A stretch of 64,000 nt of DNA from Methanoculleus formosensis (lineage in GTDB: Archaea; Halobacteriota; Methanomicrobia; Methanomicrobiales; Methanoculleaceae): positions 1-64,000 of the forward strand of contig NZ_VHLL01000003.1 in NCBI RefSeq assembly GCF_025384765.1, read 5' to 3'. Shown here in pieces: positions 1 through 64,000 of this stretch. Below the pieces are notes generated by a model that saw only the letters and a program-made list of their open reading frames with translations, did not search any database and was not told the origin of the DNA. The position numbers and the translations under genes were made by a program. The number at the start of each line of letters is the position of its first letter. Within the stretch, counting starts at the first letter, position 1.

Positions 1-658
1 TGTCCCCCTCCCAGCAATAGCGTTTTGGGACAACTTCCGGCATTGGAGAGGTGGCGGCTCACGGGGAGGGGGCGTGCCCCCCTCCCCTGCCTCTGCCCTG
101 TACGCTGACATCTGTAACCCCACTCGAAGACCTTCGGTTTTCTCAAACTCCTGGCGTTGTCCGTCGCCCTTCCAGGACAGTCGGCCTCCCCCCATATGGG
201 CGCTCGCAAACCTCTCCTAAAAAGTCCCCCACCACCCGCGCTTCGCGCTCCTCCCGCCCCCCAAGGGGGCGGGCAGTGCGTGGCGATAGGCGATGCCCCT
301 ACGGGACATCGCTGGAGAAGACCGAAGGCCTTAGACCGGCGATTTGCCAAAGGAGAAGAACACTAAGACCGAAGATGTAGTTCCCCGAAAGCCGTGCACG
401 GGCTTTGCGACAGAGTGAAGAAGGATCGTCCGTAAAAAGAATCTCCGCACACCCAAACCCCACCACCGGCACCTATTGAACCAGCGCGCCAGCCTTCAGG
501 GCTCGTCACTTTAGTAAACGCGCTCACCGGAACGCAATACTCCAACTCACCAGACCCCGCCCCCAACCCGATCCTGCAAAGATATATCTGGTCTCAAGCC
601 TGGAGTGACGCGGGCTCACCGGCCCCCGGTGAGAGTATCCAGCATGAGGTGAGGGAAA
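1..658. other. non-coding region with GC-rich repeat copy A
   Basis: No convincing gene lies before the sulfurtransferase start. The stretch holds repeat copy A (about 41-290) and downstream segments resembling the module that follows copy D (a GAGAAGACCGAAGG-like segment near 313-328 and AAAGCCGTGC near 389-398). The reading frames here are short, rich in Arg, Pro and Ser, and follow the palindromic DNA, so they are treated as shadows. Confidence 0.6.
41..290 (+). repeat. GC-rich palindromic intergenic element, copy A (long, divergent)
   Basis: This copy shares with the other three the block GGTGGCGGCTC followed by a GGGGAGGGGGC / GCCCCCCTCCCC hairpin. It also shares the right-hand CCCGCCCCC...GGGGGCGGG hairpin and the terminal GCAGTGCGTGGCGATA. 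About 100 extra bases lie between the two hairpins compared with copies B, C and D, so it looks like a diverged or inserted copy. Its boundaries are approximate. Confidence 0.65.
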
Positions 659-1621
659 ATGGAAGAGAAGATGTTTACTCCCGGCGGTATGGACCGGCTA
701 CAGGCCACGAGCGACCGGGAGAATATCCCGTATCCCCGGGGTGACGGGAAGGTCAAACTGGTGAACTCGGAGTGGCTGGACCGCCACCTGAGCGATGCCA
801 ACCTGAGAGTCGTCGACGTCCAGCCGAACATACACGACTACATCCAGGAGCACATCCCCGGTGCCGTCTATCTGACCGAAGGCGTCCTGCGGGTATCCAA
901 TCGCGGCTTCCCGGGGTCGTACAGCCCGAACGCCTGTATCCAGGAGTCTTTCAGGCGCGCGGGAATCGAGGCCGACTCTCCGGTCGTCGTCTACACGGGG
1001 AAAGGCGCGTTCTCCGGTGCGGGCGACGGGCTTGGTCAGACGATGATGGCCTATACTCTCGCGAAATACGGTCACAACACCGTGTACATCCTCGACGGCG
1101 GGATTGACGCATGGAAGAGCGAGGGGCGAGAACTCTCGCAGGACTATCCCGCGATCGAACCGTCCAGTTTCACCGTCGAGGTCCGCGACGACTACCCCAT
1201 CGGGTATGAGGAGTTCGTGCGGATCAAGGACAACGACGATGTGGTCCTGCTTGATGCACGCCCGGCAAAGGTCTATGAAGGGAAGGGGGCCTGGCGGAAG
1301 GCCGGGCATATCCCCGGTGCCATCAACCTGCCCTGGAGGAGCCTGATGGACGAGGCGAACCCGGCACGGCTCAAGTCCAACGACGAACTCGACATGATCC
1401 TGGAAGAGCACGGCGTCGACCGGAGCAAGACGGTCATCTGCTCGTGCGGAACCGGCCGGGAAGCCACGAACGAGTTCGTCCTCTTAAAATGGCTCTATCT
1501 CTATCCGAACGTCCGGCTCCACGAGGGCGCGTTCACCGAGTGGGTCACACACCCGGACAACCCGGTCGTAGAGGGGCCGGAGCCCCGAGGGGCGAGCGTT
1601 GAGGCGGCTCCCGCACGATAA
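659..1621 (+). CDS. sulfurtransferase with two rhodanese domains
   Basis: This is a thiosulfate/3-mercaptopyruvate-type sulfurtransferase of 320 residues. It would transfer a sulfane sulfur through a cysteine persulfide in the cytoplasm. An N-terminal rhodanese domain (about 35-155, beginning at NSEWLDRHL) is followed by the catalytic one (about 180-305). The active-site loop CSCGTGREAT starts at residue 261, and comparison with the CGSGVTA loop of sulfurtransferases points to Cys263 as the persulfide carrier. The N-terminal domain has no cysteine in the equivalent loop, as usual for two-domain members. A GAGGTGAGGG ribosome-binding sequence directly precedes the ATG. It appears to be a single-gene unit, and the physiological sulfur donor cannot be told from sequence. 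Confidence 0.9.
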   Translation: MEEKMFTPGGMDRLQATSDRENIPYPRGDGKVKLVNSEWLDRHLSDANLRVVDVQPNIHDYIQEHIPGAVYLTEGVLRVSNRGFPGSYSPNACIQESFRRAGIEADSPVVVYTGKGAFSGAGDGLGQTMMAYTLAKYGHNTVYILDGGIDAWKSEGRELSQDYPAIEPSSFTVEVRDDYPIGYEEFVRIKDNDDVVLLDARPAKVYEGKGAWRKAGHIPGAINLPWRSLMDEANPARLKSNDELDMILEEHGVDRSKTVICSCGTGREATNEFVLLKWLYLYPNVRLHEGAFTEWVTHPDNPVVEGPEPRGASVEAAPAR

Positions 1622-2232
1622 TCCTTAAATCCCCGGGCAACCGCCCAAAACCATTATTTTCTACATTTCCCAAACAGAAATCATTAAATATTAAACTGCA
1701 CTAGATAGACTTAGAGAGTTTTGGATCCACGCGAGACACTTCCCCCCTTGACGTCGTCTTTTCGTGTATCCTCTTCTCTCTAAACCGCATTTCTTCAGGA
1801 CTGTGTTCTACGGGAGGGTAGACTTTCGCGACGTATCACCCTTCTAACGAGAAAACCGTCGTCTGAATCACCGGTGGCCTGGATGTCCCATCTCTCCTGT
1901 CCCAGAAACATTTATGCTTATCAGCTGCCATGAGACACTCCGTGGGCCGTACTGTCGGCAGGATCGCTCCTATGGACGATGAATACCCGCTGATCGCACG
2001 GTTGGGGTCACCTTGTCGATATTTCTCGACCTGGAACTCCCTTATTGCTGCATGGCGGAGCACCGCTCTCTATGAGCCTCCCGATTATCGGGGTGCAGCG
2101 CCCGCCTCTGCGGGATCAGCTCCCGGAGAGAGCCTGTGGTCAGACATGAGGCATGAATCAGACCTCGAGGCATGGAGACTCGCGCTGCGGTAATACGCGC
2201 ATCGGCGGAGCCGCCGACGGTCGGGTGGAGCG
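1622..2232. other. intergenic region, no clear gene
   Basis: The first 100 bases are AT-rich (for example ATTAAATATTAAAC near 1683-1696) and look regulatory. An 87-codon frame at 1930-2193 and an overlapping one on the other strand have no recognisable motif. A possible promoter (ACATTTATGCTTA near 1908-1920) could drive transcription into the DUF389 gene. I see no RNA gene here. Confidence 0.4.
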
Positions 2233-3207
2233 ATGAAGAAGATCGTCGTTCACGTACGCGAAGACGGGCATAAACAGGTAGAGGACGCCCTCAAAGGCCT
2301 TCACTACACGGCATCACTCGTGCAGGATATCTACCAGATCACCATATACACGCCTGGCGAGAATCTCGACGACCTGATCGAGAAGATTCGCGGTGCGCTG
2401 GACCTCGAGTACAAGGAAAATATGATTGAGGTCTCGTCTCCAGACTTCGTCGTCTCCTCACTCCTCGAGCGTGCTGAGGAGAAGGCCGAAACGAAGGAAG
2501 AGAAAACGCCTGTTGAGAAACTGCTTGACACCATTAAGGGATACGAAGTTCTCGATCTCGGAAAACTTGCGTTAACGTCCATTGCCGGGGTGATCGCCCT
2601 CACCGGCCTGGTACTCGACAACCAGACGATCATCATCGGAGCGATGCTCCTCTCTCCGATCATGGGCCCAATCTACGGGTTCGCCGTCTACGCCGCTCTC
2701 GGGATGATCAAGAACGCCTTGCGTTGCCTGGGAGTGATGGCATCGCTGCTTCTCGGCGTCTTTATCCTCTCCGTCGTCGCCACATTCCTGATCGGCCTCA
2801 TCATACCGCTCGGGCTGACCGAAGAGATCACCACACGTCTCGTGTTAAACCCCATTTACACGCTGATGGCAGTGCTTCTCGGGTTCGCCGCGGCGCTGGC
2901 GTTCAACAGGGGCACAACAGAGGTTATCGCCGGTGTCGCCATCGCTGCCACCATCATCCCGCCGACCGTGGTAGCCGGGATCGTTCTGATCCTCGATCCC
3001 ATCGTCCTTCCCTCCGCTGTGGTGCTGGTGGCCGGGCAGATCGTCGGACTGATGGCAGGCATACTCGTCGCCGTCGCCGTGCTGAGGATAGAACCCCGGG
3101 ACCTGTACGACAGGACCGTTGCACGACGGTACCGGACATGGTCGGTCGTCATGATCATAATCCTCTTCACCCTGCTCCTCTGGCTCACAACACTCATGTG
3201 GATGTAG
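2233..3207 (+). CDS. DUF389 / TIGR00341 family membrane protein
   Basis: This is a conserved archaeal and bacterial membrane protein of 324 residues with no established function. A soluble N-terminal part (about 1-105) precedes a membrane domain with roughly six hydrophobic segments. The domain includes the family signature IGAMLLSPIMGPIYG around residue 137 and a glycine-rich AATIIPPTVVAGIVL segment. The N-terminal third is charged and ends in a Lys/Glu-rich linker. The ATG follows GGGTGGAGCG. The next gene is a separate regulator with its own promoter, so this gene is probably transcribed alone. The family call is secure but the substrate or role is unknown. Confidence 0.85.
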   Translation: MKKIVVHVREDGHKQVEDALKGLHYTASLVQDIYQITIYTPGENLDDLIEKIRGALDLEYKENMIEVSSPDFVVSSLLERAEEKAETKEEKTPVEKLLDTIKGYEVLDLGKLALTSIAGVIALTGLVLDNQTIIIGAMLLSPIMGPIYGFAVYAALGMIKNALRCLGVMASLLLGVFILSVVATFLIGLIIPLGLTEEITTRLVLNPIYTLMAVLLGFAAALAFNRGTTEVIAGVAIAATIIPPTVVAGIVLILDPIVLPSAVVLVAGQIVGLMAGILVAVAVLRIEPRDLYDRTVARRYRTWSVVMIIILFTLLLWLTTLMWM

Positions 3208-3260
3208 CGGCGGCACTGGAATGGGTATATCACTATAGTTATTCACCGAGCATACCGGTG

Positions 3261-3270
3261 ACATATATAC
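3261..3270 (+). promoter_or_regulatory. TATA box for the AbrB/PhoU regulator gene
   Basis: ACATATATAC lies about 50 bases before the ATG at 3316 and fits an archaeal TATA element, which would place transcription start near 3291. A second weaker element, GCATATACC, lies 15 bases further on. The inverted pair CACC/GGTG just upstream (3244-3260) could be an operator, but this is inference. Confidence 0.5.
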
Positions 3271-3315
3271 TCTCCAGAATGCATATACCCTCACTGCGCC
3301 AACACTGTAGCATTC

Positions 3316-4323
3316 ATGGAGATCAGAAAAGTTCAGATCACCGGGGGTTCGTCGTACATCGTATCCCTGCCGAAACAGTGGATCAGGTCCACGAACATAC
3401 AGAAGAACGATCCTGTAGGGCTGATCGTGCAGCCCGACGGTTCGCTCCTGATCACGCCGAAGATCAGCGGGGAGGTGGTCTACCGGACCAGGGTCTTCGA
3501 GGTCAGTGCCACGACGGACCGACCCTACCTGCTCCGCCTCCTCATCGGGGCGTACGTCGCCGGGTTCACGGCCATCCGCCTCGAATCGAAGGGAAGGATG
3601 CCGCCGTTTGTCCTGCAACTGGTCCGGGAGTTCACGCAGATGGCGATCGGCCAGGAGGTAGTCGGCGAGACGGACTCCTCAATAACTGTCAAGGATCTCC
3701 TCAACCCCGCAGAGATGCCGTTTGAGAACACCGTGAAAAGGATGCATGTCCTGGCACGGGGCATGCAGCAGGACGCGATGACCGCCTTACGGACGCACGA
3801 CGCGGATCTTGCCCGGGACGTCATCGTGCGGGACACGGAGGTAGACCGGTTGCATTGGCTCGTCGCGCGGCAGGACAACCTCATCGGGATCGACGCCGCG
3901 CTCTCCCGGCGGATGGAGATCCCGGTAAACCAGGCGGCGTACTACTTCCTGGTCAGCAGGATCATCGAGCGGATAGCCGATCACGCCACCCGGGTCGCCC
4001 ATAACGCGCTCGCCCTGATCGACCGCGAGGTCGAGGCGGCGACGCTCGACCTCATGGATGAAGCGAGCGCGCTTGCCCTGGAGATCTTCGCGTGGAGCAT
4101 GGAGGCGTTTCATTCGGGCGACATCAGGAAGGCAAATACAACGCTCCAGAGGGTGACCGACCTCGAGGAGAAGGTCCGGGAGATCAACACACAGGTGATC
4201 CGGTTCGAAGCGGCGACGGCGATCCCCCTGGGGCAGATTTCCGACAGTATCCGGCGTATCGGAGAGTATTCCGGGGACATCTGCGAGAGCGTCATAAACT
4301 ATACCGTCGGACAGGAGACCTGA
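3316..4323 (+). CDS. AbrB-domain / PhoU-domain phosphate uptake regulator
   Basis: The protein has 335 residues. An N-terminal SpoVT/AbrB-type DNA-binding swapped hairpin (1-45, MEIRKVQITGGSSYIVSLPK) is followed by two PhoU helical repeats at about 120-215 and 225-330. PhoU proteins respond to phosphate status, often through PstSCAB, and the AbrB fusion is typical of archaea and suggests a transcription regulator. Acidic residues of the PhoU metal-binding motifs are visible (for example RDTEVDRLHW and DLEEKVREIN). No pst genes are adjacent; the downstream gene is an anion or cation carrier 84 bases away that might be co-regulated. Confidence 0.85.
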   Translation: MEIRKVQITGGSSYIVSLPKQWIRSTNIQKNDPVGLIVQPDGSLLITPKISGEVVYRTRVFEVSATTDRPYLLRLLIGAYVAGFTAIRLESKGRMPPFVLQLVREFTQMAIGQEVVGETDSSITVKDLLNPAEMPFENTVKRMHVLARGMQQDAMTALRTHDADLARDVIVRDTEVDRLHWLVARQDNLIGIDAALSRRMEIPVNQAAYYFLVSRIIERIADHATRVAHNALALIDREVEAATLDLMDEASALALEIFAWSMEAFHSGDIRKANTTLQRVTDLEEKVREINTQVIRFEAATAIPLGQISDSIRRIGEYSGDICESVINYTVGQET

Positions 4324-4407
4324 GGGGCGAGCGCGGCCCCGGGTGATCCCTTTTTTCGAGCGGACGGCGAACCATCGATACACGCACACTCCCGTGCCCG
4401 CGATACC

Positions 4408-5658
4408 ATGAGCACCATCATCCCGATCGTCGTCCTCATCATCGTCTTTCTCCTGATTGCAGTCAGGAAGATCGGGAGCGTCAACTTTCGCATATGGCAG
4501 GTGATGCTCCTCGGCGCGGCGGCAGTCCTCGCGTCGGGGGCGATCGCACCCGCGGATGCGCTCGCGTCCATCAACCTCGATGTGATCTTCTTCCTCTTTT
4601 TCATGTTCGTGATCGGCGAGGCGCTCGCGGAGAGCGGTTACCTCTACCACCTCTCCCACAGGCTCTTCTCCCGGGCAGAGTCTGTCCGGCACCTGATCGT
4701 CCTCACTCTCGTCGGCGGCGGCTTCTTCTCGGCGCTCCTGATGAACGACACGCTCGCGGTCATCGGCACCCCGCTGATGCTCTACTTCGCCCGGCGACAC
4801 GGCATCTCCCCAAAACTCCTGCTGCTCACCCTTGCGTTCGCCATAACGACGGGAAGCGTGGTGAGTCCTATCGGGAACCCGCAGAACCTGCTCGTCGCAC
4901 TCTCGGGCGGGATCGAGAACCCGTTCATCACGTTCCCTCTCTACCTCGCCGTCCCGACGGTGATCTCGCTCCTGATCGCTTACGCCTTCCTCACGAGAGC
5001 CTTCCCGGGCGAGTTCCACGCGACGGCGCTGGTTCACACCGAGGAGGAGATCCGCGATCCCGCCCTCGCGGCACTCTCCCGCCTCTCGCTCATCCTGCTC
5101 GTTCTCCTGATCGCTGCAAAGGTCGTCGCGGCGATGCTCTTCCCGGCCTTTGAGATCGGGCTGACCTGGATCGCGGCCGTCGCGGCCATACCCGTCCTCG
5201 TCGGGAGCAGGCGGCGGTTCGAGATCGTGCGACGGATCGACTGGCCGACACTGGCCTTCTTCGTCGGCCTCTTCGTCCTGATGGCGAGCGTCTGGCAGTC
5301 GGGGTTCTTCCAGCCGCTCATCGAGGAGAGTTCGCTCGACCTTGCCGCCGTCCCGGTCATCGTCGCGATGGGCGTCGTCGTCTCCCAGTTCGTCTCGAAC
5401 GTCCCCTTCGTCGCCCTTGCCCTCCCGGTTCTCGAGCACCTCGGGGTCTCCACAGCCGGTCTGATGGCGCTTGCGGCCGGGAGCACCATCGCCGGGAACA
5501 TGCTGATCCTCGGCGCGGCAAGCAACGTCATCATCATCCAGTGCGCGGAGAAAGAAGGAGAGACACTGACATTTTGCGAGTTTGCACGGGTCGGCGTTCC
5601 GCTCACCCTTGCCCAGACGGCGGTGTATATGATCTGGCTCTCGCTCATCCCGGCGTGA
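4408..5658 (+). CDS. ArsB/NhaD (SLC13-like) superfamily ion transporter
   Basis: This is a polytopic membrane protein of 416 residues with about 11 hydrophobic segments. The re-entrant-loop motifs of the ion transporter superfamily are visible: NDTLAVIGTP in the first half with GSVVSPIGNPQN close after it, and NVPFVALALP plus GAASNVIII in the second half. These families move anions (arsenite, dicarboxylates, sulfate) or exchange Na+ and H+, and the substrate cannot be assigned. The gene follows the PhoU-type regulator in the same direction, which hints at an anion role but does not show it. A T-rich tract (CCTTTTTT, 4349-4356) between the two genes could terminate the upstream transcript. Confidence 0.8.
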   Translation: MSTIIPIVVLIIVFLLIAVRKIGSVNFRIWQVMLLGAAAVLASGAIAPADALASINLDVIFFLFFMFVIGEALAESGYLYHLSHRLFSRAESVRHLIVLTLVGGGFFSALLMNDTLAVIGTPLMLYFARRHGISPKLLLLTLAFAITTGSVVSPIGNPQNLLVALSGGIENPFITFPLYLAVPTVISLLIAYAFLTRAFPGEFHATALVHTEEEIRDPALAALSRLSLILLVLLIAAKVVAAMLFPAFEIGLTWIAAVAAIPVLVGSRRRFEIVRRIDWPTLAFFVGLFVLMASVWQSGFFQPLIEESSLDLAAVPVIVAMGVVVSQFVSNVPFVALALPVLEHLGVSTAGLMALAAGSTIAGNMLILGAASNVIIIQCAEKEGETLTFCEFARVGVPLTLAQTAVYMIWLSLIPA

Positions 5659-5662
5659 GGAT

Positions 5663-6538
5663 TCAGGGCCGAAACGACTCCATATGCCCCGGCGCCGCCC
5701 CGAGATCCAGGGAGATCGAACCGAACCGGATCGACGCCACGACGGCCGGGTCGAAAGGCGGGGCGAAGACCCCGAGCCGCCTTCCGGGATGCAGGTTCTC
5801 GACGATACCGAGGGCGACGACGAAGTTCTCGGGGTCGTTGAGGGAGATCAGCCTTCCGCCGATCCCGCGGGGGTTTCCGGGATCGGGCACTCTGCCCTGG
5901 AGCCCGAGACCCCGGAGCGGGATCTCCTGCAGTTCTGCGCCGGCAAAGTAGGCCCTGAAACGTTCCTCGCGGTAACGCCGCCGCGCGGCGGCAGGTCGGG
6001 CAACTGCCACAGGGGAGACAGCGATCCGGTGGATTATGACCCTGGGGCGGCGGGCGAAGTTTGCAAGCAGCCGTTCGAGTTCCCGGCCGCGCTGGAGGGC
6101 AACGATGCGGGTGGGACGGAGGAGGTCGATCATCTGGAACTGGAACTCGATACCCACCCCGCCGGAGACGAGTCCGGGGGAGTCGATGACGGTGACACGA
6201 GCACAGAGTTCGTCGGCCTTCTCGACAAGACGTTTTGCTCCGGTTATGGTCTGGACGAAGTGGCCGCCCGGGGACGTCGAACCGACGAACCGGAGATAGG
6301 AGTCCGACGGGCCGGGATAGACTTCCATCCCCTCGGTCGTCGGTGGGCCGATCCGGGACTGCCCGGTATCGCAGTCGATATACGCCGTCCTCGTCTGCGC
6401 CGCCGCCGTATCGACGAGGTAACGGCAGAGTGTCGTCTTTCCGCTATCCGTCGCCCCGATGGCGTAGATGCGCTCCCCGGCTTCAGGCCGGCAAAGCGTC
6501 GCGGCGAGGTCTTCCCATCCTTCCCCGATGCTGATCAA
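5663..6538 (-). CDS. Clp1/Grc3-type polynucleotide 5'-hydroxyl kinase
   Basis: A P-loop kinase of the Clp1/Nol9/Grc3 family, which phosphorylates 5'-OH ends of RNA (tRNA splicing and RNA repair in archaea). The Walker A motif GATDSGKTTL lies near residues 29-38, and a Walker B-like TVIDSPGLVSG follows in the first half. The C-terminal part (about 200-291) is the small beta domain usual in the family. The open frame extends to 6682, but that would overlap the divergent gene. A TTG at 6538 preceded by GGGAGG gives MISIGEGWEDL, which matches family starts, so I prefer it (291 residues). It converges with the transporter, only 4 bases apart. Confidence 0.75.
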   Translation of the reverse strand: MISIGEGWEDLAATLCRPEAGERIYAIGATDSGKTTLCRYLVDTAAAQTRTAYIDCDTGQSRIGPPTTEGMEVYPGPSDSYLRFVGSTSPGGHFVQTITGAKRLVEKADELCARVTVIDSPGLVSGGVGIEFQFQMIDLLRPTRIVALQRGRELERLLANFARRPRVIIHRIAVSPVAVARPAAARRRYREERFRAYFAGAELQEIPLRGLGLQGRVPDPGNPRGIGGRLISLNDPENFVVALGIVENLHPGRRLGVFAPPFDPAVVASIRFGSISLDLGAAPGHMESFRP

Positions 6539-6663
6539 ACCGGTACGCCTCCCTGGAGGAACTGTTGCGCTTGAGAGGTATTGTGCTTGACGTAGCGCCC
6601 CCTTCGAGGGCCGCATCTCACCCGGGAGAGGCTTTATCATGAGGGTGCCCTTACTGGCAGGCC

Positions 6664-7185
6664 ATGAACCGAACGGAAGCAACCAGCGAACCGGTGCCCG
6701 CAGCCCTCGGCAGGACGTTTCCCACCCTCATGGCAACGTCCCTCTCCGGCAGGGTCGTCACCCTCCCCGACGATGCCGGGGAGACCGCTTCGCTCGTCGT
6801 GCTCGCCTTCCTAGAATCCGCCGGGGAGATGGCGGAGTCCGGGAGCAGCCCGTTTTCCGGAGATTTCACCGAGAATCCACGGGTGAAGACCTACTTAGTT
6901 GCGGTCGTCGGCGACAGCCTCATCGGGAGTTCCCTCGCCGATCGCATCCGGCAGGGTCTTCGGGGCGGCACCCCTCTCGCGAAGCACGACCAGGTGCTGA
7001 TCTACCCTGAGGATATCGAACGGTGCCGGCGGGCTTATGGGATCGACGACCCGTCGCTCGCCTATATTTACCTCCTGGACGGGCGCGGCATCATCCGCTG
7101 GATGGAGAAGGGGACCGCAACGCCGGAGGGGCTTGCCGACCTGCTCGATACCGCCGGGACACTGATCGAACCGCTTCTCCCGTAA
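6664..7185 (+). CDS. thioredoxin-fold-like protein, function unknown
   Basis: The protein has 173 residues. The pattern RTFPTLMATSLSGRVVTLPDD, then LVVLAFLES, and later AYIYLLDGRGIIRWMEKG resembles a peroxiredoxin/thioredoxin fold with its C-terminal beta hairpin. There is no CxxC motif and no peroxidatic cysteine at the expected place, so a redox reaction is unlikely unless another residue is used. It is divergent from the polynucleotide kinase with a 125-base shared upstream region. A membrane-assembly (Atp10-like) role is possible but unproven. Confidence 0.6.
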   Translation: MNRTEATSEPVPAALGRTFPTLMATSLSGRVVTLPDDAGETASLVVLAFLESAGEMAESGSSPFSGDFTENPRVKTYLVAVVGDSLIGSSLADRIRQGLRGGTPLAKHDQVLIYPEDIERCRRAYGIDDPSLAYIYLLDGRGIIRWMEKGTATPEGLADLLDTAGTLIEPLLP

Positions 7186-7315
7186 CTCATGGCGGCGGGC
7201 CGGCAGCACGATCTGATCGGGCGGCATCCGGGAGCCATGGCCGCCCCGCCCCCTCCCGGCGAGAGAGGCCTGGCTTCCGGGGCGGTTGCGCGCCGCGGCA
7301 TGGTTCCAAAAAAGG

Positions 7316-7792
7316 TTAGAGGTTCTTTAAAGCAACGATATCGGTCACGCCGGTCAGTTTCCAGATGTTCGAACGCTCTTCGGAGGCGATCGCCTCGATC
7401 GGCTCCTCCGGCTTATGACCGAGCGCTGCAAGGATGTTCTTTGAGAGGTTGTGCGCCTTGATCATGTGCACGAACTTCTCGCGGATGAGCTTCTTCTCGA
7501 TCGCGTCCTCAAGCTGCACCAGGTATCCCTGCATCGTCACGAAGGTGTAGCAGGAGAGGTCGCTGGAGTACTTCTCGACCTCGACGGAGACATACGGGTG
7601 CTGCCGGAAGAGATCGTTCTTCCTGCCGTACTTGGTTGCCAGGAAGTAGAGAAACTTCCCATCGAAGACGTACAGGAACGGGGCAATATACGGATATTTA
7701 CGGCCCTGGAATGCAATACGGCTGAGAAAACCCTCCTCGATGAGCTTATCGTACTCCGCTTTGTCCATATTTGGTATCTTCACGATCTCCAT
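7316..7792 (-). CDS. pyridoxamine 5'-phosphate oxidase-like FMN-binding protein
   Basis: A split-barrel flavin-binding protein of 158 residues. The first half has the family pattern: LIEEGFLSRIAFQGRKYPYIAPFLYVF, then FLATKYGRKNDLF, then VSVEVEKY. The C-terminal part is helical. Archaeal members often bind FMN or F420, and the physiological substrate is unknown. It stands alone, divergent from the secreted-protein gene at 8434 across 640 bases. Confidence 0.8.
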   Translation of the reverse strand: MEIVKIPNMDKAEYDKLIEEGFLSRIAFQGRKYPYIAPFLYVFDGKFLYFLATKYGRKNDLFRQHPYVSVEVEKYSSDLSCYTFVTMQGYLVQLEDAIEKKLIREKFVHMIKAHNLSKNILAALGHKPEEPIEAIASEERSNIWKLTGVTDIVALKNL

Positions 7793-8179
7793 CAGGCATC
7801 CTCTTATTCCGGTAACCCGTGGGAGTACATATAGGTTTCCAGGGGAGGGGAGACGGCACCTTCGGAGTTCGACGCGACCGACCGGCAGCAGGTGCAGCCA
7901 CTATACTATCGGGCTCAAAAGAATCGAGGAACTTGACCCGTCGCGGAGCAGATCCATCGGCCCCTCTCCGTCGCGGGTTGTACATTACGGAGCAACAGAT
8001 TGAGATCCCCCCAGGTCTTCCCGCTCGTATCTCACCGGGGTACGGCTTTGCATGAGGATCACCATAACTGCCTCCGCCCCCGAGGGACCGGGGAGAAGCG
8101 CGAAGCGCATAGTGCCCGGTATATAACTGATGAACAATTCGGGTAGATCTGACGATCATTTCTAAAATTATGCCCTTAA

Positions 8180-8199
8180 AAAGCCCTATTTCGGGTTTT
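8180..8199 (+). terminator. terminator-like hairpin with T tail
   Basis: AAAGCCC and GGGTTTT can pair (7 bp including one G-T) around the loop TATTTC and end in TTTTA. Both neighbouring genes point away from it, so if functional it ends an unrecognised transcript. Confidence 0.3.
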
Positions 8200-8402
8200 A
8201 TCCATCCCCGGGAGGATTGAAACCCCATCCCACCCGCCGTCGCAGGAATCCCGCGTCTCGGGAGGGGTTTGCCTGCCGGCCCGGGTCTTTCGCGACGACT
8301 TCGGTTCCGCCGGGGACGCAACCCGGGAATGGCGGATATCCGTTGGCAGCGAAAACGGTTTTACCGGAGGAGTTATTTTTCAAAAAATGCAATATAATAA
8401 TA

Positions 8403-8410
8403 TTTATATA
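8403..8410 (+). promoter_or_regulatory. TATA box for the secreted-protein gene
   Basis: TTTATATA sits in a run of A and T. Usual archaeal spacing places transcription start near 8432, almost on the start codon, so the mRNA may be leaderless. This favours the second ATG (8434) over the first (8428). Confidence 0.6.
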
Positions 8411-8433
8411 AATTAACTGAAAGAAAAATGCTC

Positions 8434-9831
8434 ATGAGCAAGCACCATGATAATGCCCTCATTTTCCTGGGAATTGCCGTTTGCGCGGGGTTCCTCCTCA
8501 CCATACCGGCCGTTGCCGACTCAGGCCAGGGGCTCACGGCGCTTGAGTCGGGAGAACTACTGCCGTTCTCGCCCGGCAACCTGTCGGCGATAGGGAGCAG
8601 ACTCGAGCCATCCGGCCTCCCGGAACTCTCCGATGAGGGGGACGTAACAGACGCGGCCCCGGAACTCCCGGCGGAGGAGAACACAACCGGGACCTTCCCG
8701 GTGCTCATGGATGAGAGGGATAACCCCGAGCCATTCGCAGAGTTCCGAAACGAGGAAAACATCTTCTCCTCGCCCGAAGAACCTCTCTTCGAGAGCGATG
8801 CGGAGCCGGTGACGCCTGCCGCCCCGGAGAGCACCGACCAGCCCGATCCTGTGGTCGGGGCACCTCACGAGGAGACCGACAGATATGACGACGAACGGCT
8901 GGCAGGGCTGGTCGAGACCGCCAGCATCCGCCTGATGAGACTCTCGATGGAGCATGCCCACGCCCTCTACCTGCAGGATAGCGATGCCGCCGCCGTAGCG
9001 GCGGACGAGCTGTACGCGTTCTCCGTCAGGCTGCTCGGCGAGGTGCAGCCGCTCCAGGTCTCCCCGGAACGCCAGCCCTTCAAGGACGAGTTCGTCAGGT
9101 CGCTCGAGGCATACTCGTCGGCAAGCAAGACGCTCCGCGACCCGGTGGATGCCGGCGAGGGTGTCGTTCCGACGGCATTCAAGGATCTCGCCGCAGCGTC
9201 GGAGGGGCTTGAAAATGCCGCCCGGCAGGCCGCTGAGGTACAACCGGCAGACGGCGGCATCTCCACGATGACCGCCGCCGGCACCATCACGGCCCGGGCA
9301 TCCGAGACCCCGGCCAGTACCGGGCCGATCGCGGTCGCACCGCCGGAGAAGATTCTCCCGCTCATGGACCGCCACACCTACGACGACCCGGACGGCGAGA
9401 ATATGGTCTCGCTACTCGCCGAGTCCACCCGGACCGCAACGACATACCGTGAGGTTCCCGGCAATGAGTCGACGCCGACGATTGAAGCAGGCGAGGGGCG
9501 GATGTTCCTCCTCGTTGCCGTCAAGTCGACCAACCTCGGGCACAAGGGCGACTCCGACCTCTACACCATCGAGGCTCCCGGGCGGGACGCGTTTATCCTT
9601 GAGCGCGAGGGAACCACGTTTGCCCCCCTGGATGTCCCGCCCTTCACCACGCTCGGGGAGTCGTTCGACAGAAAGCCGCTTGAGCGGTATGAGTCGCTGA
9701 AAGGCTACCTCTACTTCGATGTCCCGGATACGTTCGAGGTCTCCGGGGCGACGCTCAGGGCGGACCTCGGGTACGCCGGCGCCCCGGCCTGGAACCTCGA
9801 CGAAGTGCCCGACGGCGCGGATGCGGTGTAA
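8434..9831 (+). CDS. secreted or membrane-anchored protein with DUF4352-like C-terminal domain
   Basis: A methanogen surface-type protein of about 465 residues. An N-terminal hydrophobic segment (about 7-28, ALIFLGIAVCAGFLL) ends in a signal-peptidase-like AVADS. Residues 30-150 are low-complexity and rich in Glu, Pro and Ser. A helical section (about 150-260) follows, containing RLMRLSMEHAHALYLQDSD. The last 130 residues form a beta-rich domain (EAGEGRMFLLVAVKSTNLGHKGDSD through YLYFDVPDTFEVSGATLRADL in pieces) that recalls DUF4352/telokin-like secreted domains. No function can be assigned. The alternative ATG at 8428 adds two residues. Confidence 0.7.
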   Translation: MSKHHDNALIFLGIAVCAGFLLTIPAVADSGQGLTALESGELLPFSPGNLSAIGSRLEPSGLPELSDEGDVTDAAPELPAEENTTGTFPVLMDERDNPEPFAEFRNEENIFSSPEEPLFESDAEPVTPAAPESTDQPDPVVGAPHEETDRYDDERLAGLVETASIRLMRLSMEHAHALYLQDSDAAAVAADELYAFSVRLLGEVQPLQVSPERQPFKDEFVRSLEAYSSASKTLRDPVDAGEGVVPTAFKDLAAASEGLENAARQAAEVQPADGGISTMTAAGTITARASETPASTGPIAVAPPEKILPLMDRHTYDDPDGENMVSLLAESTRTATTYREVPGNESTPTIEAGEGRMFLLVAVKSTNLGHKGDSDLYTIEAPGRDAFILEREGTTFAPLDVPPFTTLGESFDRKPLERYESLKGYLYFDVPDTFEVSGATLRADLGYAGAPAWNLDEVPDGADAV

Positions 9832-9861
9832 CCCGCACCGTTCTTCCACTTTTTTCCCGGA

Positions 9862-10359
9862 TCAGAGGGAGAGCAGTTCCACGTTCCGGCTCCCTGTATC
9901 CAGCACGGCGACGGTCGGTCGCCCGGTCAGGTAACCGCAGGCCTCTCCGGGGTTGATGACCAGCGTCCCGCAGAGCGTTCTGACCTGCGTCTGGTGAGTA
10001 TGGCCGTGAACCACGACGTCGAAGGCGTTGTGCCCGATGAGCGCCTGCAGGAGTTCGCGGTCGTCACCGTGGAGCAGCCCTATCGTCATGCCGCCAGCGG
10101 TAACGGCGGCAAACGTGCCCCGCAGACTGAGCCGATCATGTTCGGCGAACCGTGCCGCGAGGAGATGGAGATCGCCGTCGTTGTTCCCGAGGACGCCGAT
10201 CATAGGCGACTGCAGGTTTGCAAGCCGGGGGATGACGAACGGCGAGACGTAATCTCCGGCGTGAAGCACCAGATCTACCCGTTCCCCGTTCAACTGCTTT
10301 ACAGCCGCGTCCACTATCTCAAGGCAATCGTGTGTGTCGGAGAGGATCCCGATGCGCAT
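9862..10359 (-). CDS. metallophosphoesterase, YfcE/MJ0936 family phosphodiesterase
   Basis: A calcineurin-like phosphodiesterase of 165 residues using a two-metal site. The motifs are in order: GILSDTHD (metal-binding Asp and His) at the N-terminus, HAGDYVS, GVLGNNDGD, LLHGDD and VVHGHTHQT. Length and order match the MJ0936/YfcE family, which hydrolyses phosphodiesters including cyclic nucleotides in vitro. I chose the ATG at 10359 because MRIGILSD is the family start; eight further upstream codons are open. It converges with the secreted-protein gene, with a T-rich tract (9849-9855) between them. Confidence 0.85.
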   Translation of the reverse strand: MRIGILSDTHDCLEIVDAAVKQLNGERVDLVLHAGDYVSPFVIPRLANLQSPMIGVLGNNDGDLHLLAARFAEHDRLSLRGTFAAVTAGGMTIGLLHGDDRELLQALIGHNAFDVVVHGHTHQTQVRTLCGTLVINPGEACGYLTGRPTVAVLDTGSRNVELLSL

Positions 10360-10516
10360 GTATGCATCCCTGGGCACCACCATGATATATGGCTGTCCAT
10401 CGCCGCAGGGGCAAGACAGATCCCTCCGGCACGGCCGTCAGGGATGCGCTTCCACCTGTATTACCCCGGAAAACCCGGAATAGTATGCCACAATCGGGTA
10501 TTTTAGAGCGCAAAAT

Positions 10517-10527
10517 CTTTATAAAAC
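10517..10527 (+). promoter_or_regulatory. TATA box for the small acidic protein gene
   Basis: CTTTATAAAAC lies about 85 bases upstream of the preferred start, predicting a transcript start near 10548 and a leader of about 60 bases. It supports the short gene as truly transcribed. Confidence 0.5.
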
Positions 10528-10607
10528 CACCATCTGATACTGGAATGGGAGCATGCTCCCGGGATTGCGCCGGGAGCACCGAAAGAATGGATCTGCAGGG
10601 GTATAGC

Positions 10608-10778
10608 ATGTGGGCGTACATCAAGCACTCTGACGGCAGAACAGAGGAACGGGAGTTTCCTGCCGGAGTATGCATCGAGATCGGCGACATTCTCGAAGAC
10701 GGATCGGTCGTCATCGATGTCCCGTACCCAGACGGGATCGAAGACGATATAGAGTTCTCCGATCTCTACGACGACTGA
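10608..10778 (+). CDS. small acidic conserved protein (paralogue of the one at 48628)
   Basis: A 56-residue protein, MWAYIKHSDGRTEEREF and so on, ending in an acidic tail (FSDLYDD). It aligns over its full length with the 53-residue protein at 48628-48789: DG followed by an REF/REV strand, then a shared IGDILEDGSV / PGDVLDDGSV block and an acidic C-terminus. The alignment places the start at 10608, although an in-frame ATG at 10587 could add seven residues. It has its own promoter. The beta-strand pattern suggests a small barrel or adaptor domain. No function is known to me. Confidence 0.65.
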   Translation: MWAYIKHSDGRTEEREFPAGVCIEIGDILEDGSVVIDVPYPDGIEDDIEFSDLYDD

Positions 10779-10807
10779 AGCGGGCAAAGCGGCCGCGTGA
10801 GAACGCG

Positions 10808-12043
10808 TTATCGCCGGAACCAGCCGGCGGCCCGCCGCATCGGCTGGACGTTCGCCCCCTCCATCTCGCCGAGAGCAAACGCATACCTTGCCCGGATCGT
10901 CGGCGGGAGGTCGCTCTCCGGTATCGAGATGAACCCGTATCCCGCGTAGAAGTCGACAAGGTTCCGCACGGAGTGCATGTACAGGGTATCGTGCTGGCAC
11001 GCCTCGACAAGCGCGTCCATCGCCCGCCGGGCATACCCCTTGCCCCGGAACCGGACCGGGGTGAAGACGCCGTCTACCTCGCAGCCGTCCGGGTGCCGCC
11101 GGCACCGGGCGACGGAAACAAGGATATCGCCTGCAAAGACCCCAAATATCCGATCTGTCTTCGGGTCCGCCTTCAACTGGTGGTAGTCGGTCCAGATCTC
11201 TTCTGCAAGCGCGAACTCCTCGCTCCGCAGTTCCCGGGTCTCGACCGCGAGGTGAATCGGGACCGCCAGCACCAGTACCGGTTGTCGCACACACCCTGCA
11301 ACAGCGCTCGTGACGCTCCCGAGCGGGGCGGCTCCCGCAGCGTCGCGTCTCCCTATGCGTGGGATGGCAACCAGGGATGCGCCGAGCTCGTCCGCCACGG
11401 CGCAGATGGTGCCCGCCGGCTCCCCGGCCCGTACCAGCGGCTCGAGTTCTCGCCCGGGGGCCGATAGAACGTCTTTCAGGGCAGCGAGCCGGTCGCCGGC
11501 CTCCTGCTTCGTCTCCGAGCGCCCGGATTCTACAACGTGCAGGAGCACCGCCGACTCGCTCCCGGCAGCGTCTTTAAGGAGCGACCGGAGTTCGGGCACC
11601 GGGTCCGCGAGATCGGTCGGTACCAGCAGCCGTGAAAAGAGCGCCGGTCCTTCTCCCGTCGACCGGGGCACGATCAGGACGTGCACCCGGGCGTCACGGA
11701 GCACGGTGGCCGCAACGTTGCCGGAGAAGAGGTTCCGGAGAATTCCCGGGTCACGAACTCCCATGGCGATCAGGTTCGCCCCCGCCTCCAAGGCGGTCCG
11801 GAGTATCCTCTCCGGAACATCAATCCCGTCACCCTCGGCAACCACCACCTCGACGGGGAGCCCCTGCCGTTGCACCAGTTCCCGCATCCGGTGGAGCGCG
11901 TCTTCATCGGCGGGCGAGAGGCCTGCCGATCCCGGGGCATGAACGAGGACGACCTCGCGGACGCCCGGAACCTCGCCGACCCGCTCCGCCATGATGACGG
12001 AGGCCTCGGAGAGGTCTGTCGGAATAAGCACTTTTTCAAACAT
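10808..12043 (-). CDS. UspA-UspA-GNAT fusion protein
   Basis: The protein has 411 residues and three domains. Residues 1-140 are a universal stress protein domain (MFEKVLIPTDLSEAS, GVRDPGILRNLFSGNVA as the ATP-binding GxxG-type loop, VLIVP). Residues 147-278 are a second, more divergent one. Residues 285-395 form a GNAT acyltransferase with the acetyl-CoA loop VRFRGKGYARRAM. Usp domains bind ATP or sense stress, and GNAT domains acylate amines, so a stress- or nucleotide-gated acetyltransferase is a reasonable inference. The kinase-like gene lies immediately upstream with only 9 bases between, so the two are probably co-transcribed. Confidence 0.85.
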   Translation of the reverse strand: MFEKVLIPTDLSEASVIMAERVGEVPGVREVVLVHAPGSAGLSPADEDALHRMRELVQRQGLPVEVVVAEGDGIDVPERILRTALEAGANLIAMGVRDPGILRNLFSGNVAATVLRDARVHVLIVPRSTGEGPALFSRLLVPTDLADPVPELRSLLKDAAGSESAVLLHVVESGRSETKQEAGDRLAALKDVLSAPGRELEPLVRAGEPAGTICAVADELGASLVAIPRIGRRDAAGAAPLGSVTSAVAGCVRQPVLVLAVPIHLAVETRELRSEEFALAEEIWTDYHQLKADPKTDRIFGVFAGDILVSVARCRRHPDGCEVDGVFTPVRFRGKGYARRAMDALVEACQHDTLYMHSVRNLVDFYAGYGFISIPESDLPPTIRARYAFALGEMEGANVQPMRRAAGWFRR

Positions 12044-12052
12044 TCTTCTGCC

Positions 12053-13420
12053 TCAGATGATCCGGTATCCGCCTGGGGGCACGTGTATCTCAAACCTCGC
12101 CCCCTTGCCGGGCGTCCCGGTCTCCCGGATCGTCATATTTGTGATGGCCAGGATCTCCCGGACGAGAAAGAGCCCGAGCCCGCCCTCGCTGCCGACGCCG
12201 TAATCGAAGATCCGCTCCTTCCCCTCTTCGGGGATTCCCACGCCGTCGTCCTCGACAGAGATCACGAGCCCGTCGTCCAGGATCCGGTAGGTGATGACGA
12301 CCGAGGATACGGTCTCCCCGTGCCGGACGGCGTTCTCGATCAGGTTCGAAAAAACCCGGTCGAGCATCGGATCAGCGAAGATCTCGAGCCGCTCAACCCA
12401 GGAACGAACCGATATTCCCGGAAGCAGCAGGCACGACGTCACCTCCCTGACCACCTTCTGGACCGCCTGCCAGCCCGACGGCCGGAGGCCGAGATCCTGG
12501 TAGTCCCGAGTCACCTCCGCGCGCCGCTGCACCACCCGGGCGTCCTCCTCCAGGCTCTCGATATACCGGCGGATACCTGGGTCGTCGAACTCCCGCCTCC
12601 CCCCGGCGATCCGTCCGAGGAGTGCCGATACCGCTGCGGCGAGATCGTTCCGGGTGAGACGTCCCAGCATATTCAATTTGGCGTTCGTCTGGCGAAGTGC
12701 GTCCTCGGCGTTCGTCCGTGCGGTGATATCGACGAGGGTGAGGACGATCCGTTCGCCCGGGAGCCGGCCGGCCGATGCGAGCACCCGGACAGTTACCCCG
12801 TCGATCCGGAGAAACGTCGTCTCGCACCCGTAGACCGCTCCACTCCGGTCGATCTCTGCCGCCAGCGCTTCCCAGGTGCCGGGGTCTTCGAAGAGCCCGG
12901 CGGCATGCTTCCCGACCAGGTTCTTCGTCGTGAGACCGAGGAGTGCGGCGCCCACGTAATTCGCCTCCTCGATCTGCGGCCCGGATTCCCCGGGAGCAAC
13001 GATGAACGTCCCTGCCTCCGAGTTGTCGAAGGTCCCACGGTACCGCTCTTCCTGCTCCCGCAGCCGGAGAGAGAGGAGCGATACGACGGCGGCGACGGCG
13101 ACGAAGACCCCCGCACGCGCGAGCGCCGAGACGACCTCTCCGGCATCGCCCCCGGTGAAGAGCAGGACCAACGCCAGGTACCCGAGAGCCAGGGCAAACG
13201 AGAAGACGATTCCCCGGCGGGGAAACCAGTAGGCCGCAAGGATGACCGGCAGGTAGAGCAGGTGCGGGAGGACGATGGTGACGCCGGCAAGGAGGCCGGC
13301 GGCGTTTGCGATGAAGGCGATGAGAACCGATGCAGCGAGCAGGAGGAGCCGGGTATCCCGGTTTGCGGACCGGCGGCGGTGCGAGTTCAGGCTATCCGCC
13401 CCCGGATACGGTTGCGCCAC
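12053..13420 (-). CDS. membrane PAS-domain histidine-kinase-like protein lacking the phospho-acceptor His
   Basis: The protein has 455 residues: four hydrophobic segments (about 24-118), a PAS domain (about 125-235), a dimerisation segment from 245, and a HATPase domain (about 335-450) with N box NLIENAVRHG, DDGVGIP and GGLGLFL. Archaeal kinases of this type normally read RHD at the acceptor site; here it is R-N-D, with Asn258 (codon at 12647-12649). The ATPase boxes are intact. It may therefore bind ATP and signal allosterically, or phosphorylate elsewhere, or be inactive. It lies upstream of and close to the Usp-GNAT gene, which suggests one functional unit. Confidence 0.85.
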   Translation of the reverse strand: MAQPYPGADSLNSHRRRSANRDTRLLLLAASVLIAFIANAAGLLAGVTIVLPHLLYLPVILAAYWFPRRGIVFSFALALGYLALVLLFTGGDAGEVVSALARAGVFVAVAAVVSLLSLRLREQEERYRGTFDNSEAGTFIVAPGESGPQIEEANYVGAALLGLTTKNLVGKHAAGLFEDPGTWEALAAEIDRSGAVYGCETTFLRIDGVTVRVLASAGRLPGERIVLTLVDITARTNAEDALRQTNAKLNMLGRLTRNDLAAAVSALLGRIAGGRREFDDPGIRRYIESLEEDARVVQRRAEVTRDYQDLGLRPSGWQAVQKVVREVTSCLLLPGISVRSWVERLEIFADPMLDRVFSNLIENAVRHGETVSSVVITYRILDDGLVISVEDDGVGIPEEGKERIFDYGVGSEGGLGLFLVREILAITNMTIRETGTPGKGARFEIHVPPGGYRII

Positions 13421-13629
13421 GCAATCGATGTACCGGATCTCCGCACAGGGGAGATCGTTCTATGGCATGCTCTCTGCATGATATCCTCTAAGGCGCATTG
13501 ACCTTCGGCTTTAAAAGGGATATGATCGGCGGGCGCGGCCAGTAGGGCGCGGAGGTTCGCGTCCCGAGAGGATACCGTCATGCAAAGACATATGCCATTC
13601 GTTCTGTCATTACTGATCATAATCGGGGA

Positions 13630-15225
13630 ATGACCATGAAGATCTCGATCCTCCAGGTGAACACGGTCGTCGGCGATCTCGCCGGCAACGCCCGCCGGAT
13701 TGCAGCGGGCGTACGCGAGGCATCCCGCCACCGGCCGGACCTGATCGTCGCCCCGGAACTCTCTTTGACGGGCTGTCCTCCCCGGGATCTGCTCCTGCAG
13801 GCGGGGTTCATAACCCGGAGCCTCTCTGTCCTGGACGACCTGGCTGCCGAACTCGTCAATGCCCCCCCGGTTCTCGTCGGTTTCGCCGAGCCGAACCTCA
13901 CCGGCACCGGCCGGCCGCTCTTCAACGCCGCCGCCCTCCTCCGGGACGGAAAGGTCCGGGAGACGTTCGGAAAGGCCTCCATATCCGGCGTCTTCGGCGA
14001 GAGCCGGTACTTCGAGCCGGCGGCCGGGAGCCCCCGGACATTCCGCCTCGGCGAGAGAACGATCGGGGTCGCCATCGGTGAGAATATCCGCTGCGGCGGG
14101 CGGGCCCCGGACGTGATCGTGAACCTCGTAGCGTCGCCGTTTGCCGCAGGCCTGCACGCCCTGCGCGAGGAGGCGCTCTCGGAGATCGCGAGGACCCGCC
14201 AGGTCGCGATCGTCTCGGCAAATCTCGTCGGCGGGAACGACGATCTGGTCTTCGACGGTCGGAGCATTGCCTTTTCCGCAGACGGAACCCTCATCGCCCG
14301 CGGTGCGGCCTTTGCCGAGGACGTCGTAACCGTCGATCTTGCCCGCCCCGTCCCGCAGGCGGTCGCTCCCGACGACCCGGCACCTGAGGCGGAGATCTGG
14401 CAGGCGCTGGTGCTCGGCACCCGCGACTACGTCCATAAATGCGGGTTCACATCCGCCCATCTCGGCCTCTCCGGCGGGATCGACTCCTCGCTCGTCGCCG
14501 CCGTCGCCGCCCGGGCGCTCGGGCCGGAGAACGTCCTCGGAGTGCTCCTGCCCTCCCCCCACACCTCCGCGGAGAGCATCGAAGATGCGCAGAAACTTGC
14601 GGAGAACCTCGGGATCAGGACATGCACCATTCCGATAACCCCGATGATGGAGGCGTTCGACGGCGCCCTCGCGGATGTCTTCGCCGGGCTCCCCCGCGAC
14701 ATCACCGAGGAGAACCTGCAGGCCAGGATCCGGGCGACGGCGCTGATGGCCCTCGCGAACAAGTTCGGCTCCATGCTCCTCTCGACCGGGAACCGATCGG
14801 AGATCGCGGTCGGCTACTCCACCCTCTACGGCGATGCGGCGGGGGGGCTCTCTGTGATCGCCGACGTCCCGAAGGGGATGGTCTACCGGATTGCCCGGTG
14901 GCTGAACGGAGAGCGCCCCGTCATCCCCGGCCGGGTGCTGGAGAAACCTCCCTCCGCGGAACTCCGGCCCGACCAGACCGACCAGGAGACCCTTCCCCCC
15001 TACGACCTCCTCGACGCGATACTCTACCGCCATATCGACTGTTTCGAGTCGCCCGATGAGATCGTCGCCGCCGGATATCCCGAAGAGACGGTCAGGCAGG
15101 TCGCGAGAATGGTCGATCGGGCGGAGTTCAAGCGCAGGCAGGCCCCGCCCGGAATAAAAGTGACCGGCAGGGCGTTTTCCACCGACTGGCAGATGCCGAT
15201 CGCCGCGAAGCCCTGGTGGCAGTGA
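13630..15225 (+). CDS. nadE: NAD+ synthase with a glutaminase-like domain lacking the catalytic Cys
   Basis: The protein has 531 residues, with an N-terminal nitrilase-like domain (1-240) and a C-terminal NAD synthetase domain (about 260-531) bearing the PP-loop SGGIDSS and later TGNRSEIAVGY. The synthetase converts deamido-NAD to NAD using ATP and ammonia. In glutamine-dependent enzymes a Glu-Lys-Cys triad in the N-domain releases ammonia. Glu43 (PELSLTG) and Lys115 (FGKASIS) are present, but the usual ICED position reads I-G-E-N, with Gly150 replacing Cys. The enzyme is predicted to use free ammonia. The stop overlaps the start of the glycosylase gene (TGATG), so the two are translationally coupled. 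Confidence 0.9.
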   Translation: MTMKISILQVNTVVGDLAGNARRIAAGVREASRHRPDLIVAPELSLTGCPPRDLLLQAGFITRSLSVLDDLAAELVNAPPVLVGFAEPNLTGTGRPLFNAAALLRDGKVRETFGKASISGVFGESRYFEPAAGSPRTFRLGERTIGVAIGENIRCGGRAPDVIVNLVASPFAAGLHALREEALSEIARTRQVAIVSANLVGGNDDLVFDGRSIAFSADGTLIARGAAFAEDVVTVDLARPVPQAVAPDDPAPEAEIWQALVLGTRDYVHKCGFTSAHLGLSGGIDSSLVAAVAARALGPENVLGVLLPSPHTSAESIEDAQKLAENLGIRTCTIPITPMMEAFDGALADVFAGLPRDITEENLQARIRATALMALANKFGSMLLSTGNRSEIAVGYSTLYGDAAGGLSVIADVPKGMVYRIARWLNGERPVIPGRVLEKPPSAELRPDQTDQETLPPYDLLDAILYRHIDCFESPDEIVAAGYPEETVRQVARMVDRAEFKRRQAPPGIKVTGRAFSTDWQMPIAAKPWWQ

Positions 15226-15905
15226 TGCCGGCGACCCTCACTGACGACCTCAACCTCATCTACGACGCCCTCTTCGCGGCGTTCGGCCACCAGCACTGGT
15301 GGCCCGCAAAGACACCGTTCGAGACGATGGTCGGTGCGATCCTCACCCAGAACGTCTCCTGGAAGAACGCGGCGCAGGCCATCCGCAACCTCGAAGACGC
15401 CGGGATGCTCGACCCCCATCTCCTCGCTGCGGCCGAGGCCGCCGATATCGCCCGCCTGATCGTCCCTTCCCGCTACTACAACCAGAAGGCGGAGCGGGTC
15501 CGGGGTTTCGCCCGGGTCTACGTCGCCGAGTTCGGGGCCGACCCGGAGACGATGGCGTCCGTAGAGACCGGCGAACTCCGCGAACGGCTGCTCGCACTCC
15601 GGGGTTTCGGGAAGGAGACGACGGACACCATCCTGCTGTATGTCTGCAAAAAACCGGTCTTCGTCGTCGATGCGTATACTCGGCGGATATTCTCGCGCTA
15701 CGGCCTCCTTCCCGAAGGGGCGTCCTACGATCAGACGCAGCGGCTCTTTGCCGGGAACCTCGCTCCCGACGCGGAACTCTTCAACGACTACCACGCCCAG
15801 ATCGTGCGCCTGGGGAACACCACCTGCAGAAGAACGCCTGTCTGCGACCGCTGCCCCATCCGGGAGGTTCGCGGGAAGATCCGGTGTGCCGTGGGGCGGG
15901 GGTGA
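15225..15905 (+). CDS. MagIII-like HhH-GPD DNA glycosylase
   Basis: A helix-hairpin-helix glycosylase of 226 residues for base-excision repair. Landmarks are the N-terminal HWWPAKTPFE and GAILTQNVSW, the HhH segment LRGFGKETTD, the catalytic Asp in FVVDAYTRR, and a C-terminal four-cysteine set (spacings 5, 2 and 10). In endonuclease III a lysine follows the hairpin glycines (GxGRKT); here the place is Glu, so the protein should be a monofunctional glycosylase like MagIII (3-methyladenine). The cysteine spacing differs from the 6-2-5 of endonuclease III, so a [4Fe-4S] cluster is possible but unsure. The ATG overlaps the nadE stop. Confidence 0.8.
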   Translation: MPATLTDDLNLIYDALFAAFGHQHWWPAKTPFETMVGAILTQNVSWKNAAQAIRNLEDAGMLDPHLLAAAEAADIARLIVPSRYYNQKAERVRGFARVYVAEFGADPETMASVETGELRERLLALRGFGKETTDTILLYVCKKPVFVVDAYTRRIFSRYGLLPEGASYDQTQRLFAGNLAPDAELFNDYHAQIVRLGNTTCRRTPVCDRCPIREVRGKIRCAVGRG

Positions 15906-15959
15906 AGGGTGTTAGGCCTTCTGTGGCGCGAAGGGAAGGGAGACGCGTATCACAGACTC

Positions 15960-16283
15960 TGCTGAAACCCTTTTTCGCTCTTCCCCTACCCCGACGGGGT
16001 TGATGCTGGGCCCGGCAGTCCCTAGGATCAGCCTTTTTCCTCGAACATCCCCATGCAGTGGACCGTGGTGGCTATCCCCATTGGGGGTGGCGGCTCGCGG
16101 GGAGGGGGCGTGCCCCCTCCCCTGTCTCCACCTTATGTAGCAATATCTGAAAACCCCACCCCGCCCGGCCTTCGGCCTCCTCCCCCGCCCCAAGGGCGGG
16201 GGCAGTCATGGCGATATTTGGTGGAAAGCCGTGCTCTTGGATTGCAATCATCCGGGGTAAACAGGTAGGGATTCAATAAAGCC
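15960..16283 (+). repeat. modular repeat unit B (324 bp)
   Basis: It starts with TGCTGAAACC, runs through GCTGGGCCCGGC and TTTTTCCTCGAAC, then CCCCATGCAGTGGACCGTGG. The palindromic core follows, and the unit ends with GGTGGAAAGCCGTGC and an AAACAG...ATTCAATAAAGCC tail. The same order of blocks occurs in 22126-22549, which carries an additional segment of about 90 bases after the core. The two units are similar but not identical. Confidence 0.7.
16072..16216 (+). repeat. GC-rich palindromic element, copy B
   Basis: The core element is 145 bp. It contains a perfect 11-bp stem (GGGGAGGGGGC 16099-16109, GCCCCCTCCCC 16112-16122, loop GT), a small GGCC-TTC-GGCC hairpin, and a CCCCCGCCC / GGGCGGGGG stem. 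The ends are CTATCCCCATTGGGGG on the left and TCATGGCGATAT on the right. Confidence 0.75.
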
Positions 16284-16403
16284 ATGTCGCACAGATCTCG
16301 CGGCTTCACACGAACTTTCAGAGCATGGATGATGATACCGCTCACGCAAAATGAGCGATGGCTCTCCCCGGGCCGCCAGCGCCGGAAGAGCGTCAATGCC
16401 CGC

Positions 16404-16583
16404 TCACTTCGCCCGGTAGATGTTCAGCCCGATCTTGATCTCCTCGTGTCCCGGCACTGAGACGTTCCCCTCGGTGGAAGCGATCGTTATCGACTTCCCG
16501 CTCTTGGACGCCCCGAACTCCTTTCCGAGATCCACCCGTATGGTGAGAATGTTCTTCTCGACCGCCATATCGACGTTTTTCAT
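16404..16583 (-). CDS. small conserved archaeal protein, function unknown
   Basis: The product has 59 residues with the regular pattern KNILTIRVDLGKEFGASKSG, then KSITIASTEGN, and ends in KIGLNIYRAK. It reads like the short conserved methanogen protein family I recall, and I know of no assigned role. Three starts are possible: ATG at 16586, 16583 or 16565 (giving MAVEKN). GGAG directly precedes the first two, and I selected 16583. It is divergent from recQ with about 140 bases between. Confidence 0.6.
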   Translation of the reverse strand: MKNVDMAVEKNILTIRVDLGKEFGASKSGKSITIASTEGNVSVPGHEEIKIGLNIYRAK

Positions 16584-16724
16584 CATCTCCAGTACTCGCG
16601 TCCCCCGCGGATATGCGCTTCGATACGGGGGGAGGCGCGGAAGATCTCTCTGCCGCCGTTCGGGACAACAAACCCTATCCCGGCTCCCGCCCAACCCTAC
16701 CAGCAGATCGGATATCGTGGCACA

Positions 16725-18539
16725 ATGAATACAAAATACAGTGTTCTGGAGAAATACTTCGGCTACACGTCGTTCCTTCCCCACCAGGAGGAGATCGTCG
16801 ACGCCGTCCTCAGCGGCCGCGACGTCCTCGCCGTCATGGCAACCGGGGGCGGTAAGTCTCTCTGCTACCAGCTCCCCGCTCTCGTCTTCGGCGGACTTAC
16901 GGTCGTCGTCTCGCCGCTCATCGCCCTGATGAAAGACCAGGTCGACAGCCTCCGGGCAAACGGCATTCCAGCCGCGACGATCAACAGTTCGCTCGGGTAC
17001 GGGGAGCAGAAGATCGTCGAGCGGGTGATCCTCGAAGGCCGCATCCGGATCCTCTACGTTTCGCCGGAGCGGGCGGTGCAGCCGTTCTTCCTCTCGCTCA
17101 TCGCAAAAGCGGACGTCCGGCTCATCGCCATCGACGAGGCGCACTGCATCTCCATGTGGGGGCACAACTTCCGCCCCGAATACCGCCGGCTCCGGATGCT
17201 CAAAGAGCGGTTCCCCGCCGTCCCCGTCATCGCCCTGACCGCGACCGCCATCCCCGCCGTCCAGAACGACATCGCGGTCGAACTCGCTCTCTCGAACCCG
17301 GTCAGATTCGTCGGGAGTTTCAACCGCAAAAACCTCACCTACCGGGTGGTGCCGAAGGCCCGCTACTTCCCGAGACTGGTCGCGTATCTCACCGAACACC
17401 CGAACGATGCCGGGATCATATACTGCTTCTCCCAGAAGGCGACGGAGGAACTCGCAAAGAAACTGCAGGATAAGGGGTTCTCGGCGCTGCCCTATCACGC
17501 CGGCCTCCCGGACAGCGTCCGCGCGGAGCACCAGGAGGCCTTCTCCCGCGGCGACGTCGCGATCATCTGCGCCACCGTCGCCTTCGGCATGGGCATCGAC
17601 AAACCGGACGTGCGGTTCGTCATCCACACCGACCTCCCGAAGGATATCGAGTCCTACTACCAGGAGACCGGCAGAGCAGGGAGGGACGGAGAGCCGGGCG
17701 ACTGTATCCTCTTCTATTCCCGCGGCGACTACGGCACGATCCGGTACATCATCGAGAAGGAATGCACCGATGCGACGCAGAAAGACGTTGCCTACCGGAA
17801 AGTCGGGATGATGCTCGACTACTGCGAGACCACCGGGTGCCGGAGGAAGTTCCTGCTCGCCTACTTCGGCGAGTCCTACCCGGAAGAGCGGTGCGGCGGG
17901 TGCGACCGGTGTGAGACGCCGGTGAAGGTCTTCGACGGGACAGAGGCCGCGTCACTGGTCATCACCTGCGTCCACGAGACCGGAGAACAGTTCGGCGCAT
18001 CCTACATCGCCGACGTGCTCACCGGCTCGAAGAGCAATAGGATCCGCGAGAACGGGCACGACCGTATTCCGGCTTACGGCTCCGGCAGGGGGTACACCCG
18101 CGATCAGTGGCTGCTCTTCATCCAGGAGATGGTCGGGAAGGGGTTCGTCACGTCGACCGGCGGCCGGTACCCCGTCCTCGTCTCGAACGACCGGAGCCGG
18201 GCTGTGCTCGCGGGGGAGATCGCGGTGCCGCTCGCAGAGCCGCGTCCAGATGGCGTCGTCGCGGCACGGGTCGAGAACGACTACGACGAGGCCCTCTTCC
18301 TCCGGCTCCGGCAACTCCGGAAAGTCGTCGCCGACCTTGATCGAGTGCCGCCGTTCGTCGTCTTCCACGATAGAACCCTCAAGGAGATGGCAACGTCTTA
18401 TCCGGGAACCGGCGTAGCCCTCCTCGGGATCTACGGCGTCAGCGAGGCGAAACTGAAACGTTACGGCAGGAGGTTCCTCGACGCCATCGAGAAGCACTGC
18501 GCCGAACACGGGATCGGGCCGGAGCAGCGGAGCGGGTGA
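16725..18539 (+). CDS. recQ: RecQ-family ATP-dependent DNA helicase
   Basis: A 3'-5' helicase of 604 residues. Walker A is ATGGGKSLCYQLPA (about 41-54) and the DEAH box is AIDEAHCISMWGHNFRPEY (about 131-149, RecQ signature). The helicase C motifs include YCFSQKATEEL, ATVAFGMGIDKPDVR and QETGRAGRDG. A zinc-binding subdomain (CRRKFLLAYFGE, CGGCDRC), a winged helix and a C-terminal HRDC domain (about 525-595) complete a full-length RecQ. It would act in repair and replication-fork processing. It appears monocistronic. Confidence 0.95.
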   Translation: MNTKYSVLEKYFGYTSFLPHQEEIVDAVLSGRDVLAVMATGGGKSLCYQLPALVFGGLTVVVSPLIALMKDQVDSLRANGIPAATINSSLGYGEQKIVERVILEGRIRILYVSPERAVQPFFLSLIAKADVRLIAIDEAHCISMWGHNFRPEYRRLRMLKERFPAVPVIALTATAIPAVQNDIAVELALSNPVRFVGSFNRKNLTYRVVPKARYFPRLVAYLTEHPNDAGIIYCFSQKATEELAKKLQDKGFSALPYHAGLPDSVRAEHQEAFSRGDVAIICATVAFGMGIDKPDVRFVIHTDLPKDIESYYQETGRAGRDGEPGDCILFYSRGDYGTIRYIIEKECTDATQKDVAYRKVGMMLDYCETTGCRRKFLLAYFGESYPEERCGGCDRCETPVKVFDGTEAASLVITCVHETGEQFGASYIADVLTGSKSNRIRENGHDRIPAYGSGRGYTRDQWLLFIQEMVGKGFVTSTGGRYPVLVSNDRSRAVLAGEIAVPLAEPRPDGVVAARVENDYDEALFLRLRQLRKVVADLDRVPPFVVFHDRTLKEMATSYPGTGVALLGIYGVSEAKLKRYGRRFLDAIEKHCAEHGIGPEQRSG

Positions 18540-18623
18540 CCCCCATCCTACGTAAACACCATAAAACTATCCAGAGCTCGATGTATTAATGAACAAGGAG
18601 TGTTAAATTCATGTACAGGGCAT

Positions 18624-19592
18624 ATGCGGCTCATTTCATGGAACGTGGATCTCTTCCGCTCCGGTCTTAAGAGCGTGGAGAAGAAAGTCGAAGCTATCTG
18701 CCAGCACTCGCCTGATATCGTCGCATTCCAGGAGGTGACTGACCGGACCCTGCCGCTCTTCCGAGAAGAGCTGGAGAAGTACGGGCTGTTCCACTCCGTC
18801 GACAGCCTTGCGCTGGTGGAGATCGCACGGGTGGCCTACATGGCCGAGCGGCTGAACGATCTCCGTGCACGGGGCACAAACGACCCATTTCAGTTCGCGT
18901 ACAGCGTCTCCCGGCTCTCCGAGCAGTACTCGCCTCCAGGTGAGGCAAAGGATGTCGGGTGCCTGATCGCGAGCAGGTATCCTCTCGCGCCGCTAAACCC
19001 GCTCGACTTCGATATCCCATGGAGACAGCGGGTAGTCTCTGCCGTCGTCAGCGCACCGGCCGGCGAATTCGAGGTCCACAACGTCCATGTGCCGTCGGCC
19101 ATAGGAAACAGGAGGAATGAGATCGTCAAGGCCGAGACGCTGGTCGGGATCTACCGGCACCTCGCCGTTCATTCGGCACGGCCGCGGATCCTCTGCGGCG
19201 ACCTCCACATCCCGGAGGCGGAGCTCCCCGACGGAACGATCGTTCCTTTCTATCAAGATATCTTACCGGACAAAGCCTACACCACCACGATCTCCGAGAG
19301 CGACGAATACCTCGGCCGCCCGAGACGGTGGTGGTACAACGCCGAGATGAACGTCCTCCCCGGTCTCGCGGAGTACGACCTCCCCGACGTCTTCCGGAGA
19401 CTCCACGGCTACCAGGCGAGGGAGTACAGCTGGTGCCCCGACCGCGGACCGGAGGACGTCCCGAAGTGCAAACGCTACGACCACATCTTCGCGTCCGTGC
19501 GCCTCAACCCGACGGCGTGCTGGTACCTCCACGGCCTCCGGGGGCAGGGGTTGAGCGACCACTCCGCCGTCGTGATGGACTTCGAACCGTGA
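18624..19592 (+). CDS. endonuclease/exonuclease/phosphatase (EEP) family protein
   Basis: A metal-dependent EEP fold protein of 322 residues. Visible motifs are ISWNVDLF at the N-terminus, AFQEVTD (metal-binding Glu), VHNVHVPS, CGDLHIPE at the place of the usual GDLN, and the terminal LSDHSAVVMDF. The family includes AP endonucleases, phosphatases and nucleases; the substrate is not evident. The frame is open from a GTG at 18600, but MRLISWN at 18624 fits the family. It follows recQ in the same direction after 84 bases. Confidence 0.8.
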   Translation: MRLISWNVDLFRSGLKSVEKKVEAICQHSPDIVAFQEVTDRTLPLFREELEKYGLFHSVDSLALVEIARVAYMAERLNDLRARGTNDPFQFAYSVSRLSEQYSPPGEAKDVGCLIASRYPLAPLNPLDFDIPWRQRVVSAVVSAPAGEFEVHNVHVPSAIGNRRNEIVKAETLVGIYRHLAVHSARPRILCGDLHIPEAELPDGTIVPFYQDILPDKAYTTTISESDEYLGRPRRWWYNAEMNVLPGLAEYDLPDVFRRLHGYQAREYSWCPDRGPEDVPKCKRYDHIFASVRLNPTACWYLHGLRGQGLSDHSAVVMDFEP

Positions 19593-19616
19593 TCCCCTCC
19601 TTAAATCGTGGCTCTG

Positions 19617-20378
19617 CTAACTCGGTTTTGCTGAAATCCCGTTCCGGACTTGCCGATTGAGCTCCGCAAGCGTTCTGAGCGATTCGTAGCCGCTCAAACT
19701 GATGCAGTACTCCCCTCGGTCTCCGCGCTGGCGGATCAGGTCGACCTCCAGGAGTTTTTCCAGGTGGAAGAGGAGGTTTCCCCCGCGCAGACCGGTGATC
19801 TTTGCGAGATCCGAGAACGACCTTCCTTCTCGATAAAGCGCCTTGAGGATCCGGACCCGGTGAGGGCTGCTCAGGGGGTAACAGATCCTGTCCGCGAGGC
19901 TCTCCGGCGAGAGATCATCGATGCCACGCTCTCCCTCCTGCTCATCCCGATTGCCGTGGATCGACTCGATCAGCCGGAGTTGGCGGTCAAGCTGCCTGCC
20001 TGCCTCTCGAAAACAGGGGGTGCAGTGGTCGGTCGGGGCGTTGTGCTGCAGAACCGCGAGCCGTTCCCTGGCCGCGCTGACGGCTTCGAGCGGAACCTCT
20101 CCGGTCTTCAGGTGCTCGATCGTGCTCTCGAAAAGGGCAGCAAAAGCAGCCTTACACTGTTCCGCCAGAGGACAACCCGAAACCTCTCGGTCGATCAGGT
20201 CGCTTGCGGTCTCGATATGTCCGCGCACGGCGGCTTCGGCGCACTGCCGCCGGAACTCGGAGAAGAGTTGGTCCACCTTCCGGCCGTCTGGAACGGCGTA
20301 CCGCCGGATTTCAGCCCGGAGCTCTGCAACCTCATGCCGGAGCGCAGCGAATTCCGAATCATCGGTTGGTATTCTCAT
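19617..20378 (-). CDS. winged-helix transcription regulator with cysteine-containing sensor part
   Basis: The protein has 253 residues. The C-terminal 85 residues form an ArsR-like winged helix (PLSSPHRVRILKALYREGRSF, SDLAKITGLRGGNLLFHLEKLLEVDLI in pieces). The N-terminal 160 residues are helical and contain two pairs of cysteines, GCPLAEQC near 69 and HCTPCF near 119, which could bind a metal or Fe-S cluster or form disulfides. It is divergent from an FMN-binding protein gene with 133 bases between, a typical layout for a regulator and its target. Regulation of that gene is inference. Confidence 0.75.
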   Translation of the reverse strand: MRIPTDDSEFAALRHEVAELRAEIRRYAVPDGRKVDQLFSEFRRQCAEAAVRGHIETASDLIDREVSGCPLAEQCKAAFAALFESTIEHLKTGEVPLEAVSAARERLAVLQHNAPTDHCTPCFREAGRQLDRQLRLIESIHGNRDEQEGERGIDDLSPESLADRICYPLSSPHRVRILKALYREGRSFSDLAKITGLRGGNLLFHLEKLLEVDLIRQRGDRGEYCISLSGYESLRTLAELNRQVRNGISAKPS

Positions 20379-20469
20379 GGTCTCTCACGTCTCTGCGACG
20401 GGGCGGCGCGGCACGCCGGGTCAGGGTTCTGTAGCGTCGCCGTTACAACTACAGTTTTCTGACAAATTA

Positions 20470-20480
20470 CTATATAAATA
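20470..20480 (+). promoter_or_regulatory. TATA box for the FMN-binding protein gene
   Basis: CTATATAAATA precedes the ATG at 20512 by about 35 bases and predicts transcription start near 20501. The ribosome-binding GGTGAAA lies between. The divergent regulator starts 92 bases away. Confidence 0.6.
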
Positions 20481-20511
20481 TGTAGTTCAGAGAATGTATT
20501 GGTGAAAAACG

Positions 20512-20916
20512 ATGGTTGCACTTACTGAAGAGATGAAGACGGCGTTTCGGACGATGAAGGCCTTCCCGGTCGCCACGGCCTCGAAGGAAGGCTGGCCGAA
20601 CGTGGTGCCGATCGGGTTCGTCGAGATCGTCGACGACGAGACGATCTGGATAGCGGACAACTTCATGAAGAAGACGCTTGCAAATATCCAGGAGAACCCG
20701 AAGGTCTCCATCTACGTCTGGGGACCCGAGACGAAGGGCTGCTTCCAGGTCAAGGGCGACGTCGAGATTCGGTCGAGCGGTCCGGAGTTTGAGAAGATGC
20801 AGTTTACCGTCCGGTCGAAGATGGCGAAAGCACCGGCAAAGAACCTCCTCATCGTGAAGATCCGGGAAGTTTACGAGTGCACGCCCGGACCGAAGGCAGG
20901 GGAGAAGATCCTCTAA
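20512..20916 (+). CDS. pyridoxamine 5'-phosphate oxidase-like flavin-binding protein
   Basis: A compact split-barrel protein of 134 residues: KAFPVATASKEGWPNVVPIGF, then DDETIWIADNFMKKTLANI in the region expected to hold the flavin phosphate, then KVSIYVW. The full length matches short archaeal FMN-binding proteins. The substrate is unknown. A T7 tract right after the stop (20919-20925) is a likely terminator. It is distinct from the 158-residue relative at 7316-7792. Confidence 0.8.
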   Translation: MVALTEEMKTAFRTMKAFPVATASKEGWPNVVPIGFVEIVDDETIWIADNFMKKTLANIQENPKVSIYVWGPETKGCFQVKGDVEIRSSGPEFEKMQFTVRSKMAKAPAKNLLIVKIREVYECTPGPKAGEKIL

Positions 20917-21352
20917 CTTTTTTTGAGAAGCCCCGCGGGATCTGCCGTGGGTAACTCCTACGACCCTCTCCCGGTTTCCCTTGTGCCGCAGGCGACTACC
21001 CATCCACAGATTTCCGTTGACTATCGCCACTGGGGGAGGCGGCTCGCGGGGAGGGGGAACATCCCCCTCCTCTGTCTCCACTCCTAAACTGATGTCTACA
21101 ACCCCCACCCCACCCGGCCTTCGGCCTCCTCCCCCGCCCCTTTGGGGCGGGGGCAGTGCATGGCGATATCCCCATGATCCACTGTACGGGACTTTTCACG
21201 AACCCAAACGGTTCTGGCGATCACCTAAAGAGGCCAGGATCAACCAACCATCTTCCATACGTTCGCGCCGCCTCACAGAGGGGACTGCCTTCCGGGTTCT
21301 AAACTATTTTCCCGCGCCGGGGCCAACGCTTCCTTCCGGATGTGACAGAAGA
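20917..21352. other. intergenic region with terminator tract and repeat copy C
   Basis: It begins with the T7 tract after the FMN gene and then carries repeat copy C (21022-21168). It ends with about 180 bases in which I see no gene. A long open frame crosses the region (from 20981) only because it is in phase with the flavoprotein gene. Confidence 0.55.
21022..21168 (+). repeat. GC-rich palindromic element, copy C
   Basis: This copy is 147 bp and has the clearest boundaries: TATCGCCA (21022-21029) and TGGCGATA (21161-21168) form a perfect 8-bp terminal inverted repeat. Inside are a GAGGGGG / CCCCCTC stem with loop AACAT and a CCCCCGCCCC / GGGGCGGGGG stem with loop TTT. The loops differ from copies B and D while the stems are kept. 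ATCCACTGTACGG follows at 21177-21189 and resembles the reverse complement of the CAGTGGACCGT found 5' of copies B and D. Confidence 0.75.
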
Positions 21353-22027
21353 GTGAAGATAACTGCAGTTGTGGGAAGCCCACGGGGGATGCGGAGCAGG
21401 ACAAGAAAACTAGTGAACTTCGTGCTTGCCGGGGCAGAAGAGGCCGGTGCCGTGGTCGACCTCATCGATCTCGCTGACATGGAGATCGCCCCCTGCACCG
21501 CCTGCGAGAGCTGCAGCCTGGACGGGACGTGCGTCTTTGCCGACGACTTCTCCGCCGCGTACGACCGGATACAGGACGCCGACGGGCTGGTCTTCGCCTC
21601 GCCGGTCTACGTCGACAACGTCAGCGGGCAGATGAAGGTCTTCATCGACCGGCTGGCGGACGCCATGCACTACCAGAACCTCGCCGGGAAGTACGGTTGC
21701 AGCGTCGCGACCACCGGGATCTCGGGAGGCGATGCGGTCACGGGCTACCTGAATCACGTGTTCAACTACCTCGGGGTGACGACGATCGGGGGGATGAGCG
21801 CCGCGCTCGGCAGCGACACGGAGGCGCTCGACCGGGCTGAGGCGGCGGCGCGCGATCTCGGGAAGCAGCTCGCCCTCGCCGTCAGGGACCGGCCGCGCTA
21901 TCCCGATCAGGAGGCCGAGATGGCAGAGAACCGGGAGTACTTCGCCGGGATAGTGCGGGCAAACCGGGACTGGCGGCCAGACGGGTACGAGCGGTGGGTG
22001 CGCGAGGGCTGGATCAGGGAGGAATGA
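21353..22027 (+). CDS. iron-sulfur flavoprotein (NADPH-dependent FMN reductase fold)
   Basis: An Isf-type protein of 224 residues. A flavodoxin-like FMN loop near the N-terminus (VVGSPRGMRSRTRKLV) is followed by the compact cysteine motif CTACESCSLDGTC (spacings 2, 2, 5), which binds [4Fe-4S] in Isf proteins. ASPVYVDNVSGQMK completes the FMN site. Methanogen Isf proteins pass electrons from ferredoxin to oxidants such as O2 or H2O2. The start is taken as GTG at 21353 because KITAVVGSPRG is the family beginning; the frame stays open much further upstream. Repeat copies C and D flank it in the same orientation. Confidence 0.85.
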   Translation: MKITAVVGSPRGMRSRTRKLVNFVLAGAEEAGAVVDLIDLADMEIAPCTACESCSLDGTCVFADDFSAAYDRIQDADGLVFASPVYVDNVSGQMKVFIDRLADAMHYQNLAGKYGCSVATTGISGGDAVTGYLNHVFNYLGVTTIGGMSAALGSDTEALDRAEAAARDLGKQLALAVRDRPRYPDQEAEMAENREYFAGIVRANRDWRPDGYERWVREGWIREE

Positions 22028-22125
22028 AGAGACCGGCAGTCATTAGATCGTCTCGCCGGTACCGTTGGTTCCGGACCGGACACGGGGAGCTGTATCTTGC
22101 CATAGAAGAGCGGAACTACCGGTTC

Positions 22126-22549
22126 TGCTGAAACCGTGTTCCATCTTCATCCTTTCCTGATGAGGTTAACGCTGGGCCCGGCTGTCCCCCAGGATCAACC
22201 TTTTTCCTCGAACAGCCCCATGCAGTGGACCGTGGGAGAATCGCCATTGGGGGTGGGGCTGACGGGGAGGGGGCACGCCCCCTCCCCTGTCTCCACCATA
22301 CAGGGATCAGTCTACAACCCCACCCCGCCCGGCCTCCGGCCTCCTCCCCCGCCCCGAGGGGCGGGGGCAGTCAGGGCGATATGCGACAGGCTGAAGGGTA
22401 GGAGCAGGAGAAGACCGAAGGTCTGGACTTGCGATGGACGGAACGTCCGGAGCACGAGCACCGCTAGATGCGCAGCCCGGTGGAAAGCCGTGCCCCCGAG
22501 TACCCCTGATTGCGGCCATCTAGATCAAACAGGGGGTTCAACAAGGCCG
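22126..22549 (+). repeat. modular repeat unit D (424 bp)
   Basis: It has the same block order as unit B: TGCTGAAACC, GCTGGGCCCGGC, TTTTTCCTCGAAC, CCCCATGCAGTGGACCGTGG, palindromic core, GGTGGAAAGCCGTGC and an AAACAG...GTTCAACAAGGCC tail. An additional segment of about 90 bases (22387-22478) lies between the core and the GGTGGAAAGCC block, with small hairpins such as AGACCGAAGGTCT and GGACGGAACGTCC. A similar GAAGACCGAAGG segment follows copy A. Confidence 0.7.
22240..22381 (+). repeat. GC-rich palindromic element, copy D
   Basis: The left end reads ATCGCCATTGGGGG and the right end GGGCGATAT. Inner stems are GGGGAGGGGGC / GCCCCCTCCCC with loop AC, and CCCCCGCCCC / GGGGCGGGGG with loop GA. Length and order match copies B and C. 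Confidence 0.75.
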
Positions 22550-22586
22550 AACTAACTTTTTTCAACGGTTGGGCGTGAATAATAGA

Positions 22587-22671
22587 CGCCGGGAGGGAGA
22601 TTTGAACTCCCGAGGTGCCAGGCACCAGTGGCTTTCAAGGCCACCGCCTTCCCGGACTAGACTATCCCGGC
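22587..22671 (-). tRNA. tRNA-Ser (anticodon TGA)
   Basis: On the minus strand the 85-base gene begins GCCGGGA and ends TCCCGGC plus discriminator G, giving a perfect 7-bp acceptor stem. The anticodon loop is CTTGAAA within a GTGGC/GCCAC stem, giving TGA. A long variable arm (CTGGTGCCTGGCACC region) marks a class II tRNA as required for serine, and the T arm carries GTTCAAATC. CCA is not encoded. Repeat unit D ends 37 bases beyond its 3' end. Confidence 0.95.
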
Positions 22672-22710
22672 TCGCCTAAACCTATTGGTCGCCGGACAAA
22701 AAAAGGTTGT

Positions 22711-23796
22711 TCATCTCCTGCGCGCGAAGACAACGGCAAGAAGCGCGAGGAGTGCAAGAACAGCAGGGAGCGGCGCGGCCTGTGCAGGGGTGGGGGTCGC
22801 GTCCCCGAAGAGACCAGGCGCGGTCTGGCTCACCCTGACCGAGTCGGCGTTCGAGGCCGAGACCTGCACCGTGCCGCTGTCGTTGTAACTCATGGGGTAG
22901 ACCTTGAGGTAGATCAGACCACCCCGTGCAGCAATCTCCACGGTCTCGGGTTCGAGCATGCCTTTCTCGTTGGCCTTGTAGTGTTTGTTATCCTCATCGA
23001 TGTACTCGACCACCCAGTCGATCCCGGCCGAGGTCACGATCTTCACCACGCCACTTCTGGTGTCGACCTCGAAGTAGGCAGGGGCAGATCGGCCGGCGGG
23101 GGAGCTCGCGGATATCATCGCCTCCGTCGGCGTCGGACCGGGCGTCCCGGTCACCACGAATACAGCGCTGCCGATGTAACCTCTGGTATCAGAGAAGGAG
23201 ACCTCGTACGAGCCTCCGTCGGAGATGGGCACCTCAACAGAGAACGCCCCCTCCTTATTGGTCGCTATGTACTGCGGCCCGTAAACGACAAAGCCATCTC
23301 GTTCGACCCGGACCTGCACGCCCGCGCTACCGAGATCGCCGATTGCACCCCGGAGATCGAGAGTGCCGTCGAGGTCCTGGTTGAGCGGTGAGTGTATCTT
23401 GAGCGACCCCGACCGGTCGACCAGGGTGATCATCCGCTGGGTCGTCGAACTTCCCCCGAAGGTGGAGAGCGTGGGATCGATGATCTCGATCGAATAGTCT
23501 CCCGGTCTAAGACCGTCGGTATCGAACCTCGCGGTGAATGTCCCGTCTTTCTGGACGACGATCTCCACCCTGCCCACCTCGCTCTTCCCGGGCTTGAGAG
23601 CATAGAGGATAACGTCCGTGCTGAACCCGGGTTTGAGCGTGGGGGTGGTGAGCCCCCCGGTGATCGAGGTTCCCGTGACGACGAGCGTGTCACCGACGTA
23701 TACCGTCTGCGGGGCGCTGATTGAGACGTATGCGGCCGATGCCGTACCGACGAGCATCATCGCCGCGATGATCGTCAGCCATGCGATCCTTTTCAT
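22711..23796 (-). CDS. DUF3821-type surface protein with C-terminal membrane anchor
   Basis: A secreted methanogen surface protein of 361 residues. A signal peptide (MKRIAWLTIIAAMMLVGTASA) precedes beta-sandwich modules: VYVGDTLVVTGTS, then an Ig-like segment with DGTFTARFDTDGLRPGDYS. These match DUF3821/S-layer-associated proteins of Methanomicrobiales. The C-terminus has a short Pro/Ala linker, a hydrophobic segment (LPAVLALLALLAVVF) and ARRR, which fits an archaeal sorting or anchoring tail. The ATG at 23796 follows GAGGATG; 13 upstream codons are open but lack a signal peptide. It is divergent from raSEA with only 28 bases between. Confidence 0.8.
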   Translation of the reverse strand: MKRIAWLTIIAAMMLVGTASAAYVSISAPQTVYVGDTLVVTGTSITGGLTTPTLKPGFSTDVILYALKPGKSEVGRVEIVVQKDGTFTARFDTDGLRPGDYSIEIIDPTLSTFGGSSTTQRMITLVDRSGSLKIHSPLNQDLDGTLDLRGAIGDLGSAGVQVRVERDGFVVYGPQYIATNKEGAFSVEVPISDGGSYEVSFSDTRGYIGSAVFVVTGTPGPTPTEAMISASSPAGRSAPAYFEVDTRSGVVKIVTSAGIDWVVEYIDEDNKHYKANEKGMLEPETVEIAARGGLIYLKVYPMSYNDSGTVQVSASNADSVRVSQTAPGLFGDATPTPAQAAPLPAVLALLALLAVVFARRR

Positions 23797-23824
23797 ATCA
23801 TTACATCCTCGAATATGAGGTATA

Positions 23825-24811
23825 ATGGTATCCAAATTAACCGAGAAACCGCTGGCGTCCTGGCGGGGGAAAGACCGCTATGAAGGGCAGATCCTCGATA
23901 CCCTGACGGTAATCTTTCGAAGCGGCGGGTGTTCCTGGAACCGGTGCAGGATGTGCGGCTACCGGCACGAGCGCTACCCTGACCTCTCCGGGGACGAACT
24001 CGCCGAACGGATGATCCGACAGGTCCGCTGGGTGAAAGAGAACTTTCGCGACGAGGACTACCAGGTGCTCAAGATCTTCACGTCGGGGAGTTTCTTCGAC
24101 CCCGGCGAGGTTCCCCCCGCAGTCAGGCGCGCAGTCGCGGAGGCGTTCCGCGGCAAGGTCGTGATCGCCGAGACACGGCCCGAGTACGTCGAGGCCGACG
24201 CCGTCCGCGAGTTCCGGGACGGGATCGATACCGGCGACTGGGACAAACCGCTCCACGTTGCCGTGGGCCTCGAGACCACGAACGATCTCATCAGGGAGCG
24301 GAGCATCGACAAGGGGTTCTCGTATGCCGACTTCCTTCGCGCTACGGAGGCCGCCCACGCCGCCGGCGCAGGCATGAAGGCCTACCTCCTGATGAAACCG
24401 CCGTTCCTGACCGAACGTGAGGCACGCGACGACATGATACGTTCGATCAGGGACGTCGCCCCCGTTGCGGACAGCATCTCCATGAACCTCTGCACCGTCC
24501 AGAGCAGGACCGAGGTCGAACACCTCTGGAAGCAGCACGCATACCGGCCGCCGTACCTCTGGAGCGTCCTCGACGTGCTGATCGCCTCCCCGGTGCATAT
24601 CCTCTGCGACCCCGTCGGCGGCGGACAGATGCGGGGGCCGCACAACTGCGGCAGCTGCGACCGTCCGATCGTGAAGGGGATCGCCGACTACTCGCTCTCC
24701 GGCGACGTCGAACTCCTGCGCGCCCTTGCCGAGACGGAGTGCGGGTGCAGAGAAGAGTGGGAGTTCGTGCTCGATCAGGAAGAGCCGTTCTGTATGCCGC
24801 TCACCCGCTAG
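23825..24811 (+). CDS. raSEA: archaeosine biosynthesis radical SAM protein RaSEA
   Basis: The protein has 328 residues. The radical SAM cluster motif is the atypical C-x4-C-x2-C (CSWNRCRMC, near residue 37) of the TIGR01210 family, followed by FTSGSFFDPGEVP and VVIAETRPEYV. RaSEA works with ArcS to convert preQ0-lysine on G15 of archaeal tRNA to archaeosine; ArcS is not in the window. Late cysteines (CGSCDRP, CGC) are family-typical. It converges on the next gene so tightly that the two stop codons share the palindrome CTAG (24808-24811). Confidence 0.85.
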   Translation: MVSKLTEKPLASWRGKDRYEGQILDTLTVIFRSGGCSWNRCRMCGYRHERYPDLSGDELAERMIRQVRWVKENFRDEDYQVLKIFTSGSFFDPGEVPPAVRRAVAEAFRGKVVIAETRPEYVEADAVREFRDGIDTGDWDKPLHVAVGLETTNDLIRERSIDKGFSYADFLRATEAAHAAGAGMKAYLLMKPPFLTEREARDDMIRSIRDVAPVADSISMNLCTVQSRTEVEHLWKQHAYRPPYLWSVLDVLIASPVHILCDPVGGGQMRGPHNCGSCDRPIVKGIADYSLSGDVELLRALAETECGCREEWEFVLDQEEPFCMPLTR

Positions 24812-26037
24812 CAGTTCTCCAGTTTCTCCAGCTGCTCGCAGAGCAGCGGGAGGAACGTCCCCGCATCGCTCACGACACCGATCGCCTGCATCGTGCCCCT
24901 ATCCATCAGCTTCGTCACCGATGCGGGGTTGATGTCGACGCAGACGGTCTTGACGTACGAGGGGAGGCAGTTCCCGACGGCGATCGAGTGGAGGAGCGTT
25001 CCCACCATCACCACCATCCCGAGGTCGTGGATGTGGCGGCGCATGGTGTCCTGCGCCTCGACGACGTCCGTGATCGTGTCGGGGAGCGGGCCGTCGTCCC
25101 GGATGGAGCCGGCGAGCACGAACGGGACGTCCTTCTTCACGCACTCATACATGATCCCGCCGGTGACGAGCGCCTGGTCGACCGCGTTCTTGATGGAGCC
25201 TGCCCGCATGATCTCGCTGATGGCGCGGATATGGTGCTTGTGCCCGCCGGTGACGAGCGTCCCGGTCTTGACGTTCATCCCGAGCGACGTGCCGAAGAGG
25301 TTGGCCTCGATATCGTGGGTGGCGAGCGCGTTCCCCGCAAAGAGCACATCAATGTAGCCTTCACGGATCATCGTTGCGAGGGCGTCGGCCGCTCCGGTAT
25401 GGACGATGGCAGGGCCGCCGACGAGCGCAATCTTCTCGCCTTTCCTCTTCGACCTCAGGATCTCGCGGGCGATCTTTGCGATGAGCGCCTCGCTCGGCCG
25501 CTCGGATGAGACGGTGCCGTGCATGAACTCAAACGTGCTGACCTTCCTCGGCCGCTCGGGGTAGACCACGCGAACCCCGGTCTCGCTGACCACGACCGCA
25601 TCCCCTGCCTTGATCTTCGCTATCGGGGTGCAGATCGCCCGCACCTCCTTCTCATCGACCACGATGTGGCAGTCCATCTCGATGCGCTCGACGGGCAGCC
25701 ATTCGTCCCGGTATTTTACGAAGGTCGGATGATTGGTGGTCGAGTAGAACCCTTTCGGCAGGATCCTGTCGCCCTCTGCCGGTACGAGGGTGACGTCGCC
25801 GATCTCGGGGGCGCGTGCGCCGAGCCGGTGCAGTTCGGAGAGGATGGCGTCGAGCAGGTGATCGTCGGGCGCCGTCACGCGCAGGTGTGCGTAACTCGTG
25901 TCCGTCTTCTGTTTCCCGACATTGAACGTGAGGATCTCGAATTCTCCCCCCATATCCATGATCCTGTCAAACACCAGGGTCATGACGCCCGAATCGATGA
26001 TATGGCCTTCCAGTTCGATTTCCCGGCAGGGTTCCAT
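24808..26037 (-). CDS. archaeal ornithine cyclodeaminase family (TIGR00300, LOR/SDH domain)
   Basis: The protein has 409 residues. The N-terminal LOR/SDH bifunctional-type domain (about 1-110) begins REIELEGHIIDSGVM, and the C-terminal NAD-binding region includes VGGPAIVHTGAADAL and FAGNALATHDIEANLFGTSLG in pieces. A Methanococcus member of this family was reported as an ornithine cyclodeaminase making proline from ornithine; that assignment is carried over here by family only. It sits upstream of cobY with about 90 bases between and is probably a separate unit. Confidence 0.75.
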   Translation of the reverse strand: MEPCREIELEGHIIDSGVMTLVFDRIMDMGGEFEILTFNVGKQKTDTSYAHLRVTAPDDHLLDAILSELHRLGARAPEIGDVTLVPAEGDRILPKGFYSTTNHPTFVKYRDEWLPVERIEMDCHIVVDEKEVRAICTPIAKIKAGDAVVVSETGVRVVYPERPRKVSTFEFMHGTVSSERPSEALIAKIAREILRSKRKGEKIALVGGPAIVHTGAADALATMIREGYIDVLFAGNALATHDIEANLFGTSLGMNVKTGTLVTGGHKHHIRAISEIMRAGSIKNAVDQALVTGGIMYECVKKDVPFVLAGSIRDDGPLPDTITDVVEAQDTMRRHIHDLGMVVMVGTLLHSIAVGNCLPSYVKTVCVDINPASVTKLMDRGTMQAIGVVSDAGTFLPLLCEQLEKLENC

Positions 26038-26128
26038 GTTATAAGGGTGGGTGATAGTCCGATAATACAGTTTCCCCGGTTACGGCCGAACTTCAAAACC
26101 GTATGTGCCGCTTCGCCCACAGGGAGCC

Positions 26129-26734
26129 CTACGCACTTCGCTTCCGGCAGAGATACTCCTGGACCAACGCCAGTTCCTCGCGGGTGTTGACGTTGAAGGC
26201 AAGCCGTCGGTCGTGCAGGAGAAGTTGCAGTTCGTCCTGGGCCGCACCGGAACCGCCCGCCGTCAGGATATTGATCCCGGCGGGGCAGGCCGGGACGCCG
26301 TCGACCGCTTCCGCGTACCGGGTGCGGCAGCCGTGTTCCTCGCAGAGGGCGCGGGGCACCCACGTCGAGCATGCCGGCGTTCCCCCCCGGCGCCAGGCGT
26401 CCTCGACGGCGGTGACGATATCGGGCGCAAGGCAGGGGAGGTCGGAGACGCAGGTGAAGAAGGGCATTCCTTCTCCCTCCAGGTCTGCCGCAGCGGCGTT
26501 GATGTCTTCGATGTAACCGAGCCCCTCCGCCTCGTACAGCGCGACCCCCTGCGCCCGGCACCAGTTCTTGGTGAACGGCGTCCGGTGCGAGGCGACCACG
26601 ACCACCTCGTGGCCTGCAGCCGTGAAGGCGTCGATGACGTAGGAGAGCATCGGCCGTCCGCAGATGGTGACCAGGGGTTTCTCACCCATCCGGAGACGGG
26701 TGCCCTGCCCCCCGGCCATGATCAGGGCAAGCAT
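26129..26734 (-). CDS. cobY: adenosylcobinamide-phosphate guanylyltransferase CobY
   Basis: A nucleotidyltransferase of 201 residues. The N-terminal MAGGQGTRLRMGEKPL is the NTP-binding signature, and FTCVSDLPCLAP holds the metal-binding Asp. CobY is the non-orthologous archaeal replacement of CobU and activates adenosylcobinamide phosphate with GTP in cobalamin assembly. Its start overlaps the end of the upstream cobD by 13 bases, which supports the assignment and indicates an operon cobD-cobY. Confidence 0.85.
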   Translation of the reverse strand: MLALIMAGGQGTRLRMGEKPLVTICGRPMLSYVIDAFTAAGHEVVVVASHRTPFTKNWCRAQGVALYEAEGLGYIEDINAAAADLEGEGMPFFTCVSDLPCLAPDIVTAVEDAWRRGGTPACSTWVPRALCEEHGCRTRYAEAVDGVPACPAGINILTAGGSGAAQDELQLLLHDRRLAFNVNTREELALVQEYLCRKRSA

Positions 26735-27720
26735 GCTTCGAGCGCCTCGATGAGTTGCCTGTTCTCTTCATGGGTCCTGACGGCCACGCGGATGTGACGG
26801 GGAAGCCCGAACGACCGGCAGTCCCGGACAAGGATGCCGCGGGAAAGGAGCCGCTCAACGAGCACTTCCGCCTCGATCGGGACTTCGATGAGGATATAGT
26901 TCGCAGAGGGGGGCGCATACCCGAGATCGAGAGCGTCCAGGCGGCTGCAGAGCCAGGCCCGCTCCCGGGCAATCCGCTCCCGCGACTCCTCGAGGAGGTC
27001 GTAGTGCCGGAAAGCCTCGATCGCGAACGACTCGGCGAACGCGTTCACCGTCCAGGGAAGGCGCACCGTCTCCACCTTCTCGATGAGATCAGGCGCGCCG
27101 AAGGCATAGCCGAACCGGATGCCCGGCACGGCGAAGCTCTTCGTGAGGGAGCGCAGCAAAAAGAGGTTCTCGCGCGAGACGTCGACAACGCTCTGGGCCG
27201 GGTCGGAGAGTTCGATGAAGGCTTCGTCGAGGAAGAGGTACGCTCCCTCTCCGGCGACCCCATCGAGCAGCCGGAGGACCTCCGCCCGACTCAGAAGTTC
27301 CCCGGTGGGGTTGTTCGGGTTGCAGAGGAACCGGACGGCAGCCCCGTTCTCATCCGCCGTGCACCGGGCACCTGCAAGCCTCACCGCCATCCCGTACTCG
27401 GCGAACGTCGGTGACTCGATATAGGCGGTATCGTCGGTCCCGAGCACGGCAGAACAGAACGCGCGAATCAACTCGACGGAACCGTTGCCGACGGCGACCT
27501 CTGCGGCATCGCGACCGAACGTCCTCCCTATTTCCTCTTTGAGCGTCACATAACGGTCGTCGGGGTAATCTTTCAGCGCCGAAACGTCCGGAGTCCAGGG
27601 GATAGCCGGAGGATACGGATTCACGTTAGCACTGAAATCAAGCAGCTCGCCCCTCTTCCGGGTGCGGTGCCAGCGCACCCGACCGCCATGTTCCGCCCTT
27701 TTGGGAAGATTATCTCTCAT
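26722..27720 (-). CDS. cobD: threonine-phosphate decarboxylase-type aminotransferase (CobD)
   Basis: A class I/II PLP enzyme of 332 residues. The N-terminal HGGRVRW and DFSANVNPYPP are the CobD signature that separates it from histidinol-phosphate aminotransferase. NPNNPTGELL contacts PLP and LTKSFAVPGIRFGY holds the Schiff-base lysine. CobD decarboxylates L-threonine O-3-phosphate to aminopropanol phosphate for the cobalamin nucleotide loop. It overlaps cobY, which works in the same pathway. HisC remains an alternative from sequence alone, but the context argues against it. Confidence 0.8.
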   Translation of the reverse strand: MRDNLPKRAEHGGRVRWHRTRKRGELLDFSANVNPYPPAIPWTPDVSALKDYPDDRYVTLKEEIGRTFGRDAAEVAVGNGSVELIRAFCSAVLGTDDTAYIESPTFAEYGMAVRLAGARCTADENGAAVRFLCNPNNPTGELLSRAEVLRLLDGVAGEGAYLFLDEAFIELSDPAQSVVDVSRENLFLLRSLTKSFAVPGIRFGYAFGAPDLIEKVETVRLPWTVNAFAESFAIEAFRHYDLLEESRERIARERAWLCSRLDALDLGYAPPSANYILIEVPIEAEVLVERLLSRGILVRDCRSFGLPRHIRVAVRTHEENRQLIEALEACLP

Positions 27721-27800
27721 ATTCGTGGCAACTCTTTGAGGATACGTTGTCGGCTGCTATCCATAAAATCGTTATGCCGGACAAAATTTCATATCGATAA

Positions 27801-27810
27801 GTATATATAC
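27801..27810. promoter_or_regulatory. palindromic TATA element between cobD and cdrS
   Basis: GTATATATAC is its own reverse complement and lies 80 bases from cobD and about 110 from the cdrS-like start, so it could serve either or both directions. Three GTC(A/T)GA(C/T) boxes lie downstream toward cdrS. Confidence 0.5.
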
Positions 27811-27842
27811 CATACTGATATTATTATGCTTTATCTGATGCA

Positions 27843-27904
27843 GTCAGACGTGAAGGTAACGATTGTCTGACAATTGGCCGACAAGGGGCAGCCACATGTC
27901 AGAT
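27843..27904 (+). promoter_or_regulatory. candidate operator: three GTCWGAY boxes, one in a 13-bp palindrome
   Basis: GTCAGAC (27843), GTCTGAC (27865) and GTCAGAT (27898) are spaced 22 and 33 bases apart, that is about two and three helical turns. The middle one lies in ATTGTC-T-GACAAT (27862-27874), a perfect 6-bp inverted repeat. The position between TATA and the RHH gene suggests autoregulation by its product; this is inference. Confidence 0.45.
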
Positions 27905-27917
27905 ATGAGTGATTGAA

Positions 27918-28097
27918 ATGATGGATCGGATAACAATCAGATTGCCACGGCAACAGGTCGAGATGCTCGAGAAGCTGGTGGAAGCTGGCGAATTCCCCAC
28001 GGTATCGGAGGCTGTGCGGTATTCAGTCAGGGCGCTTCTCGAAAGGCATGGAAACCGTGTTCTACGTGAAGCCGACCAGATTTCATTCAAAGTTTAG
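27918..28097 (+). CDS. CdrS-like ribbon-helix-helix regulator upstream of ftsZ
   Basis: A protein of 59 residues with a CopG/MetJ ribbon-helix-helix fold: [18 protein letters not shown] (strand and helix 1), then [18 protein letters not shown] (turn and helix 2). Pattern and position resemble CdrS, the short RHH factor co-transcribed with ftsZ2 in haloarchaea and shown there to control cell division. It ends 11 bases before the ftsZ ATG, whose GGAGGT lies in the gap, so co-transcription is nearly certain. An upstream GTG at 27909 is the alternative start. Confidence 0.8.
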
Positions 28098-28108
28098 GAG
28101 GTATATCG

Positions 28109-29233
28109 ATGCAGACGATCATCAACGAAGCGTTAAGACACGCGGAACGTGAGAAGTACCTGAAGACGGACACGGCAGATGCTGAAGACGACATCATCGG
28201 CCAGCCGCGTATCGTCATCGTAGGATGCGGCGGTGCAGGCAACAACACCGTCAACCGGCTGTACCACATGCAGGTCAGCGGTGCGGAGACGATCGCGATC
28301 AACACGGACAAGCAGCATCTGGACATGATCCAGGCCGACAAGAGGGTTCTTGTCGGCAAGTCGCTCACCAAAGGCCTTGGAGCCGGCGGGTTCCCCGACG
28401 TCGGCAGGCGTGCAGCCGAGATGGCCCGACCGACTCTGGAGGGCCTTCTCGCAGACGCCGACCTCGTCTTCATCACTGCCGGTATGGGCGGCGGTACCGG
28501 TACGGGCACCGCCCCGGTCGTCGCACAGATCGCAAAGGAGCAGGGCGCCATCGTCGTCGGCATGGTCAGCTACCCCTTCCAGGTCGAAAAAGCCAGGCTT
28601 CTCCGTGCGGAAGAGGGACTTGAGCAACTCTCGTCCGCTGCCGACTCGGTGATCGTGCTCGACAACAACCGCCTCATCAAGTACGTGCCGAACCTCCCGC
28701 TCGGTCAGGCGTTCTCGGTCATGGACCAGCTCATCGCAGAGACCGTCAAGGGCATCAGCGAAACGATCACGGAGCCTTCTCTCATCAACATCGACTACGC
28801 GGACGTCCGTGCCATCATGAGCAAGGGGGGCGTCGCCGTGATGCTCGTCGGCGAGAGCAAGCAGCAGAACAAGGCCGAGAGCGTCGTTCACGAGTGCCTC
28901 AACCACCCCCTGCTGGACATCGACTATCGCGGAGCCACAGGGAGCCTCATCCACATCACGGGCGGGAACGACCTGACCCTCCAGGACGCCGAAGAGATCG
29001 CAAGCTCCCTGACCTACGAACTCGACCCCCATGCGGACGTCATCTGGGGGGCGCGGGTGAACAGCGAGTACGAAGGAAGAGTTCGCGTCATGGCGGTCAT
29101 GACCGGAGTAAAAAGCGCACAGATCCTCGGAAGCCACCGCGCCTACGAACCTGCGACCCAGCGGTCCAGTGCACCTGCGAACAGGCGCATGGCAAGGGAC
29201 GCCCCGAGCGGCGGCCTCATAGACTTCCTCTGA
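28109..29233 (+). CDS. ftsZ: cell division GTPase FtsZ
   Basis: A tubulin-superfamily GTPase of 374 residues that forms the division ring. It has the glycine-rich [13 protein letters not shown] (about 39-51), the tubulin signature [12 protein letters not shown] (about 127-138) and the T7 synergy-loop region [15 protein letters not shown]. The C-terminus (after about 345) is short and ends [12 protein letters not shown], a plausible tail for SepF or membrane-tether binding. An excellent GGAGGT site precedes the ATG. It is encoded directly after the CdrS-like regulator. Whether it is FtsZ1 or FtsZ2 type needs a tree. Confidence 0.95.
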
Positions 29234-29593
29234 AATCCCCTACCCTCTACCATATCTTTCTTAAATAGGAATCCTCCCACGGAGGCGTCCTCTGTACCCC
29301 TACGAAATACTTAAGAGTACAGATGACGTTTGAACTATAGACGTTCTTGTATAATCTCTCCAGCACGGGGTGTATTGTGCAGGGCACAGATCCATGGGGT
29401 CTGCGTTTGCCAAAGTACCGGGGTTGAACACATGAGCAGACAGATGAACGACGGTCTCGATCACCGGGTCCGGGAAGCGTCTTTTCTTGTGGTGTGGCCG
29501 CTACACGAGCCTCCGGCATCTTACAGCATACAGGAGCGGCCTTTTGCTGGCGGGGATATGAGACAGGTACCGAATGTCGAGGATTGGTAAAGA
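29234..29593. other. intergenic region, 360 bases
   Basis: It contains the small hairpin CCTCC-CAC-GGAGG (29274-29286) soon after ftsZ and AT-rich promoter-like DNA (GAAATACTTAAGAG, 29304-29317). No gene is supported. The sequence GAGGATTGG just before 29594 serves as a ribosome-binding site. Confidence 0.45.
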
Positions 29594-30454
29594 ATGCTGA
29601 ACGATCTGATTGAAAAGAGAAAAAAAGTCCTTGCGGAGTCTGAACAGCACAAAGACCGGCGCAACGAGTTGAACGCGCTTGCCAGCAAAAATGCCCGGGA
29701 ACGCAACTCATTGAACGGCCAGACCCGCGAATTCGTCGAGGAGGCGCAGCAGCACAAGGAGCAGCGGGATAAGATCAATGAAGAAGTCCAGGCGCTGAAA
29801 GACCAGAGAAACGAGTATAACGACAAGGCGAACGTGCTTTTCGAAGAGATCGAGTCCTTCAAGCGAGAGCACGGCAACCTCCAGAACCGGGGCACCAAGG
29901 AACTGCAGAAGCAGATCGAGCACCTGGAGTTCAAGCAGCAGACCGAGGTCTACAGCACCGACAAAGAGCGCGAACTGATCGAGAAGATCAAGCAGCTCAA
30001 GGCGGCGGCGAAGGACCAGGAGGCCGAGCTTGAACAGAACAAGGAGATGCGGACGAAACTCACCGATGCCCGCGAGTTTCGCAGGCTGGCCTCCGAGATC
30101 CACAAGGATGTCACCGAGAAGGCCGAGGCCGCACAGCAGCACCACGACCTGATGGTGGAGTCCTACCGGAAGGCCGACAAGTCCCGCGAAGAGGCCGACC
30201 AGGCCCACCAGCAGTTCGTCGAGGCCCAGGAGGCTGCGGACGAGGAGCACAAGCAGTTCATCGCCTGCCAGAAGGAACTCCGCGACTACGACAAGGTCAT
30301 CTCGGGTCTCCGGAAGAAGACCAAGAAGACCAAAGTCACCAAAGAGCAGAAGGCCGTCAGGAAAGAGGCGGAACGTGTCTTCCAGCAGTTCCGTGACGGT
30401 GAGAAGATCACGACCGACGATCTGCTCCTGCTTCAGCGTGCAAAACTCATCTAA
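29594..30454 (+). CDS. long coiled-coil protein, COG1340 type
   Basis: The 286 residues are almost entirely predicted coiled coil, rich in Glu, Lys and Gln, with heptad-like repeats (KRKKVLAESEQHKDRRNEL, KDQRNEYNDKANVLFEEIE and so on). A short non-coil C-terminus ends FRDGEKITTDDLLLLQRAKLI. This is the widespread archaeal COG1340 family of unknown role. It is two genes from cdrS, on the same strand as ftsZ, and a cytoskeletal or division role is only a guess. A TTTTTT tract (30458-30463) follows the stop. Confidence 0.8.
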   Translation: MLNDLIEKRKKVLAESEQHKDRRNELNALASKNARERNSLNGQTREFVEEAQQHKEQRDKINEEVQALKDQRNEYNDKANVLFEEIESFKREHGNLQNRGTKELQKQIEHLEFKQQTEVYSTDKERELIEKIKQLKAAAKDQEAELEQNKEMRTKLTDAREFRRLASEIHKDVTEKAEAAQQHHDLMVESYRKADKSREEADQAHQQFVEAQEAADEEHKQFIACQKELRDYDKVISGLRKKTKKTKVTKEQKAVRKEAERVFQQFRDGEKITTDDLLLLQRAKLI

Positions 30455-30509
30455 TACTTTTTTACCGCGCCGCAAATCATTTAATAGATCAGAGGCGATG
30501 TTTTACTGA

Positions 30510-31634
30510 ATGGCAAAAGAGCGGACGCTTGTCCTCTGTGTCGATCGTGATGACGATCTCGGGTTTAAAGCCAAGATCGATGGTCCCATCGTGGGCAGAG
30601 AGGCGTGCCTCCATGCAGCGACGTCGCTCGCCCTGGCCGATCCCGAGGACTCCGACGTCAACGCCATCTTCGAGACGATCAAACTCCACGACGAACTCAT
30701 CGAGCGGGGAGAAGAAGTCGCCGTCGCCGTCATATGCGGCAACCACATGAACCTGCTCGAGGGCGATCGCCGGGTAGCGTCCAGTCTCGATGCAATCCTC
30801 TCCGCAACGGGTTCTACATCCTGCATCATCGTGACGGACGGAGCCGAGGACGAGTACGTCCTGCCGATCATCCAGTCCCGGGTGCCGGTCAGCAGCGTGC
30901 GGAGGGTCGTGGTCAACCAGATGCCGAACCTCGAGGGGACGTATTACATCTTGAGACGCCTTCTCGACGACCCGAAGGTCTCGAAGATCGTGCTCGTGCC
31001 GGTCGGCCTCGCGATGCTCCTCTATGCCGTGGGATACCTCCTTGGGTACCCCGAGGGTGCGACCATCGTCGTCGTCGGTGTCATCGGCACCTACCTGCTC
31101 TTCAAGGGTATCGGGATAGACGAGATCTTCGGCTACCTGATCACCTCACTGAAAGCGTCGCTCCACGGCGGGAGGTTCACGTTCGTATCCTACATCGCCG
31201 CGATACTGCTCAGTATCGTCGGGGTCATTCTCGGGCTCATAAGCCTCCTCGAATACTACTCCCCGTTCGGTATCGTCATCCAGATGCTCGCCTTCATCTA
31301 CGGTGCCGTCGCCTGGTTCACCGCAGCCGGCCTCGTGGCATCGGTAGGAAAGATCATCGACATCTACCTGAACGAACGCGGGGCCATCCAGCGGGTGGTT
31401 GCCCTGCCGTTCTTCATCCTGGCGATCGGCGCCATCGCCTACGGGGCAAGCGTCTACATCCTCTCGATCAGCAGCGAGATCTCCGGGTTCCCCATAACGA
31501 GTACGAGCGGTGCGCTGTATATCGTCTTCGCGATAATCGGAGGTCTCCTCTGCGCCTTCTTCGGCGTATACCTTCAGTCGTTCCTGGGCCGCTGGGTCGG
31601 CGAACGCGAACCGATCGCGAACCGGTCGCACTGA
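30510..31634 (+). CDS. DUF373 family membrane protein
   Basis: The protein has 374 residues. The soluble N-terminal half (1-150) begins LVLCVDRDDDLG and contains AVAVICGNHMNLLEGD and IIVTDGAEDEYVLPI. The C-terminal half has six or so membrane segments from about residue 160 onward. This is the archaeal DUF373 family of unknown function, whose conserved Asp-rich N-terminus suggests metal or nucleotide binding. A TATA-like TTTAATAG lies about 30 bases before the ATG. Confidence 0.85.
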   Translation: MAKERTLVLCVDRDDDLGFKAKIDGPIVGREACLHAATSLALADPEDSDVNAIFETIKLHDELIERGEEVAVAVICGNHMNLLEGDRRVASSLDAILSATGSTSCIIVTDGAEDEYVLPIIQSRVPVSSVRRVVVNQMPNLEGTYYILRRLLDDPKVSKIVLVPVGLAMLLYAVGYLLGYPEGATIVVVGVIGTYLLFKGIGIDEIFGYLITSLKASLHGGRFTFVSYIAAILLSIVGVILGLISLLEYYSPFGIVIQMLAFIYGAVAWFTAAGLVASVGKIIDIYLNERGAIQRVVALPFFILAIGAIAYGASVYILSISSEISGFPITSTSGALYIVFAIIGGLLCAFFGVYLQSFLGRWVGEREPIANRSH

Positions 31635-32135
31635 GAATGTAGTAGCGCCTGAGCACCTTTCAAAGCCCGCTTATCCTTTTCTCGCTGAAGATTCCCGGTC
31701 TCTGCTCTCGACGCCGCTACGGCAATCATGTTCGACGGCAGCCCGACCCTCCCCGGTCGGCGCAGTGAGGAAGCGTTTTTCAGGTTCGAGGAGGACGATC
31801 TCATCATCGGGCCGTTGGGACGACGGCGGCTACTACCATGCTCCGCCCCTCCTGACGGCACCCATCGAGTTCTCGACCCACGTGACGCAACGGCCCGATA
31901 CGACACCACAGACCTCCTGCCCCCCTTCTCGAGCCCCGGTACGACGTCGGCACGACGACCGGCCAGAATACCTTTGCTGCGAGGTAACATTCTCCCTGAA
32001 AGACTCTCATCTCGACCACTACGTCGTCGCGGGGACAGGGCTGTTGCCGCAGGCATGAACGCGGCCGTAACACCGCATTCAACAAACCTACCGGTAGCGT
32101 CACAAAAGCGGCATCGCAATCAGGTCTACCGACGG
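31635..32135. other. intergenic region without a convincing gene
   Basis: This is about 500 bases between a rightward gene and the 3' end of a leftward gene. Overlapping frames exist on both strands (for example 31728-32657 plus and 31574-32119 minus), but their composition is Arg/Ser/Pro-rich and none has a motif or a good start. It may be decayed coding DNA. Confidence 0.4.
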
Positions 32136-32579
32136 TCAGGCAAAATAGCCGAGTCCATCGGGGAGTTCGCTGATGTTCTCGTAGTGTTTGGCGTCCCCGG
32201 AGACAACAATGGTGAGCGAGGGCACGACCACGCCGAAACGGTGAGCGGGAAACCAGTACGACCCCTGCCCATAATCGTTCGACGCGTCCTTCACGCGCAC
32301 CTCAATTCGTTCGAGATCGAGGTGCTGAACGCTGGCATCGTTGAAGTTCAGTATCTCGAGCGCCTTCTGTCTCAGATCGGATTTCCCAAGGAGGAGAACG
32401 AGAAACCCGATGCCGTCGTCTATCGTATAGTTCATGGTGACGACGGCATCCGCCTTCTCCAGCCGGACGGTGACGTCTTTGACGGTGATGTAACTGTACC
32501 GCTCCTCGCTCGCCGCCACCGCGGGAACAATGAGAAGCGCTACCAGCATCAACACCATGCCGACCGCCAACCGTTTCAT
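32136..32579 (-). CDS. small secreted protein of unknown function
   Basis: The product has 147 residues with a clear signal peptide (MKRLAVGMVLMLVALLIVPAVAA) and a beta-rich mature part (YSYITVKDVTVRLEKADAVV). Alternating hydrophobic strands and the ending YENISELPDGLGYFA suggest an extracytoplasmic beta domain. I do not recognise the family. TATA-like DNA (ATAATATAGCGTATATAG, 32579-32596) lies immediately upstream. It follows albA on the same strand with a hairpin between, so it is probably a separate transcript. Confidence 0.65.
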   Translation of the reverse strand: MKRLAVGMVLMLVALLIVPAVAASEERYSYITVKDVTVRLEKADAVVTMNYTIDDGIGFLVLLLGKSDLRQKALEILNFNDASVQHLDLERIEVRVKDASNDYGQGSYWFPAHRFGVVVPSLTIVVSGDAKHYENISELPDGLGYFA

Positions 32580-32672
32580 AATATAGCGTATATAGTGCGG
32601 CTCATAAAGCCTTTATGGTTGACCCCCTCAAAATCGCCCATATACGTGACCGTCTGACAGATTGGGCGCGCA

Positions 32673-32715
32673 TGAGAGGTTTTTCGGCGCGGGAGCACCC
32701 AAGAAAAACCTCTCA
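32673..32715 (-). terminator. 13-bp hairpin downstream of albA
   Basis: TGAGAGGTTTTTC (32673-32685) and GAAAAACCTCTCA (32703-32715) are perfect reverse complements around a 17-base loop. Read on the minus strand it lies about 70 bases after the albA stop and includes a T5 run, so a terminator or 3' processing structure for the albA operon is likely. Confidence 0.55.
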
Positions 32716-32784
32716 AGCGAAGAGGTTCCATCGACACCCGGCCGCTACGCTCCCCGGTGGGCATCAAAAAAGTGCTTCGGATTC

Positions 32785-33060
32785 TCACTTCGCATGAGCG
32801 AGGACAATCTCGATGCTTGACACGTTGGTTTTGCCGGTGTCGGTGTCGATCATCTCCGTCGACGTGAAGATCTCTTTCTTGTCAACGTTTGCAAGGAACC
32901 GGTTGAGCGCGATCTCCGCCGTATCGACCGCACGTGAGATTGCCTTCCCCCTGGCCTTGATCGCGACTTCCTCCGCTCCGTTATTGAACTGGGTGACCAC
33001 CGCAAGAACATAGTTCATGACCGGTTTGTTTCCTACGAATACTGTGTTGTCCTTTATCAT
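32785..33060 (-). CDS. albA: DNA/RNA-binding protein Alba
   Basis: A chromatin protein of 91 residues. The characteristic [20 protein letters not shown] start, the [16 protein letters not shown] helix with basic residues and the C-terminal [12 protein letters not shown] match Alba of methanogens. It binds double-stranded DNA and RNA as a dimer. The Lys usually acetylated in Sulfolobus Alba lies near the N-terminus and has a counterpart at GNKPV. It is the last gene of the leftward dap-asd cluster, 13 bases after asd. Confidence 0.95.
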
Positions 33061-33073
33061 TAGCCCACCTCGT

Positions 33074-34090
33074 CTAGAGATACTTCCTTGAGTATATCAG
33101 TTCTGCGTTGAGGACGGATGCGCCTGCGGCCCCACGGATGGTGTTGTGGCCGAGCGCAACGAACCGTAATCCTTCACGGATTCTCCCGACCGAGACCGTC
33201 ATGCCCCGCCCGCGGTTGCGGTCGAGCCGTGGCTGCGGACGGTCGGAGGGGTCAAGGAGCTCAACGGCCTTCTCCGGCTGTAAGGGTAGATTGCTGAACG
33301 GTGACTTAAAGTTTACGTAAGCTTTTTTCACCTCGGCAACTGACTCTGCCACGTCGACCCAGACCGCAATCGTGTGCCCGTCGATGACGGGAACCCGGTG
33401 GCAGCTTGCGCTCACGCTGAATGAGGCAGGAGTCACCTCTGACCCGTCAAACGATCCCATGATCTTCAGCGTCTCGATCTCCATCTTCTCCTCCTCAGAG
33501 CCGATGTAGGGGACGACGTTATCATAGATGTCCATGGCGGAGACGCCGGAAAACCCGCCCCCGGAGATAGCCTGCATGGTCGCTACGCGCACGTCATGGA
33601 ACTCGAACGCTCGCAGGGGTGCAAGGGCCAGCGCGAGGACGATCGTTGAGCAGTTCGGGTTCGTCACGATGAACCCCTCACGCCCGCGGTCGCGCTGGAC
33701 ATCGATCAGACCGAGATGATCCGGGTTGACCTCCGGGATCACCAGCGGAACGTCCGCGTCCATGCGGTGCGACCGGGCGTTGCTGCAAACGCCGATACCT
33801 GCATCAGCGATCTCCGTCTCAAGAGACGCCGCCGCCTCAGGAGGGAGCGCCGAGAAGACGAGATCGCAGTCCTTCAGACTCTCGACGGTTGTGGGAGTGA
33901 CGACGATATCACTGACGCTCTCCGGATACGGCGCATCGAGGCGCCAGTTGACCACCTTACCATACGGTTTCCCTGCACTCCGTTCAGAAGCGGCCAGCGT
34001 CTGGAGATGAAACCAGGGATGATCCGCCAGCAACTGAACGAAGCGCTGTCCCACCGCTCCTGTGGCACCAAGCACTCCTACATTAATCAT
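33074..34090 (-). CDS. asd: aspartate-semialdehyde dehydrogenase
   Basis: An enzyme of 338 residues that reduces aspartyl phosphate to the semialdehyde, feeding lysine, threonine and methionine synthesis. The NADP-binding [13 protein letters not shown] is at the N-terminus, the active-site Cys is in [13 protein letters not shown] (about 152), and [12 protein letters not shown] carries substrate-binding residues. The ATG at 34090 has no Shine-Dalgarno sequence. A TATA box 31 bases upstream predicts a near-leaderless message, so this gene has a promoter inside the dap cluster. Confidence 0.95.
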
Positions 34091-34115
34091 AGACAAAAAT
34101 ATCTGTAGTGTAGGA

Positions 34116-34126
34116 GGTATTAAAAG
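34116..34126 (-). promoter_or_regulatory. TATA box for asd
   Basis: On the minus strand CTTTTAATACC is centred 31 bases before the asd ATG and predicts transcription start only a few bases before translation start. It would make asd-albA an independent transcript. Confidence 0.5.
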
Positions 34127-34137
34127 AGTTGGTTTCT

Positions 34138-34311
34138 TTATTCCATGGAGATCGCTTCTGTCGGGCACTCGTCGACGCAGGTCTCACAATCGACACAGAG
34201 ATCGACATCGACCTTCGCCTTGCCGTCTTCCATGGTGATGGCGGAAGCCGGGCAGACATCTACACAGGTTTCACAGGCGGTACACTTTTCAATATCAACA
34301 ATTGCTGCCAA
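34138..34311 (-). CDS. 2[4Fe-4S] ferredoxin
   Basis: A clostridial-type ferredoxin of 57 residues with two CxxCxxCxxxCP motifs: CTACETCVDVCP and CVDCETCVDECP. It carries low-potential electrons in the cytoplasm. No ATG fits; a TTG at 34311 stands 7 bases after a strong GGAGG and gives the expected MAAIVDIEKC start. It sits between dapB and asd, a common methanogen arrangement with no evident mechanistic link to lysine synthesis. Confidence 0.9.
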   Translation of the reverse strand: MAAIVDIEKCTACETCVDVCPASAITMEDGKAKVDVDLCVDCETCVDECPTEAISME

Positions 34312-34374
34312 TTTAGTTCCTCCGAACGTACATAGGTTACGACTCTGTACCAAAATTAAATTTCGCTTTCCTTG

Positions 34375-35133
34375 TCACAGCCCGAGGACATCCTGCATAT
34401 CATAGATGCGCGGCTCCCTCCCGACGACCCAGCGTGCGGCCCGGACGGCGCCCTGAGCGAAGACCGCCCGGTCGTAGGCCCGGTGGGAGATCTCGATGCA
34501 CTCGAAATTTCCTGCAAAGAGAACGGAGTGATCGCCGACAATATCGCCGCCGCGGATGACATGGACGCCGATCTCGTCTTTCCGCTCGGTCTCGCCGACA
34601 CGACCGTAGACCTTCTCGCGGCTTCCGAGTTCCTGGTCGAGGATCTCGAGGATGGTCTTTGCCGTGCCGCTCGGAGCGTCCTTCTTGTAACGGTGATGGG
34701 CTTCGGTGACCTCGATGTCATAGTCGCCGAGCTCGCGTGCGGCTTCCCGCACGAGTTTCCAGAAGATGTTGACGCCGACGGAGAAGTTGCTCGATATCAC
34801 CGCAGGGACGTGCCCCTCGACGGCGCTCGCGATCGTCGTCCGCTGTTCGGGGGAGAACCCCGTCGTCCCGACGATGAGTGCCACGTCGTTTCGGGCGGCA
34901 GCTTTGATGTTCTCGACCGCAGCGGCCGCAACGGTGAAGTCGATCAGGGCGTCGGGCTTCTTCTCTTTCAGGAACGCGTCGATCTCTGCCGCCGGGACGA
35001 CTTCCGTCCCGAAGAGCGTTCCCTCGCGCACGTCGATGCCCCCGACCAGCTCCATGTCGGGGGCTTCATCGACGATCCGGCCGATGTTGGTGCCCATACG
35101 GCCCAGAGCACCGGATATGACTACCTTAACCAT
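34375..35133 (-). CDS. dapB: 4-hydroxy-tetrahydrodipicolinate reductase
   Basis: An enzyme of 252 residues for the second step of the diaminopimelate/lysine branch. The NAD(P)-binding GALGRMGTNIG is at the N-terminus and the active-site segment EAHHRYKKDAPSGTA carries the catalytic His and Lys. The start overlaps the dapA stop by 8 bases, so the two are translationally coupled. Confidence 0.95.
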   Translation of the reverse strand: MVKVVISGALGRMGTNIGRIVDEAPDMELVGGIDVREGTLFGTEVVPAAEIDAFLKEKKPDALIDFTVAAAAVENIKAAARNDVALIVGTTGFSPEQRTTIASAVEGHVPAVISSNFSVGVNIFWKLVREAARELGDYDIEVTEAHHRYKKDAPSGTAKTILEILDQELGSREKVYGRVGETERKDEIGVHVIRGGDIVGDHSVLFAGNFECIEISHRAYDRAVFAQGAVRAARWVVGREPRIYDMQDVLGL

Positions 35134-36001
35134 GGTTTACCAGCACCTTTCTCAGTTGTTCCGTCTTTGCTTCGTCGAGTTCGTCGAGCGGCAGCCTGAC
35201 CGGTCCCGCGGCCATCCCGAGGAGTCCCACCGCCTTCTTCACGGGGATAGGGTTCGTGTCGATGAACATCGCCCGCATGAGCGGAGCAAGTTCATAGTGT
35301 AGAGCGCGCGCGCGGGCAAGGTCGCCGGCCCGGTAAGCCTCGTACATCCCCACCATTCGAGCCGGATCAACGTTTGCTGTCACTGATATGACCCCGGCAC
35401 CCCCCAGGGCAAGGACGGGAAGAGTCATCGCGTCGTCTCCGGAGATCACGCTGAACTCCTCGTCCCGCGTCTCCTCGATGATACGAGAGATCTGGGTGAT
35501 GTCACCGCTTGCTTCCTTGATCCCGACGATGTTCGGGTGCCTCGCGAGCTCGGCCACCAGATCGGGCAGGAGATTCTGCGCAGTCCGGCCGGGGACGTTG
35601 TAGAGGACGATGGGGAGATCAAGGTCGGCCAGTTTCGTGAAGTGCTTGACGAGACCGGAACGGTTCGGCTTGTTGTAGTACGGGCTGATGACGAGCGCAC
35701 CGTCCGCACCCGCATCCTTCGCCGACCGGGTCAGGCGAACGGCCTCCTCCGTGTTGTTCGATCCCGTCCCGGCAAGCACCGGCACCCGCCCGTTGACGAC
35801 CTCAACGGCCTTGCCGATCACCTGCTCGTGCTCCTCGAACGTGAGCGTCGCGGACTCGCCGGTCGACCCGCAGGGCACGATGCCGTGAACCCCGCGTTGC
35901 AGGAGTGATTCTATGTTGGACTGTAATCCTTCAATATCGAGACCCGCTCTCGAGTCCCGGTAAAAAGGGGTGATGATTGCCGGAAGGATTCCCTCAAACA
36001 T
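35126..36001 (-). CDS. dapA: 4-hydroxy-tetrahydrodipicolinate synthase
   Basis: A class I aldolase of 291 residues that condenses pyruvate with aspartate semialdehyde. Motifs include CGSTGESATL, the proton-relay Tyr in LYNVPGRTAQN and the Schiff-base Lys in IVGIKEASGD. Length is normal. It lies 10 bases after rps17e and overlaps dapB. Lysine feedback in archaeal DapA cannot be judged from this sequence. Confidence 0.95.
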   Translation of the reverse strand: MFEGILPAIITPFYRDSRAGLDIEGLQSNIESLLQRGVHGIVPCGSTGESATLTFEEHEQVIGKAVEVVNGRVPVLAGTGSNNTEEAVRLTRSAKDAGADGALVISPYYNKPNRSGLVKHFTKLADLDLPIVLYNVPGRTAQNLLPDLVAELARHPNIVGIKEASGDITQISRIIEETRDEEFSVISGDDAMTLPVLALGGAGVISVTANVDPARMVGMYEAYRAGDLARARALHYELAPLMRAMFIDTNPIPVKKAVGLLGMAAGPVRLPLDELDEAKTEQLRKVLVNHG

Positions 36002-36011
36002 ACTGTTTGGT

Positions 36012-36200
36012 TTAACGCTTCCTGGTATTTATCTTTCTTGAGATGTACCCGGCAACCCGGTTCCGAACGGTCTTGCTGTCGATCATGGCAACTTCAGCGA
36101 CCGCGTGTTTATTCTCTTCAAAGTCTCCACTGAATCTGCTGCGGTGCTTGACGATCAGTTCTTCGCCGAGATTCTTGATATATGACGGTTTTATTCCCAT
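36012..36200 (-). CDS. rps17e: 30S ribosomal protein S17e
   Basis: A complete 62-residue S17e, MGIKPSYIKNLGEELIVKH with KTVRNRVAGYISRKINTRK at the end. This archaeal/eukaryotic protein is part of the small subunit. It lies between thiN and dapA with gaps of 12 and 10 bases, an operon position shared with other methanogens as far as I recall. Confidence 0.95.
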   Translation of the reverse strand: MGIKPSYIKNLGEELIVKHRSRFSGDFEENKHAVAEVAMIDSKTVRNRVAGYISRKINTRKR

Positions 36201-36212
36201 GTGGACCTACCC

Positions 36213-36764
36213 TTATAATTGTGCATAGGCTATGCGATTCGACAGTTTAAGAATATTTTGTGCGACCGTGACAGGATCTTCCCCGAGAACCCGGATCATC
36301 GGCTCTTTTCCTACGGCCCCCCTGTCGTAGATGACGTCGGGTACGCCCTCCCTGCAGCAGGAGGCGACACCCCAGTCCATCGTCTGCACGCCCGGCGGTT
36401 CGTTCTCCCGGTCGAACGAACAGACCTCGAAGAGAAGGTTGTCGAGCTCCGGGAGGATTGTCTCCGAGAAGCGGATGTTTGCGGCGCTCCGGATACGCGG
36501 GTCGAAACGCATGGCCGTGATGACGATCCGGGCTACATGGTCGCTTGCCCCGAACGCGATCTCCCCGACAGGATGAACCGCCTCGCCGAGCCCGACGATC
36601 CGGCCGAGGACCCCCGCCACATCGTCTTTGCTCCGCGCGTCGGGCAGGGCGTAGACGATGTTCATCCCGACCTCCGGGATGAGCCGGGCATCCATCCGCT
36701 CGACCAGGAGGCCTAAGGCCTCTCCCAGGCGATCGGCAACCGTTTCGCGCTCTTCCTGTATCAT
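36213..36764 (-). CDS. ThiN-type thiamine-phosphate synthase domain protein
   Basis: The protein has 183 residues. After a short helical N-terminus (1-25) comes the ThiN fold: RLIPEVGMNIVYALPDA, GASDHVARIVITAMRFDP, then DWGVASCCREGVPDVIYDRG. ThiN joins HMP-PP with thiazole phosphate to make thiamine phosphate in archaea and is often fused to ThiD. Here it is free-standing, so a regulatory role (ThiR-like) is also possible although there is no added DNA-binding domain. The ATG at 36764 follows GGATTGAAGGT. It appears to be the first gene of the leftward operon. Confidence 0.75.
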   Translation of the reverse strand: MIQEERETVADRLGEALGLLVERMDARLIPEVGMNIVYALPDARSKDDVAGVLGRIVGLGEAVHPVGEIAFGASDHVARIVITAMRFDPRIRSAANIRFSETILPELDNLLFEVCSFDRENEPPGVQTMDWGVASCCREGVPDVIYDRGAVGKEPMIRVLGEDPVTVAQNILKLSNRIAYAQL

Positions 36765-36787
36765 ACCTTCAATCCTCGATCCAGGAG

Positions 36788-36797
36788 CCATATATGG
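36788..36797 (-). promoter_or_regulatory. TATA box for the thiN-rps17e-dapAB operon
   Basis: CCATATATGG is palindromic and centred about 28 bases before the ATG at 36764, placing transcription start almost on the start codon. Confidence 0.5.
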
Positions 36798-37003
36798 GTT
36801 GCGCTCAGGCCGGACCGGGACCGCCGCTGACTTCCGCGAGCCGGGGCAGCAGTACGTCCCGGCCTCCATGAGCGGCAGCACCGGAACAGGGCCGGTACTC
36901 CGGCCCCCTTCATACGTGCGGGACGTCGGTCGACCCGGATGTGCATGCGGGCCACCTCCACCGTATGGATAGAGATATACCTGCACGTACCCCATCTGCT
37001 TAC

Positions 37004-37189
37004 ATGAATCTACGGGTTCTTGAGGTGCTGGCCGCATTCGGGTGTCTTGCACTGTTTGTCGTGCTGCTGGTGACGCTGCCCGATCTGGTGGAAGAGACGA
37101 TGAAAGGGTTTGCATACATCATCGCACTGATCGTCTTTATCGCCGCGCTCAGTACCGCCGGCCTTCTGATCGACAAAAAAGTCGCTTAA
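37004..37189 (+). CDS. small two-helix membrane protein
   Basis: The product has 61 residues with two hydrophobic helices (VLEVLAAFGCLALFVVLLV and YIIALIVFIAALSTAGLL) joined by LPDLVEETMKGF and ending IDKKVA. The topology suggests a hairpin membrane protein. I know of no assigned function. Its stop overlaps the convergent priL stop by 4 bases. The frame is open upstream to 36941, but that part lacks sense, so I start at MNLRVLE. Confidence 0.6.
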   Translation: MNLRVLEVLAAFGCLALFVVLLVTLPDLVEETMKGFAYIIALIVFIAALSTAGLLIDKKVA

Positions 37190-38193
37190 CTCCGTTTCTT
37201 CTTTATATTTTTCTTGAACCGGTAGTAACTCAGCGGATGGTTGACCCGCTCGCAGTCCTTGTCACGGTTGGCGCAGAGCCCGAACGTGCGCATGGTGGCG
37301 CACGACGGCGGGGTATACTCGGTGCCGCCCCGGCCGGAGATGTGCTCCACCTGGTACATCGTCATATCCGGGTCGAAATCCGGAGCCCGCGCGAACACGT
37401 CCGCTATCTGCGCGACGTTCATCCCGATGGTATGGAGGAATGCCGTAATGGCGAACCGACCCATGTGCGTCAGGTTCGTTCCCGCGGTGATCGCCTGGAT
37501 GAGCGCGCCGATGCAGGGCGGGAACGCCTCCTCTCTGACTTCACCGAACTGCTCGAGGGCCTGCTGCTGCAGCAGCGCGGAAATCTCACCCGTGATCGGC
37601 TGAAGACGCTCGCAGATCCCCCCTGGAACACGGAGCGGCAGCTGGTCGGCGATGATCGCCCTGATCCGTTCCCGGATGAGTTCATCAATCTCGCCCGCTT
37701 CAAGGTTCACACCTCCCTGCCGGACGTCCCTGTTGACGAGCCGCCACCGCTTATCCCGCAGGTGAGGGACGAGCTCGACATATCGAGTGACCGGCATCAC
37801 AACCGCTCCGGTATCGATACCGACGCTCCAGGCAACGAACCGCCGTATCTCCGGCTCGTCGGCCGAGAGGAAGAATGACGCACGTTCAGCCTCGTAGCGG
37901 GCAAGGCGGTCGATGAGCGATCGGTCGCCGGTGCAAGAGACGAGCATCCGGGCAAGCGCGTAACTCGCGATCTCGAGCTCGGGCTTGAGGTTCCGGGTCT
38001 CTTCGTCTCCGAACTCCTTTTTGAACATGAGCGCGGCAACGACCCGTTCCTTCGCCCGATCGAGCGCCGCGGCGCCCGGGCTGCTCTCCAGGAACTCTTC
38101 TAGCGACTCGACGTGCCGGCGGGCCAGCTGCTGCGATTCTTTCAAAAAGGGATATTTGATGAGTTCTTTGCGATCGAGTACAATATCCATCAA
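37186..38193 (-). CDS. priL: DNA primase large subunit PriL
   Basis: A protein of 335 residues that partners the catalytic subunit PriS in making replication primers. The C-terminal [4Fe-4S] domain is evident from conserved Cys in FPPCIGALIQAI, PPSCATMRTFGLC and DCERVNHPLSYY. The N-terminal part is helical. The last residues are very basic (KKNIKKKRS). The start overlaps the pcn stop by 4 bases (ATGA), indicating translational coupling of two replication genes. Confidence 0.9.
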   Translation of the reverse strand: MMDIVLDRKELIKYPFLKESQQLARRHVESLEEFLESSPGAAALDRAKERVVAALMFKKEFGDEETRNLKPELEIASYALARMLVSCTGDRSLIDRLARYEAERASFFLSADEPEIRRFVAWSVGIDTGAVVMPVTRYVELVPHLRDKRWRLVNRDVRQGGVNLEAGEIDELIRERIRAIIADQLPLRVPGGICERLQPITGEISALLQQQALEQFGEVREEAFPPCIGALIQAITAGTNLTHMGRFAITAFLHTIGMNVAQIADVFARAPDFDPDMTMYQVEHISGRGGTEYTPPSCATMRTFGLCANRDKDCERVNHPLSYYRFKKNIKKKRS

Positions 38194-38933
38194 TCGGCCT
38201 CGATCCGAGGAGCAAGGAGGTACTCGACGCGACCGTTGCCGTCCGCAATGTCAAAGACAAATCGTACCGGGTGATCGATGCCGAGGTAGACCTCCACCTC
38301 GTCCGCGCGCGCCATGACCCGGCCCATGTCCTTCAAGTAATCGATCGAGAAGAGGGAGCGGGCCTGCACCGGGTTCAAGGCGACGAGTTCGTCCTCACCG
38401 AGCGCGAGTTTGATGTGGTCGGTGTCTCCCTCCGCCTCCATGTAGAAGGTCATTGCATCGGGGTCGATCCCGAGCGCGATCTTGTCGGAGATGACGGCAG
38501 CGGCTTTGATGGCGTTGTTCAGGGCATCTCCCGAGATGACCGCTTTGCCGGGGAGGTCGATTCCCGGAGGGTTCGGGTCTTTCCGGATGGTGTTGACGTC
38601 GAGGAGCGAGATCGAGTAGCGGTAGCCGCCAAAACTCAGTTCAAGTTTCCGTTCTTCGTCAAGCAGGTTCAGGGTCAGCGCGTCGCCCTTTCCCATCATC
38701 CCGATGATGTTCTTCATCTTTGCGATATCCAGACCCAGCTCCCCGGTCGTCGCCAGGAAAGAGTTGAACGCCGTGCTCTGGAGCTCCAGGGAGACCATGG
38801 CCACGTTTGCGGTATCGACGGAGCGTGTCCGGATCTGGTCCTCGGCTGTGTGCAGGCGGCATTCCGTCACCAGTGCGGCGATCGCGTCGACGGATTCCCG
38901 AAATATTTCTGCGTCAATCGTTGCCTTTAACAT
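38190..38933 (-). CDS. pcn: DNA polymerase sliding clamp (PCNA)
   Basis: A complete archaeal PCNA of 247 residues: MLKATIDAEIFRESVDAIA, then ADE-like RTRSVDTANVAMVSLEL, DALTLNLLDEERKLELSFGG and a C-terminal YLLAPRIEAD. The ring clamp tethers polymerase and repair enzymes. A TATA box lies about 34 bases upstream. It is transcribed with priL. Confidence 0.95.
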   Translation of the reverse strand: MLKATIDAEIFRESVDAIAALVTECRLHTAEDQIRTRSVDTANVAMVSLELQSTAFNSFLATTGELGLDIAKMKNIIGMMGKGDALTLNLLDEERKLELSFGGYRYSISLLDVNTIRKDPNPPGIDLPGKAVISGDALNNAIKAAAVISDKIALGIDPDAMTFYMEAEGDTDHIKLALGEDELVALNPVQARSLFSIDYLKDMGRVMARADEVEVYLGIDHPVRFVFDIADGNGRVEYLLAPRIEAD

Positions 38934-38961
38934 TGTGACCCCTTATTAAACTCTCGTTGAA

Positions 38962-38972
38962 AGTATATAATC
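38962..38972 (-). promoter_or_regulatory. TATA box for pcn-priL
   Basis: On the minus strand GATTATATACT is centred about 34 bases before the pcn ATG at 38933, which fits a short-leader archaeal promoter. Confidence 0.55.
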
Positions 38973-39177
38973 ACCCTGTTCATTATAGTGCTTTACGATC
39001 GAAATCGGCAAATGGCTCATGCCGCGACCACTTCCGCGACCCGCGGCAGAGACCGATCGTCCGTACTCCGGAACCGTATCATTGATGTTTAACAGCATCG
39101 AATACTATACATAATCTTCTTGATTGTGCCGGCGGTGTGGCAGCCATCCGTCGACCTCAGGTGGAGGGTAGCTCCCA

Positions 39178-39789
39178 ATGGGTTCTCAATGGACTAAAGA
39201 CAGCGTCTATCGAAAGGCGATGAAAGCGGGATACCGGGCACGTGCAGCCTACAAACTGCTGGAGATCCAGCAGCGAAACGGCATCATCAGACCCGATGAC
39301 AACATTGTCGACCTCGGGGCGGCGCCGGGGAGCTGGCTGCAGGTGCTTCGCGACCTGACCGACGGCAGGGTTATCGGCGTGGATCTCAATCCGATCGCGC
39401 CCATGGAAGGCGTCACCACCATCATCGGGGACTTCACCGACCCTCTCGTCCAGGAGCGTATCCGCGAGGAGGCCGGCGGCGTCGTCAACGTAGTCGTCTC
39501 CGATGCCTCGCCGAAACTCTCCGGTCAGAAGAGTTACGACCAGGCCCGTGCAATCGGGCTCGGCGAGGACGCACTGGCGTTTGCCTGTACGGTCCTGAAA
39601 CCCGGCGGGAATATGGTGATCAAGTCGTTCCAGGGAGAATTCTTCGGAGAACTCATCGCCGAAGCAAGGAAACACTTCTATTCCGTCAGAGGATACAGGA
39701 CGAAGGCGTCGCGGAAGGGGAGTGCCGAGACTTACATTATTGCAAAAAATTTCAAAGGAACATGCGATGGTACTGAAGGACCCCTATAA
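39178..39789 (+). CDS. rlmE: 23S rRNA (uridine-2'-O)-methyltransferase RlmE
   Basis: A class I methyltransferase of 203 residues (FtsJ family). The N-terminal YRARAAYKLLEIQQRNG holds the first catalytic Lys. The SAM loop is DLGAAPGSWLQVL, then DASPKLSG and VIKSFQGE with the remaining K-D-K-E catalytic residues. It methylates the ribosomal A-loop uridine. Its 3' end overlaps the moaA start by 23 bases, so the genes are co-transcribed. Confidence 0.9.
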   Translation: MGSQWTKDSVYRKAMKAGYRARAAYKLLEIQQRNGIIRPDDNIVDLGAAPGSWLQVLRDLTDGRVIGVDLNPIAPMEGVTTIIGDFTDPLVQERIREEAGGVVNVVVSDASPKLSGQKSYDQARAIGLGEDALAFACTVLKPGGNMVIKSFQGEFFGELIAEARKHFYSVRGYRTKASRKGSAETYIIAKNFKGTCDGTEGPL

Positions 39790-40645
39790 CCGGACCGTGA
39801 GCAATCTCCGGATCAGCCTGACATCCCGGTGCAACCTGCGGTGCATCTACTGCCACGCCGAGGGTGAGGTACAGCCACAGGAGCAGATGAGTGCCGAGGA
39901 TATCGCCGAGCTGATGCGGGTGGGCGTGCAGTTCGGGATCAGGAGCGTCAAGTTCACCGGCGGGGAGCCTCTGCTCCGCCGCGATCTCGTCGATATAATC
40001 CGCTCCGTGCCGCCGGGCGTCGAGTCCTCCCTGACGACGAACGGGACGCTCCTCGCAGAAAAGGCTGCGGAACTCAAAGAGGCCGGGCTTGCGCGGGTGA
40101 ACGTGAGCCTCGACACCCTCCGTCCCGAGCGCTACCGGGCCATCACAGGGAAGGACATCCTTGCAGACGTCCTTGCAGGGATCGATGCAGCGATCGAGGT
40201 CGGACTGACCCCGGTCAAACTGAACATGGTGCTCCTTGAGGGGATCAACGAGGACGAGGTGGACGACTTCATGGCGTTCGTCCGGAACAAACCCGATCTC
40301 ATCCTGCAGGTCATCGAGCTGATGGAGTTCAACGAGTGCAAGTTCCACGGGGATGTGGACAGCGTCGAGCAGGACCTGAACGAGCGGGCAACCCGCGTCG
40401 TCACCCGCCGGATGCACCACCGGAAGAAGTACTGCCTCGACGGCGCCGAGGTCGAGGTGGTGCGCCCGCTCCACAACACGGAGTTCTGCGCATTCTGCAA
40501 TCGCCTGCGCGTGACCTCGGACGGAAAACTCAAGCCCTGCCTTCTGCGGAGCGACAACCTGGTCGATATCCGGGGCAAGCACGGCAAGGAGCTCGAAGAT
40601 GCATTCAAGGAAGCCGTCGGCAGGCGGAAGCCGTTCTTTACGTAG
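39767..40645 (+). CDS. moaA: GTP 3',8-cyclase MoaA
   Basis: A radical SAM enzyme of 292 residues for the first step of molybdopterin synthesis, needed for the formylmethanofuran and formate dehydrogenases of methanogens. The N-terminal cluster motif is CNLRCIYC, followed by KFTGGEPLLRRDLV. The second cluster is carried by CAFCNRLRVTSDGKLKPC. The ATG at 39767 follows AAAGGAA; an open frame extends 15 codons upstream inside rlmE. The C-terminus ends RRKPFFT, without the Gly-Gly seen in bacterial enzymes. Confidence 0.9.
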   Translation: MVLKDPYNRTVSNLRISLTSRCNLRCIYCHAEGEVQPQEQMSAEDIAELMRVGVQFGIRSVKFTGGEPLLRRDLVDIIRSVPPGVESSLTTNGTLLAEKAAELKEAGLARVNVSLDTLRPERYRAITGKDILADVLAGIDAAIEVGLTPVKLNMVLLEGINEDEVDDFMAFVRNKPDLILQVIELMEFNECKFHGDVDSVEQDLNERATRVVTRRMHHRKKYCLDGAEVEVVRPLHNTEFCAFCNRLRVTSDGKLKPCLLRSDNLVDIRGKHGKELEDAFKEAVGRRKPFFT

Positions 40646-40720
40646 CGCTGTTTGGGCCTGCAGGTCGAACGGTGTTCCCACGAGGAATACTTTTTGTAAC
40701 TCCCTCCCCTATAGGAGAGT

Positions 40721-41230
40721 ATGCTGGAAATGAACGAGTACGTCCGCGTCATACAGAAGTTGTACAGCAAATCGCTGATCCTGGAGTCTCCCACCGATTT
40801 CCATCCGGTCCTGCACTTCTACTTCACCGATGCCCTCGCCCACATCGATTACACCCTCAGCACCCTCGCCTACAACTACATGTCGCCCCGTAACATCATG
40901 AGCATGGAATACATGCGGTGGCGGCTGGACGAAGAGAAGGTCGGCGACCGCGCACACTTCCCCGGATTCATCAACTGGCTCAAATTGGAGCAGCCGGAGA
41001 TGTACGAGGAACTCCCGATGCTCTGGACGGGCGTCTATGACAACGACGACCCCGCCCAGTACCGGAGCTTCCGGATCGTCCTCAACCCTGACGACAAGAG
41101 GGCGATCCCGGCCGATTACCTCTCGACGTTCATCGATGAGTTCTTCGACCCGAACTTCATCAAACAACTCTACGCGACCTCGTCGCTTGCCCGGCTCTTC
41201 GACGAGTATCTCCGGAACAGGCCGGCATAA
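40721..41230 (+). CDS. conserved protein of unknown function
   Basis: The product has 169 residues and is aromatic- and acid-rich: FHPVLHFYFTDALAHIDYTL, YMRWRLDEEKVGDRAHFPGF, and a C-terminal SLARLFDEYLRNRP. No membrane segment, signal peptide or cofactor motif is visible. It lies between moaA (75 bases) and the M20 peptidase (12 bases) on the same strand, so it is probably co-expressed with the peptidase. I do not recognise a family. Confidence 0.6.
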   Translation: MLEMNEYVRVIQKLYSKSLILESPTDFHPVLHFYFTDALAHIDYTLSTLAYNYMSPRNIMSMEYMRWRLDEEKVGDRAHFPGFINWLKLEQPEMYEELPMLWTGVYDNDDPAQYRSFRIVLNPDDKRAIPADYLSTFIDEFFDPNFIKQLYATSSLARLFDEYLRNRPA

Positions 41231-41242
41231 GGGGATCGCTCC

Positions 41243-42409
41243 ATGGATGTCGCCCGACTCACTTCATCGCTCGTCCGGATACGGAGCGAGAACCCCCCGG
41301 GGAGCACGGCAGACGTCGTCGCGTTCATCGGGGAGTATCTCGACTCGCTCGGGGTGAAGAGCCGTATCATCTCGCATCCCGGCGGACGGGACAACCTCGT
41401 CACGACCGCGGCCAGCTCCCGGCTCCTCCTCTGCGGTCACGTCGACGTTGTCCCCGCCATCCCCGACGACTGGACGCACGACCCCTATAGCGGCGAGATC
41501 GCCGACGGACACGTCTGGGGGAGAGGCGCCACCGATATGAAGGGTGGGTGTGCTGCCCTTCTGACCGCCTACCGCGACATCCTCGAGAGCGGGGTGGAGC
41601 CGGATGTCCAGTTCGCCTTCGTCTGCGATGAGGAGACCGGGGGGGAGCACGGGATTCGCTCGCTGCTTGCGCAGAATCTTCTCGGGCCCCGAGAATGCCT
41701 GATCGCCGAACCGACGCCGGAGACCAGCCCTGCGGTCGGCCAGAAAGGTCTCTACCGGATCGATCTCTCCTTCCGCGGCAGGCCTGGCCATAGTTCCCTC
41801 TACCCCCTGGTCGGGAAGAGCGCCGTCATGGCGGCGTTCGACCTGATCGGGTATTTGCGGGAGGTGCATGCCCGCCCGTTCCCCGTCGGCGAAGACCTGC
41901 AGCCGCTTATCGACCAGTCCGCCCGGGTCTTCTCCGAGATCTTCGGGATCGAGGGCGGGGATGAGATCCTGACCAGAGTGATGTTCAACCCGGGTCGCAT
42001 CGAGGGGGGTGAGAAGGCAAACATCGTGGCGGAGCAGTGCCGGATGGAACTCGACATCCGGGTGCCATGGGGCTGCTCCCTTGAGAGCCTCCGCAGGGGC
42101 ATCGCCGAACACGCCCCGGATGCCGTGATACGCGAGACGGACGTGGCCGAACCGACCCTGACGTCCCCGAACGCCCGGATCGTTCGAACGGTCTGTCGCG
42201 AGGTGGAGCGAGTCTACGGGACGGCGACGCCGTTCCTCCAGTGGGCCGCAAGCGACGCGAAGTACCTCCGCGATAAGGGGTTCGATGTTCTGGAGTACGG
42301 ACCGGGGGAGATCCCGACGCTGCACGCGGTGGACGAGCGGGTCAGCGTGGGGCAACTCGAGCGGGCGGCGGATGTGTATCGAGGGGTTATCCGGGCGTAT
42401 TCGGGGTGA
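41243..42409 (+). CDS. M20-family metallopeptidase (ArgE/DapE type)
   Basis: A di-zinc amidohydrolase of 388 residues. Metal ligands are in LLCGHVDVVPAIPDDW and GRGATDMKGG; DEETGGEHG holds the catalytic Glu and LIAEPTPETS a further ligand. A dimerisation domain lies at about 180-290 (GRPGHSSL). Acetylornithine deacetylase and succinyl-diaminopimelate desuccinylase look alike here, and dapA/dapB some 6-8 kb away do not settle it because methanogens commonly use DapL. It is probably the last gene of the rlmE run. Confidence 0.8.
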   Translation: MDVARLTSSLVRIRSENPPGSTADVVAFIGEYLDSLGVKSRIISHPGGRDNLVTTAASSRLLLCGHVDVVPAIPDDWTHDPYSGEIADGHVWGRGATDMKGGCAALLTAYRDILESGVEPDVQFAFVCDEETGGEHGIRSLLAQNLLGPRECLIAEPTPETSPAVGQKGLYRIDLSFRGRPGHSSLYPLVGKSAVMAAFDLIGYLREVHARPFPVGEDLQPLIDQSARVFSEIFGIEGGDEILTRVMFNPGRIEGGEKANIVAEQCRMELDIRVPWGCSLESLRRGIAEHAPDAVIRETDVAEPTLTSPNARIVRTVCREVERVYGTATPFLQWAASDAKYLRDKGFDVLEYGPGEIPTLHAVDERVSVGQLERAADVYRGVIRAYSG

Positions 42410-42497
42410 GGGGCGTCCGGCCCGGTCATATCAACTGCAAACAGTTTTTCGTGCATCCTGACGGAGAAATTCCTCTCCGGTCTTGACGAACTCGTTA

Positions 42498-43670
42498 TTA
42501 CGTCTCAACCCACGTGAAATGCCGGTTCACCGCGTAGTTCCAGGCAAACGCCACGAGTATACCCGCAAGGTTCGCGACGAGATAATAGATCCCAACAATA
42601 TCCGCGAGAAGGTAGAGAATCCCCATATTGATAATGAGCCCGCCCATTGAAACCACCTGGAACGACAGAAATCGCTGGATCCTCCGCCCGAACCTGAGGT
42701 CCCGTACCGACTTAAACGTCCAGAGATCGTTCCAGACGAAGTTGTTCACGATGGAGAGTTCGATTGCGATTGCGGCAGAGACGAGGTAGTAGAGGCCGGC
42801 AACCTCGGTCAGGGCGTAGAGGAGCCCCATATTGACGAGGATCCCGGACAGCCCGACAAGCCCGAACCGGACGATCTTCGTCCACTCCGTCCATACCGGC
42901 CCGCTCCGGCGCGCGACCGCGAAGCGGACGATACCGGCGCACTGTTTGAGGTAATCAACCATTGTGTCGGCCCGGAGTTTGCTCTCCCCCTCCTCACGGT
43001 CCTTGAAGATGAACGGGATCTCGACGAACGTCTCCCACCAGCCCCTGCCGAGGACCTCCATCAGGATTTTGTAGCCGCGGGGGGCAAGGGGAGCGCCGGC
43101 GACGACCTCGCGCCGCACGGCAAAGAACCCGCTCACGGGGTCGGTGATCTCGGGAAAGAGCATCCGCCCGAACGCCGTGGCCCCGAGCGATATGACCCTC
43201 CGTTTGAGCGGCCAGTCCTCGATGTTGCCTCCCCGCATGTACCTGCTCCCGATGGCGATATCCGCTCCGTCCTGTATCGCCTCGTAAAAGCGAGGGATGA
43301 GTTCAGGGGGGTGTGAGAAGTCAGCGTCGATGACCTGCAGGATAGCCGAACGCGCCGCTCCGAACCCCTCGACGACCGACTGGGAGAGGCCGTGGTCGTC
43401 CTTGCGGACGATCAGCCGGACGTTATCATGCTGACCGGCGATCTCCTGTACGATCTCTATCGTGCGGTCCTTCGAGTCGTCATCCATCACCAGGATCTCG
43501 CCGCGGATACCGTTTTGTCGGAAGACTTCATTGACCGCTCCGATGATCGCGGCGATGTTCTCCTCCTCGTTGAAGGTCGGGATGATCACTGAAAGGTCGT
43601 AGGTCTCGGTCGTTGCACTCCCCTCCTTAAGCCGACCTGAAGAGGAATATCCCCGTATGCTGCCCGGCAA
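42498..43670 (-). CDS. dolichol-phosphate-sugar synthase: GT2 glycosyltransferase with GtrA domain
   Basis: A GT2 catalytic domain (about 25-255: LSVIIPTFNEEENIAA, VMDDDSKD, IDADFSHPPE) is joined to a GtrA-like domain with four membrane segments (about 268-390). Such proteins load mannose or glucose onto dolichyl phosphate for surface glycosylation. The start is unclear: an excellent AAGGAGG lies at the upstream gene's stop (43622-43628), but no in-frame ATG, GTG or TTG follows it, only ACG at 43613. I list the TTG at 43670; an ATG at 43703 would overlap the upstream gene by 77 bases. Confidence 0.8.
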   Translation of the reverse strand: MPGSIRGYSSSGRLKEGSATTETYDLSVIIPTFNEEENIAAIIGAVNEVFRQNGIRGEILVMDDDSKDRTIEIVQEIAGQHDNVRLIVRKDDHGLSQSVVEGFGAARSAILQVIDADFSHPPELIPRFYEAIQDGADIAIGSRYMRGGNIEDWPLKRRVISLGATAFGRMLFPEITDPVSGFFAVRREVVAGAPLAPRGYKILMEVLGRGWWETFVEIPFIFKDREEGESKLRADTMVDYLKQCAGIVRFAVARRSGPVWTEWTKIVRFGLVGLSGILVNMGLLYALTEVAGLYYLVSAAIAIELSIVNNFVWNDLWTFKSVRDLRFGRRIQRFLSFQVVSMGGLIINMGILYLLADIVGIYYLVANLAGILVAFAWNYAVNRHFTWVET

Positions 43671-45159
43671 ACTCTGAGTTCTCTTCGAGCCAGCCCACCG
43701 CATCCCCGGTGGGGTCTACGGCGAAGATATCGGAGGTTACCACGTAGAACGCCTGCCTGCCGGGGTGCAGGCCGCGGATCGTCGCGAGGTCTTCCCCGGT
43801 CGTCGCCCCGAGTTCGAGGGTCCCGTCGGTCGCGTTGCTGTAGTAGTAGTCGAGCGGCTGCGCCATGTAGGGCGGCAGCACGACGACGAGGTCGCCCTCC
43901 CCCGTCATCCCGCCGAGGTCCGCGGAGAAGCCGCGCCAGTCGTTCTTCTGGGGCGTCGTGTAGTAGGTCGAGAGGAACGGGGTGCTGATGAGGAGCGCCG
44001 CCGCTATAACGAGGTAGACCGCCCTCCTGTCCCGGACGAGGGCGTAGAGTGCGGGATACGTCGCCGCGATCCCGACGAAGTAGACCGGGAGGAGGTAGAT
44101 GAGGTAGCGCGGGATCATCGGCATCCTCGACGAGAGGACAAGGCTTGCCGCGAGCGGAAGGACCATCATAAAGACCAGGAGGAGCGCCCCATTCCGGTCC
44201 TCGCGCCAGGTGTACGCGACGCCGATCACGAAGAGGATGACGAAGAGCACCAGGATCAGGTCGCCGAACCCCGATATCTGGAGGAGGGTCTGGTAGATGA
44301 CATCGAACCCCTGGATGCCGAACGTCGGGGCGGACGAAGTCCTCACCATAAAGAGGTTGACCGTCACGATGAGCAGGGGGAGGCTTGCGACGACGAATGC
44401 TATGACCGAGAGGGCCAGGTTCCTCGCGCTCCGGGGGTCGCTCCGGATTGCGCCCGCATGGGTGACGAGGGCGTAGAGGATGAGGACGGCGACCGGCACG
44501 ATGGCGTAGAAGTGCATCCAGAAGGCGACCGCGGAGAAGACCCCGAAGAGGACCCAGGAGCGGACGTCGTCCGACTTACTCGCCCGCACGTAGAAGAGCA
44601 GTGCGAGGGAGAAGAAGAAGAGCATCGGAGCGTATGCCCGGGCTTCCTGGGAGTAAAAGATGTGGAAGGGCGAGAACGCGAGGAGGGCGGCGGCGATGAG
44701 CCCGACGTTCCTGTCCCGGAACTCCGTCCCGATGAAGTAGACGACCGGGATCGTCAGAACGCCGAATAGCGCGGGGAGGAAGCGGAGCACGAACTCGCTC
44801 TCGCCGAAGAGGAGCATGCCGTGCTCCAACCAGTAGAAGAGCGGCGGGTTGAACTCGCCGCCGGCGGTGCTCTCCCATATGCCGATGAGCGACTGCCGGG
44901 CAAACGTGAGGGTCGAGGCCTCGTCGAGCCAGAGTGAGTTCCCGCCGAGGTTGTAGAACCGAAGGAGAAAACCGATGATGGTCAGCCCGAGGAGGGCCTG
45001 GACGTACCTGCTGGTTTTGATGGGCGCCGCGATCGTATCGAACAGGGATGCACCCGGGCGTGCCGAAGTGAAAATGCCTGAATCCAGATCTCCTCCGTTA
45101 TCGTGCACGTCTGCCTTCCGTTTGGTCTGTTTCCCCTGCTTCTTGCCCATCGTTATCAT
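43627..45159 (-). CDS. GT39-type membrane glycosyltransferase
   Basis: A polytopic protein of about 510 residues with 12 or so membrane segments after a basic, Lys-rich N-terminus (GKKQGKQTKRK). The first external loop carries SLWLDEASTLTFARQ, the Asp-Glu motif of the PMT/ArnT superfamily. A soluble C-terminal domain (about 430-510) follows. It uses lipid-linked sugar as donor, which the neighbouring GT2-GtrA protein could supply. Stop and downstream ribosome-binding site overlap. Starts at 45159 and 45150 are both possible. Confidence 0.8.
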   Translation of the reverse strand: MITMGKKQGKQTKRKADVHDNGGDLDSGIFTSARPGASLFDTIAAPIKTSRYVQALLGLTIIGFLLRFYNLGGNSLWLDEASTLTFARQSLIGIWESTAGGEFNPPLFYWLEHGMLLFGESEFVLRFLPALFGVLTIPVVYFIGTEFRDRNVGLIAAALLAFSPFHIFYSQEARAYAPMLFFFSLALLFYVRASKSDDVRSWVLFGVFSAVAFWMHFYAIVPVAVLILYALVTHAGAIRSDPRSARNLALSVIAFVVASLPLLIVTVNLFMVRTSSAPTFGIQGFDVIYQTLLQISGFGDLILVLFVILFVIGVAYTWREDRNGALLLVFMMVLPLAASLVLSSRMPMIPRYLIYLLPVYFVGIAATYPALYALVRDRRAVYLVIAAALLISTPFLSTYYTTPQKNDWRGFSADLGGMTGEGDLVVVLPPYMAQPLDYYYSNATDGTLELGATTGEDLATIRGLHPGRQAFYVVTSDIFAVDPTGDAVGWLEENSEFAGQHTGIFLFRSA

Positions 45160-45480
45160 CAACCGTTGGCCGCGAGCGCTGATATACGTTACTGGATTGA
45201 TTTTGGGGCAATTCCAGAGGCGCGCAAAGATTTTCACATCGGGTACTGCATGCTGCACCCATTTTTACATGCAATATTCAGAATACAGCAGATGTTTTTT
45301 GGCGGATACGACACTTCTTGCCGGTAAACTCCCCTAAAAAAGTGCGATCATCCTCGTCGAGACGCTCCTTTGGGAGCGGGGTTGACAAAACCTTTAATCC
45401 AACCGGAGTCCGGGCTATAATATCCAACTCAAACCCACATCTGCCGTATAAAATATTTCATCGAACTCCCAAGAGTAAAT

Positions 45481-45490
45481 ACATAAATAT
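45481..45490 (+). promoter_or_regulatory. TATA box for the lipoprotein gene
   Basis: ACATAAATAT is centred about 28 bases before the ATG at 45513, predicting a nearly leaderless message. A second TATA-like ATAAAATATT lies around 45448-45457. Confidence 0.5.
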
Positions 45491-45512
45491 CCCCCTGCAT
45501 AATTCCTCTACG

Positions 45513-46145
45513 ATGAGCAAGGTGTATAAGTCGGTCTTTGCAGCTGCGGTGATGATCCTGGTTCTCGCATCCGCCGGGTGCGCAGAGATGCCGGCGGGTA
45601 GCGATCCTGGCTGGTCCGGGAGCCTTTCCCCGGAAGAGACGGGTGGAGAGGATGACGATCCCGGATACCTGACCCCGGCAACTCCGTATCCGACTGCAAC
45701 AAGCGCTACGGCCGGCCCCACGCTCAGCAGACCGATGGAGACCCAGCCGACGCAGGACCCATACGTGACACTTTTCGACAAAACCATCGAGTTCAGTCCC
45801 GCTCACCCGAGAGACGCTTACTCCTTCAACCTGACCGCGCCTCCGCTCATCATCGAGTTCGACGTGGAGCCGAAGATGATCACGCGGGAGAAGCACACTA
45901 CAAGCGATTACGGCAGCAAAAAGGATATAGTCGTCACGCAGAAATACCCGAGCGAGGACTCGTGGTTTACGGTGACCGTCAGGGAGCGTGAGTCCGGCAA
46001 GATCGTGGCCGAGGACGGGTTCGGGAAGGGTTTCGGCACGGCGACCGATAAGCGGATCTACCTGGGCAGGTTCGGGGATTACCTGATCGAACTCGCCGGG
46101 AACGAGGCAACGGTGGATATAAAGATGCGCGCGGGGGGCATTTAG
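45513..46145 (+). CDS. predicted lipoprotein
   Basis: The product has 210 residues. A signal sequence ends in a lipobox (LASAGC, Cys at about 23), followed by a Thr/Pro/Glu-rich linker (about 30-85) and a beta-rich domain (AYSFNLTAPPLIIEFDVEP, SWFTVTVRERESGKIVAED) that ends NEATVDIKMRAGG. It would be anchored outside the cell membrane. The function is unknown. No operon partner is evident, and tRNA-Arg lies downstream. Confidence 0.7.
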   Translation: MSKVYKSVFAAAVMILVLASAGCAEMPAGSDPGWSGSLSPEETGGEDDDPGYLTPATPYPTATSATAGPTLSRPMETQPTQDPYVTLFDKTIEFSPAHPRDAYSFNLTAPPLIIEFDVEPKMITREKHTTSDYGSKKDIVVTQKYPSEDSWFTVTVRERESGKIVAEDGFGKGFGTATDKRIYLGRFGDYLIELAGNEATVDIKMRAGGI

Positions 46146-46287
46146 GCCCCGGATCCCAACGTCGGACGGATTTTTGCCGGGCAAATTCCGGCATCTGCAG
46201 TCTTTGCCGTGGCGTTCCGATCGCCCGCCGAGCAATCCTTTTTAACCTGGACGACCTAGTTGTTAGGGGTAAGACACATATTCTCGT

Positions 46288-46359
46288 GTCCCGGTAGGGT
46301 AGTGGATATCCTAGAAGCCTGCGGAGCTTTTGACCCGGGTTCAAGTCCCGGCCGGGGCG
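46288..46359 (+). tRNA. tRNA-Arg (anticodon GCG)
   Basis: The gene is 72 bases. The acceptor pairs GTCCCGG with CCGGGGC (one G-T), with discriminator G. The anticodon arm is GAAGC-CTGCGGA-GCTTT, giving GCG for CGC codons. The T arm is CCGGG-TTCAAGT-CCCGG. CCA is not encoded. A TTTTTT tract (46365-46370) follows as terminator. Confidence 0.92.
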
Positions 46360-46519
46360 TTTCGTTTTTTGTCAGGTGTTTTTTTCGGATTCAGGGCATC
46401 TCCGGCCGGTCGTCCAGAACCGGGTTCGGTCGCCCGGGGTTCATGGATCTGGCTATCCGCCCGCAGCCAGTCCTGCCGCGACCATAACATTTATCAACAC
46501 CGCGGAGAGGAATCCCCGC

Positions 46520-46993
46520 ATGGCTGAGGAGAGTCGTCCCCCGCTGCCGCCGTTCACGTACGAAACGGCCGCACAGAAAGTTCGTATGGCCGAGGATGCA
46601 TGGAACTCCCGGGACCCGGCGAGGGTTTCGCTCGCATACAGCGTCGATAGCGTCTGGCGCAACCGGGCGGAGTTCGTGACCGGCCGCGAGGAGATCGTCG
46701 AGTTTCTGCAGCGGAAGTGGGCGAAAGAGCTCGATTACCGCTTGATAAAAGAGGTCTGGGCGTTTCACGAGGCGCGTATCGCGGTCCGGTTCGCATACGA
46801 GTGGCACGATGATTCGGGGAACTGGTTCCGCTCTTATGGGAACGAGAACTGGGAGTTCGACCAGCAGGGCCTGATGCGCCGCCGCTATGCCAGCATCAAC
46901 GACCTGCCGATCAAAGAGGAGGAGCGGAAATATCGCTGGCCGCTGGGGCGGCGCCCCGACGAACATCCCGGGCTCTCCGACCTGGGGTTGTAG
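46520..46993 (+). CDS. DUF1348 / NTF2-like protein
   Basis: An SnoaL/NTF2-fold protein of 157 residues from the DUF1348 family: [40 protein letters not shown], then [21 protein letters not shown] and a C-terminal [16 protein letters not shown] ligand-binding or hydrolase-like pocket is expected, and no activity is known to me. GGAGAGGAA precedes the ATG. A decayed ATPase fragment begins right after the stop. Confidence 0.8.
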
Positions 46994-46999
46994 CGTTCC

Positions 47000-47185
47000 C
47001 GGATTCGTACCGGCAGAACGGCAAGTGCCGACTTCTTTGACGAGATCACCTACTGGAACAGTCTCTCCGGAAACGTCCCGGATCGCTCGTTCGTGGTCTA
47101 CGGGGGCGACCAGTCCCAGCGCCGGGCGGCAGGGCAACTGATCGGGTACCGAGATCTCGAACCGATCCTGCAGTACCCGGAGTGA
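47000..47185 (+). pseudogene. C-terminal remnant of an AAA/DUF4143-type ATPase
   Basis: With no start codon, this frame reads ADFFDEITYWNSLSGN, then FVVYGGDQSQRRAAG and GYRDL before a stop. It resembles the extreme C-terminus of archaeal ATP-binding proteins of the AAA_14/DUF4143 group (DFF...YW, YGGD, WRDL). The rest of the gene is absent; upstream is the intact DUF1348 gene in the same frame, separated by its TAG. It is best read as a deletion scar. Confidence 0.55.
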
Positions 47186-47234
47186 TCGGCACCCCACCGG
47201 ATCGCTCTTTACCCCACGGAACCATATCCAGATC

Positions 47235-47918
47235 ATGCCCGACGACCACGAGATCATCGGGGCAGCCATCCGAAAGGCCCATGAACTCGGGGCGGACGTA
47301 GCAGGCGCCGTGGCGGCAAAAGAACTCATCAACTGTCCCTCGGCGGTCGCGGAAAAACGTCCGGGATCAGAGGAAGACCGGGGGACCTACATCGTCCTCG
47401 GCCTCCACCACGACCCCGGGCACCCCGAACTCGACCTCTGGGAGGCGGGCCGGGGGACGCCCGGCGACCGGATCCTCGGGAAGATCGGCAAAGGCCTCGC
47501 CCGCTGGCTGCAGAAAGAGTACGGAACCAGCGCCCGCCTCATCCCCTACCGGATCGGTGACGGCGGGATCTACCTCAAAGATGCGGCCTCTCTGGCAGGG
47601 ATCGGACGGATGGGGAGGAACAACCTCGTCCTCGTCCCGGGCTACGGGCCGAGAGTCCGGTTCCGGGCGGTCTGGGCCGACCTGAACTGCCCGGATGCGG
47701 GTCTCGCAGGAGAAGAAGACCCCTGCGCCGGCTGCGAGGGGGCCTGCACCCGCGTCTGCCCGATGGACGCCTTCCCCACCGGGAGGTACAGCCGGGACCG
47801 GTGCATGGCGCGGATGGACGCCGACAAGACCGCAGGGAGAGGCCGGATCGACCACTGCCGCGCCTGCGAACTCGCCTGCCCCGAACGGGGAGGACGACCC
47901 GTCAGACTCCGATGGTGA
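47235..47918 (+). CDS. QueG-like 4Fe-4S protein
   Basis: The protein has 227 residues. The middle part (KDAASLAGIGRMGRNNLVL) matches the epoxyqueuosine-reductase-like domain. The C-terminus has two cysteine clusters: CAGCEGACTRVCP and a second one CRACELACP after RCMARMD. The N-terminal cobalamin-binding residues of true QueG are not clear and archaea do not make queuosine, so a different reductase role is likely. The 3' end overlaps the convergent peroxiredoxin gene by 17 bases. Confidence 0.75.
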   Translation: MPDDHEIIGAAIRKAHELGADVAGAVAAKELINCPSAVAEKRPGSEEDRGTYIVLGLHHDPGHPELDLWEAGRGTPGDRILGKIGKGLARWLQKEYGTSARLIPYRIGDGGIYLKDAASLAGIGRMGRNNLVLVPGYGPRVRFRAVWADLNCPDAGLAGEEDPCAGCEGACTRVCPMDAFPTGRYSRDRCMARMDADKTAGRGRIDHCRACELACPERGGRPVRLRW

Positions 47919-48381
47919 GGCTTTCAAGTTTCTTCAGGACCTCGTCCACGTGCCCCTTCACCTTCACCTTCCGCCAGACGGCAGCAACCTTCCCTTCGGG
48001 GTCGACGATGAAGGTGCTCCGCTCGACCCCCATGTACTCCTTCCCGTAGAGTTTCTTCGCGACCCAGGCGCCGTAGGCCTCGATCGCCCGGTGGTCGGGG
48101 TCCGAGAGGAGACGGACGGATAGGTTCTGTTTCTCGGCGAACCGCCTGTGACTCTTCGTCGAGTCCGGGCTGATCCCGAAGACCGGGGTGTTCAGGCGGG
48201 AGAACGCTTCCATCGCATCGGAGAATGACCGGGCCTCGAGGATGCAGCCCGATGTGTTGTCCCTCGGGTAAAAGTAGACGACCACATAGGCGCCCCGCTG
48301 CTCCGCGAGGCAGACCGTCTCGTCGTCCGCGTCCGGGAGGCAGAAGTCGGGTGCCGGCATGCCCGTCGAGATTTCACTCAT
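47902..48381 (-). CDS. peroxiredoxin, BCP/PrxQ type
   Basis: A thioredoxin-fold peroxidase of 159 residues. The peroxidatic Cys is in YPRDNTSGCILEARSFSD (near residue 45). The resolving Cys that BCP proteins often carry five residues later is absent, so this should be a 1-Cys type needing an external thiol. The C-terminal SVRLLSDPDHRAIEAYGAW and RSTFIVDPEG segments are typical. The start at 48381 gives MSEISTGMPAPDFCLPD; 18 upstream codons are open. Confidence 0.9.
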   Translation of the reverse strand: MSEISTGMPAPDFCLPDADDETVCLAEQRGAYVVVYFYPRDNTSGCILEARSFSDAMEAFSRLNTPVFGISPDSTKSHRRFAEKQNLSVRLLSDPDHRAIEAYGAWVAKKLYGKEYMGVERSTFIVDPEGKVAAVWRKVKVKGHVDEVLKKLESLTIGV

Positions 48382-48627
48382 GACGGAGGCTGGCACCGGT
48401 GAGGATAAAAGCGTGCCGGAATGGCCGTGCGGCACGATTTCAGCAGTGAGTAGAGTTCAGATCATAGAAACCCCGGGTATTTCTGGCCCCCGAACAGAGA
48501 GGGAGTCTGGCGAACACCCGGGACGCCGCTGCACGACGGGGAACCTTTTTGCCCGACGGGGATCATTCCCCGGTAAGGCCAGCAGTATGCCCGGGCATCA
48601 GGTCCGGCCATATCGAGGGATACCGCG

Positions 48628-48789
48628 ATGAAGGTGCTTGTCCGAACCCTGGACGGGGTAAAAGAGGTCAGGGAAGTCGATTCCGACTGGGTTATCCCGG
48701 GCGACGTTCTGGACGACGGCTCGGTCATCCTCGAACTCTGGGATGAACTCTCGGACGACGACTACCTGGCGATAGGTCTCTACGACTGA
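48628..48789 (+). CDS. small acidic conserved protein (paralogue of the one at 10608)
   Basis: The product has 53 residues: MKVLVRTLDGVKEVREVDS, then IPGDVLDDGSVILEL and an acidic C-terminus (LSDDDYLAIGLYD). It aligns along its length with the 56-residue protein at 10608-10778, and the shared DG-x-REV...GDxLxDGSV pattern argues that both are real. GAGGGAT lies before the ATG. No function is known. It is a stand-alone gene, divergent from the peroxiredoxin. Confidence 0.65.
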   Translation: MKVLVRTLDGVKEVREVDSDWVIPGDVLDDGSVILELWDELSDDDYLAIGLYD

Positions 48790-48924
48790 GCGGCAGGCTG
48801 CGGAGAACCGGAAGGCCATAGATAGGGGTGTCTGTGGTGCGGCTCGCTCAGGTCGCGAGGCCTCGCCCCCCCCGTGCAATCGGACAAGGGCGGAGCCGCC
48901 CCATATCACTGCAACCCTTCGCCG

Positions 48925-51375
48925 TCAGAGACTCTCCTCTTCAATCCCCCTGACCGCCCGCCCGATCTCGGCGAAGACCCGCTCCTCGTCCATCTCAATC
49001 TCCGCCCAGCGGTCGGCATCGATGAAGTAGAGGTAGGGCGTGACCGGACTCCCGAGGACCTGGGCGGCAGCATGACGGTAGATCGTCATCTGGGCCGCAT
49101 AATTCCCGGCGTCCCTCGGCGTCCCGGTCTTGTAGACGATGAGCATCCAGGTGCCGTTCAGCCGTTGCACCAACCGGTCGATGACCCCCTTGAACACGAT
49201 CCCCTTCACCCGCACCAGAAACGGCACCTCGCGGTGGTCGCGGACGATCCCCAGCATCAGGGGGGAGGAGAGGAACCGGGTATAGAGTTCCCGGTACTCC
49301 GGGGCCCGGGTGGGGTCCAGCCCGTGCCGCCGCAGTACCGCGGCAGGATCGCGGCCGCGGAAGACCTCGCGGACGGCGAGATCCCGGGTCATCGCATCCT
49401 TGGCAGCGAGACCCGGCAGCCGGGACTCGGCCGGGCCGCGGAGGTACGCCTCGATCTCGCTCACCGAGTAGACACGCCCCCTCTCTCCGTTCGGGGGAAT
49501 GCCCGGCAGGGCGGTCGCCGCGGGGATATCGTCCGGCAGCGGGGGAGAGGGCGGGGGGGTCTCCTGCGTGTCGGCGGGGTTCGCCGCGGGATCGAGTGCG
49601 CGCAGGATCCGGAGCGTTTCAAGGACGGACTCACCCTGTGCGATGGATGTGCCAGTCCGCCGGGCGGTCGCGAGCCCGGAGTCCGGGCTATCGCCGTTCC
49701 CCCATGTCTTCGGGGAGAATGCTTCACGAACGGCGTCCACGAACCCGGAGCGCTCCATCGGCGTTGCGCCGTCAGCCGCGGGGTAACTCAGGTAGACCCT
49801 GGAGTGCGCGGAGAGCAGGGCGGCGGTGAAGTAATACCGCTCTTCCCGGAGGATATCCTCTCTCGACCGTGCCCCGGGAGAGCGCGTCCCGGCATCGGTG
49901 GCAAACAGGGACGAGGTGGTCGTTCTCGGCATCGTCCCTTCGACAAGATTGCCGATAAAGAGATAGGGGACGGAGAGGTGTGCAACCTCCCGGACGTCAA
50001 CCACCTGGACGCCGTCGCCGTTTTGCCGATGACCCGTCCGGGTTCCGGCGGCAAGTTGCGCGAGAAGAGAGGAGAACTCCTTAACGGGCATCTTCTCTCC
50101 CGGTAACAGCCGGGCGAGGCGTTCGAACGACGCGAGAAGATCGAAGAACTCCCCGAGAACCCGTGCTCTCTCCTCGTGGAGATCGGGATCGCCCTCCTCC
50201 TGCATCGCCGGGGCCTGCCACCGCTCGAGGAGCAAGCGGTAGGCGGCAATATGTTCGGCAATTGTCTTCGTCCCATCGAGTCTCGAGAGATCGGTGAAGA
50301 GCGTCCTGACGAACGGGGATGCAGAGAGCGATTGGCCGTCGGATGCGCTGTACGGGACCCCAAAGTCAGGGAAGACCTCCTCCACATAGGGAAGCACCGA
50401 TGCTACGTCGGGAAACGCGACCGCGATCTCGCCCGGCCGCGCGCCGGTGGCGAGCAGGTCGCGGATCTCCTGCGCGATCGCCTGGACCTCGTCGAGACGG
50501 TCACGCCGTTCTGCGAGGTGAACGCAGCCTCCGCAGCCAGCAGGCTCAGACCGGGAGAAGAGGGTGGCGAGGCGTGAGCGGCGGGTGTCCGGGGCATCCC
50601 CGGAGATGACCGTACCCGGGAGCAACCACTCACCATCATCGACAAAGACCGTGGGATCTCTGGCGTGAGGGATCGAGTAATGAAACTCCTCCGCAGATTC
50701 CCGCAGGGTAAAAAGCAGGTCGCGTTCGAGCGGCATCGGCTCGAAGAGGCCGTAGACGAAGACCGTCCGGGGGGGTCGGAGGTAATGACTGCCGGCTACC
50801 CGCGGCATCGGTTCGAAGATGCCATAGATATAGACTGTCCGGAACAAACCCGTGTCGGAGAGCATCCGGACCACCCGGGCAAAGAGCGTGCTCTCGTCGA
50901 CGAGGTCATGCTCGTCGATGAACCGGCGGTAGGCATCGAAGAGGCGGGTGATCTCGACACCTCTGGCGGTCGCGAGACCGTCGAGAGCGGCCGGGTAATC
51001 GACCTTCCGCATGAGGATGGCTTCAAAGAGGGTCGCGAGTTCGTCGACCGCCCCGGTGCCGGAAAGAAGCGGGTACCTGCCGGTGTCGAGGAGGCGGGCG
51101 AGGATGAGCCGGGACTCGGCTCTGGAGATCAGCGTCTCCGATGTCGCATAATCGAGAAAGACCTTCCGGGCGAACCCGGAGAGGGTCGTGACCGTGTCGG
51201 CGACGACCGGGGCACCCTCTTCCCTGAGGCGGCGAACGATATCCCGGGCAAGATGAGAGGTCGGGACGATGAAGACGGTGCCGAACGGGTCGCGAGCGGC
51301 GGCTTTCCGGAACTCCGCGATGAATGCATCGAGACCCTCTCCGGGCAACTGGCGGTACAGGATGGCGGGGGACAT
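48925..51375 (-). CDS. AddB/RecB-like PD-(D/E)XK nuclease family protein
   Basis: The protein has 816 residues with a degenerate helicase-like N-terminal half (FIVPTSHLARDIVRRL, and later LFIGNLVEGTMPRTTTSSLF) and a C-terminal nuclease domain. It resembles the AddB subunit of AddAB-type end-processing enzymes. Two oddities are visible. A 24-residue tandem duplication holds two copies of RTV-x-x-YG-x-FEPMP (179-191 and 203-215). The nuclease motif reads VIDRL...LIVYKTG, with Val747 where the (D/E)XK Asp is expected. No AddA partner is adjacent. Confidence 0.75.
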   Translation of the reverse strand: MSPAILYRQLPGEGLDAFIAEFRKAAARDPFGTVFIVPTSHLARDIVRRLREEGAPVVADTVTTLSGFARKVFLDYATSETLISRAESRLILARLLDTGRYPLLSGTGAVDELATLFEAILMRKVDYPAALDGLATARGVEITRLFDAYRRFIDEHDLVDESTLFARVVRMLSDTGLFRTVYIYGIFEPMPRVAGSHYLRPPRTVFVYGLFEPMPLERDLLFTLRESAEEFHYSIPHARDPTVFVDDGEWLLPGTVISGDAPDTRRSRLATLFSRSEPAGCGGCVHLAERRDRLDEVQAIAQEIRDLLATGARPGEIAVAFPDVASVLPYVEEVFPDFGVPYSASDGQSLSASPFVRTLFTDLSRLDGTKTIAEHIAAYRLLLERWQAPAMQEEGDPDLHEERARVLGEFFDLLASFERLARLLPGEKMPVKEFSSLLAQLAAGTRTGHRQNGDGVQVVDVREVAHLSVPYLFIGNLVEGTMPRTTTSSLFATDAGTRSPGARSREDILREERYYFTAALLSAHSRVYLSYPAADGATPMERSGFVDAVREAFSPKTWGNGDSPDSGLATARRTGTSIAQGESVLETLRILRALDPAANPADTQETPPPSPPLPDDIPAATALPGIPPNGERGRVYSVSEIEAYLRGPAESRLPGLAAKDAMTRDLAVREVFRGRDPAAVLRRHGLDPTRAPEYRELYTRFLSSPLMLGIVRDHREVPFLVRVKGIVFKGVIDRLVQRLNGTWMLIVYKTGTPRDAGNYAAQMTIYRHAAAQVLGSPVTPYLYFIDADRWAEIEMDEERVFAEIGRAVRGIEEESL

Positions 51376-51882
51376 CCGGTTTTCTCACCTGAAGTGATGT
51401 TGGAGTGGAAGAGAGATGAGTGTTGTTATTTGGGTCCGAGGAGGAGACGGGGATCGCATGGTTTACGTGCAGGCGTAGAGGCGCAATGGATGCTCATGTA
51501 TCAGAATTTCTGCCGATGCCATCGAGCCGTTACTGCCGGGTCTGCCCGGGGGTGGCCTGCGACCGCCTTTGACGGCGCATCGAGCGGCGGGAACCCAATC
51601 CCGCTCCTTGAGACGCGGGCGCCCCTCTTCCCGAACCCGAGGAACCCCGATTTCGTCCGGCTACAGGTCAACTGCCGGTAGGGACTCCCGGAGGAGGACT
51701 TCCTGTACTACATCGCCACCGACCACGCAGGGATGGGGGCAGCGGAGCGATCCCCGCGCGTCGCCGAGGCTGCACCCGGCAGGAGCCCTACGTGCAGGCG
51801 ATCGTCGAGCTGCTCGGCGGGGAGGATATACCGGAGATATGGGCGATACAGGGCCGGTAAGTAGGGTGCGAACACCGCACCC
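51376..51882. other. intergenic region with possible decayed coding DNA
   Basis: This is about 500 bases between two leftward genes. Short rightward segments look protein-like but are broken by stops and frame changes: one reads SRYCRVCPGVACDRL (about 51520-51565), one EEDFLYYIATDHAG (about 51690-51732), and one EPYVQAIVELLGGEDIPEIW ending at 51860. They suggest a decayed gene that I cannot identify. Confidence 0.35.
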
Positions 51883-52839
51883 TCATCCCCAGCCCAGGCC
51901 GTACGCCAGCACCGCGACCAGCATCACCATGATCCCGTTCCGGAGTCCCGTCGAGACGAGCATGATCTCGGCCCCGGTCCGCACCCCGAAGATCGCGATG
52001 TACGAAGACCCGAGCCACCGGATACTCCGCGTCACGCTGGTGAGGACGTTCCCCACAAGGAGCGTGAGGATGATCTGCTGCCAGGTCATATCCCCGGTGG
52101 CGAGCAGGGTGGAGGCGACGCTCGCACCCGCGACGAAACTGCCGAACTGAGCCGCGATGATGGCGAAGCCTTCCGGGGGCACGGGGAAGACCCCTCCTGC
52201 GCCCTGCATCCACCCGGCGAGCAGGTCGAAGGTGCCCGCGTTGATGAGGAAAGCGACGATGACGATGGTGGGGATGGTGATCGAGAGCAGGCGCTTGAGG
52301 ATCTTTATTGAGGATGCCCATGCCGTCTCGAGCGCCTCCCGGAGCGTGACAGCCGGCTCCTCCTCGGGGATGACCGGCGTGCATGCCGTCGGGGTGAGGA
52401 CTGCCCGACCGTAGAGCATGATGACCACGGTCTTTACGAGGCCGACGAGCATCAGCAGGCCAAAGTAGATGAGGCCGGGGATGCCGAGGAGCGGGATGTA
52501 GACCGGGAGGAGGTAGCGCCAGTGCATCACGACCGTCGGAAACGAGTTCATTGTCGCCGCGATGATCAGTTCCTTGCGGTTGATGATCTCCTTTGTATGG
52601 TAGTCCAGCAGCATGGCGTTCGCGGCTGGCGGAGAGACGAAGGCCATGAGAAAACTCGTCCCGCACTCCTCCCGGAGGCGGGCGAACGTGGTGAGGGGGC
52701 GGGAGAAGACTGCAATCTTCCCGGCGACATTCAGGGCGACGAGCATCTCGGCGAGGAAGACCCCGGCGATCATCATCGGGACCATCTCGCCGAGCAGGCT
52801 GGCAGCGAGCGTCACTGTCTGGATGATACTGTCGTACAT
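51883..52839 (-). CDS. Gate-domain (nucleoside-recognition) membrane protein
   Basis: The product has 318 residues and eight or so membrane segments. The pattern MVPMMIAGVFLAEMLVAL, then FVSPPAANAMLL, with a C-terminal repeat of similar design (AAQFGSFVAGASVASTLL), matches the nucleoside-recognition/Gate domain family related to concentrative nucleoside transporters and FeoB gates. The substrate is unknown. I start at MYDSIIQTVTL (52839), which begins the first helix; 13 upstream codons are open. Confidence 0.75.
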   Translation of the reverse strand: MYDSIIQTVTLAASLLGEMVPMMIAGVFLAEMLVALNVAGKIAVFSRPLTTFARLREECGTSFLMAFVSPPAANAMLLDYHTKEIINRKELIIAATMNSFPTVVMHWRYLLPVYIPLLGIPGLIYFGLLMLVGLVKTVVIMLYGRAVLTPTACTPVIPEEEPAVTLREALETAWASSIKILKRLLSITIPTIVIVAFLINAGTFDLLAGWMQGAGGVFPVPPEGFAIIAAQFGSFVAGASVASTLLATGDMTWQQIILTLLVGNVLTSVTRSIRWLGSSYIAIFGVRTGAEIMLVSTGLRNGIMVMLVAVLAYGLGWG

Positions 52840-53185
52840 GCCTCTCCCGGGGCATCGGCGTCCTGGAAGCTGCCGCACCCTGCGATATGAAGGAGATTCG
52901 CTTAATATCTAATAAATAATTGGTTTTATGTAAAAAAATCCCAATAAATATGATATAACTCAATATTGGTAGCATTCAGGACTCGGCACACCGTTTGCCC
53001 CTCCAGCACAACGACTCGTTTCATAGTTGTGAATTGGATTAGTGTTATATATGAGTGAATTATTTTTACTAAAGAATATCAAAAATATATTTTTTTGCAC
53101 CTAGTATTACTAATATATACAATAGTATCACTAAAATACCAATGCCCGTACACTGGAATGGGCAAACAAAGGAAGCGGAGATAAA
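52840..53185. other. AT-rich regulatory region upstream of cooC
   Basis: These 346 bases between divergent genes are strikingly AT-rich compared with the rest. They hold promoter elements for both sides and a pair of 16-base direct repeats (53102-53138). The small hairpin GCCC...GGGC (53144-53163) lies just before cooC. No gene is seen. Confidence 0.55.
53102..53138 (+). promoter_or_regulatory. two 16-bp direct repeats upstream of cooC
   Basis: TAGTATTACTAATATA (53102-53117) and TAGTATCACTAAAATA (53123-53138) match at 14 of 16 positions and start 21 bases apart, two helical turns. A TATA-like element overlaps the first copy. They could be binding sites for a regulator of the cooC cluster. 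Confidence 0.45.
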
Positions 53186-53944
53186 ATGAAGATCGCTATC
53201 TGTGGAAAAGGGGGCAGCGGAAAGAGCACTCTCACTGCCCTGCTCGCACGTGAGTATGCACGGCGGAACCACCCCGTGCTGGTCGTCGATACCGATGAAT
53301 CGAACCTCGGACTGCATCGTCTGCTCGGGACGGACGCACCGTCCGATCTGATGGGATACTTTGGGGGCAAGAAGGTCGTGGGAACGAAGCTCATGGCGGC
53401 GATGCGGGACAACGCATCCGTCAACGTGATCGAGGGGACATGGACACTTGATAGCCTTCCTGAGGACTATGTCGCCGAAGATCATGGCGTTCGACTCATC
53501 GCCATCGGCAAGATCCACGACGCAGGAGAGGGGTGTGCATGCCCGATGGGAATGCTTGCCAGGCAGTTTCTTGGAAGCCTCCACCTCGGTGACAACGATG
53601 TCGTCATCGCAGACACCGAGGCAGGGATCGAGCATTTCGGCCGTGGAATCGATCAGGAGGCCGACGTGATCCTCATGGTGCTCGACCCCTCGTTCGAGTC
53701 GCTACGGCTCGCGGAGAAGATTACGGGAATGGCGGAGGGGATCGGTGTCCCGCTCTACTACGTGCTGAACAAGGCAGATCCGGCCATGGCTGCCCGGGTG
53801 CGAGAAGGAGTTGCGGACCCGTCCCGGATCGTCTGTGAAATCCCGCAGGAACCCGGCATCCTTGAAGCAGGTCTCGGCGGGCAGGCTTTGACGGATGGGC
53901 ATCAGGCCATCGGCACACTGGTCGAAGTGCTGGAAAGGCGGTAA
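53186..53944 (+). CDS. CooC-type MinD/ParA-family ATPase
   Basis: A P-loop ATPase of 252 residues. The deviant Walker A CGKGGSGKSTL is at the N-terminus, VVDTDESNLGL is the switch region, and the paired cysteines CACPM near residue 114 are the CooC dimer metal-binding motif. CooC delivers nickel to CO dehydrogenase and related enzymes. No CODH gene is in the window; the neighbours are a flavin-reductase-like protein and a methyltransferase. The A/T-rich upstream region with direct repeats suggests specific control. Confidence 0.85.
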   Translation: MKIAICGKGGSGKSTLTALLAREYARRNHPVLVVDTDESNLGLHRLLGTDAPSDLMGYFGGKKVVGTKLMAAMRDNASVNVIEGTWTLDSLPEDYVAEDHGVRLIAIGKIHDAGEGCACPMGMLARQFLGSLHLGDNDVVIADTEAGIEHFGRGIDQEADVILMVLDPSFESLRLAEKITGMAEGIGVPLYYVLNKADPAMAARVREGVADPSRIVCEIPQEPGILEAGLGGQALTDGHQAIGTLVEVLERR

Positions 53945-53992
53945 ACGCCATACAGCATAATGCTGAGATCAAATGCAACGGGTGTAAGAATC

Positions 53993-54574
53993 ATGCAACT
54001 ATCACCGCACAAACGCGAAAACGTCCTGCCGCTCCCCGTGGTGCTCATCTCGACGGTCTCGAAGACCGGGACCCGCAATGCCGCACCGTGGGGGAATATC
54101 ACGCCGATCCTTCGGCCTCTCGACGAGGTCGTCCTTGCCTCATGGCTACGGCGCGACACCCTCGACAACATCAGGGAAACCGGCGAGTTCGTCGTCAACG
54201 TACCGCCGGCCGCGATGGTCGAAGAGGTGATGGTCTGCGCCCGGAACTACCCGCCCGAAGTCGACGAGTTCGAGGAAGCAGGGCTCACCCCCCGCCCCTC
54301 GGTCGTCGTCGCACCACCGGGCATCGAGGGGTCAGTCGCATGGATGGAGTGCCGGCTCGTCGAGGAGATCACGAGGGAGAAGTATGCACTCGTCATCGGC
54401 AAAGTCGTTTATCTCGAAGTGAACGACCGGTATGCCACCGGCGAGGGCAACATGGACTTCGGCGCCGCCCGACCGCTCTGTATGGTCTGCGGAAACGACG
54501 GAATCCGGTTCACCTATCCCGTCGATGCAGGACGGTTTGCGCTGTACTCCGAGATGTTTGTCAGGAAGCCCTGA
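53993..54574 (+). CDS. flavin reductase-like FMN-binding protein
   Basis: The product has 193 residues and the split-barrel flavin reductase fold: LPLPVVLISTVSKTGTRNAAPWGNITP, then LASWLRRDTLDNIRETGEFVVNV in pieces, and VGKVV-like LVIGKVVYLEVND. Archaeal relatives move electrons to or from flavin. It lies 48 bases after cooC on the same strand. The ATG at 53993 was chosen over 53960 because conserved residues begin right after it. Confidence 0.8.
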   Translation: MQLSPHKRENVLPLPVVLISTVSKTGTRNAAPWGNITPILRPLDEVVLASWLRRDTLDNIRETGEFVVNVPPAAMVEEVMVCARNYPPEVDEFEEAGLTPRPSVVVAPPGIEGSVAWMECRLVEEITREKYALVIGKVVYLEVNDRYATGEGNMDFGAARPLCMVCGNDGIRFTYPVDAGRFALYSEMFVRKP

Positions 54575-54628
54575 ATGTCCCCTGTGAGCCGATGAAAGCG
54601 ATGATCCAGGAATACCAGGAGGAGAAGT

Positions 54629-55471
54629 ATGGAAACCCGCTCAATTGACTGGAACTGCATATGGAGAGAACAGCGGAGACGACACCACGAAGCGAACCGA
54701 GACTCAGCAGATGCGAGTTTCTGGGACGCAAAAGGCGCGGCCCGCAGGTTTTATCGGGCGGCACAGGAGAATAACGGAGAGCGGATCGAAAAGACCCTCC
54801 GGGACCTGCCCCTGACGGACACGTCACGGGTGCTCGACGTCGGGGCGGGGCCGGGAGCCCTTGCCATCCCCATAGCAAGGCGGGTCAGCCACGTTACGGC
54901 GGTCGAACCCTCGGAGGGGATGCGATCGGTGTTCGATGAGGAGATAGCAGCGGAAGGGATCGGCAACATCGATGTGGTGCCGAAACGGTGGGAGGACGTC
55001 AGTGTAGCAGACGATCTCAGCCCGCCGTACGATGTCGTATTCGCGTCCTACTCCCTTGACGTCCCCGATATCGTGGACACCGTCAGGAAACTCGAGGAGG
55101 CATCCTCCCGGTATGTTTACATCTACTGGTTTGCCGGGGAGACGTCATGGGACGCGATGTCGCGGGAGCTCTGGCCTCTCCTCCACGGCTCGTCGTTCGC
55201 CTCCTCACCCAAATGCGATATCCTCTACAACGTCCTGTACTCAATGGGTATCTATCCGAATATCAAGACGTTCCCCCTCCGACAGATCAACCGGTTTGTC
55301 GACATCGACGAGGCGGTCGACCACTTCGCGTCGAAGTGCTTCGCCGTGACGGAGGAGCAGAAAGAGGTGCTCAGGCAGTACCTGGAACGGTATGTCGGAC
55401 CAGAAGGGGTTATCGTCGTGCCCGGGGATTCGACCCGGGTGAAGGTCTGGTGGGAGAAGGCGGATTCGTAG
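54629..55471 (+). CDS. class I SAM-dependent methyltransferase
   Basis: The product has 280 residues. The SAM-binding loop VLDVGAGPGALAIPIA (about 69-84) is followed by the acidic VEPSEGM, and YDVVFASYSLD is motif IV. The C-terminal 130 residues are specific and include aromatic segments (YVYIYWFAGETSWDAM). The substrate cannot be told. GAGGAGAAGT precedes the ATG. It is the third gene of the cooC cluster, and a role in cofactor or metal-ligand modification is speculative. Confidence 0.85.
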   Translation: METRSIDWNCIWREQRRRHHEANRDSADASFWDAKGAARRFYRAAQENNGERIEKTLRDLPLTDTSRVLDVGAGPGALAIPIARRVSHVTAVEPSEGMRSVFDEEIAAEGIGNIDVVPKRWEDVSVADDLSPPYDVVFASYSLDVPDIVDTVRKLEEASSRYVYIYWFAGETSWDAMSRELWPLLHGSSFASSPKCDILYNVLYSMGIYPNIKTFPLRQINRFVDIDEAVDHFASKCFAVTEEQKEVLRQYLERYVGPEGVIVVPGDSTRVKVWWEKADS

Positions 55472-55962
55472 CCAGGCCGCGAAAAAGACCATCATGCCGA
55501 CCTGTGGCGACTGCGGCTTCCAGACTAAGAAGGCCGCGACCGAAGGGAATGCAGCATCAACGCCCCGTTCCCGCCGACCGGGCCGCAGGCGGTGTCTTTC
55601 CCGGATGTTTCGGCCACGCGGATGATGCCGTAGGGTTCGAAGGCCTTACTCGATCGAACGGCATGCCCGTATCTGCCAGGAGCGGATGCTTTTTGTGCGG
55701 CACTGCGGCACGATCGCCCGGCGTCGCGCCTGCGATTGAAGCGTGACTGCCGGGCAGCAGAGAGCCGGGGCTCCGGTGATGCAGTTCCCGGTAGATGAAC
55801 CACTCTGCTTCCGGAGTTATGAAAATTAAGGTTGATAAATAAGATTAAGTATGATATCGATTAAAAGATGTAATACCTGAAGGGCGTGTTGCAGGCGGAC
55901 TCTTTTGTCCATTCTGCCCAACAGAATCCCTTTTCCGGTATTTTATGTACGGTGATTCAAGA
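55472..55962. other. intergenic region before the metal P-type ATPase
   Basis: These 490 bases begin GC-rich without a convincing gene; a short frame from 55494 starts MPTCGDCGFQTKKA but soon turns into Arg/Pro-rich sequence. The second half (55815-55875) is AT-rich and includes TAAATAAGATTAAG and similar sequences, a likely promoter for the ATPase. Confidence 0.4.
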
Positions 55963-57888
55963 ATGGATGTGACTCACGATTCTTCTGGACCATTGATTGC
56001 TGCCTCCCGATCTCTTCTCCGGGACTATAGAGAATTCCTGCTCGCTCCAGGCACAATCTTCACGCTTGTCAGCGGCATCCTCCTCGGGGTTGCCGTCCTG
56101 TACCAGGCTTCCGGTCTCGTTACCGGTACCGCCCCGGAAGCCTATGGAGATTGGATATACCTTGCAGCTGCTCTGGTGGGGTCGTCATTCATCTGGTACA
56201 GCGCCATCCAGGGAATCCGCGAAGGAGATTTCACCGCCGACATCCCGGTCTCCCTTGCCACAGCAGCAGCAATCGCGATCGGTGAGTACTCCGCCGCTGC
56301 CGTTGTCGCCGTGCTCCTTCTCTTTGGCGGACTCCTTGAGGATCTTGTCGCCACCCGTGCCGACCGGGCGCTTGACGCGCTGGCCCGGCTGCTGCCCGAC
56401 CGGGTGACCGTCCGGCGCAACGGCGAAGACCTTTCTCTCTCTCCTGACGATCTGGTTATCGGCGATCTTCTGATCGTACGTTCCGGGGAGCGGATCGCTG
56501 TCGACGGGGAGATCCTGTTTGGAGAGGCTGCCGTCAACCAGTCGGCGATAACCGGGGAGAGCGTACCGGTGGAGAAGCAGAAAGGGGATACCGTCTTCGC
56601 CGGTACCCTCAACGAGAACGGAGCGATCGAGGTCCGTGCGACCCGGGTCGGGACCGAGACAACGCTCGGCCAGATCCGCAGGCTCGTTGCGGACGCCCAG
56701 GAAGAGAAAGCGCCCGTCGAGCGTGTGCTCGACCGCTATGCAAAACTGTATACGCCGGCAGCCATCATCCTGGGGGTGGGGCTATGGTGGTGGAGCGGAA
56801 ACGTCCTGCAGGCGATCACCATGCTCATCGTCTTCTGCCCGTGCGTGATCGTCCTCGCGACACCGACGGCGCTCGTCGCCTCGATCGGGAATGCTGCGCT
56901 CAGGGGCAGTCTTGTGAAGAAGGGGGCAGCCGTGGAGACACTGGCGCAGGTCGATACCGTGATCTTCGATAAGACCGGGACGCTCACGCTCGGGGAACTG
57001 CAGCTCGTCGATGCGGTTCCCTTCGACGACGTACTCAAAACCAGCCTGATAGGGTATGCCGCATCCGCCGAGAAGTTCAGCGAACATCCGGTAGGCAGGG
57101 CGGTCGTACGGGCTGCTGAAGAGCAGGAGATCGGGGTCATGGACCCCGAATCCTGCGAACTCCTGACGGGCCTCGGCGTGAAGGCCCGAACCGGCGGGCA
57201 CACGGTCCTGCTCGGGCGCCCAAAACTCTTCTCCAGGATGGGAATCACCCTGCCCGGGACCGTTCTCCGGGAGATCGATGCCAGAACCCGCGAGGGAAAG
57301 AGTGTCATCGTCGTGATGATCGACGATGTGGTCAGCGGTCTCCTGATCTTTGAGGACACGCTCCGGGAGCATGCACAGGAGACCGTTGCCGCCCTCAACA
57401 CGGCGGGCATCAGGACGGTCATCGTAACGGGCGACAACCGGGAGACAGCCGCCAGGATCGCAGAAATGACCGGGATATCCGAGACTCACGCCGAGATGAT
57501 GCCGGAAGAAAAGGTCGGGATCGTGAAGCGGTTTCAGGAAGCAGGACACCGGGTGGCATTTGTCGGCGATGGGGTGAACGACGGCCCGGCGCTGGCGACC
57601 GCGGATGTGGGTGTCGCCATGGGCAACGCCGGCACGGACGTCGCTATCGAGACCGCGGATGTGGTGCTCTTATCGGACGACCTCCTCAAACTCCCGCACC
57701 TCATCGGCACCTCACAGAAAGCCCTCCGGACCATCCGGCAGAACCTTGTCTTCGCCGTTGCCGTTCTTCTCGTTGCCGTCTGTCTTACCGTCTTCAACAT
57801 TCTCACACCGGTGACGGGAGCGCTCCTGCACGAACTCTCTTCGATCCCGGTGATTGCTAACTCGGCACGGCTGATCGGGGTGAAGTAA
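55963..57888 (+). CDS. heavy-metal-translocating P1B-type ATPase
   Basis: An ion pump of 641 residues. The actuator motif is TGESVPVEK, the membrane metal site CPC in FCPCVIVLATPTAL, the phosphorylation site DKTGTLTLGE, then the SEHPVGRA His-Pro motif, TGDNRETA and VGDGVNDGPAL. No N-terminal metal-binding domain is present; a short acidic/Ser-rich start precedes the first helix. The CPC and HP motifs fit Cu+ or Zn2+/Cd2+ transport. GGTGATT five bases before the ATG at 55963 makes it the better start than 55945. Confidence 0.9.
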   Translation: MDVTHDSSGPLIAASRSLLRDYREFLLAPGTIFTLVSGILLGVAVLYQASGLVTGTAPEAYGDWIYLAAALVGSSFIWYSAIQGIREGDFTADIPVSLATAAAIAIGEYSAAAVVAVLLLFGGLLEDLVATRADRALDALARLLPDRVTVRRNGEDLSLSPDDLVIGDLLIVRSGERIAVDGEILFGEAAVNQSAITGESVPVEKQKGDTVFAGTLNENGAIEVRATRVGTETTLGQIRRLVADAQEEKAPVERVLDRYAKLYTPAAIILGVGLWWWSGNVLQAITMLIVFCPCVIVLATPTALVASIGNAALRGSLVKKGAAVETLAQVDTVIFDKTGTLTLGELQLVDAVPFDDVLKTSLIGYAASAEKFSEHPVGRAVVRAAEEQEIGVMDPESCELLTGLGVKARTGGHTVLLGRPKLFSRMGITLPGTVLREIDARTREGKSVIVVMIDDVVSGLLIFEDTLREHAQETVAALNTAGIRTVIVTGDNRETAARIAEMTGISETHAEMMPEEKVGIVKRFQEAGHRVAFVGDGVNDGPALATADVGVAMGNAGTDVAIETADVVLLSDDLLKLPHLIGTSQKALRTIRQNLVFAVAVLLVAVCLTVFNILTPVTGALLHELSSIPVIANSARLIGVK

Positions 57889-58026
57889 GATCCCGTCAAT
57901 TTTTCAGGCCGCCCCGGGGTATCGGGCGGCCTTCTGCTGACGAAACGCATCCGATGGGATACCTGCAAAAAAACGTTGCACTGCTCTCTTAATGCGCAGG
58001 CGGCCGGAGATCCCGGCCGCGCCCGA

Positions 58027-58431
58027 TCACTCCGGGCAGTCGATCTCCCGCGAGTAGGGTTTGATATCGAGAACCGGCGTCCCGTCGAGAGCTTCCAGCC
58101 CCCGGACCCGGATCGTGTTGCCCGTTATGTCGACGACGTCGACGAGCGAGAGGCTGACCGGGTTCGGCCGGTTTGGAGAGCGGGTTGCAAAGACGCCGTG
58201 TTCCACCGGGTTGTGCGGGGGCGTCGTGCGGAGCACACTCCGGTCGGCCCGGTCGAACCAGCAGAGCACGAAGAGGTGCTTCTTCTCCTCGACCCTGAAC
58301 AGGCCGGGAAGATATTGCTCGTCGATGACGATCTCCGCTTCGGTCTCGGTCAGCCTGCCCTGACGCGGGGCATCTTCCTTCTTCAGGTACGGCGAGGAGA
58401 CATAGCCGATGGGATTCAGGTCGACGTTCAT
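58027..58431 (-). CDS. trmO: tRNA (t6A37) N6-methyltransferase TrmO
   Basis: A beta-barrel SAM methyltransferase of 134 residues (TsaA/UPF0066 fold) that converts t6A37 to m6t6A37. Family signatures are IGYVSSPY near the start, EEKKHLFVLCWFDRA, HGVFATRSPNRPNPVSLS with the SAM-binding residues, and the final LDGTPVLDIKPY. It is the last gene of the metal-ABC operon, 2 bases after the binding-protein gene; this linkage to transport is unusual. Confidence 0.9.
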   Translation of the reverse strand: MNVDLNPIGYVSSPYLKKEDAPRQGRLTETEAEIVIDEQYLPGLFRVEEKKHLFVLCWFDRADRSVLRTTPPHNPVEHGVFATRSPNRPNPVSLSLVDVVDITGNTIRVRGLEALDGTPVLDIKPYSREIDCPE

Positions 58432-58433
58432 CC

Positions 58434-59408
58434 TTACCGCCTGCGGAGCAACAGGGCGCCGCCTCCCAGGATAGCCGCAACTGAGAGCACCGCGGGGAGC
58501 GGAGCAGCGGTCGCTGCCGGTACAGTCTCCTCCGCCACCGCAGCCTGTGCCGGAGTGACCAGGCCCTTGTTGTAGCGGATGACATCGGAAAGCGAGTCGA
58601 CGCCCGGGAGCGACTTGGGGAAGTTGGTGAAGATGACCCGCTCTACAGGCACCCCGTTGTCGCGAAGCGCCTCCTCGAGGCCCTTTGCCAGCTCGCCCGA
58701 CTGCATGTTCTCGATGATATACTGCACATTCTGGTATTTCGCGGGGTTGGCGTAGATGTCATCGACAACCTTCTGCGGGGTGAACTTGCCGCCCTGGTAG
58801 AACTCCGGCGCGTAGAGGGATACCATGTCCAGCCCGAGCCACCCGACCGCGGCATCCTGCTGCCAGACCATCACCACGGCATCCTGGCCGGGAATTACCT
58901 CCCGTTCTTCCACAGAGAGGTCTGCAGCATCGATATCAGCGAGGTACTCGCTCAACCGCGTCTCGTAGTAGGTCTGGTTTGCCGGGTCGGCGGCGATCAG
59001 CCATCCCGCCACCTCACGGGCGAGGTCTTGTGCCCCCGACGGAGTGTTCCAGGTCATGGAGGGATTCTCCAGGGTCACCCACGACACCGTGCCGTAGTTG
59101 TTCGCGGCCATGAAGTCGGTGACGTACGGCATCACGTAGGACTGGTCGACCGACCCGTTGTGGGCGATGAAGAGGTCGGCATCGCGGATGAATTCCTTCT
59201 GCATCTGGATGCGGTTCGGGATGATGTCTGCCTGCATGTGGGGGCAGATGGTCGGATCGGCGATGTAGATGACCTCGACCTTCTCACCGCCGATGTACTG
59301 GGCGGGGTCCCAGAGGACGGTGGTCGTGGAGACGACGCTGAGGGCATGCGCACCTGGTGCTACCAAACCCAAAATGAGTAGGAAAAAGATGATACGAAAT
59401 AGTTTCAT
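58434..59408 (-). CDS. metal ABC transporter substrate-binding protein (ZnuA/TroA type)
   Basis: The product has 324 residues. A signal peptide (MKLFRIIFFLLILGLVAPGAHA) precedes the TroA-like fold with a candidate metal His in TICPHMQADI and another in LFIAHNGSVD. The family is expected to bind Zn2+, Mn2+ or Fe2+. A Pro/Ala/Thr linker and the C-terminal LPAVLSVAAILGGGALLLRRR-type anchor (helix then RRR) tie it to the membrane. It is encoded after the permease and ATPase genes on the same strand. A GTG at 59432 is a possible earlier start. Confidence 0.85.
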   Translation of the reverse strand: MKLFRIIFFLLILGLVAPGAHALSVVSTTTVLWDPAQYIGGEKVEVIYIADPTICPHMQADIIPNRIQMQKEFIRDADLFIAHNGSVDQSYVMPYVTDFMAANNYGTVSWVTLENPSMTWNTPSGAQDLAREVAGWLIAADPANQTYYETRLSEYLADIDAADLSVEEREVIPGQDAVVMVWQQDAAVGWLGLDMVSLYAPEFYQGGKFTPQKVVDDIYANPAKYQNVQYIIENMQSGELAKGLEEALRDNGVPVERVIFTNFPKSLPGVDSLSDVIRYNKGLVTPAQAAVAEETVPAATAAPLPAVLSVAAILGGGALLLRRR

Positions 59409-59433
59409 ATTGAGAATGGTTGCGACAACCACC

Positions 59434-60264
59434 TTAAGTTTTTCGAAACGTGACGCGCCGCCTGGGTGAGAGGATCACCGCAACGATGAAGACGACGGAG
59501 AAGATGATGGCGGTCAGGGGGGCGACCGGGAGGGAGTATTCCAGGCCGATGAGGGCTCCGGATACGCTGACAACTGCGGCGACGGCCGGGGCGACCACAA
59601 ACATCGAGGAGAGCCGGTTGCAGAACTGGAGCGCGATAGCTGCCGGGATGACCAGCCAGACGTAGAGAAGGAGGCCCCCGATGATCGGGAGGCAGAGGGA
59701 AACGGTGAGCGCGATCATAAAGAGCATCGCGTAGTAGACCGGTTTCACCCGGATCCCGACCGACTCCGCAATCCGCTTGTTGAATATGATCGCAGTGATC
59801 TCCTTGTAGAGGACCAGGACAAAGGCAACTGCCACGATGCAGATGACGACGAGGAGGTAGATCTCCTCGCGGTAGAGGGAGATGACATCCCCGAAGAGGA
59901 GGCCCATGGTGGAGAACCCCCGTCCAAGGGTCTGCATGTAGGCGATGAAGAAGATGGCTACGGCCATGCAGATGCCGAAGAGCAGCCCGAGCGACGTATC
60001 GGGAGACAGCCGCGCCTTATCGGAGAGCGGGCCGATGAGGAAGGCGACGCCGATCCCGGCCACGATGGAACAGACGGTCGGGTTGAGGGAGAGGAACATC
60101 CCCACCGCTGCGCCGGCAAAGGCGGCATGAGCCATGGTGAACCCAATGGAGGAGATCTGGACCTGGGTGATGATGACGCTCAAGATGGCGCAGGCGATGG
60201 AGGCAAAGAGCATCGCCTCCACGGCATGGCAGACGATGTTGTTCTGGATGAGGAACTCAAGCAT
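59434..60264 (-). CDS. metal ABC transporter permease (ZnuB/MntB type)
   Basis: An integral membrane permease of 276 residues with about eight helices. The family signature is visible in IGFTMAHAAFAGAAVGMF near the N-terminus and PIIGGLLLYVWLVIPAAIAL in the second half. MLEFLIQNN at 60264 is the natural start and overlaps the ATPase stop by 8 bases, so the two are translationally coupled. It forms the membrane path for the cation delivered by the binding protein. Confidence 0.85.
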   Translation of the reverse strand: MLEFLIQNNIVCHAVEAMLFASIACAILSVIITQVQISSIGFTMAHAAFAGAAVGMFLSLNPTVCSIVAGIGVAFLIGPLSDKARLSPDTSLGLLFGICMAVAIFFIAYMQTLGRGFSTMGLLFGDVISLYREEIYLLVVICIVAVAFVLVLYKEITAIIFNKRIAESVGIRVKPVYYAMLFMIALTVSLCLPIIGGLLLYVWLVIPAAIALQFCNRLSSMFVVAPAVAAVVSVSGALIGLEYSLPVAPLTAIIFSVVFIVAVILSPRRRVTFRKT

Positions 60265-61006
60265 GGAGCGCCTCTCTTCCGGCGTTCCGGACGACCTGTT
60301 CGACCTCTCCGGGGGAGCACTCCCGGTTGACAACGATCGTCCCCTCCTGCATCACCACGACCCGCACCGCCCTCTCGGGCAGGTCGTCGAAGGCGTGGGA
60401 GACGATCAGCACCGTCACCCCATCCCCGACCAGACCGGCGAGGAGGCGATTGATCTCCTCGCGGGCAAACATGTCCAGGTTGGAGAAGGGTTCGTCCAGG
60501 AGGAGGACCTCGGGGTTGCGGGCCAGGTTCTGGGCCATGAGCACCTTCTGCTGCTGCCCGCCGGAGAGCTTCCCGATGGGGCGGGCGGCGAGGTCCTCGA
60601 TACCGAGCAGGGAGAGGGCACCCTGCACCGCTTCGTAGTCCTCCTTTTTGGGTTTCCGGAAGAGCCCGATCGTCCCGAAGCGCCCCATCAGGACAACCTC
60701 TTCGACCGTGAACGGGGTGAGCGGATCGAAGGCGAAGCTCTGGAGGAGGTAGCCGACCCGGCACCGGACCTGCACCCCGTTCTTCCGCACGTCCTGCCCG
60801 CATACGGTAGCCATCCCGTGGGTGATGGGGAGCATCCCGTTGATCGTCTCAAGCAGCGTGGTCTTTCCGGCGCCGTTCGGCCCGCCGATCACCACGAACT
60901 CGCCCTTCTCTATCGCGAGAGAGACGTCCGTCAGGGTAGGGCGGTCCGCCCCTTCGTAGGCGGTGTACACGCTTTCAAGCCGGATGATGGGGTCGGGCGG
61001 GGTCAT
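60257..61006 (-). CDS. metal ABC transporter ATP-binding protein (ZnuC type)
   Basis: An ABC ATPase of 249 residues: Walker A GGPNGAGKTTLLE, Q-loop LLQSFAFDPLTPFTVEEV, signature LSGGQQQKVLMAQ, Walker B VLLLDEPFSNLD and the H-loop VSHAFDDL. A complete and normal ATPase of the metal-uptake group. The ATG lies 6 bases after the FmdE-family gene stop, indicating one transcript. Confidence 0.9.
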   Translation of the reverse strand: MTPPDPIIRLESVYTAYEGADRPTLTDVSLAIEKGEFVVIGGPNGAGKTTLLETINGMLPITHGMATVCGQDVRKNGVQVRCRVGYLLQSFAFDPLTPFTVEEVVLMGRFGTIGLFRKPKKEDYEAVQGALSLLGIEDLAARPIGKLSGGQQQKVLMAQNLARNPEVLLLDEPFSNLDMFAREEINRLLAGLVGDGVTVLIVSHAFDDLPERAVRVVVMQEGTIVVNRECSPGEVEQVVRNAGREALHA

Positions 61007-61012
61007 GGCTCT

Positions 61013-61450
61013 TCAGGAGAGGTCGAAGAGTTCGTCGTCGCGCCGGTAGTACATCTCCTCGGCCACAGCCTCTATTGCGGCCTCGTAGTCCATATCCTTC
61101 CTCGGAAGGGGGAACGGGCGCGGCGTTATGGCGATCGTTCTCCCGTCCGCCTTAAAGACGCAACTGACGGTCTCCGAGGGGATGATCTCGATGTTCCGCT
61201 TCCCCAGCGTGCACCCGCTCCCGAGCTGGACCCCGTCTGCCAGGCAGGACTGGGGTGGGACCCCGGCGCAACGGACCTCGGCCTTCATCCGGAACGGGTC
61301 GTCGCAGAAGTTGCTCCGCACGTACTTCCCGATCCTGTACCCGAGGACGATGTAAGGACCCAGATGGCCGTGGAAGGCGGCAAGATCGGCGATGGAGAAG
61401 TCGTTTTCGATATTATAGTATTTGCAGTGGGAATGGGTCTCTGCATCCAT
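61013..61450 (-). CDS. FmdE family protein encoded with a metal ABC transporter
   Basis: The product has 145 residues and the FmdE core: ADLAAFHGHLGPYIVLGYRIG (the HGHxGP metal motif) and CLADGVQLGSGCTLGKRNI with two conserved cysteines. Names in this family come from formylmethanofuran dehydrogenase, but stand-alone FmdE proteins are not the catalytic enzyme and bind metal such as Zn. First gene of the FmdE-ZnuC-ZnuB-ZnuA-TrmO run, so it may sense, store or receive the transported metal. The upstream region (61450-61560) is AT-rich. Confidence 0.8.
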   Translation of the reverse strand: MDAETHSHCKYYNIENDFSIADLAAFHGHLGPYIVLGYRIGKYVRSNFCDDPFRMKAEVRCAGVPPQSCLADGVQLGSGCTLGKRNIEIIPSETVSCVFKADGRTIAITPRPFPLPRKDMDYEAAIEAVAEEMYYRRDDELFDLS

Positions 61451-61581
61451 GGAGTATCGTCTGTAGAGATAATATTTAATAATTGTTTATTCAGATTACG
61501 TATGAAATAATACCATTATTTGCCATTTATTGAGGAGTTTTTCAATGGAACATCAGAATAGATCATATTGGAGGGCCAAGG

Positions 61582-62319
61582 ATGACCGAACCAGACCCTG
61601 ATCACGGAGTCATGGAGGCGGAGGAGTACGACCGTCTCATCAGGGCCATCGTCCCGAGCCAACCCCTCCTCCTTGCCACCATCATCGATTACATGCCTTC
61701 CCATCCGCGGCGGATTCTCGAACTGGGCTGCGGGACGGGGATCCTCACCACGATGGTCCGGGAGGAGTGTCCCGATGCGGAGGTGATCGGGATAGACCTC
61801 TCCCCGGAGATGCTGAGGATGGCGGCGGCAAAGCCGGGACTCGGAGGGGTCCGGTTTCTTGCGCAGGACCTGCGGGATGCATGGCCGGAAGGTCGCTACG
61901 ATGCGATCGTCACCTCGCTCTGTCTCCACCACGTCTCAAGAGAGGATCGGGCTCAGGTCGTCCGCCGGGCGTTACGAGCGCTTTCTCCGGGAGGCCGGTT
62001 CATCTGCGGGGACATCTACCGCGCCGGGGACGACTGGGAGGAGGAACTACAGAGAGAGATCTGGTGCCGGGGCATGAAGCGGAGAGGAGCTTCCGACGAC
62101 GTCGTCCGGGGAATGGTCGCGCAACGCGAGGCGAATATGCCCGCATTCACCACCGTTTCAGAGTTCCGCGATATGCTGGTGGAGTCGGGGTTCGACCGTG
62201 CGGTTGCACCGTTCACCTCGGGCTCCGTGGGTCTGGTGGTGGGGTTTGCGGGAGAATGTCTCGAAGAGTTGATGAGAAAGAATACCGGTTCTCTCGAAGG
62301 AAATGTCTGCCGTCCATAA
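61582..62319 (+). CDS. class I SAM-dependent methyltransferase
   Basis: The product has 245 residues. The SAM loop ILELGCGTGILTTMV (about 37-51) is followed by IGIDLSPEMLRMA and YDAIVTSLCLHHV. A C-terminal part includes FICGDIYRAGDDW and ends in a short tail. Substrate unknown. GGAGGGCCAAGG precedes the ATG. It is divergent from the FmdE operon with 131 AT-rich bases between, which could contain a shared control region. Confidence 0.85.
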   Translation: MTEPDPDHGVMEAEEYDRLIRAIVPSQPLLLATIIDYMPSHPRRILELGCGTGILTTMVREECPDAEVIGIDLSPEMLRMAAAKPGLGGVRFLAQDLRDAWPEGRYDAIVTSLCLHHVSREDRAQVVRRALRALSPGGRFICGDIYRAGDDWEEELQREIWCRGMKRRGASDDVVRGMVAQREANMPAFTTVSEFRDMLVESGFDRAVAPFTSGSVGLVVGFAGECLEELMRKNTGSLEGNVCRP

Positions 62320-62979
62320 TGGAATAGGTATCGCATCTCAGCCATCCATACGTACCCATGGGAGGGCAACGATACCGCCTTGAAGCTCACCCCCCGAACA
62401 CCGTGATTATCACCTATTCCACCTGGATCATCGGCTTGGACGGGTAGCCCCGCGTATCATAGGTGGAGACCCCTGTACGTTAATCGGCACTGGTCCGGGG
62501 GTGCGGTTCTTGTCTTCACTACCGATAGTATACCGTCCAATGGTGCCATAGAAGGGAGAAAAAAGAAGGTTATTGAAAGGAAGAACGTGCAGTGGAACAC
62601 CAGTAGCTGGACATGGAATGAGGCGATACGATTTCCATTATCCGGAATACATCTTGAGGGGTGATACCCTCGCACACATGTATTACGTAATTTAATAAAA
62701 ATGTTACTAAGTACACTTTATTTTTAGATTTTTAATAAATGCGCAGAGGATGACCGCGCTTATCCTGACTATGCTCAGAGCGTTGGTCTTCATCGGGCTC
62801 TCTGCGTATCTGCTCTCTGTTTGCCAGTCCCTTCAGCCTCGAGGAAGCGGAGAAATGGTGGGATCGTCACGGGACATATCAGGAGAGCGTGGCTGTGATA
62901 CACCCGGCCGGACAAATCAGCGCACATATCTGCACCCGCCAGAGGATAGTATTCAGTCCTTGCACAACATAGATCTCTC
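62320..62979. other. intergenic region, no supported gene
   Basis: 660 bases. The middle part carries short broken frames (for example VIITYSTWIIGLDG, 62401-62445) and no motif. An AT-rich promoter-like block (62690-62740) precedes a 77-codon frame starting at 62750 that overlaps the HD-domain gene start; I do not consider it a gene. The HD gene start at 62980 lacks a clear Shine-Dalgarno. Confidence 0.4.
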
Positions 62980-63576
62980 ATGAACGAAGAGATCGCCGCA
63001 ATGCTCGACCACGTCCGGGCAGCACTCCCGGCATCAGGGGCGCATGGATTCGACCACACCCTCCGGGTCGTCCGCCTCTGTGAGAGACTCGGCGCCCGCG
63101 AAGGCGCGGATATGGCGGTCCTCATCCCGGCAGCCACCTTCCACGACATCACCCGGCCGCTTGAGGAGGAGACGGGCATCCCCCACGAAGAAGAGGGGGC
63201 ACGGATGGCAGCGGCGTATCTTGAGTCCATCCGCTATCCGGCAGACCTTGTCCCGGGCATCGTCCACGCCATCCGTGCGCACCGCTACTCCTCAGGCATC
63301 GCTCCCGAGACCCTTGAAGCCCGGGTGCTCTCCGACGCGGACAACCTGGACGCGATGGGTGCGGTCGGGATCGTGAGGACATTCATGCAGGCCGGGGAGC
63401 AAGGGCACGGCATCGAGGATGCAACCCGCCACTTCTATGACAAACTGCTCAACCTCAAAGACCGTATGTACACGGAGAGCGCCCGGGAGAGCGCCCGGGA
63501 GAGGCATGCGTTCCTCGTCGCGTTTCTCGATGCACTGGACGGCGAGACAGGCGCCAGAATCCCCCCGGATGCGTGA
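62980..63576 (+). CDS. HD-domain phosphohydrolase
   Basis: The product has 198 residues. The HD metal residues are in HGFDHTLRVV (first His), TFHDITRP (His-Asp) and SDADNLDAMGAVG (final Asp). HEEEGARMAAAYL lies between. Such small HD proteins hydrolyse nucleotides or phosphoesters. The substrate is not predictable. A short direct repeat coding ESARESARER near the C-terminus is visible in the DNA (GAGAGCGCCCGG twice, 63476-63500). Confidence 0.85.
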   Translation: MNEEIAAMLDHVRAALPASGAHGFDHTLRVVRLCERLGAREGADMAVLIPAATFHDITRPLEEETGIPHEEEGARMAAAYLESIRYPADLVPGIVHAIRAHRYSSGIAPETLEARVLSDADNLDAMGAVGIVRTFMQAGEQGHGIEDATRHFYDKLLNLKDRMYTESARESARERHAFLVAFLDALDGETGARIPPDA

Positions 63577-63611
63577 TCGAAGAGGATATCCCGGCGCGCG
63601 GGCCATGCCTC

Positions 63612-63941
63612 TCACGCATCCGAACAGACCTTCAGCCCGATGATCCCCGCTACGATCAGGAAGATGCAGAGGAGGCGGAGAATGCTCCTTGACTCACCGA
63701 AGAAGACGATCCCGGCGATGACCGTCCCGACCGCCCCGATGCCCGTCCAGACAGCATACGCCGTCCCAATCGGGAGGGTGGTGAGCGACCGCGAGAGGAG
63801 GTAAAAACTCCCGGCCATCAGGATGATGGTCGCCACCGACGGCCCAACCTTCGTGAACCCTTCGGTATACTTGAGGCCGATCGCCCAGCCGGTCTCCAGG
63901 AGCCCGGCAAAGAACAGAGTAATCCAGGCCGTATTCTGCAT
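63612..63941 (-). CDS. small multidrug resistance family exporter (SugE/Gdx type)
   Basis: A four-helix membrane protein of 109 residues. The conserved membrane Glu is in [18 protein letters not shown], followed by [17 protein letters not shown], typical of SugE/Gdx proteins that export guanidinium, rather than of EmrE-type multidrug pumps, but the distinction is not certain from this alone. A TATA-like AGTATATCG lies about 30 bases upstream near 63970 and GAGAGGAATC precedes the ATG. No riboswitch-like structure is evident upstream. Confidence 0.9.
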
Positions 63942-64000
63942 GATTCCTCTCTAATTTGGCCAGGAGAACGATATACTTTCTCCACCCCGAAATCATACGG

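Follow-up and report, generated by a model that had tools for sequence, protein, structure and literature searches.

The 64,000-nucleotide stretch analysed here (the window, G000:C3:1-64000, where G000 is the 2.65 Mb genome holding it) contains four palindromic elements between genes, and these raise the question of whether such repeats act as mobile DNA or as a structured RNA. An earlier note on this DNA had described the four copies, called them non-coding and proposed both readings. The copies are present where it had placed them, all on the + strand and outside called genes, and they have no coding capacity. They belong to dozens of non-coding, hairpin-forming intergenic DNA repeats that are scattered across Methanoculleus. 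A search of the literature found no earlier description of this family. As set out below, it is probably a MITE-, SMR- or BOX-like palindromic repeat which acts as DNA, was spread in the past by an activity supplied in trans and is host to a nested double-hairpin repeat.

Copies B, C and D align over a core of 142-147 bp, and their pairwise blastn E values are about 1e-34 or better. The best-preserved core is that of copy C (21022..21168, + strand), which, as the earlier note had seen, is bounded by a perfect inverted repeat, TATCGCCA/TGGCGATA. It lies between a left type-1 outer arm (CCCATCCACAGATTTCC, 20999..21015, +) and a right type-2 outer arm (CATGATCCACTGTACGGG, 21173..21190, +). In copy B the core (TATCCCCA...TGGCGATA, 16073..16216, +) follows a type-2 arm (CCCATGCAGTGGACCGTGG, 16050..16068, +) and precedes a type-1 arm (GGTGGAAAGCCGTGC, 16220..16234, +), and it displays a G-rich hairpin (16099-16122), a GGCC hairpin (16167-16177) and a C-rich hairpin (16182-16202), all on the + strand. 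Copy D consists of a type-2 arm (CCCATGCAGTGGACCGTGG, 22217..22235, +), the core (22239..22381, +), double-hairpin modules between the right terminal repeat and arm 1 (22408..22473, +, with units at 22408-22428, 22433-22452 and 22456-22473) and a type-1 arm (GGTGGAAAGCCGTGC, 22479..22493, +). Compared with copies B and D, the core of copy C is flipped relative to its outer arms. Copy A (41..288, +), delimited by alignment and by blastn to the other three, has this core too, but its left end is eroded and about 130 bp are inserted in the middle (about 94-225, +). Because it is eroded and interrupted, its blastn matches to B, C and D are weaker (E 1e-12 to 1e-4), and its length is explained by the sequence inserted mid-copy, which includes a mini-hairpin module (CTCGAAGACCTTCGGTTTTCTC, 123..144, with a GAA loop on the - strand). 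Its other features were placed by alignment on the + strand: the G-rich hairpin at 63-87, a GCGC hairpin at 238-248, the C-rich hairpin at 253-273 and the right terminal repeat TGGCGATA at 281-288. The second hairpin, previously considered unclear in copy A, is thus there as a GCGC variant, a paired change from GGCC. Another mini-hairpin module (GAGAAGACCGAAGGCCTTAGACC, 315..337, +) lies to the right of copy A, and the site-D copy of G019 has a similar right flank.

Over the whole family, the core measures 140-150 bp and is closed by TATCGCCA/TGGCGATA. It contains a G-rich hairpin, a mini-hairpin with a GNA loop and a C-rich hairpin, and can face either way between the outer arms, CCCRTRCAGTGGACCGTGG and GGAAATCCGTG. 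From the outside in, the layers are the outer arm (type 2, CCCRTRCAGTGGACCGTGG; type 1, the reverse complement of GGAAATCCGTGCAYGGG), the terminal repeat, a G-rich stretch that pairs partially with a later C-rich stretch, the G-rich hairpin (stem GGGGAGGGGG/CCCCCTCCCC), a linker, the short hairpin (GGCC or GCGC, its loop GAA, GGA or GCA when read on the - strand) and the C-rich hairpin. The left/right arm order among 109 non-redundant full cores is 2/1 in 55, 1/2 in 14, 1/1 in 11 and 2/2 in 1, the others being unclear. Type-2 arms are followed by the terminal repeat in 129/145 cases and the exceptions mostly have modules there instead, so that the arms are part of the unit; the idea that they are a separate target palindrome for core insertion was rejected on the same count. 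The shared unit thus reaches beyond the terminal repeat taken earlier as its limit, into the outer arms.

The copy number is far beyond four. Blastn with copy C as query gave 52 matches on both strands of the window's own genome, so the common orientation reported earlier holds for the window and not genome-wide, and the covariance-model search that had been suggested gave 67 matches in the complete congener G003. All 24 congeners first sampled have the family, with 2 to at least 67 copies; covariance-model matches number at least 26 in many other congeners and 2 in G012. With the same model, G127, from another genus of the same taxonomic family, has 48 cores and its sister G095 has none; other members of the order gave weak matches. 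By eye, the best match in G066, which belongs to another taxonomic family, ends in TATCGCCA/ATGGCGATA as the core does, and judging from these ends the core may predate the genus or may have been shared sideways. In GTDB, the exact right-end pattern occurs in records under the titles Methanoculleus, Methanomicrobiales or Euryarchaeota, M. chikugoensis and M. sediminis among them. No match to the family was found in phage, plasmid and viral collections.

Comparison with relatives revealed both filled and empty orthologous sites, as the earlier note had thought worth checking. Between its anchors, site B spans about 40 bp in G046, G003, G005, G009, G010 and G024 versus about 530 bp in the window; site D spans 60-63 bp in G046, G004 and G006 versus 566-675 bp in the window, G003 and G019; and at the L244 site, 1 bp separates the genes in G046 versus 383 bp in G003. 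Copies also differ by inversion: the whole site C segment (20997..21234, assigned to no strand) is block-inverted in the orthologous loci of G006, G016 and G043, and a copy at a second site is inverted in G019 and G006 versus G003. These site differences are scored as presence versus absence, and at most sites they may reflect either gain or loss. No target-site duplication was seen in the aligned filled/empty pairs read, where inserts are composite and boundaries blurred; several filled sites gained 300-800 bp with other repeats inside, and single-event boundaries are not clean. Judged by flanking genes, the window genome carries a copy at 16 of the 28 independent sites of G003, and inspection raised this number by at least two (L242, L252), the species compared being about 91% identical in these genes. 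With at least 16/28 sites shared, movement must now be slow. The copies are old and mostly inherited, yet their sites differ between species.

The copies are placed with a marked bias. With genes called by a codon-usage caller trained on the window, 60/60 copies (30 in the own genome, 30 in G003) are intergenic, and the neighbouring gene pairs are convergent in 33 cases, co-directional in 23 and divergent in 4, against a background of 20%, 58% and 22%, respectively. The convergent share is 55% versus 20% expected, and the context bias has Fisher p values of 9e-7 and 0.006, which are somewhat optimistic since a few neighbouring copies are non-independent. In co-directional settings there is no preferred element orientation (10 vs 13). 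This raises the possibility that copies have been domesticated between convergent genes, as bidirectional transcription barriers or terminators or as nucleoid protein-binding sites, and are under selection. The strong convergent bias with few divergent pairs agrees with this, as do the intergenic bias, which also fits a terminator or insulator, the many sites conserved between the two species and the strong hairpins on both strands of the copies. However, the element is wholly absent at orthologous sites of close relatives, the congener G012 has just 2 copies, co-directional copies lack a preferred orientation, and pneumococcal BOX, RUP and IS elements show the same bias, which has been read as tolerance (PMC3049150). 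We consider domestication rather doubtful.

A structured RNA, that is, a small RNA or riboregulator whose stems covary under RNA selection, would be another way to account for the kept stems. In 86 cores, the drawn structure is paired in 95.7% of cells, and the covariation score is 0.066 vs 0.033 for shuffled and 0.019-0.028 for slid alignments. Double-change cells number 50, of which 39 represent one linked GGCC to GCGC swap and 8 one swap of the C-rich stem; this pattern resembles an exchange of cassettes rather than a series of independent changes. Pairing is thus kept and some double changes exist, and single copies folded as RNA reach z values of -2.0 to -4.5 versus shuffles, all of which an RNA would explain, but DNA folds are stable too (z about -3.7) and most double changes are the one linked cassette. 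Furthermore, Rfam at gathering and relaxed thresholds returned no family for the element, the matches being limited to tRNA and a single chance match below threshold; the element has no fixed orientation to genes, and whole copies are inverted between orthologues. The earlier claim that kept stems reflect selection on structure had the right outcome, although most double changes in the core are a single linked swap. The strongest evidence for kept structure lies in the nested modules, which the earlier note does not describe.

These modules are a second repeat inside many copies, made of double hairpins of 38-49 bp. Their stems differ in sequence yet pair perfectly, their loops are of the GNA or GNYA type, and they can be written as CGA-[stem]-GNA-[stem]-GAGyyyGA-[stem]-GNA/GNYA-[stem]-G. 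The modules are placed at a few positions inside the element and are also found outside it. A search by flanks only (GCGA...GAGC/T for type A, GAGC/TnnGA...GA for type B) yielded 52 type-A and 146 type-B non-redundant hairpins with 5 or more perfect pairs and no more than 5 loop bases; each of the two classes comprises 21 different stem sequences, and scrambled-flank controls gave 0-2 hairpins. Presence or absence of modules in orthologous copies is clean and without target duplication. A 49 bp module distinguishes G019 from G006, both flanks being identical bar one base, and the G003 core orthologous to copy D has two more modules, of 38 and 46 bp, which are absent from the window genome. The first hairpin, AACGA-CTGCCG-GAA-CGGCAG-GAGTTCGA, is common to the 46 and 49 bp modules and the second is not; the two modules occupy opposite arms and point in opposite directions. 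Modules also occur in tandem: G074 has 5.3 copies of an 87 bp four-hairpin unit with 99% matches, in a host copy whose left flank matches site C, and the site-C copy of the window lacks this array. For Methanoculleus marisnigri, one survey lists satellite families of 45 and 51 nt and does not interpret them (PMC6749651); these could be modules in tandem. Per genome, one module variant has between 0 and 74 exact matches, and its reversed control has none. Module number is independent of core number (2 cores and 26 modules in G012; 48 cores and 0 of this variant in G127), and the modules are thus a family of their own.

The loops bear on whether DNA or RNA is the form that matters. GNA-type triloops, counted on either strand, make up 48% of hairpins within 350 bp of cores vs 15% elsewhere, and GNYA-type tetraloops 20% vs 4%, both counts being inflated by module kinship; GNRA-type tetraloops are not enriched (6% near cores vs 8% elsewhere). 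The middle bases of the loops vary while G and A are kept. GNA and GNNA loops are unusually stable in DNA, and GNRA is a stable RNA loop class. Covarying stems in repeats are not proof of RNA, and the loops here follow the DNA rule. Together with the inversion at fixed sites and the lack of orientation bias, the GNA/GNYA loops favour DNA. The family probably acts as DNA; a structured RNA, set against the Rfam result, the absent orientation bias, the inverted orthologues and the loops without GNRA enrichment, seems to us very improbable.

What moved the element was approached through the IS200/Y1 transposases, the only class tested as driver. Y1 (PF01797) has 0 matches in the own genome and is absent from 28/35 genomes of the genus, G003, G014, G016, G019 and G006 included, while G020 has 19 Y1 matches and 1 element match. 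This driver was rejected, being absent from high-copy genomes and unrelated to copy number. No candidate transposase was found, and no IS sharing the element ends was seen in the loci read. The earlier assignment to non-autonomous MITE- or REP-like elements stands in kind, as the family is short, non-coding, intergenic and multicopy, with terminal inverted repeats, filled and empty sites and patchy copy number. A MITE in the strict sense finds no support, since neither a target duplication nor a partner transposase was found in the site pairs and loci read, and REP/RAYT is contradicted by the absence of Y1 from the high-copy genomes. The lack of both is also what would be expected if there had been no transposition, with palindromes growing in situ by template switching and slippage and spreading by gene conversion in a polyploid archaeon. 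Nested, repeatedly inverted and tandemly expanded palindromes and the cassette swaps between paralogous copies point the same way, but a complete element, both arms included, at a site that spans 1-60 bp between genes in relatives is hard to explain by such growth, as is gain or loss of the 49 bp module in almost identical sequence, and we find this origin quite unlikely.

We favour instead the DNA repeat spread in trans. The element would have spread in the past, in the ancestor that the genus shares with its relatives, through a trans-acting activity resembling transposition. Persistence would now be mainly vertical, at sites of least harm, that is, downstream gene ends and above all between convergent genes, with a parasitic or near-neutral repeat being tolerated downstream of genes. 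The palindromes would invite inversion and conversion, and the modules may move or copy via a folded single-stranded DNA hairpin, as their loops fit stable DNA mini-hairpins. More tentatively, the nested 38-49 bp modules could possibly be a separate class of mobile micro-DNA in archaea, with free stem sequence but pairing and GNA/GNYA loops kept through copying via this folded intermediate by some enzyme, an archaeal counterpart of mitochondrial double-hairpin elements. The clean species-to-species differences provide an archaeal system for asking by what route palindromic repeats spread when they lack a transposase, and whether the moving form is the hairpin DNA; as the genus includes culturable methanogens, these questions are testable.

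Among known systems, the element appears to work most like Haloquadratum SMRs, pneumococcal BOX and yeast mitochondrial GC clusters, membership in none being claimed. REP/BIME with RAYT and PATEs with IS200/IS605 are likewise short intergenic palindromes in many copies; an origin as REP/RAYT or as IS200/IS605-derived PATE is contradicted by the absence of Y1 from high-copy carrier genomes, and the Methanoculleus element ends in inverted repeats, whereas PATEs by definition do not. SMR-A of Haloquadratum walsbyi, about 110 bp long, in tens of copies and with unexplained mobilisation (PMC3119063), is, compared by description, also archaeal, with prominent inverted terminal repeats, and has neither target duplications nor similarity to a transposon; for the Methanoculleus element, no duplication was seen in the filled/empty pairs and no IS with its ends in the loci read. 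In contrast, SMR-A use the palindromes of IS605-type elements and PATEs as insertion sites (PMC3119063), whereas the arms of the Methanoculleus element nearly always accompany a core (the 129/145 type-2 arms above) and modules are nested in it. Like the Methanoculleus element, BOX of Streptococcus pneumoniae combines fixed ends with internal hairpin modules that vary in number, and has an excess between convergent genes, slow current turnover and no transposase of its own (PMC3049150). It belongs to another domain of life, so that homology to boxA, boxB or boxC would not be expected, and has another layout, while Methanoculleus module stems vary yet pair and modules also occur outside the element. 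Yeast GC clusters have AG or ACT target duplications (PMC4478555), with none seen in Methanoculleus, and reside in an organelle rather than an archaeal chromosome. Nevertheless, mitochondrial double-hairpin elements and GC clusters are GC-rich, about 40-50 bp, hairpin-forming and intergenic (PMC4478555 and works cited there), GC clusters show presence/absence between strains, merging and nesting (PMC4478555), and the two adjacent hairpins, clean insertion and nesting in other repeats that characterise double-hairpin elements are all present in the modules, a likeness of architecture.

Copies B and D of the element share about 110 bp more on their left sides (window 15958-16068 and 22124-22235, respectively), and some copies are thus part of a longer composite unit; this unit was also observed at three other loci (L023, L032 and L090). 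Copy B is flanked on the left by a gene for an HhH-GPD DNA repair protein and on the right by a RecQ-type helicase gene with RQC and HRDC domains (window 16725-18539), a position between two such genes that is probably coincidental. Along contig C1 of the complete congener G003, element copies are spread unevenly, being dense at about 1.05-1.95 Mb and sparse toward the ends of the numbering, and they occur in single-strand runs.

A separate inverted-repeat family, distinct from the element and of the form CTCACGCGAAG...CTTCGCGTGAG, was seen at L302 (G006), L274 (G000), L235 and L346 (G019). It sits at other or orthologous intergenic sites, and it can also carry the double-hairpin modules. In the own genome, the direct repeat GTTTCAATCCCTATCGGGTTTTCTGATGAGCTGTGAC is separated by spacers at L276 (G000:C12:34800-36300), which looks like a CRISPR array.

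Finally, a type-2 arm sequence was found within or adjoining a frame at L091 (G000:C7, around 23064). The frame resembles the C-terminal end of TnpB, the IS200/IS605 accessory protein, although the own genome has no Y1 transposase.
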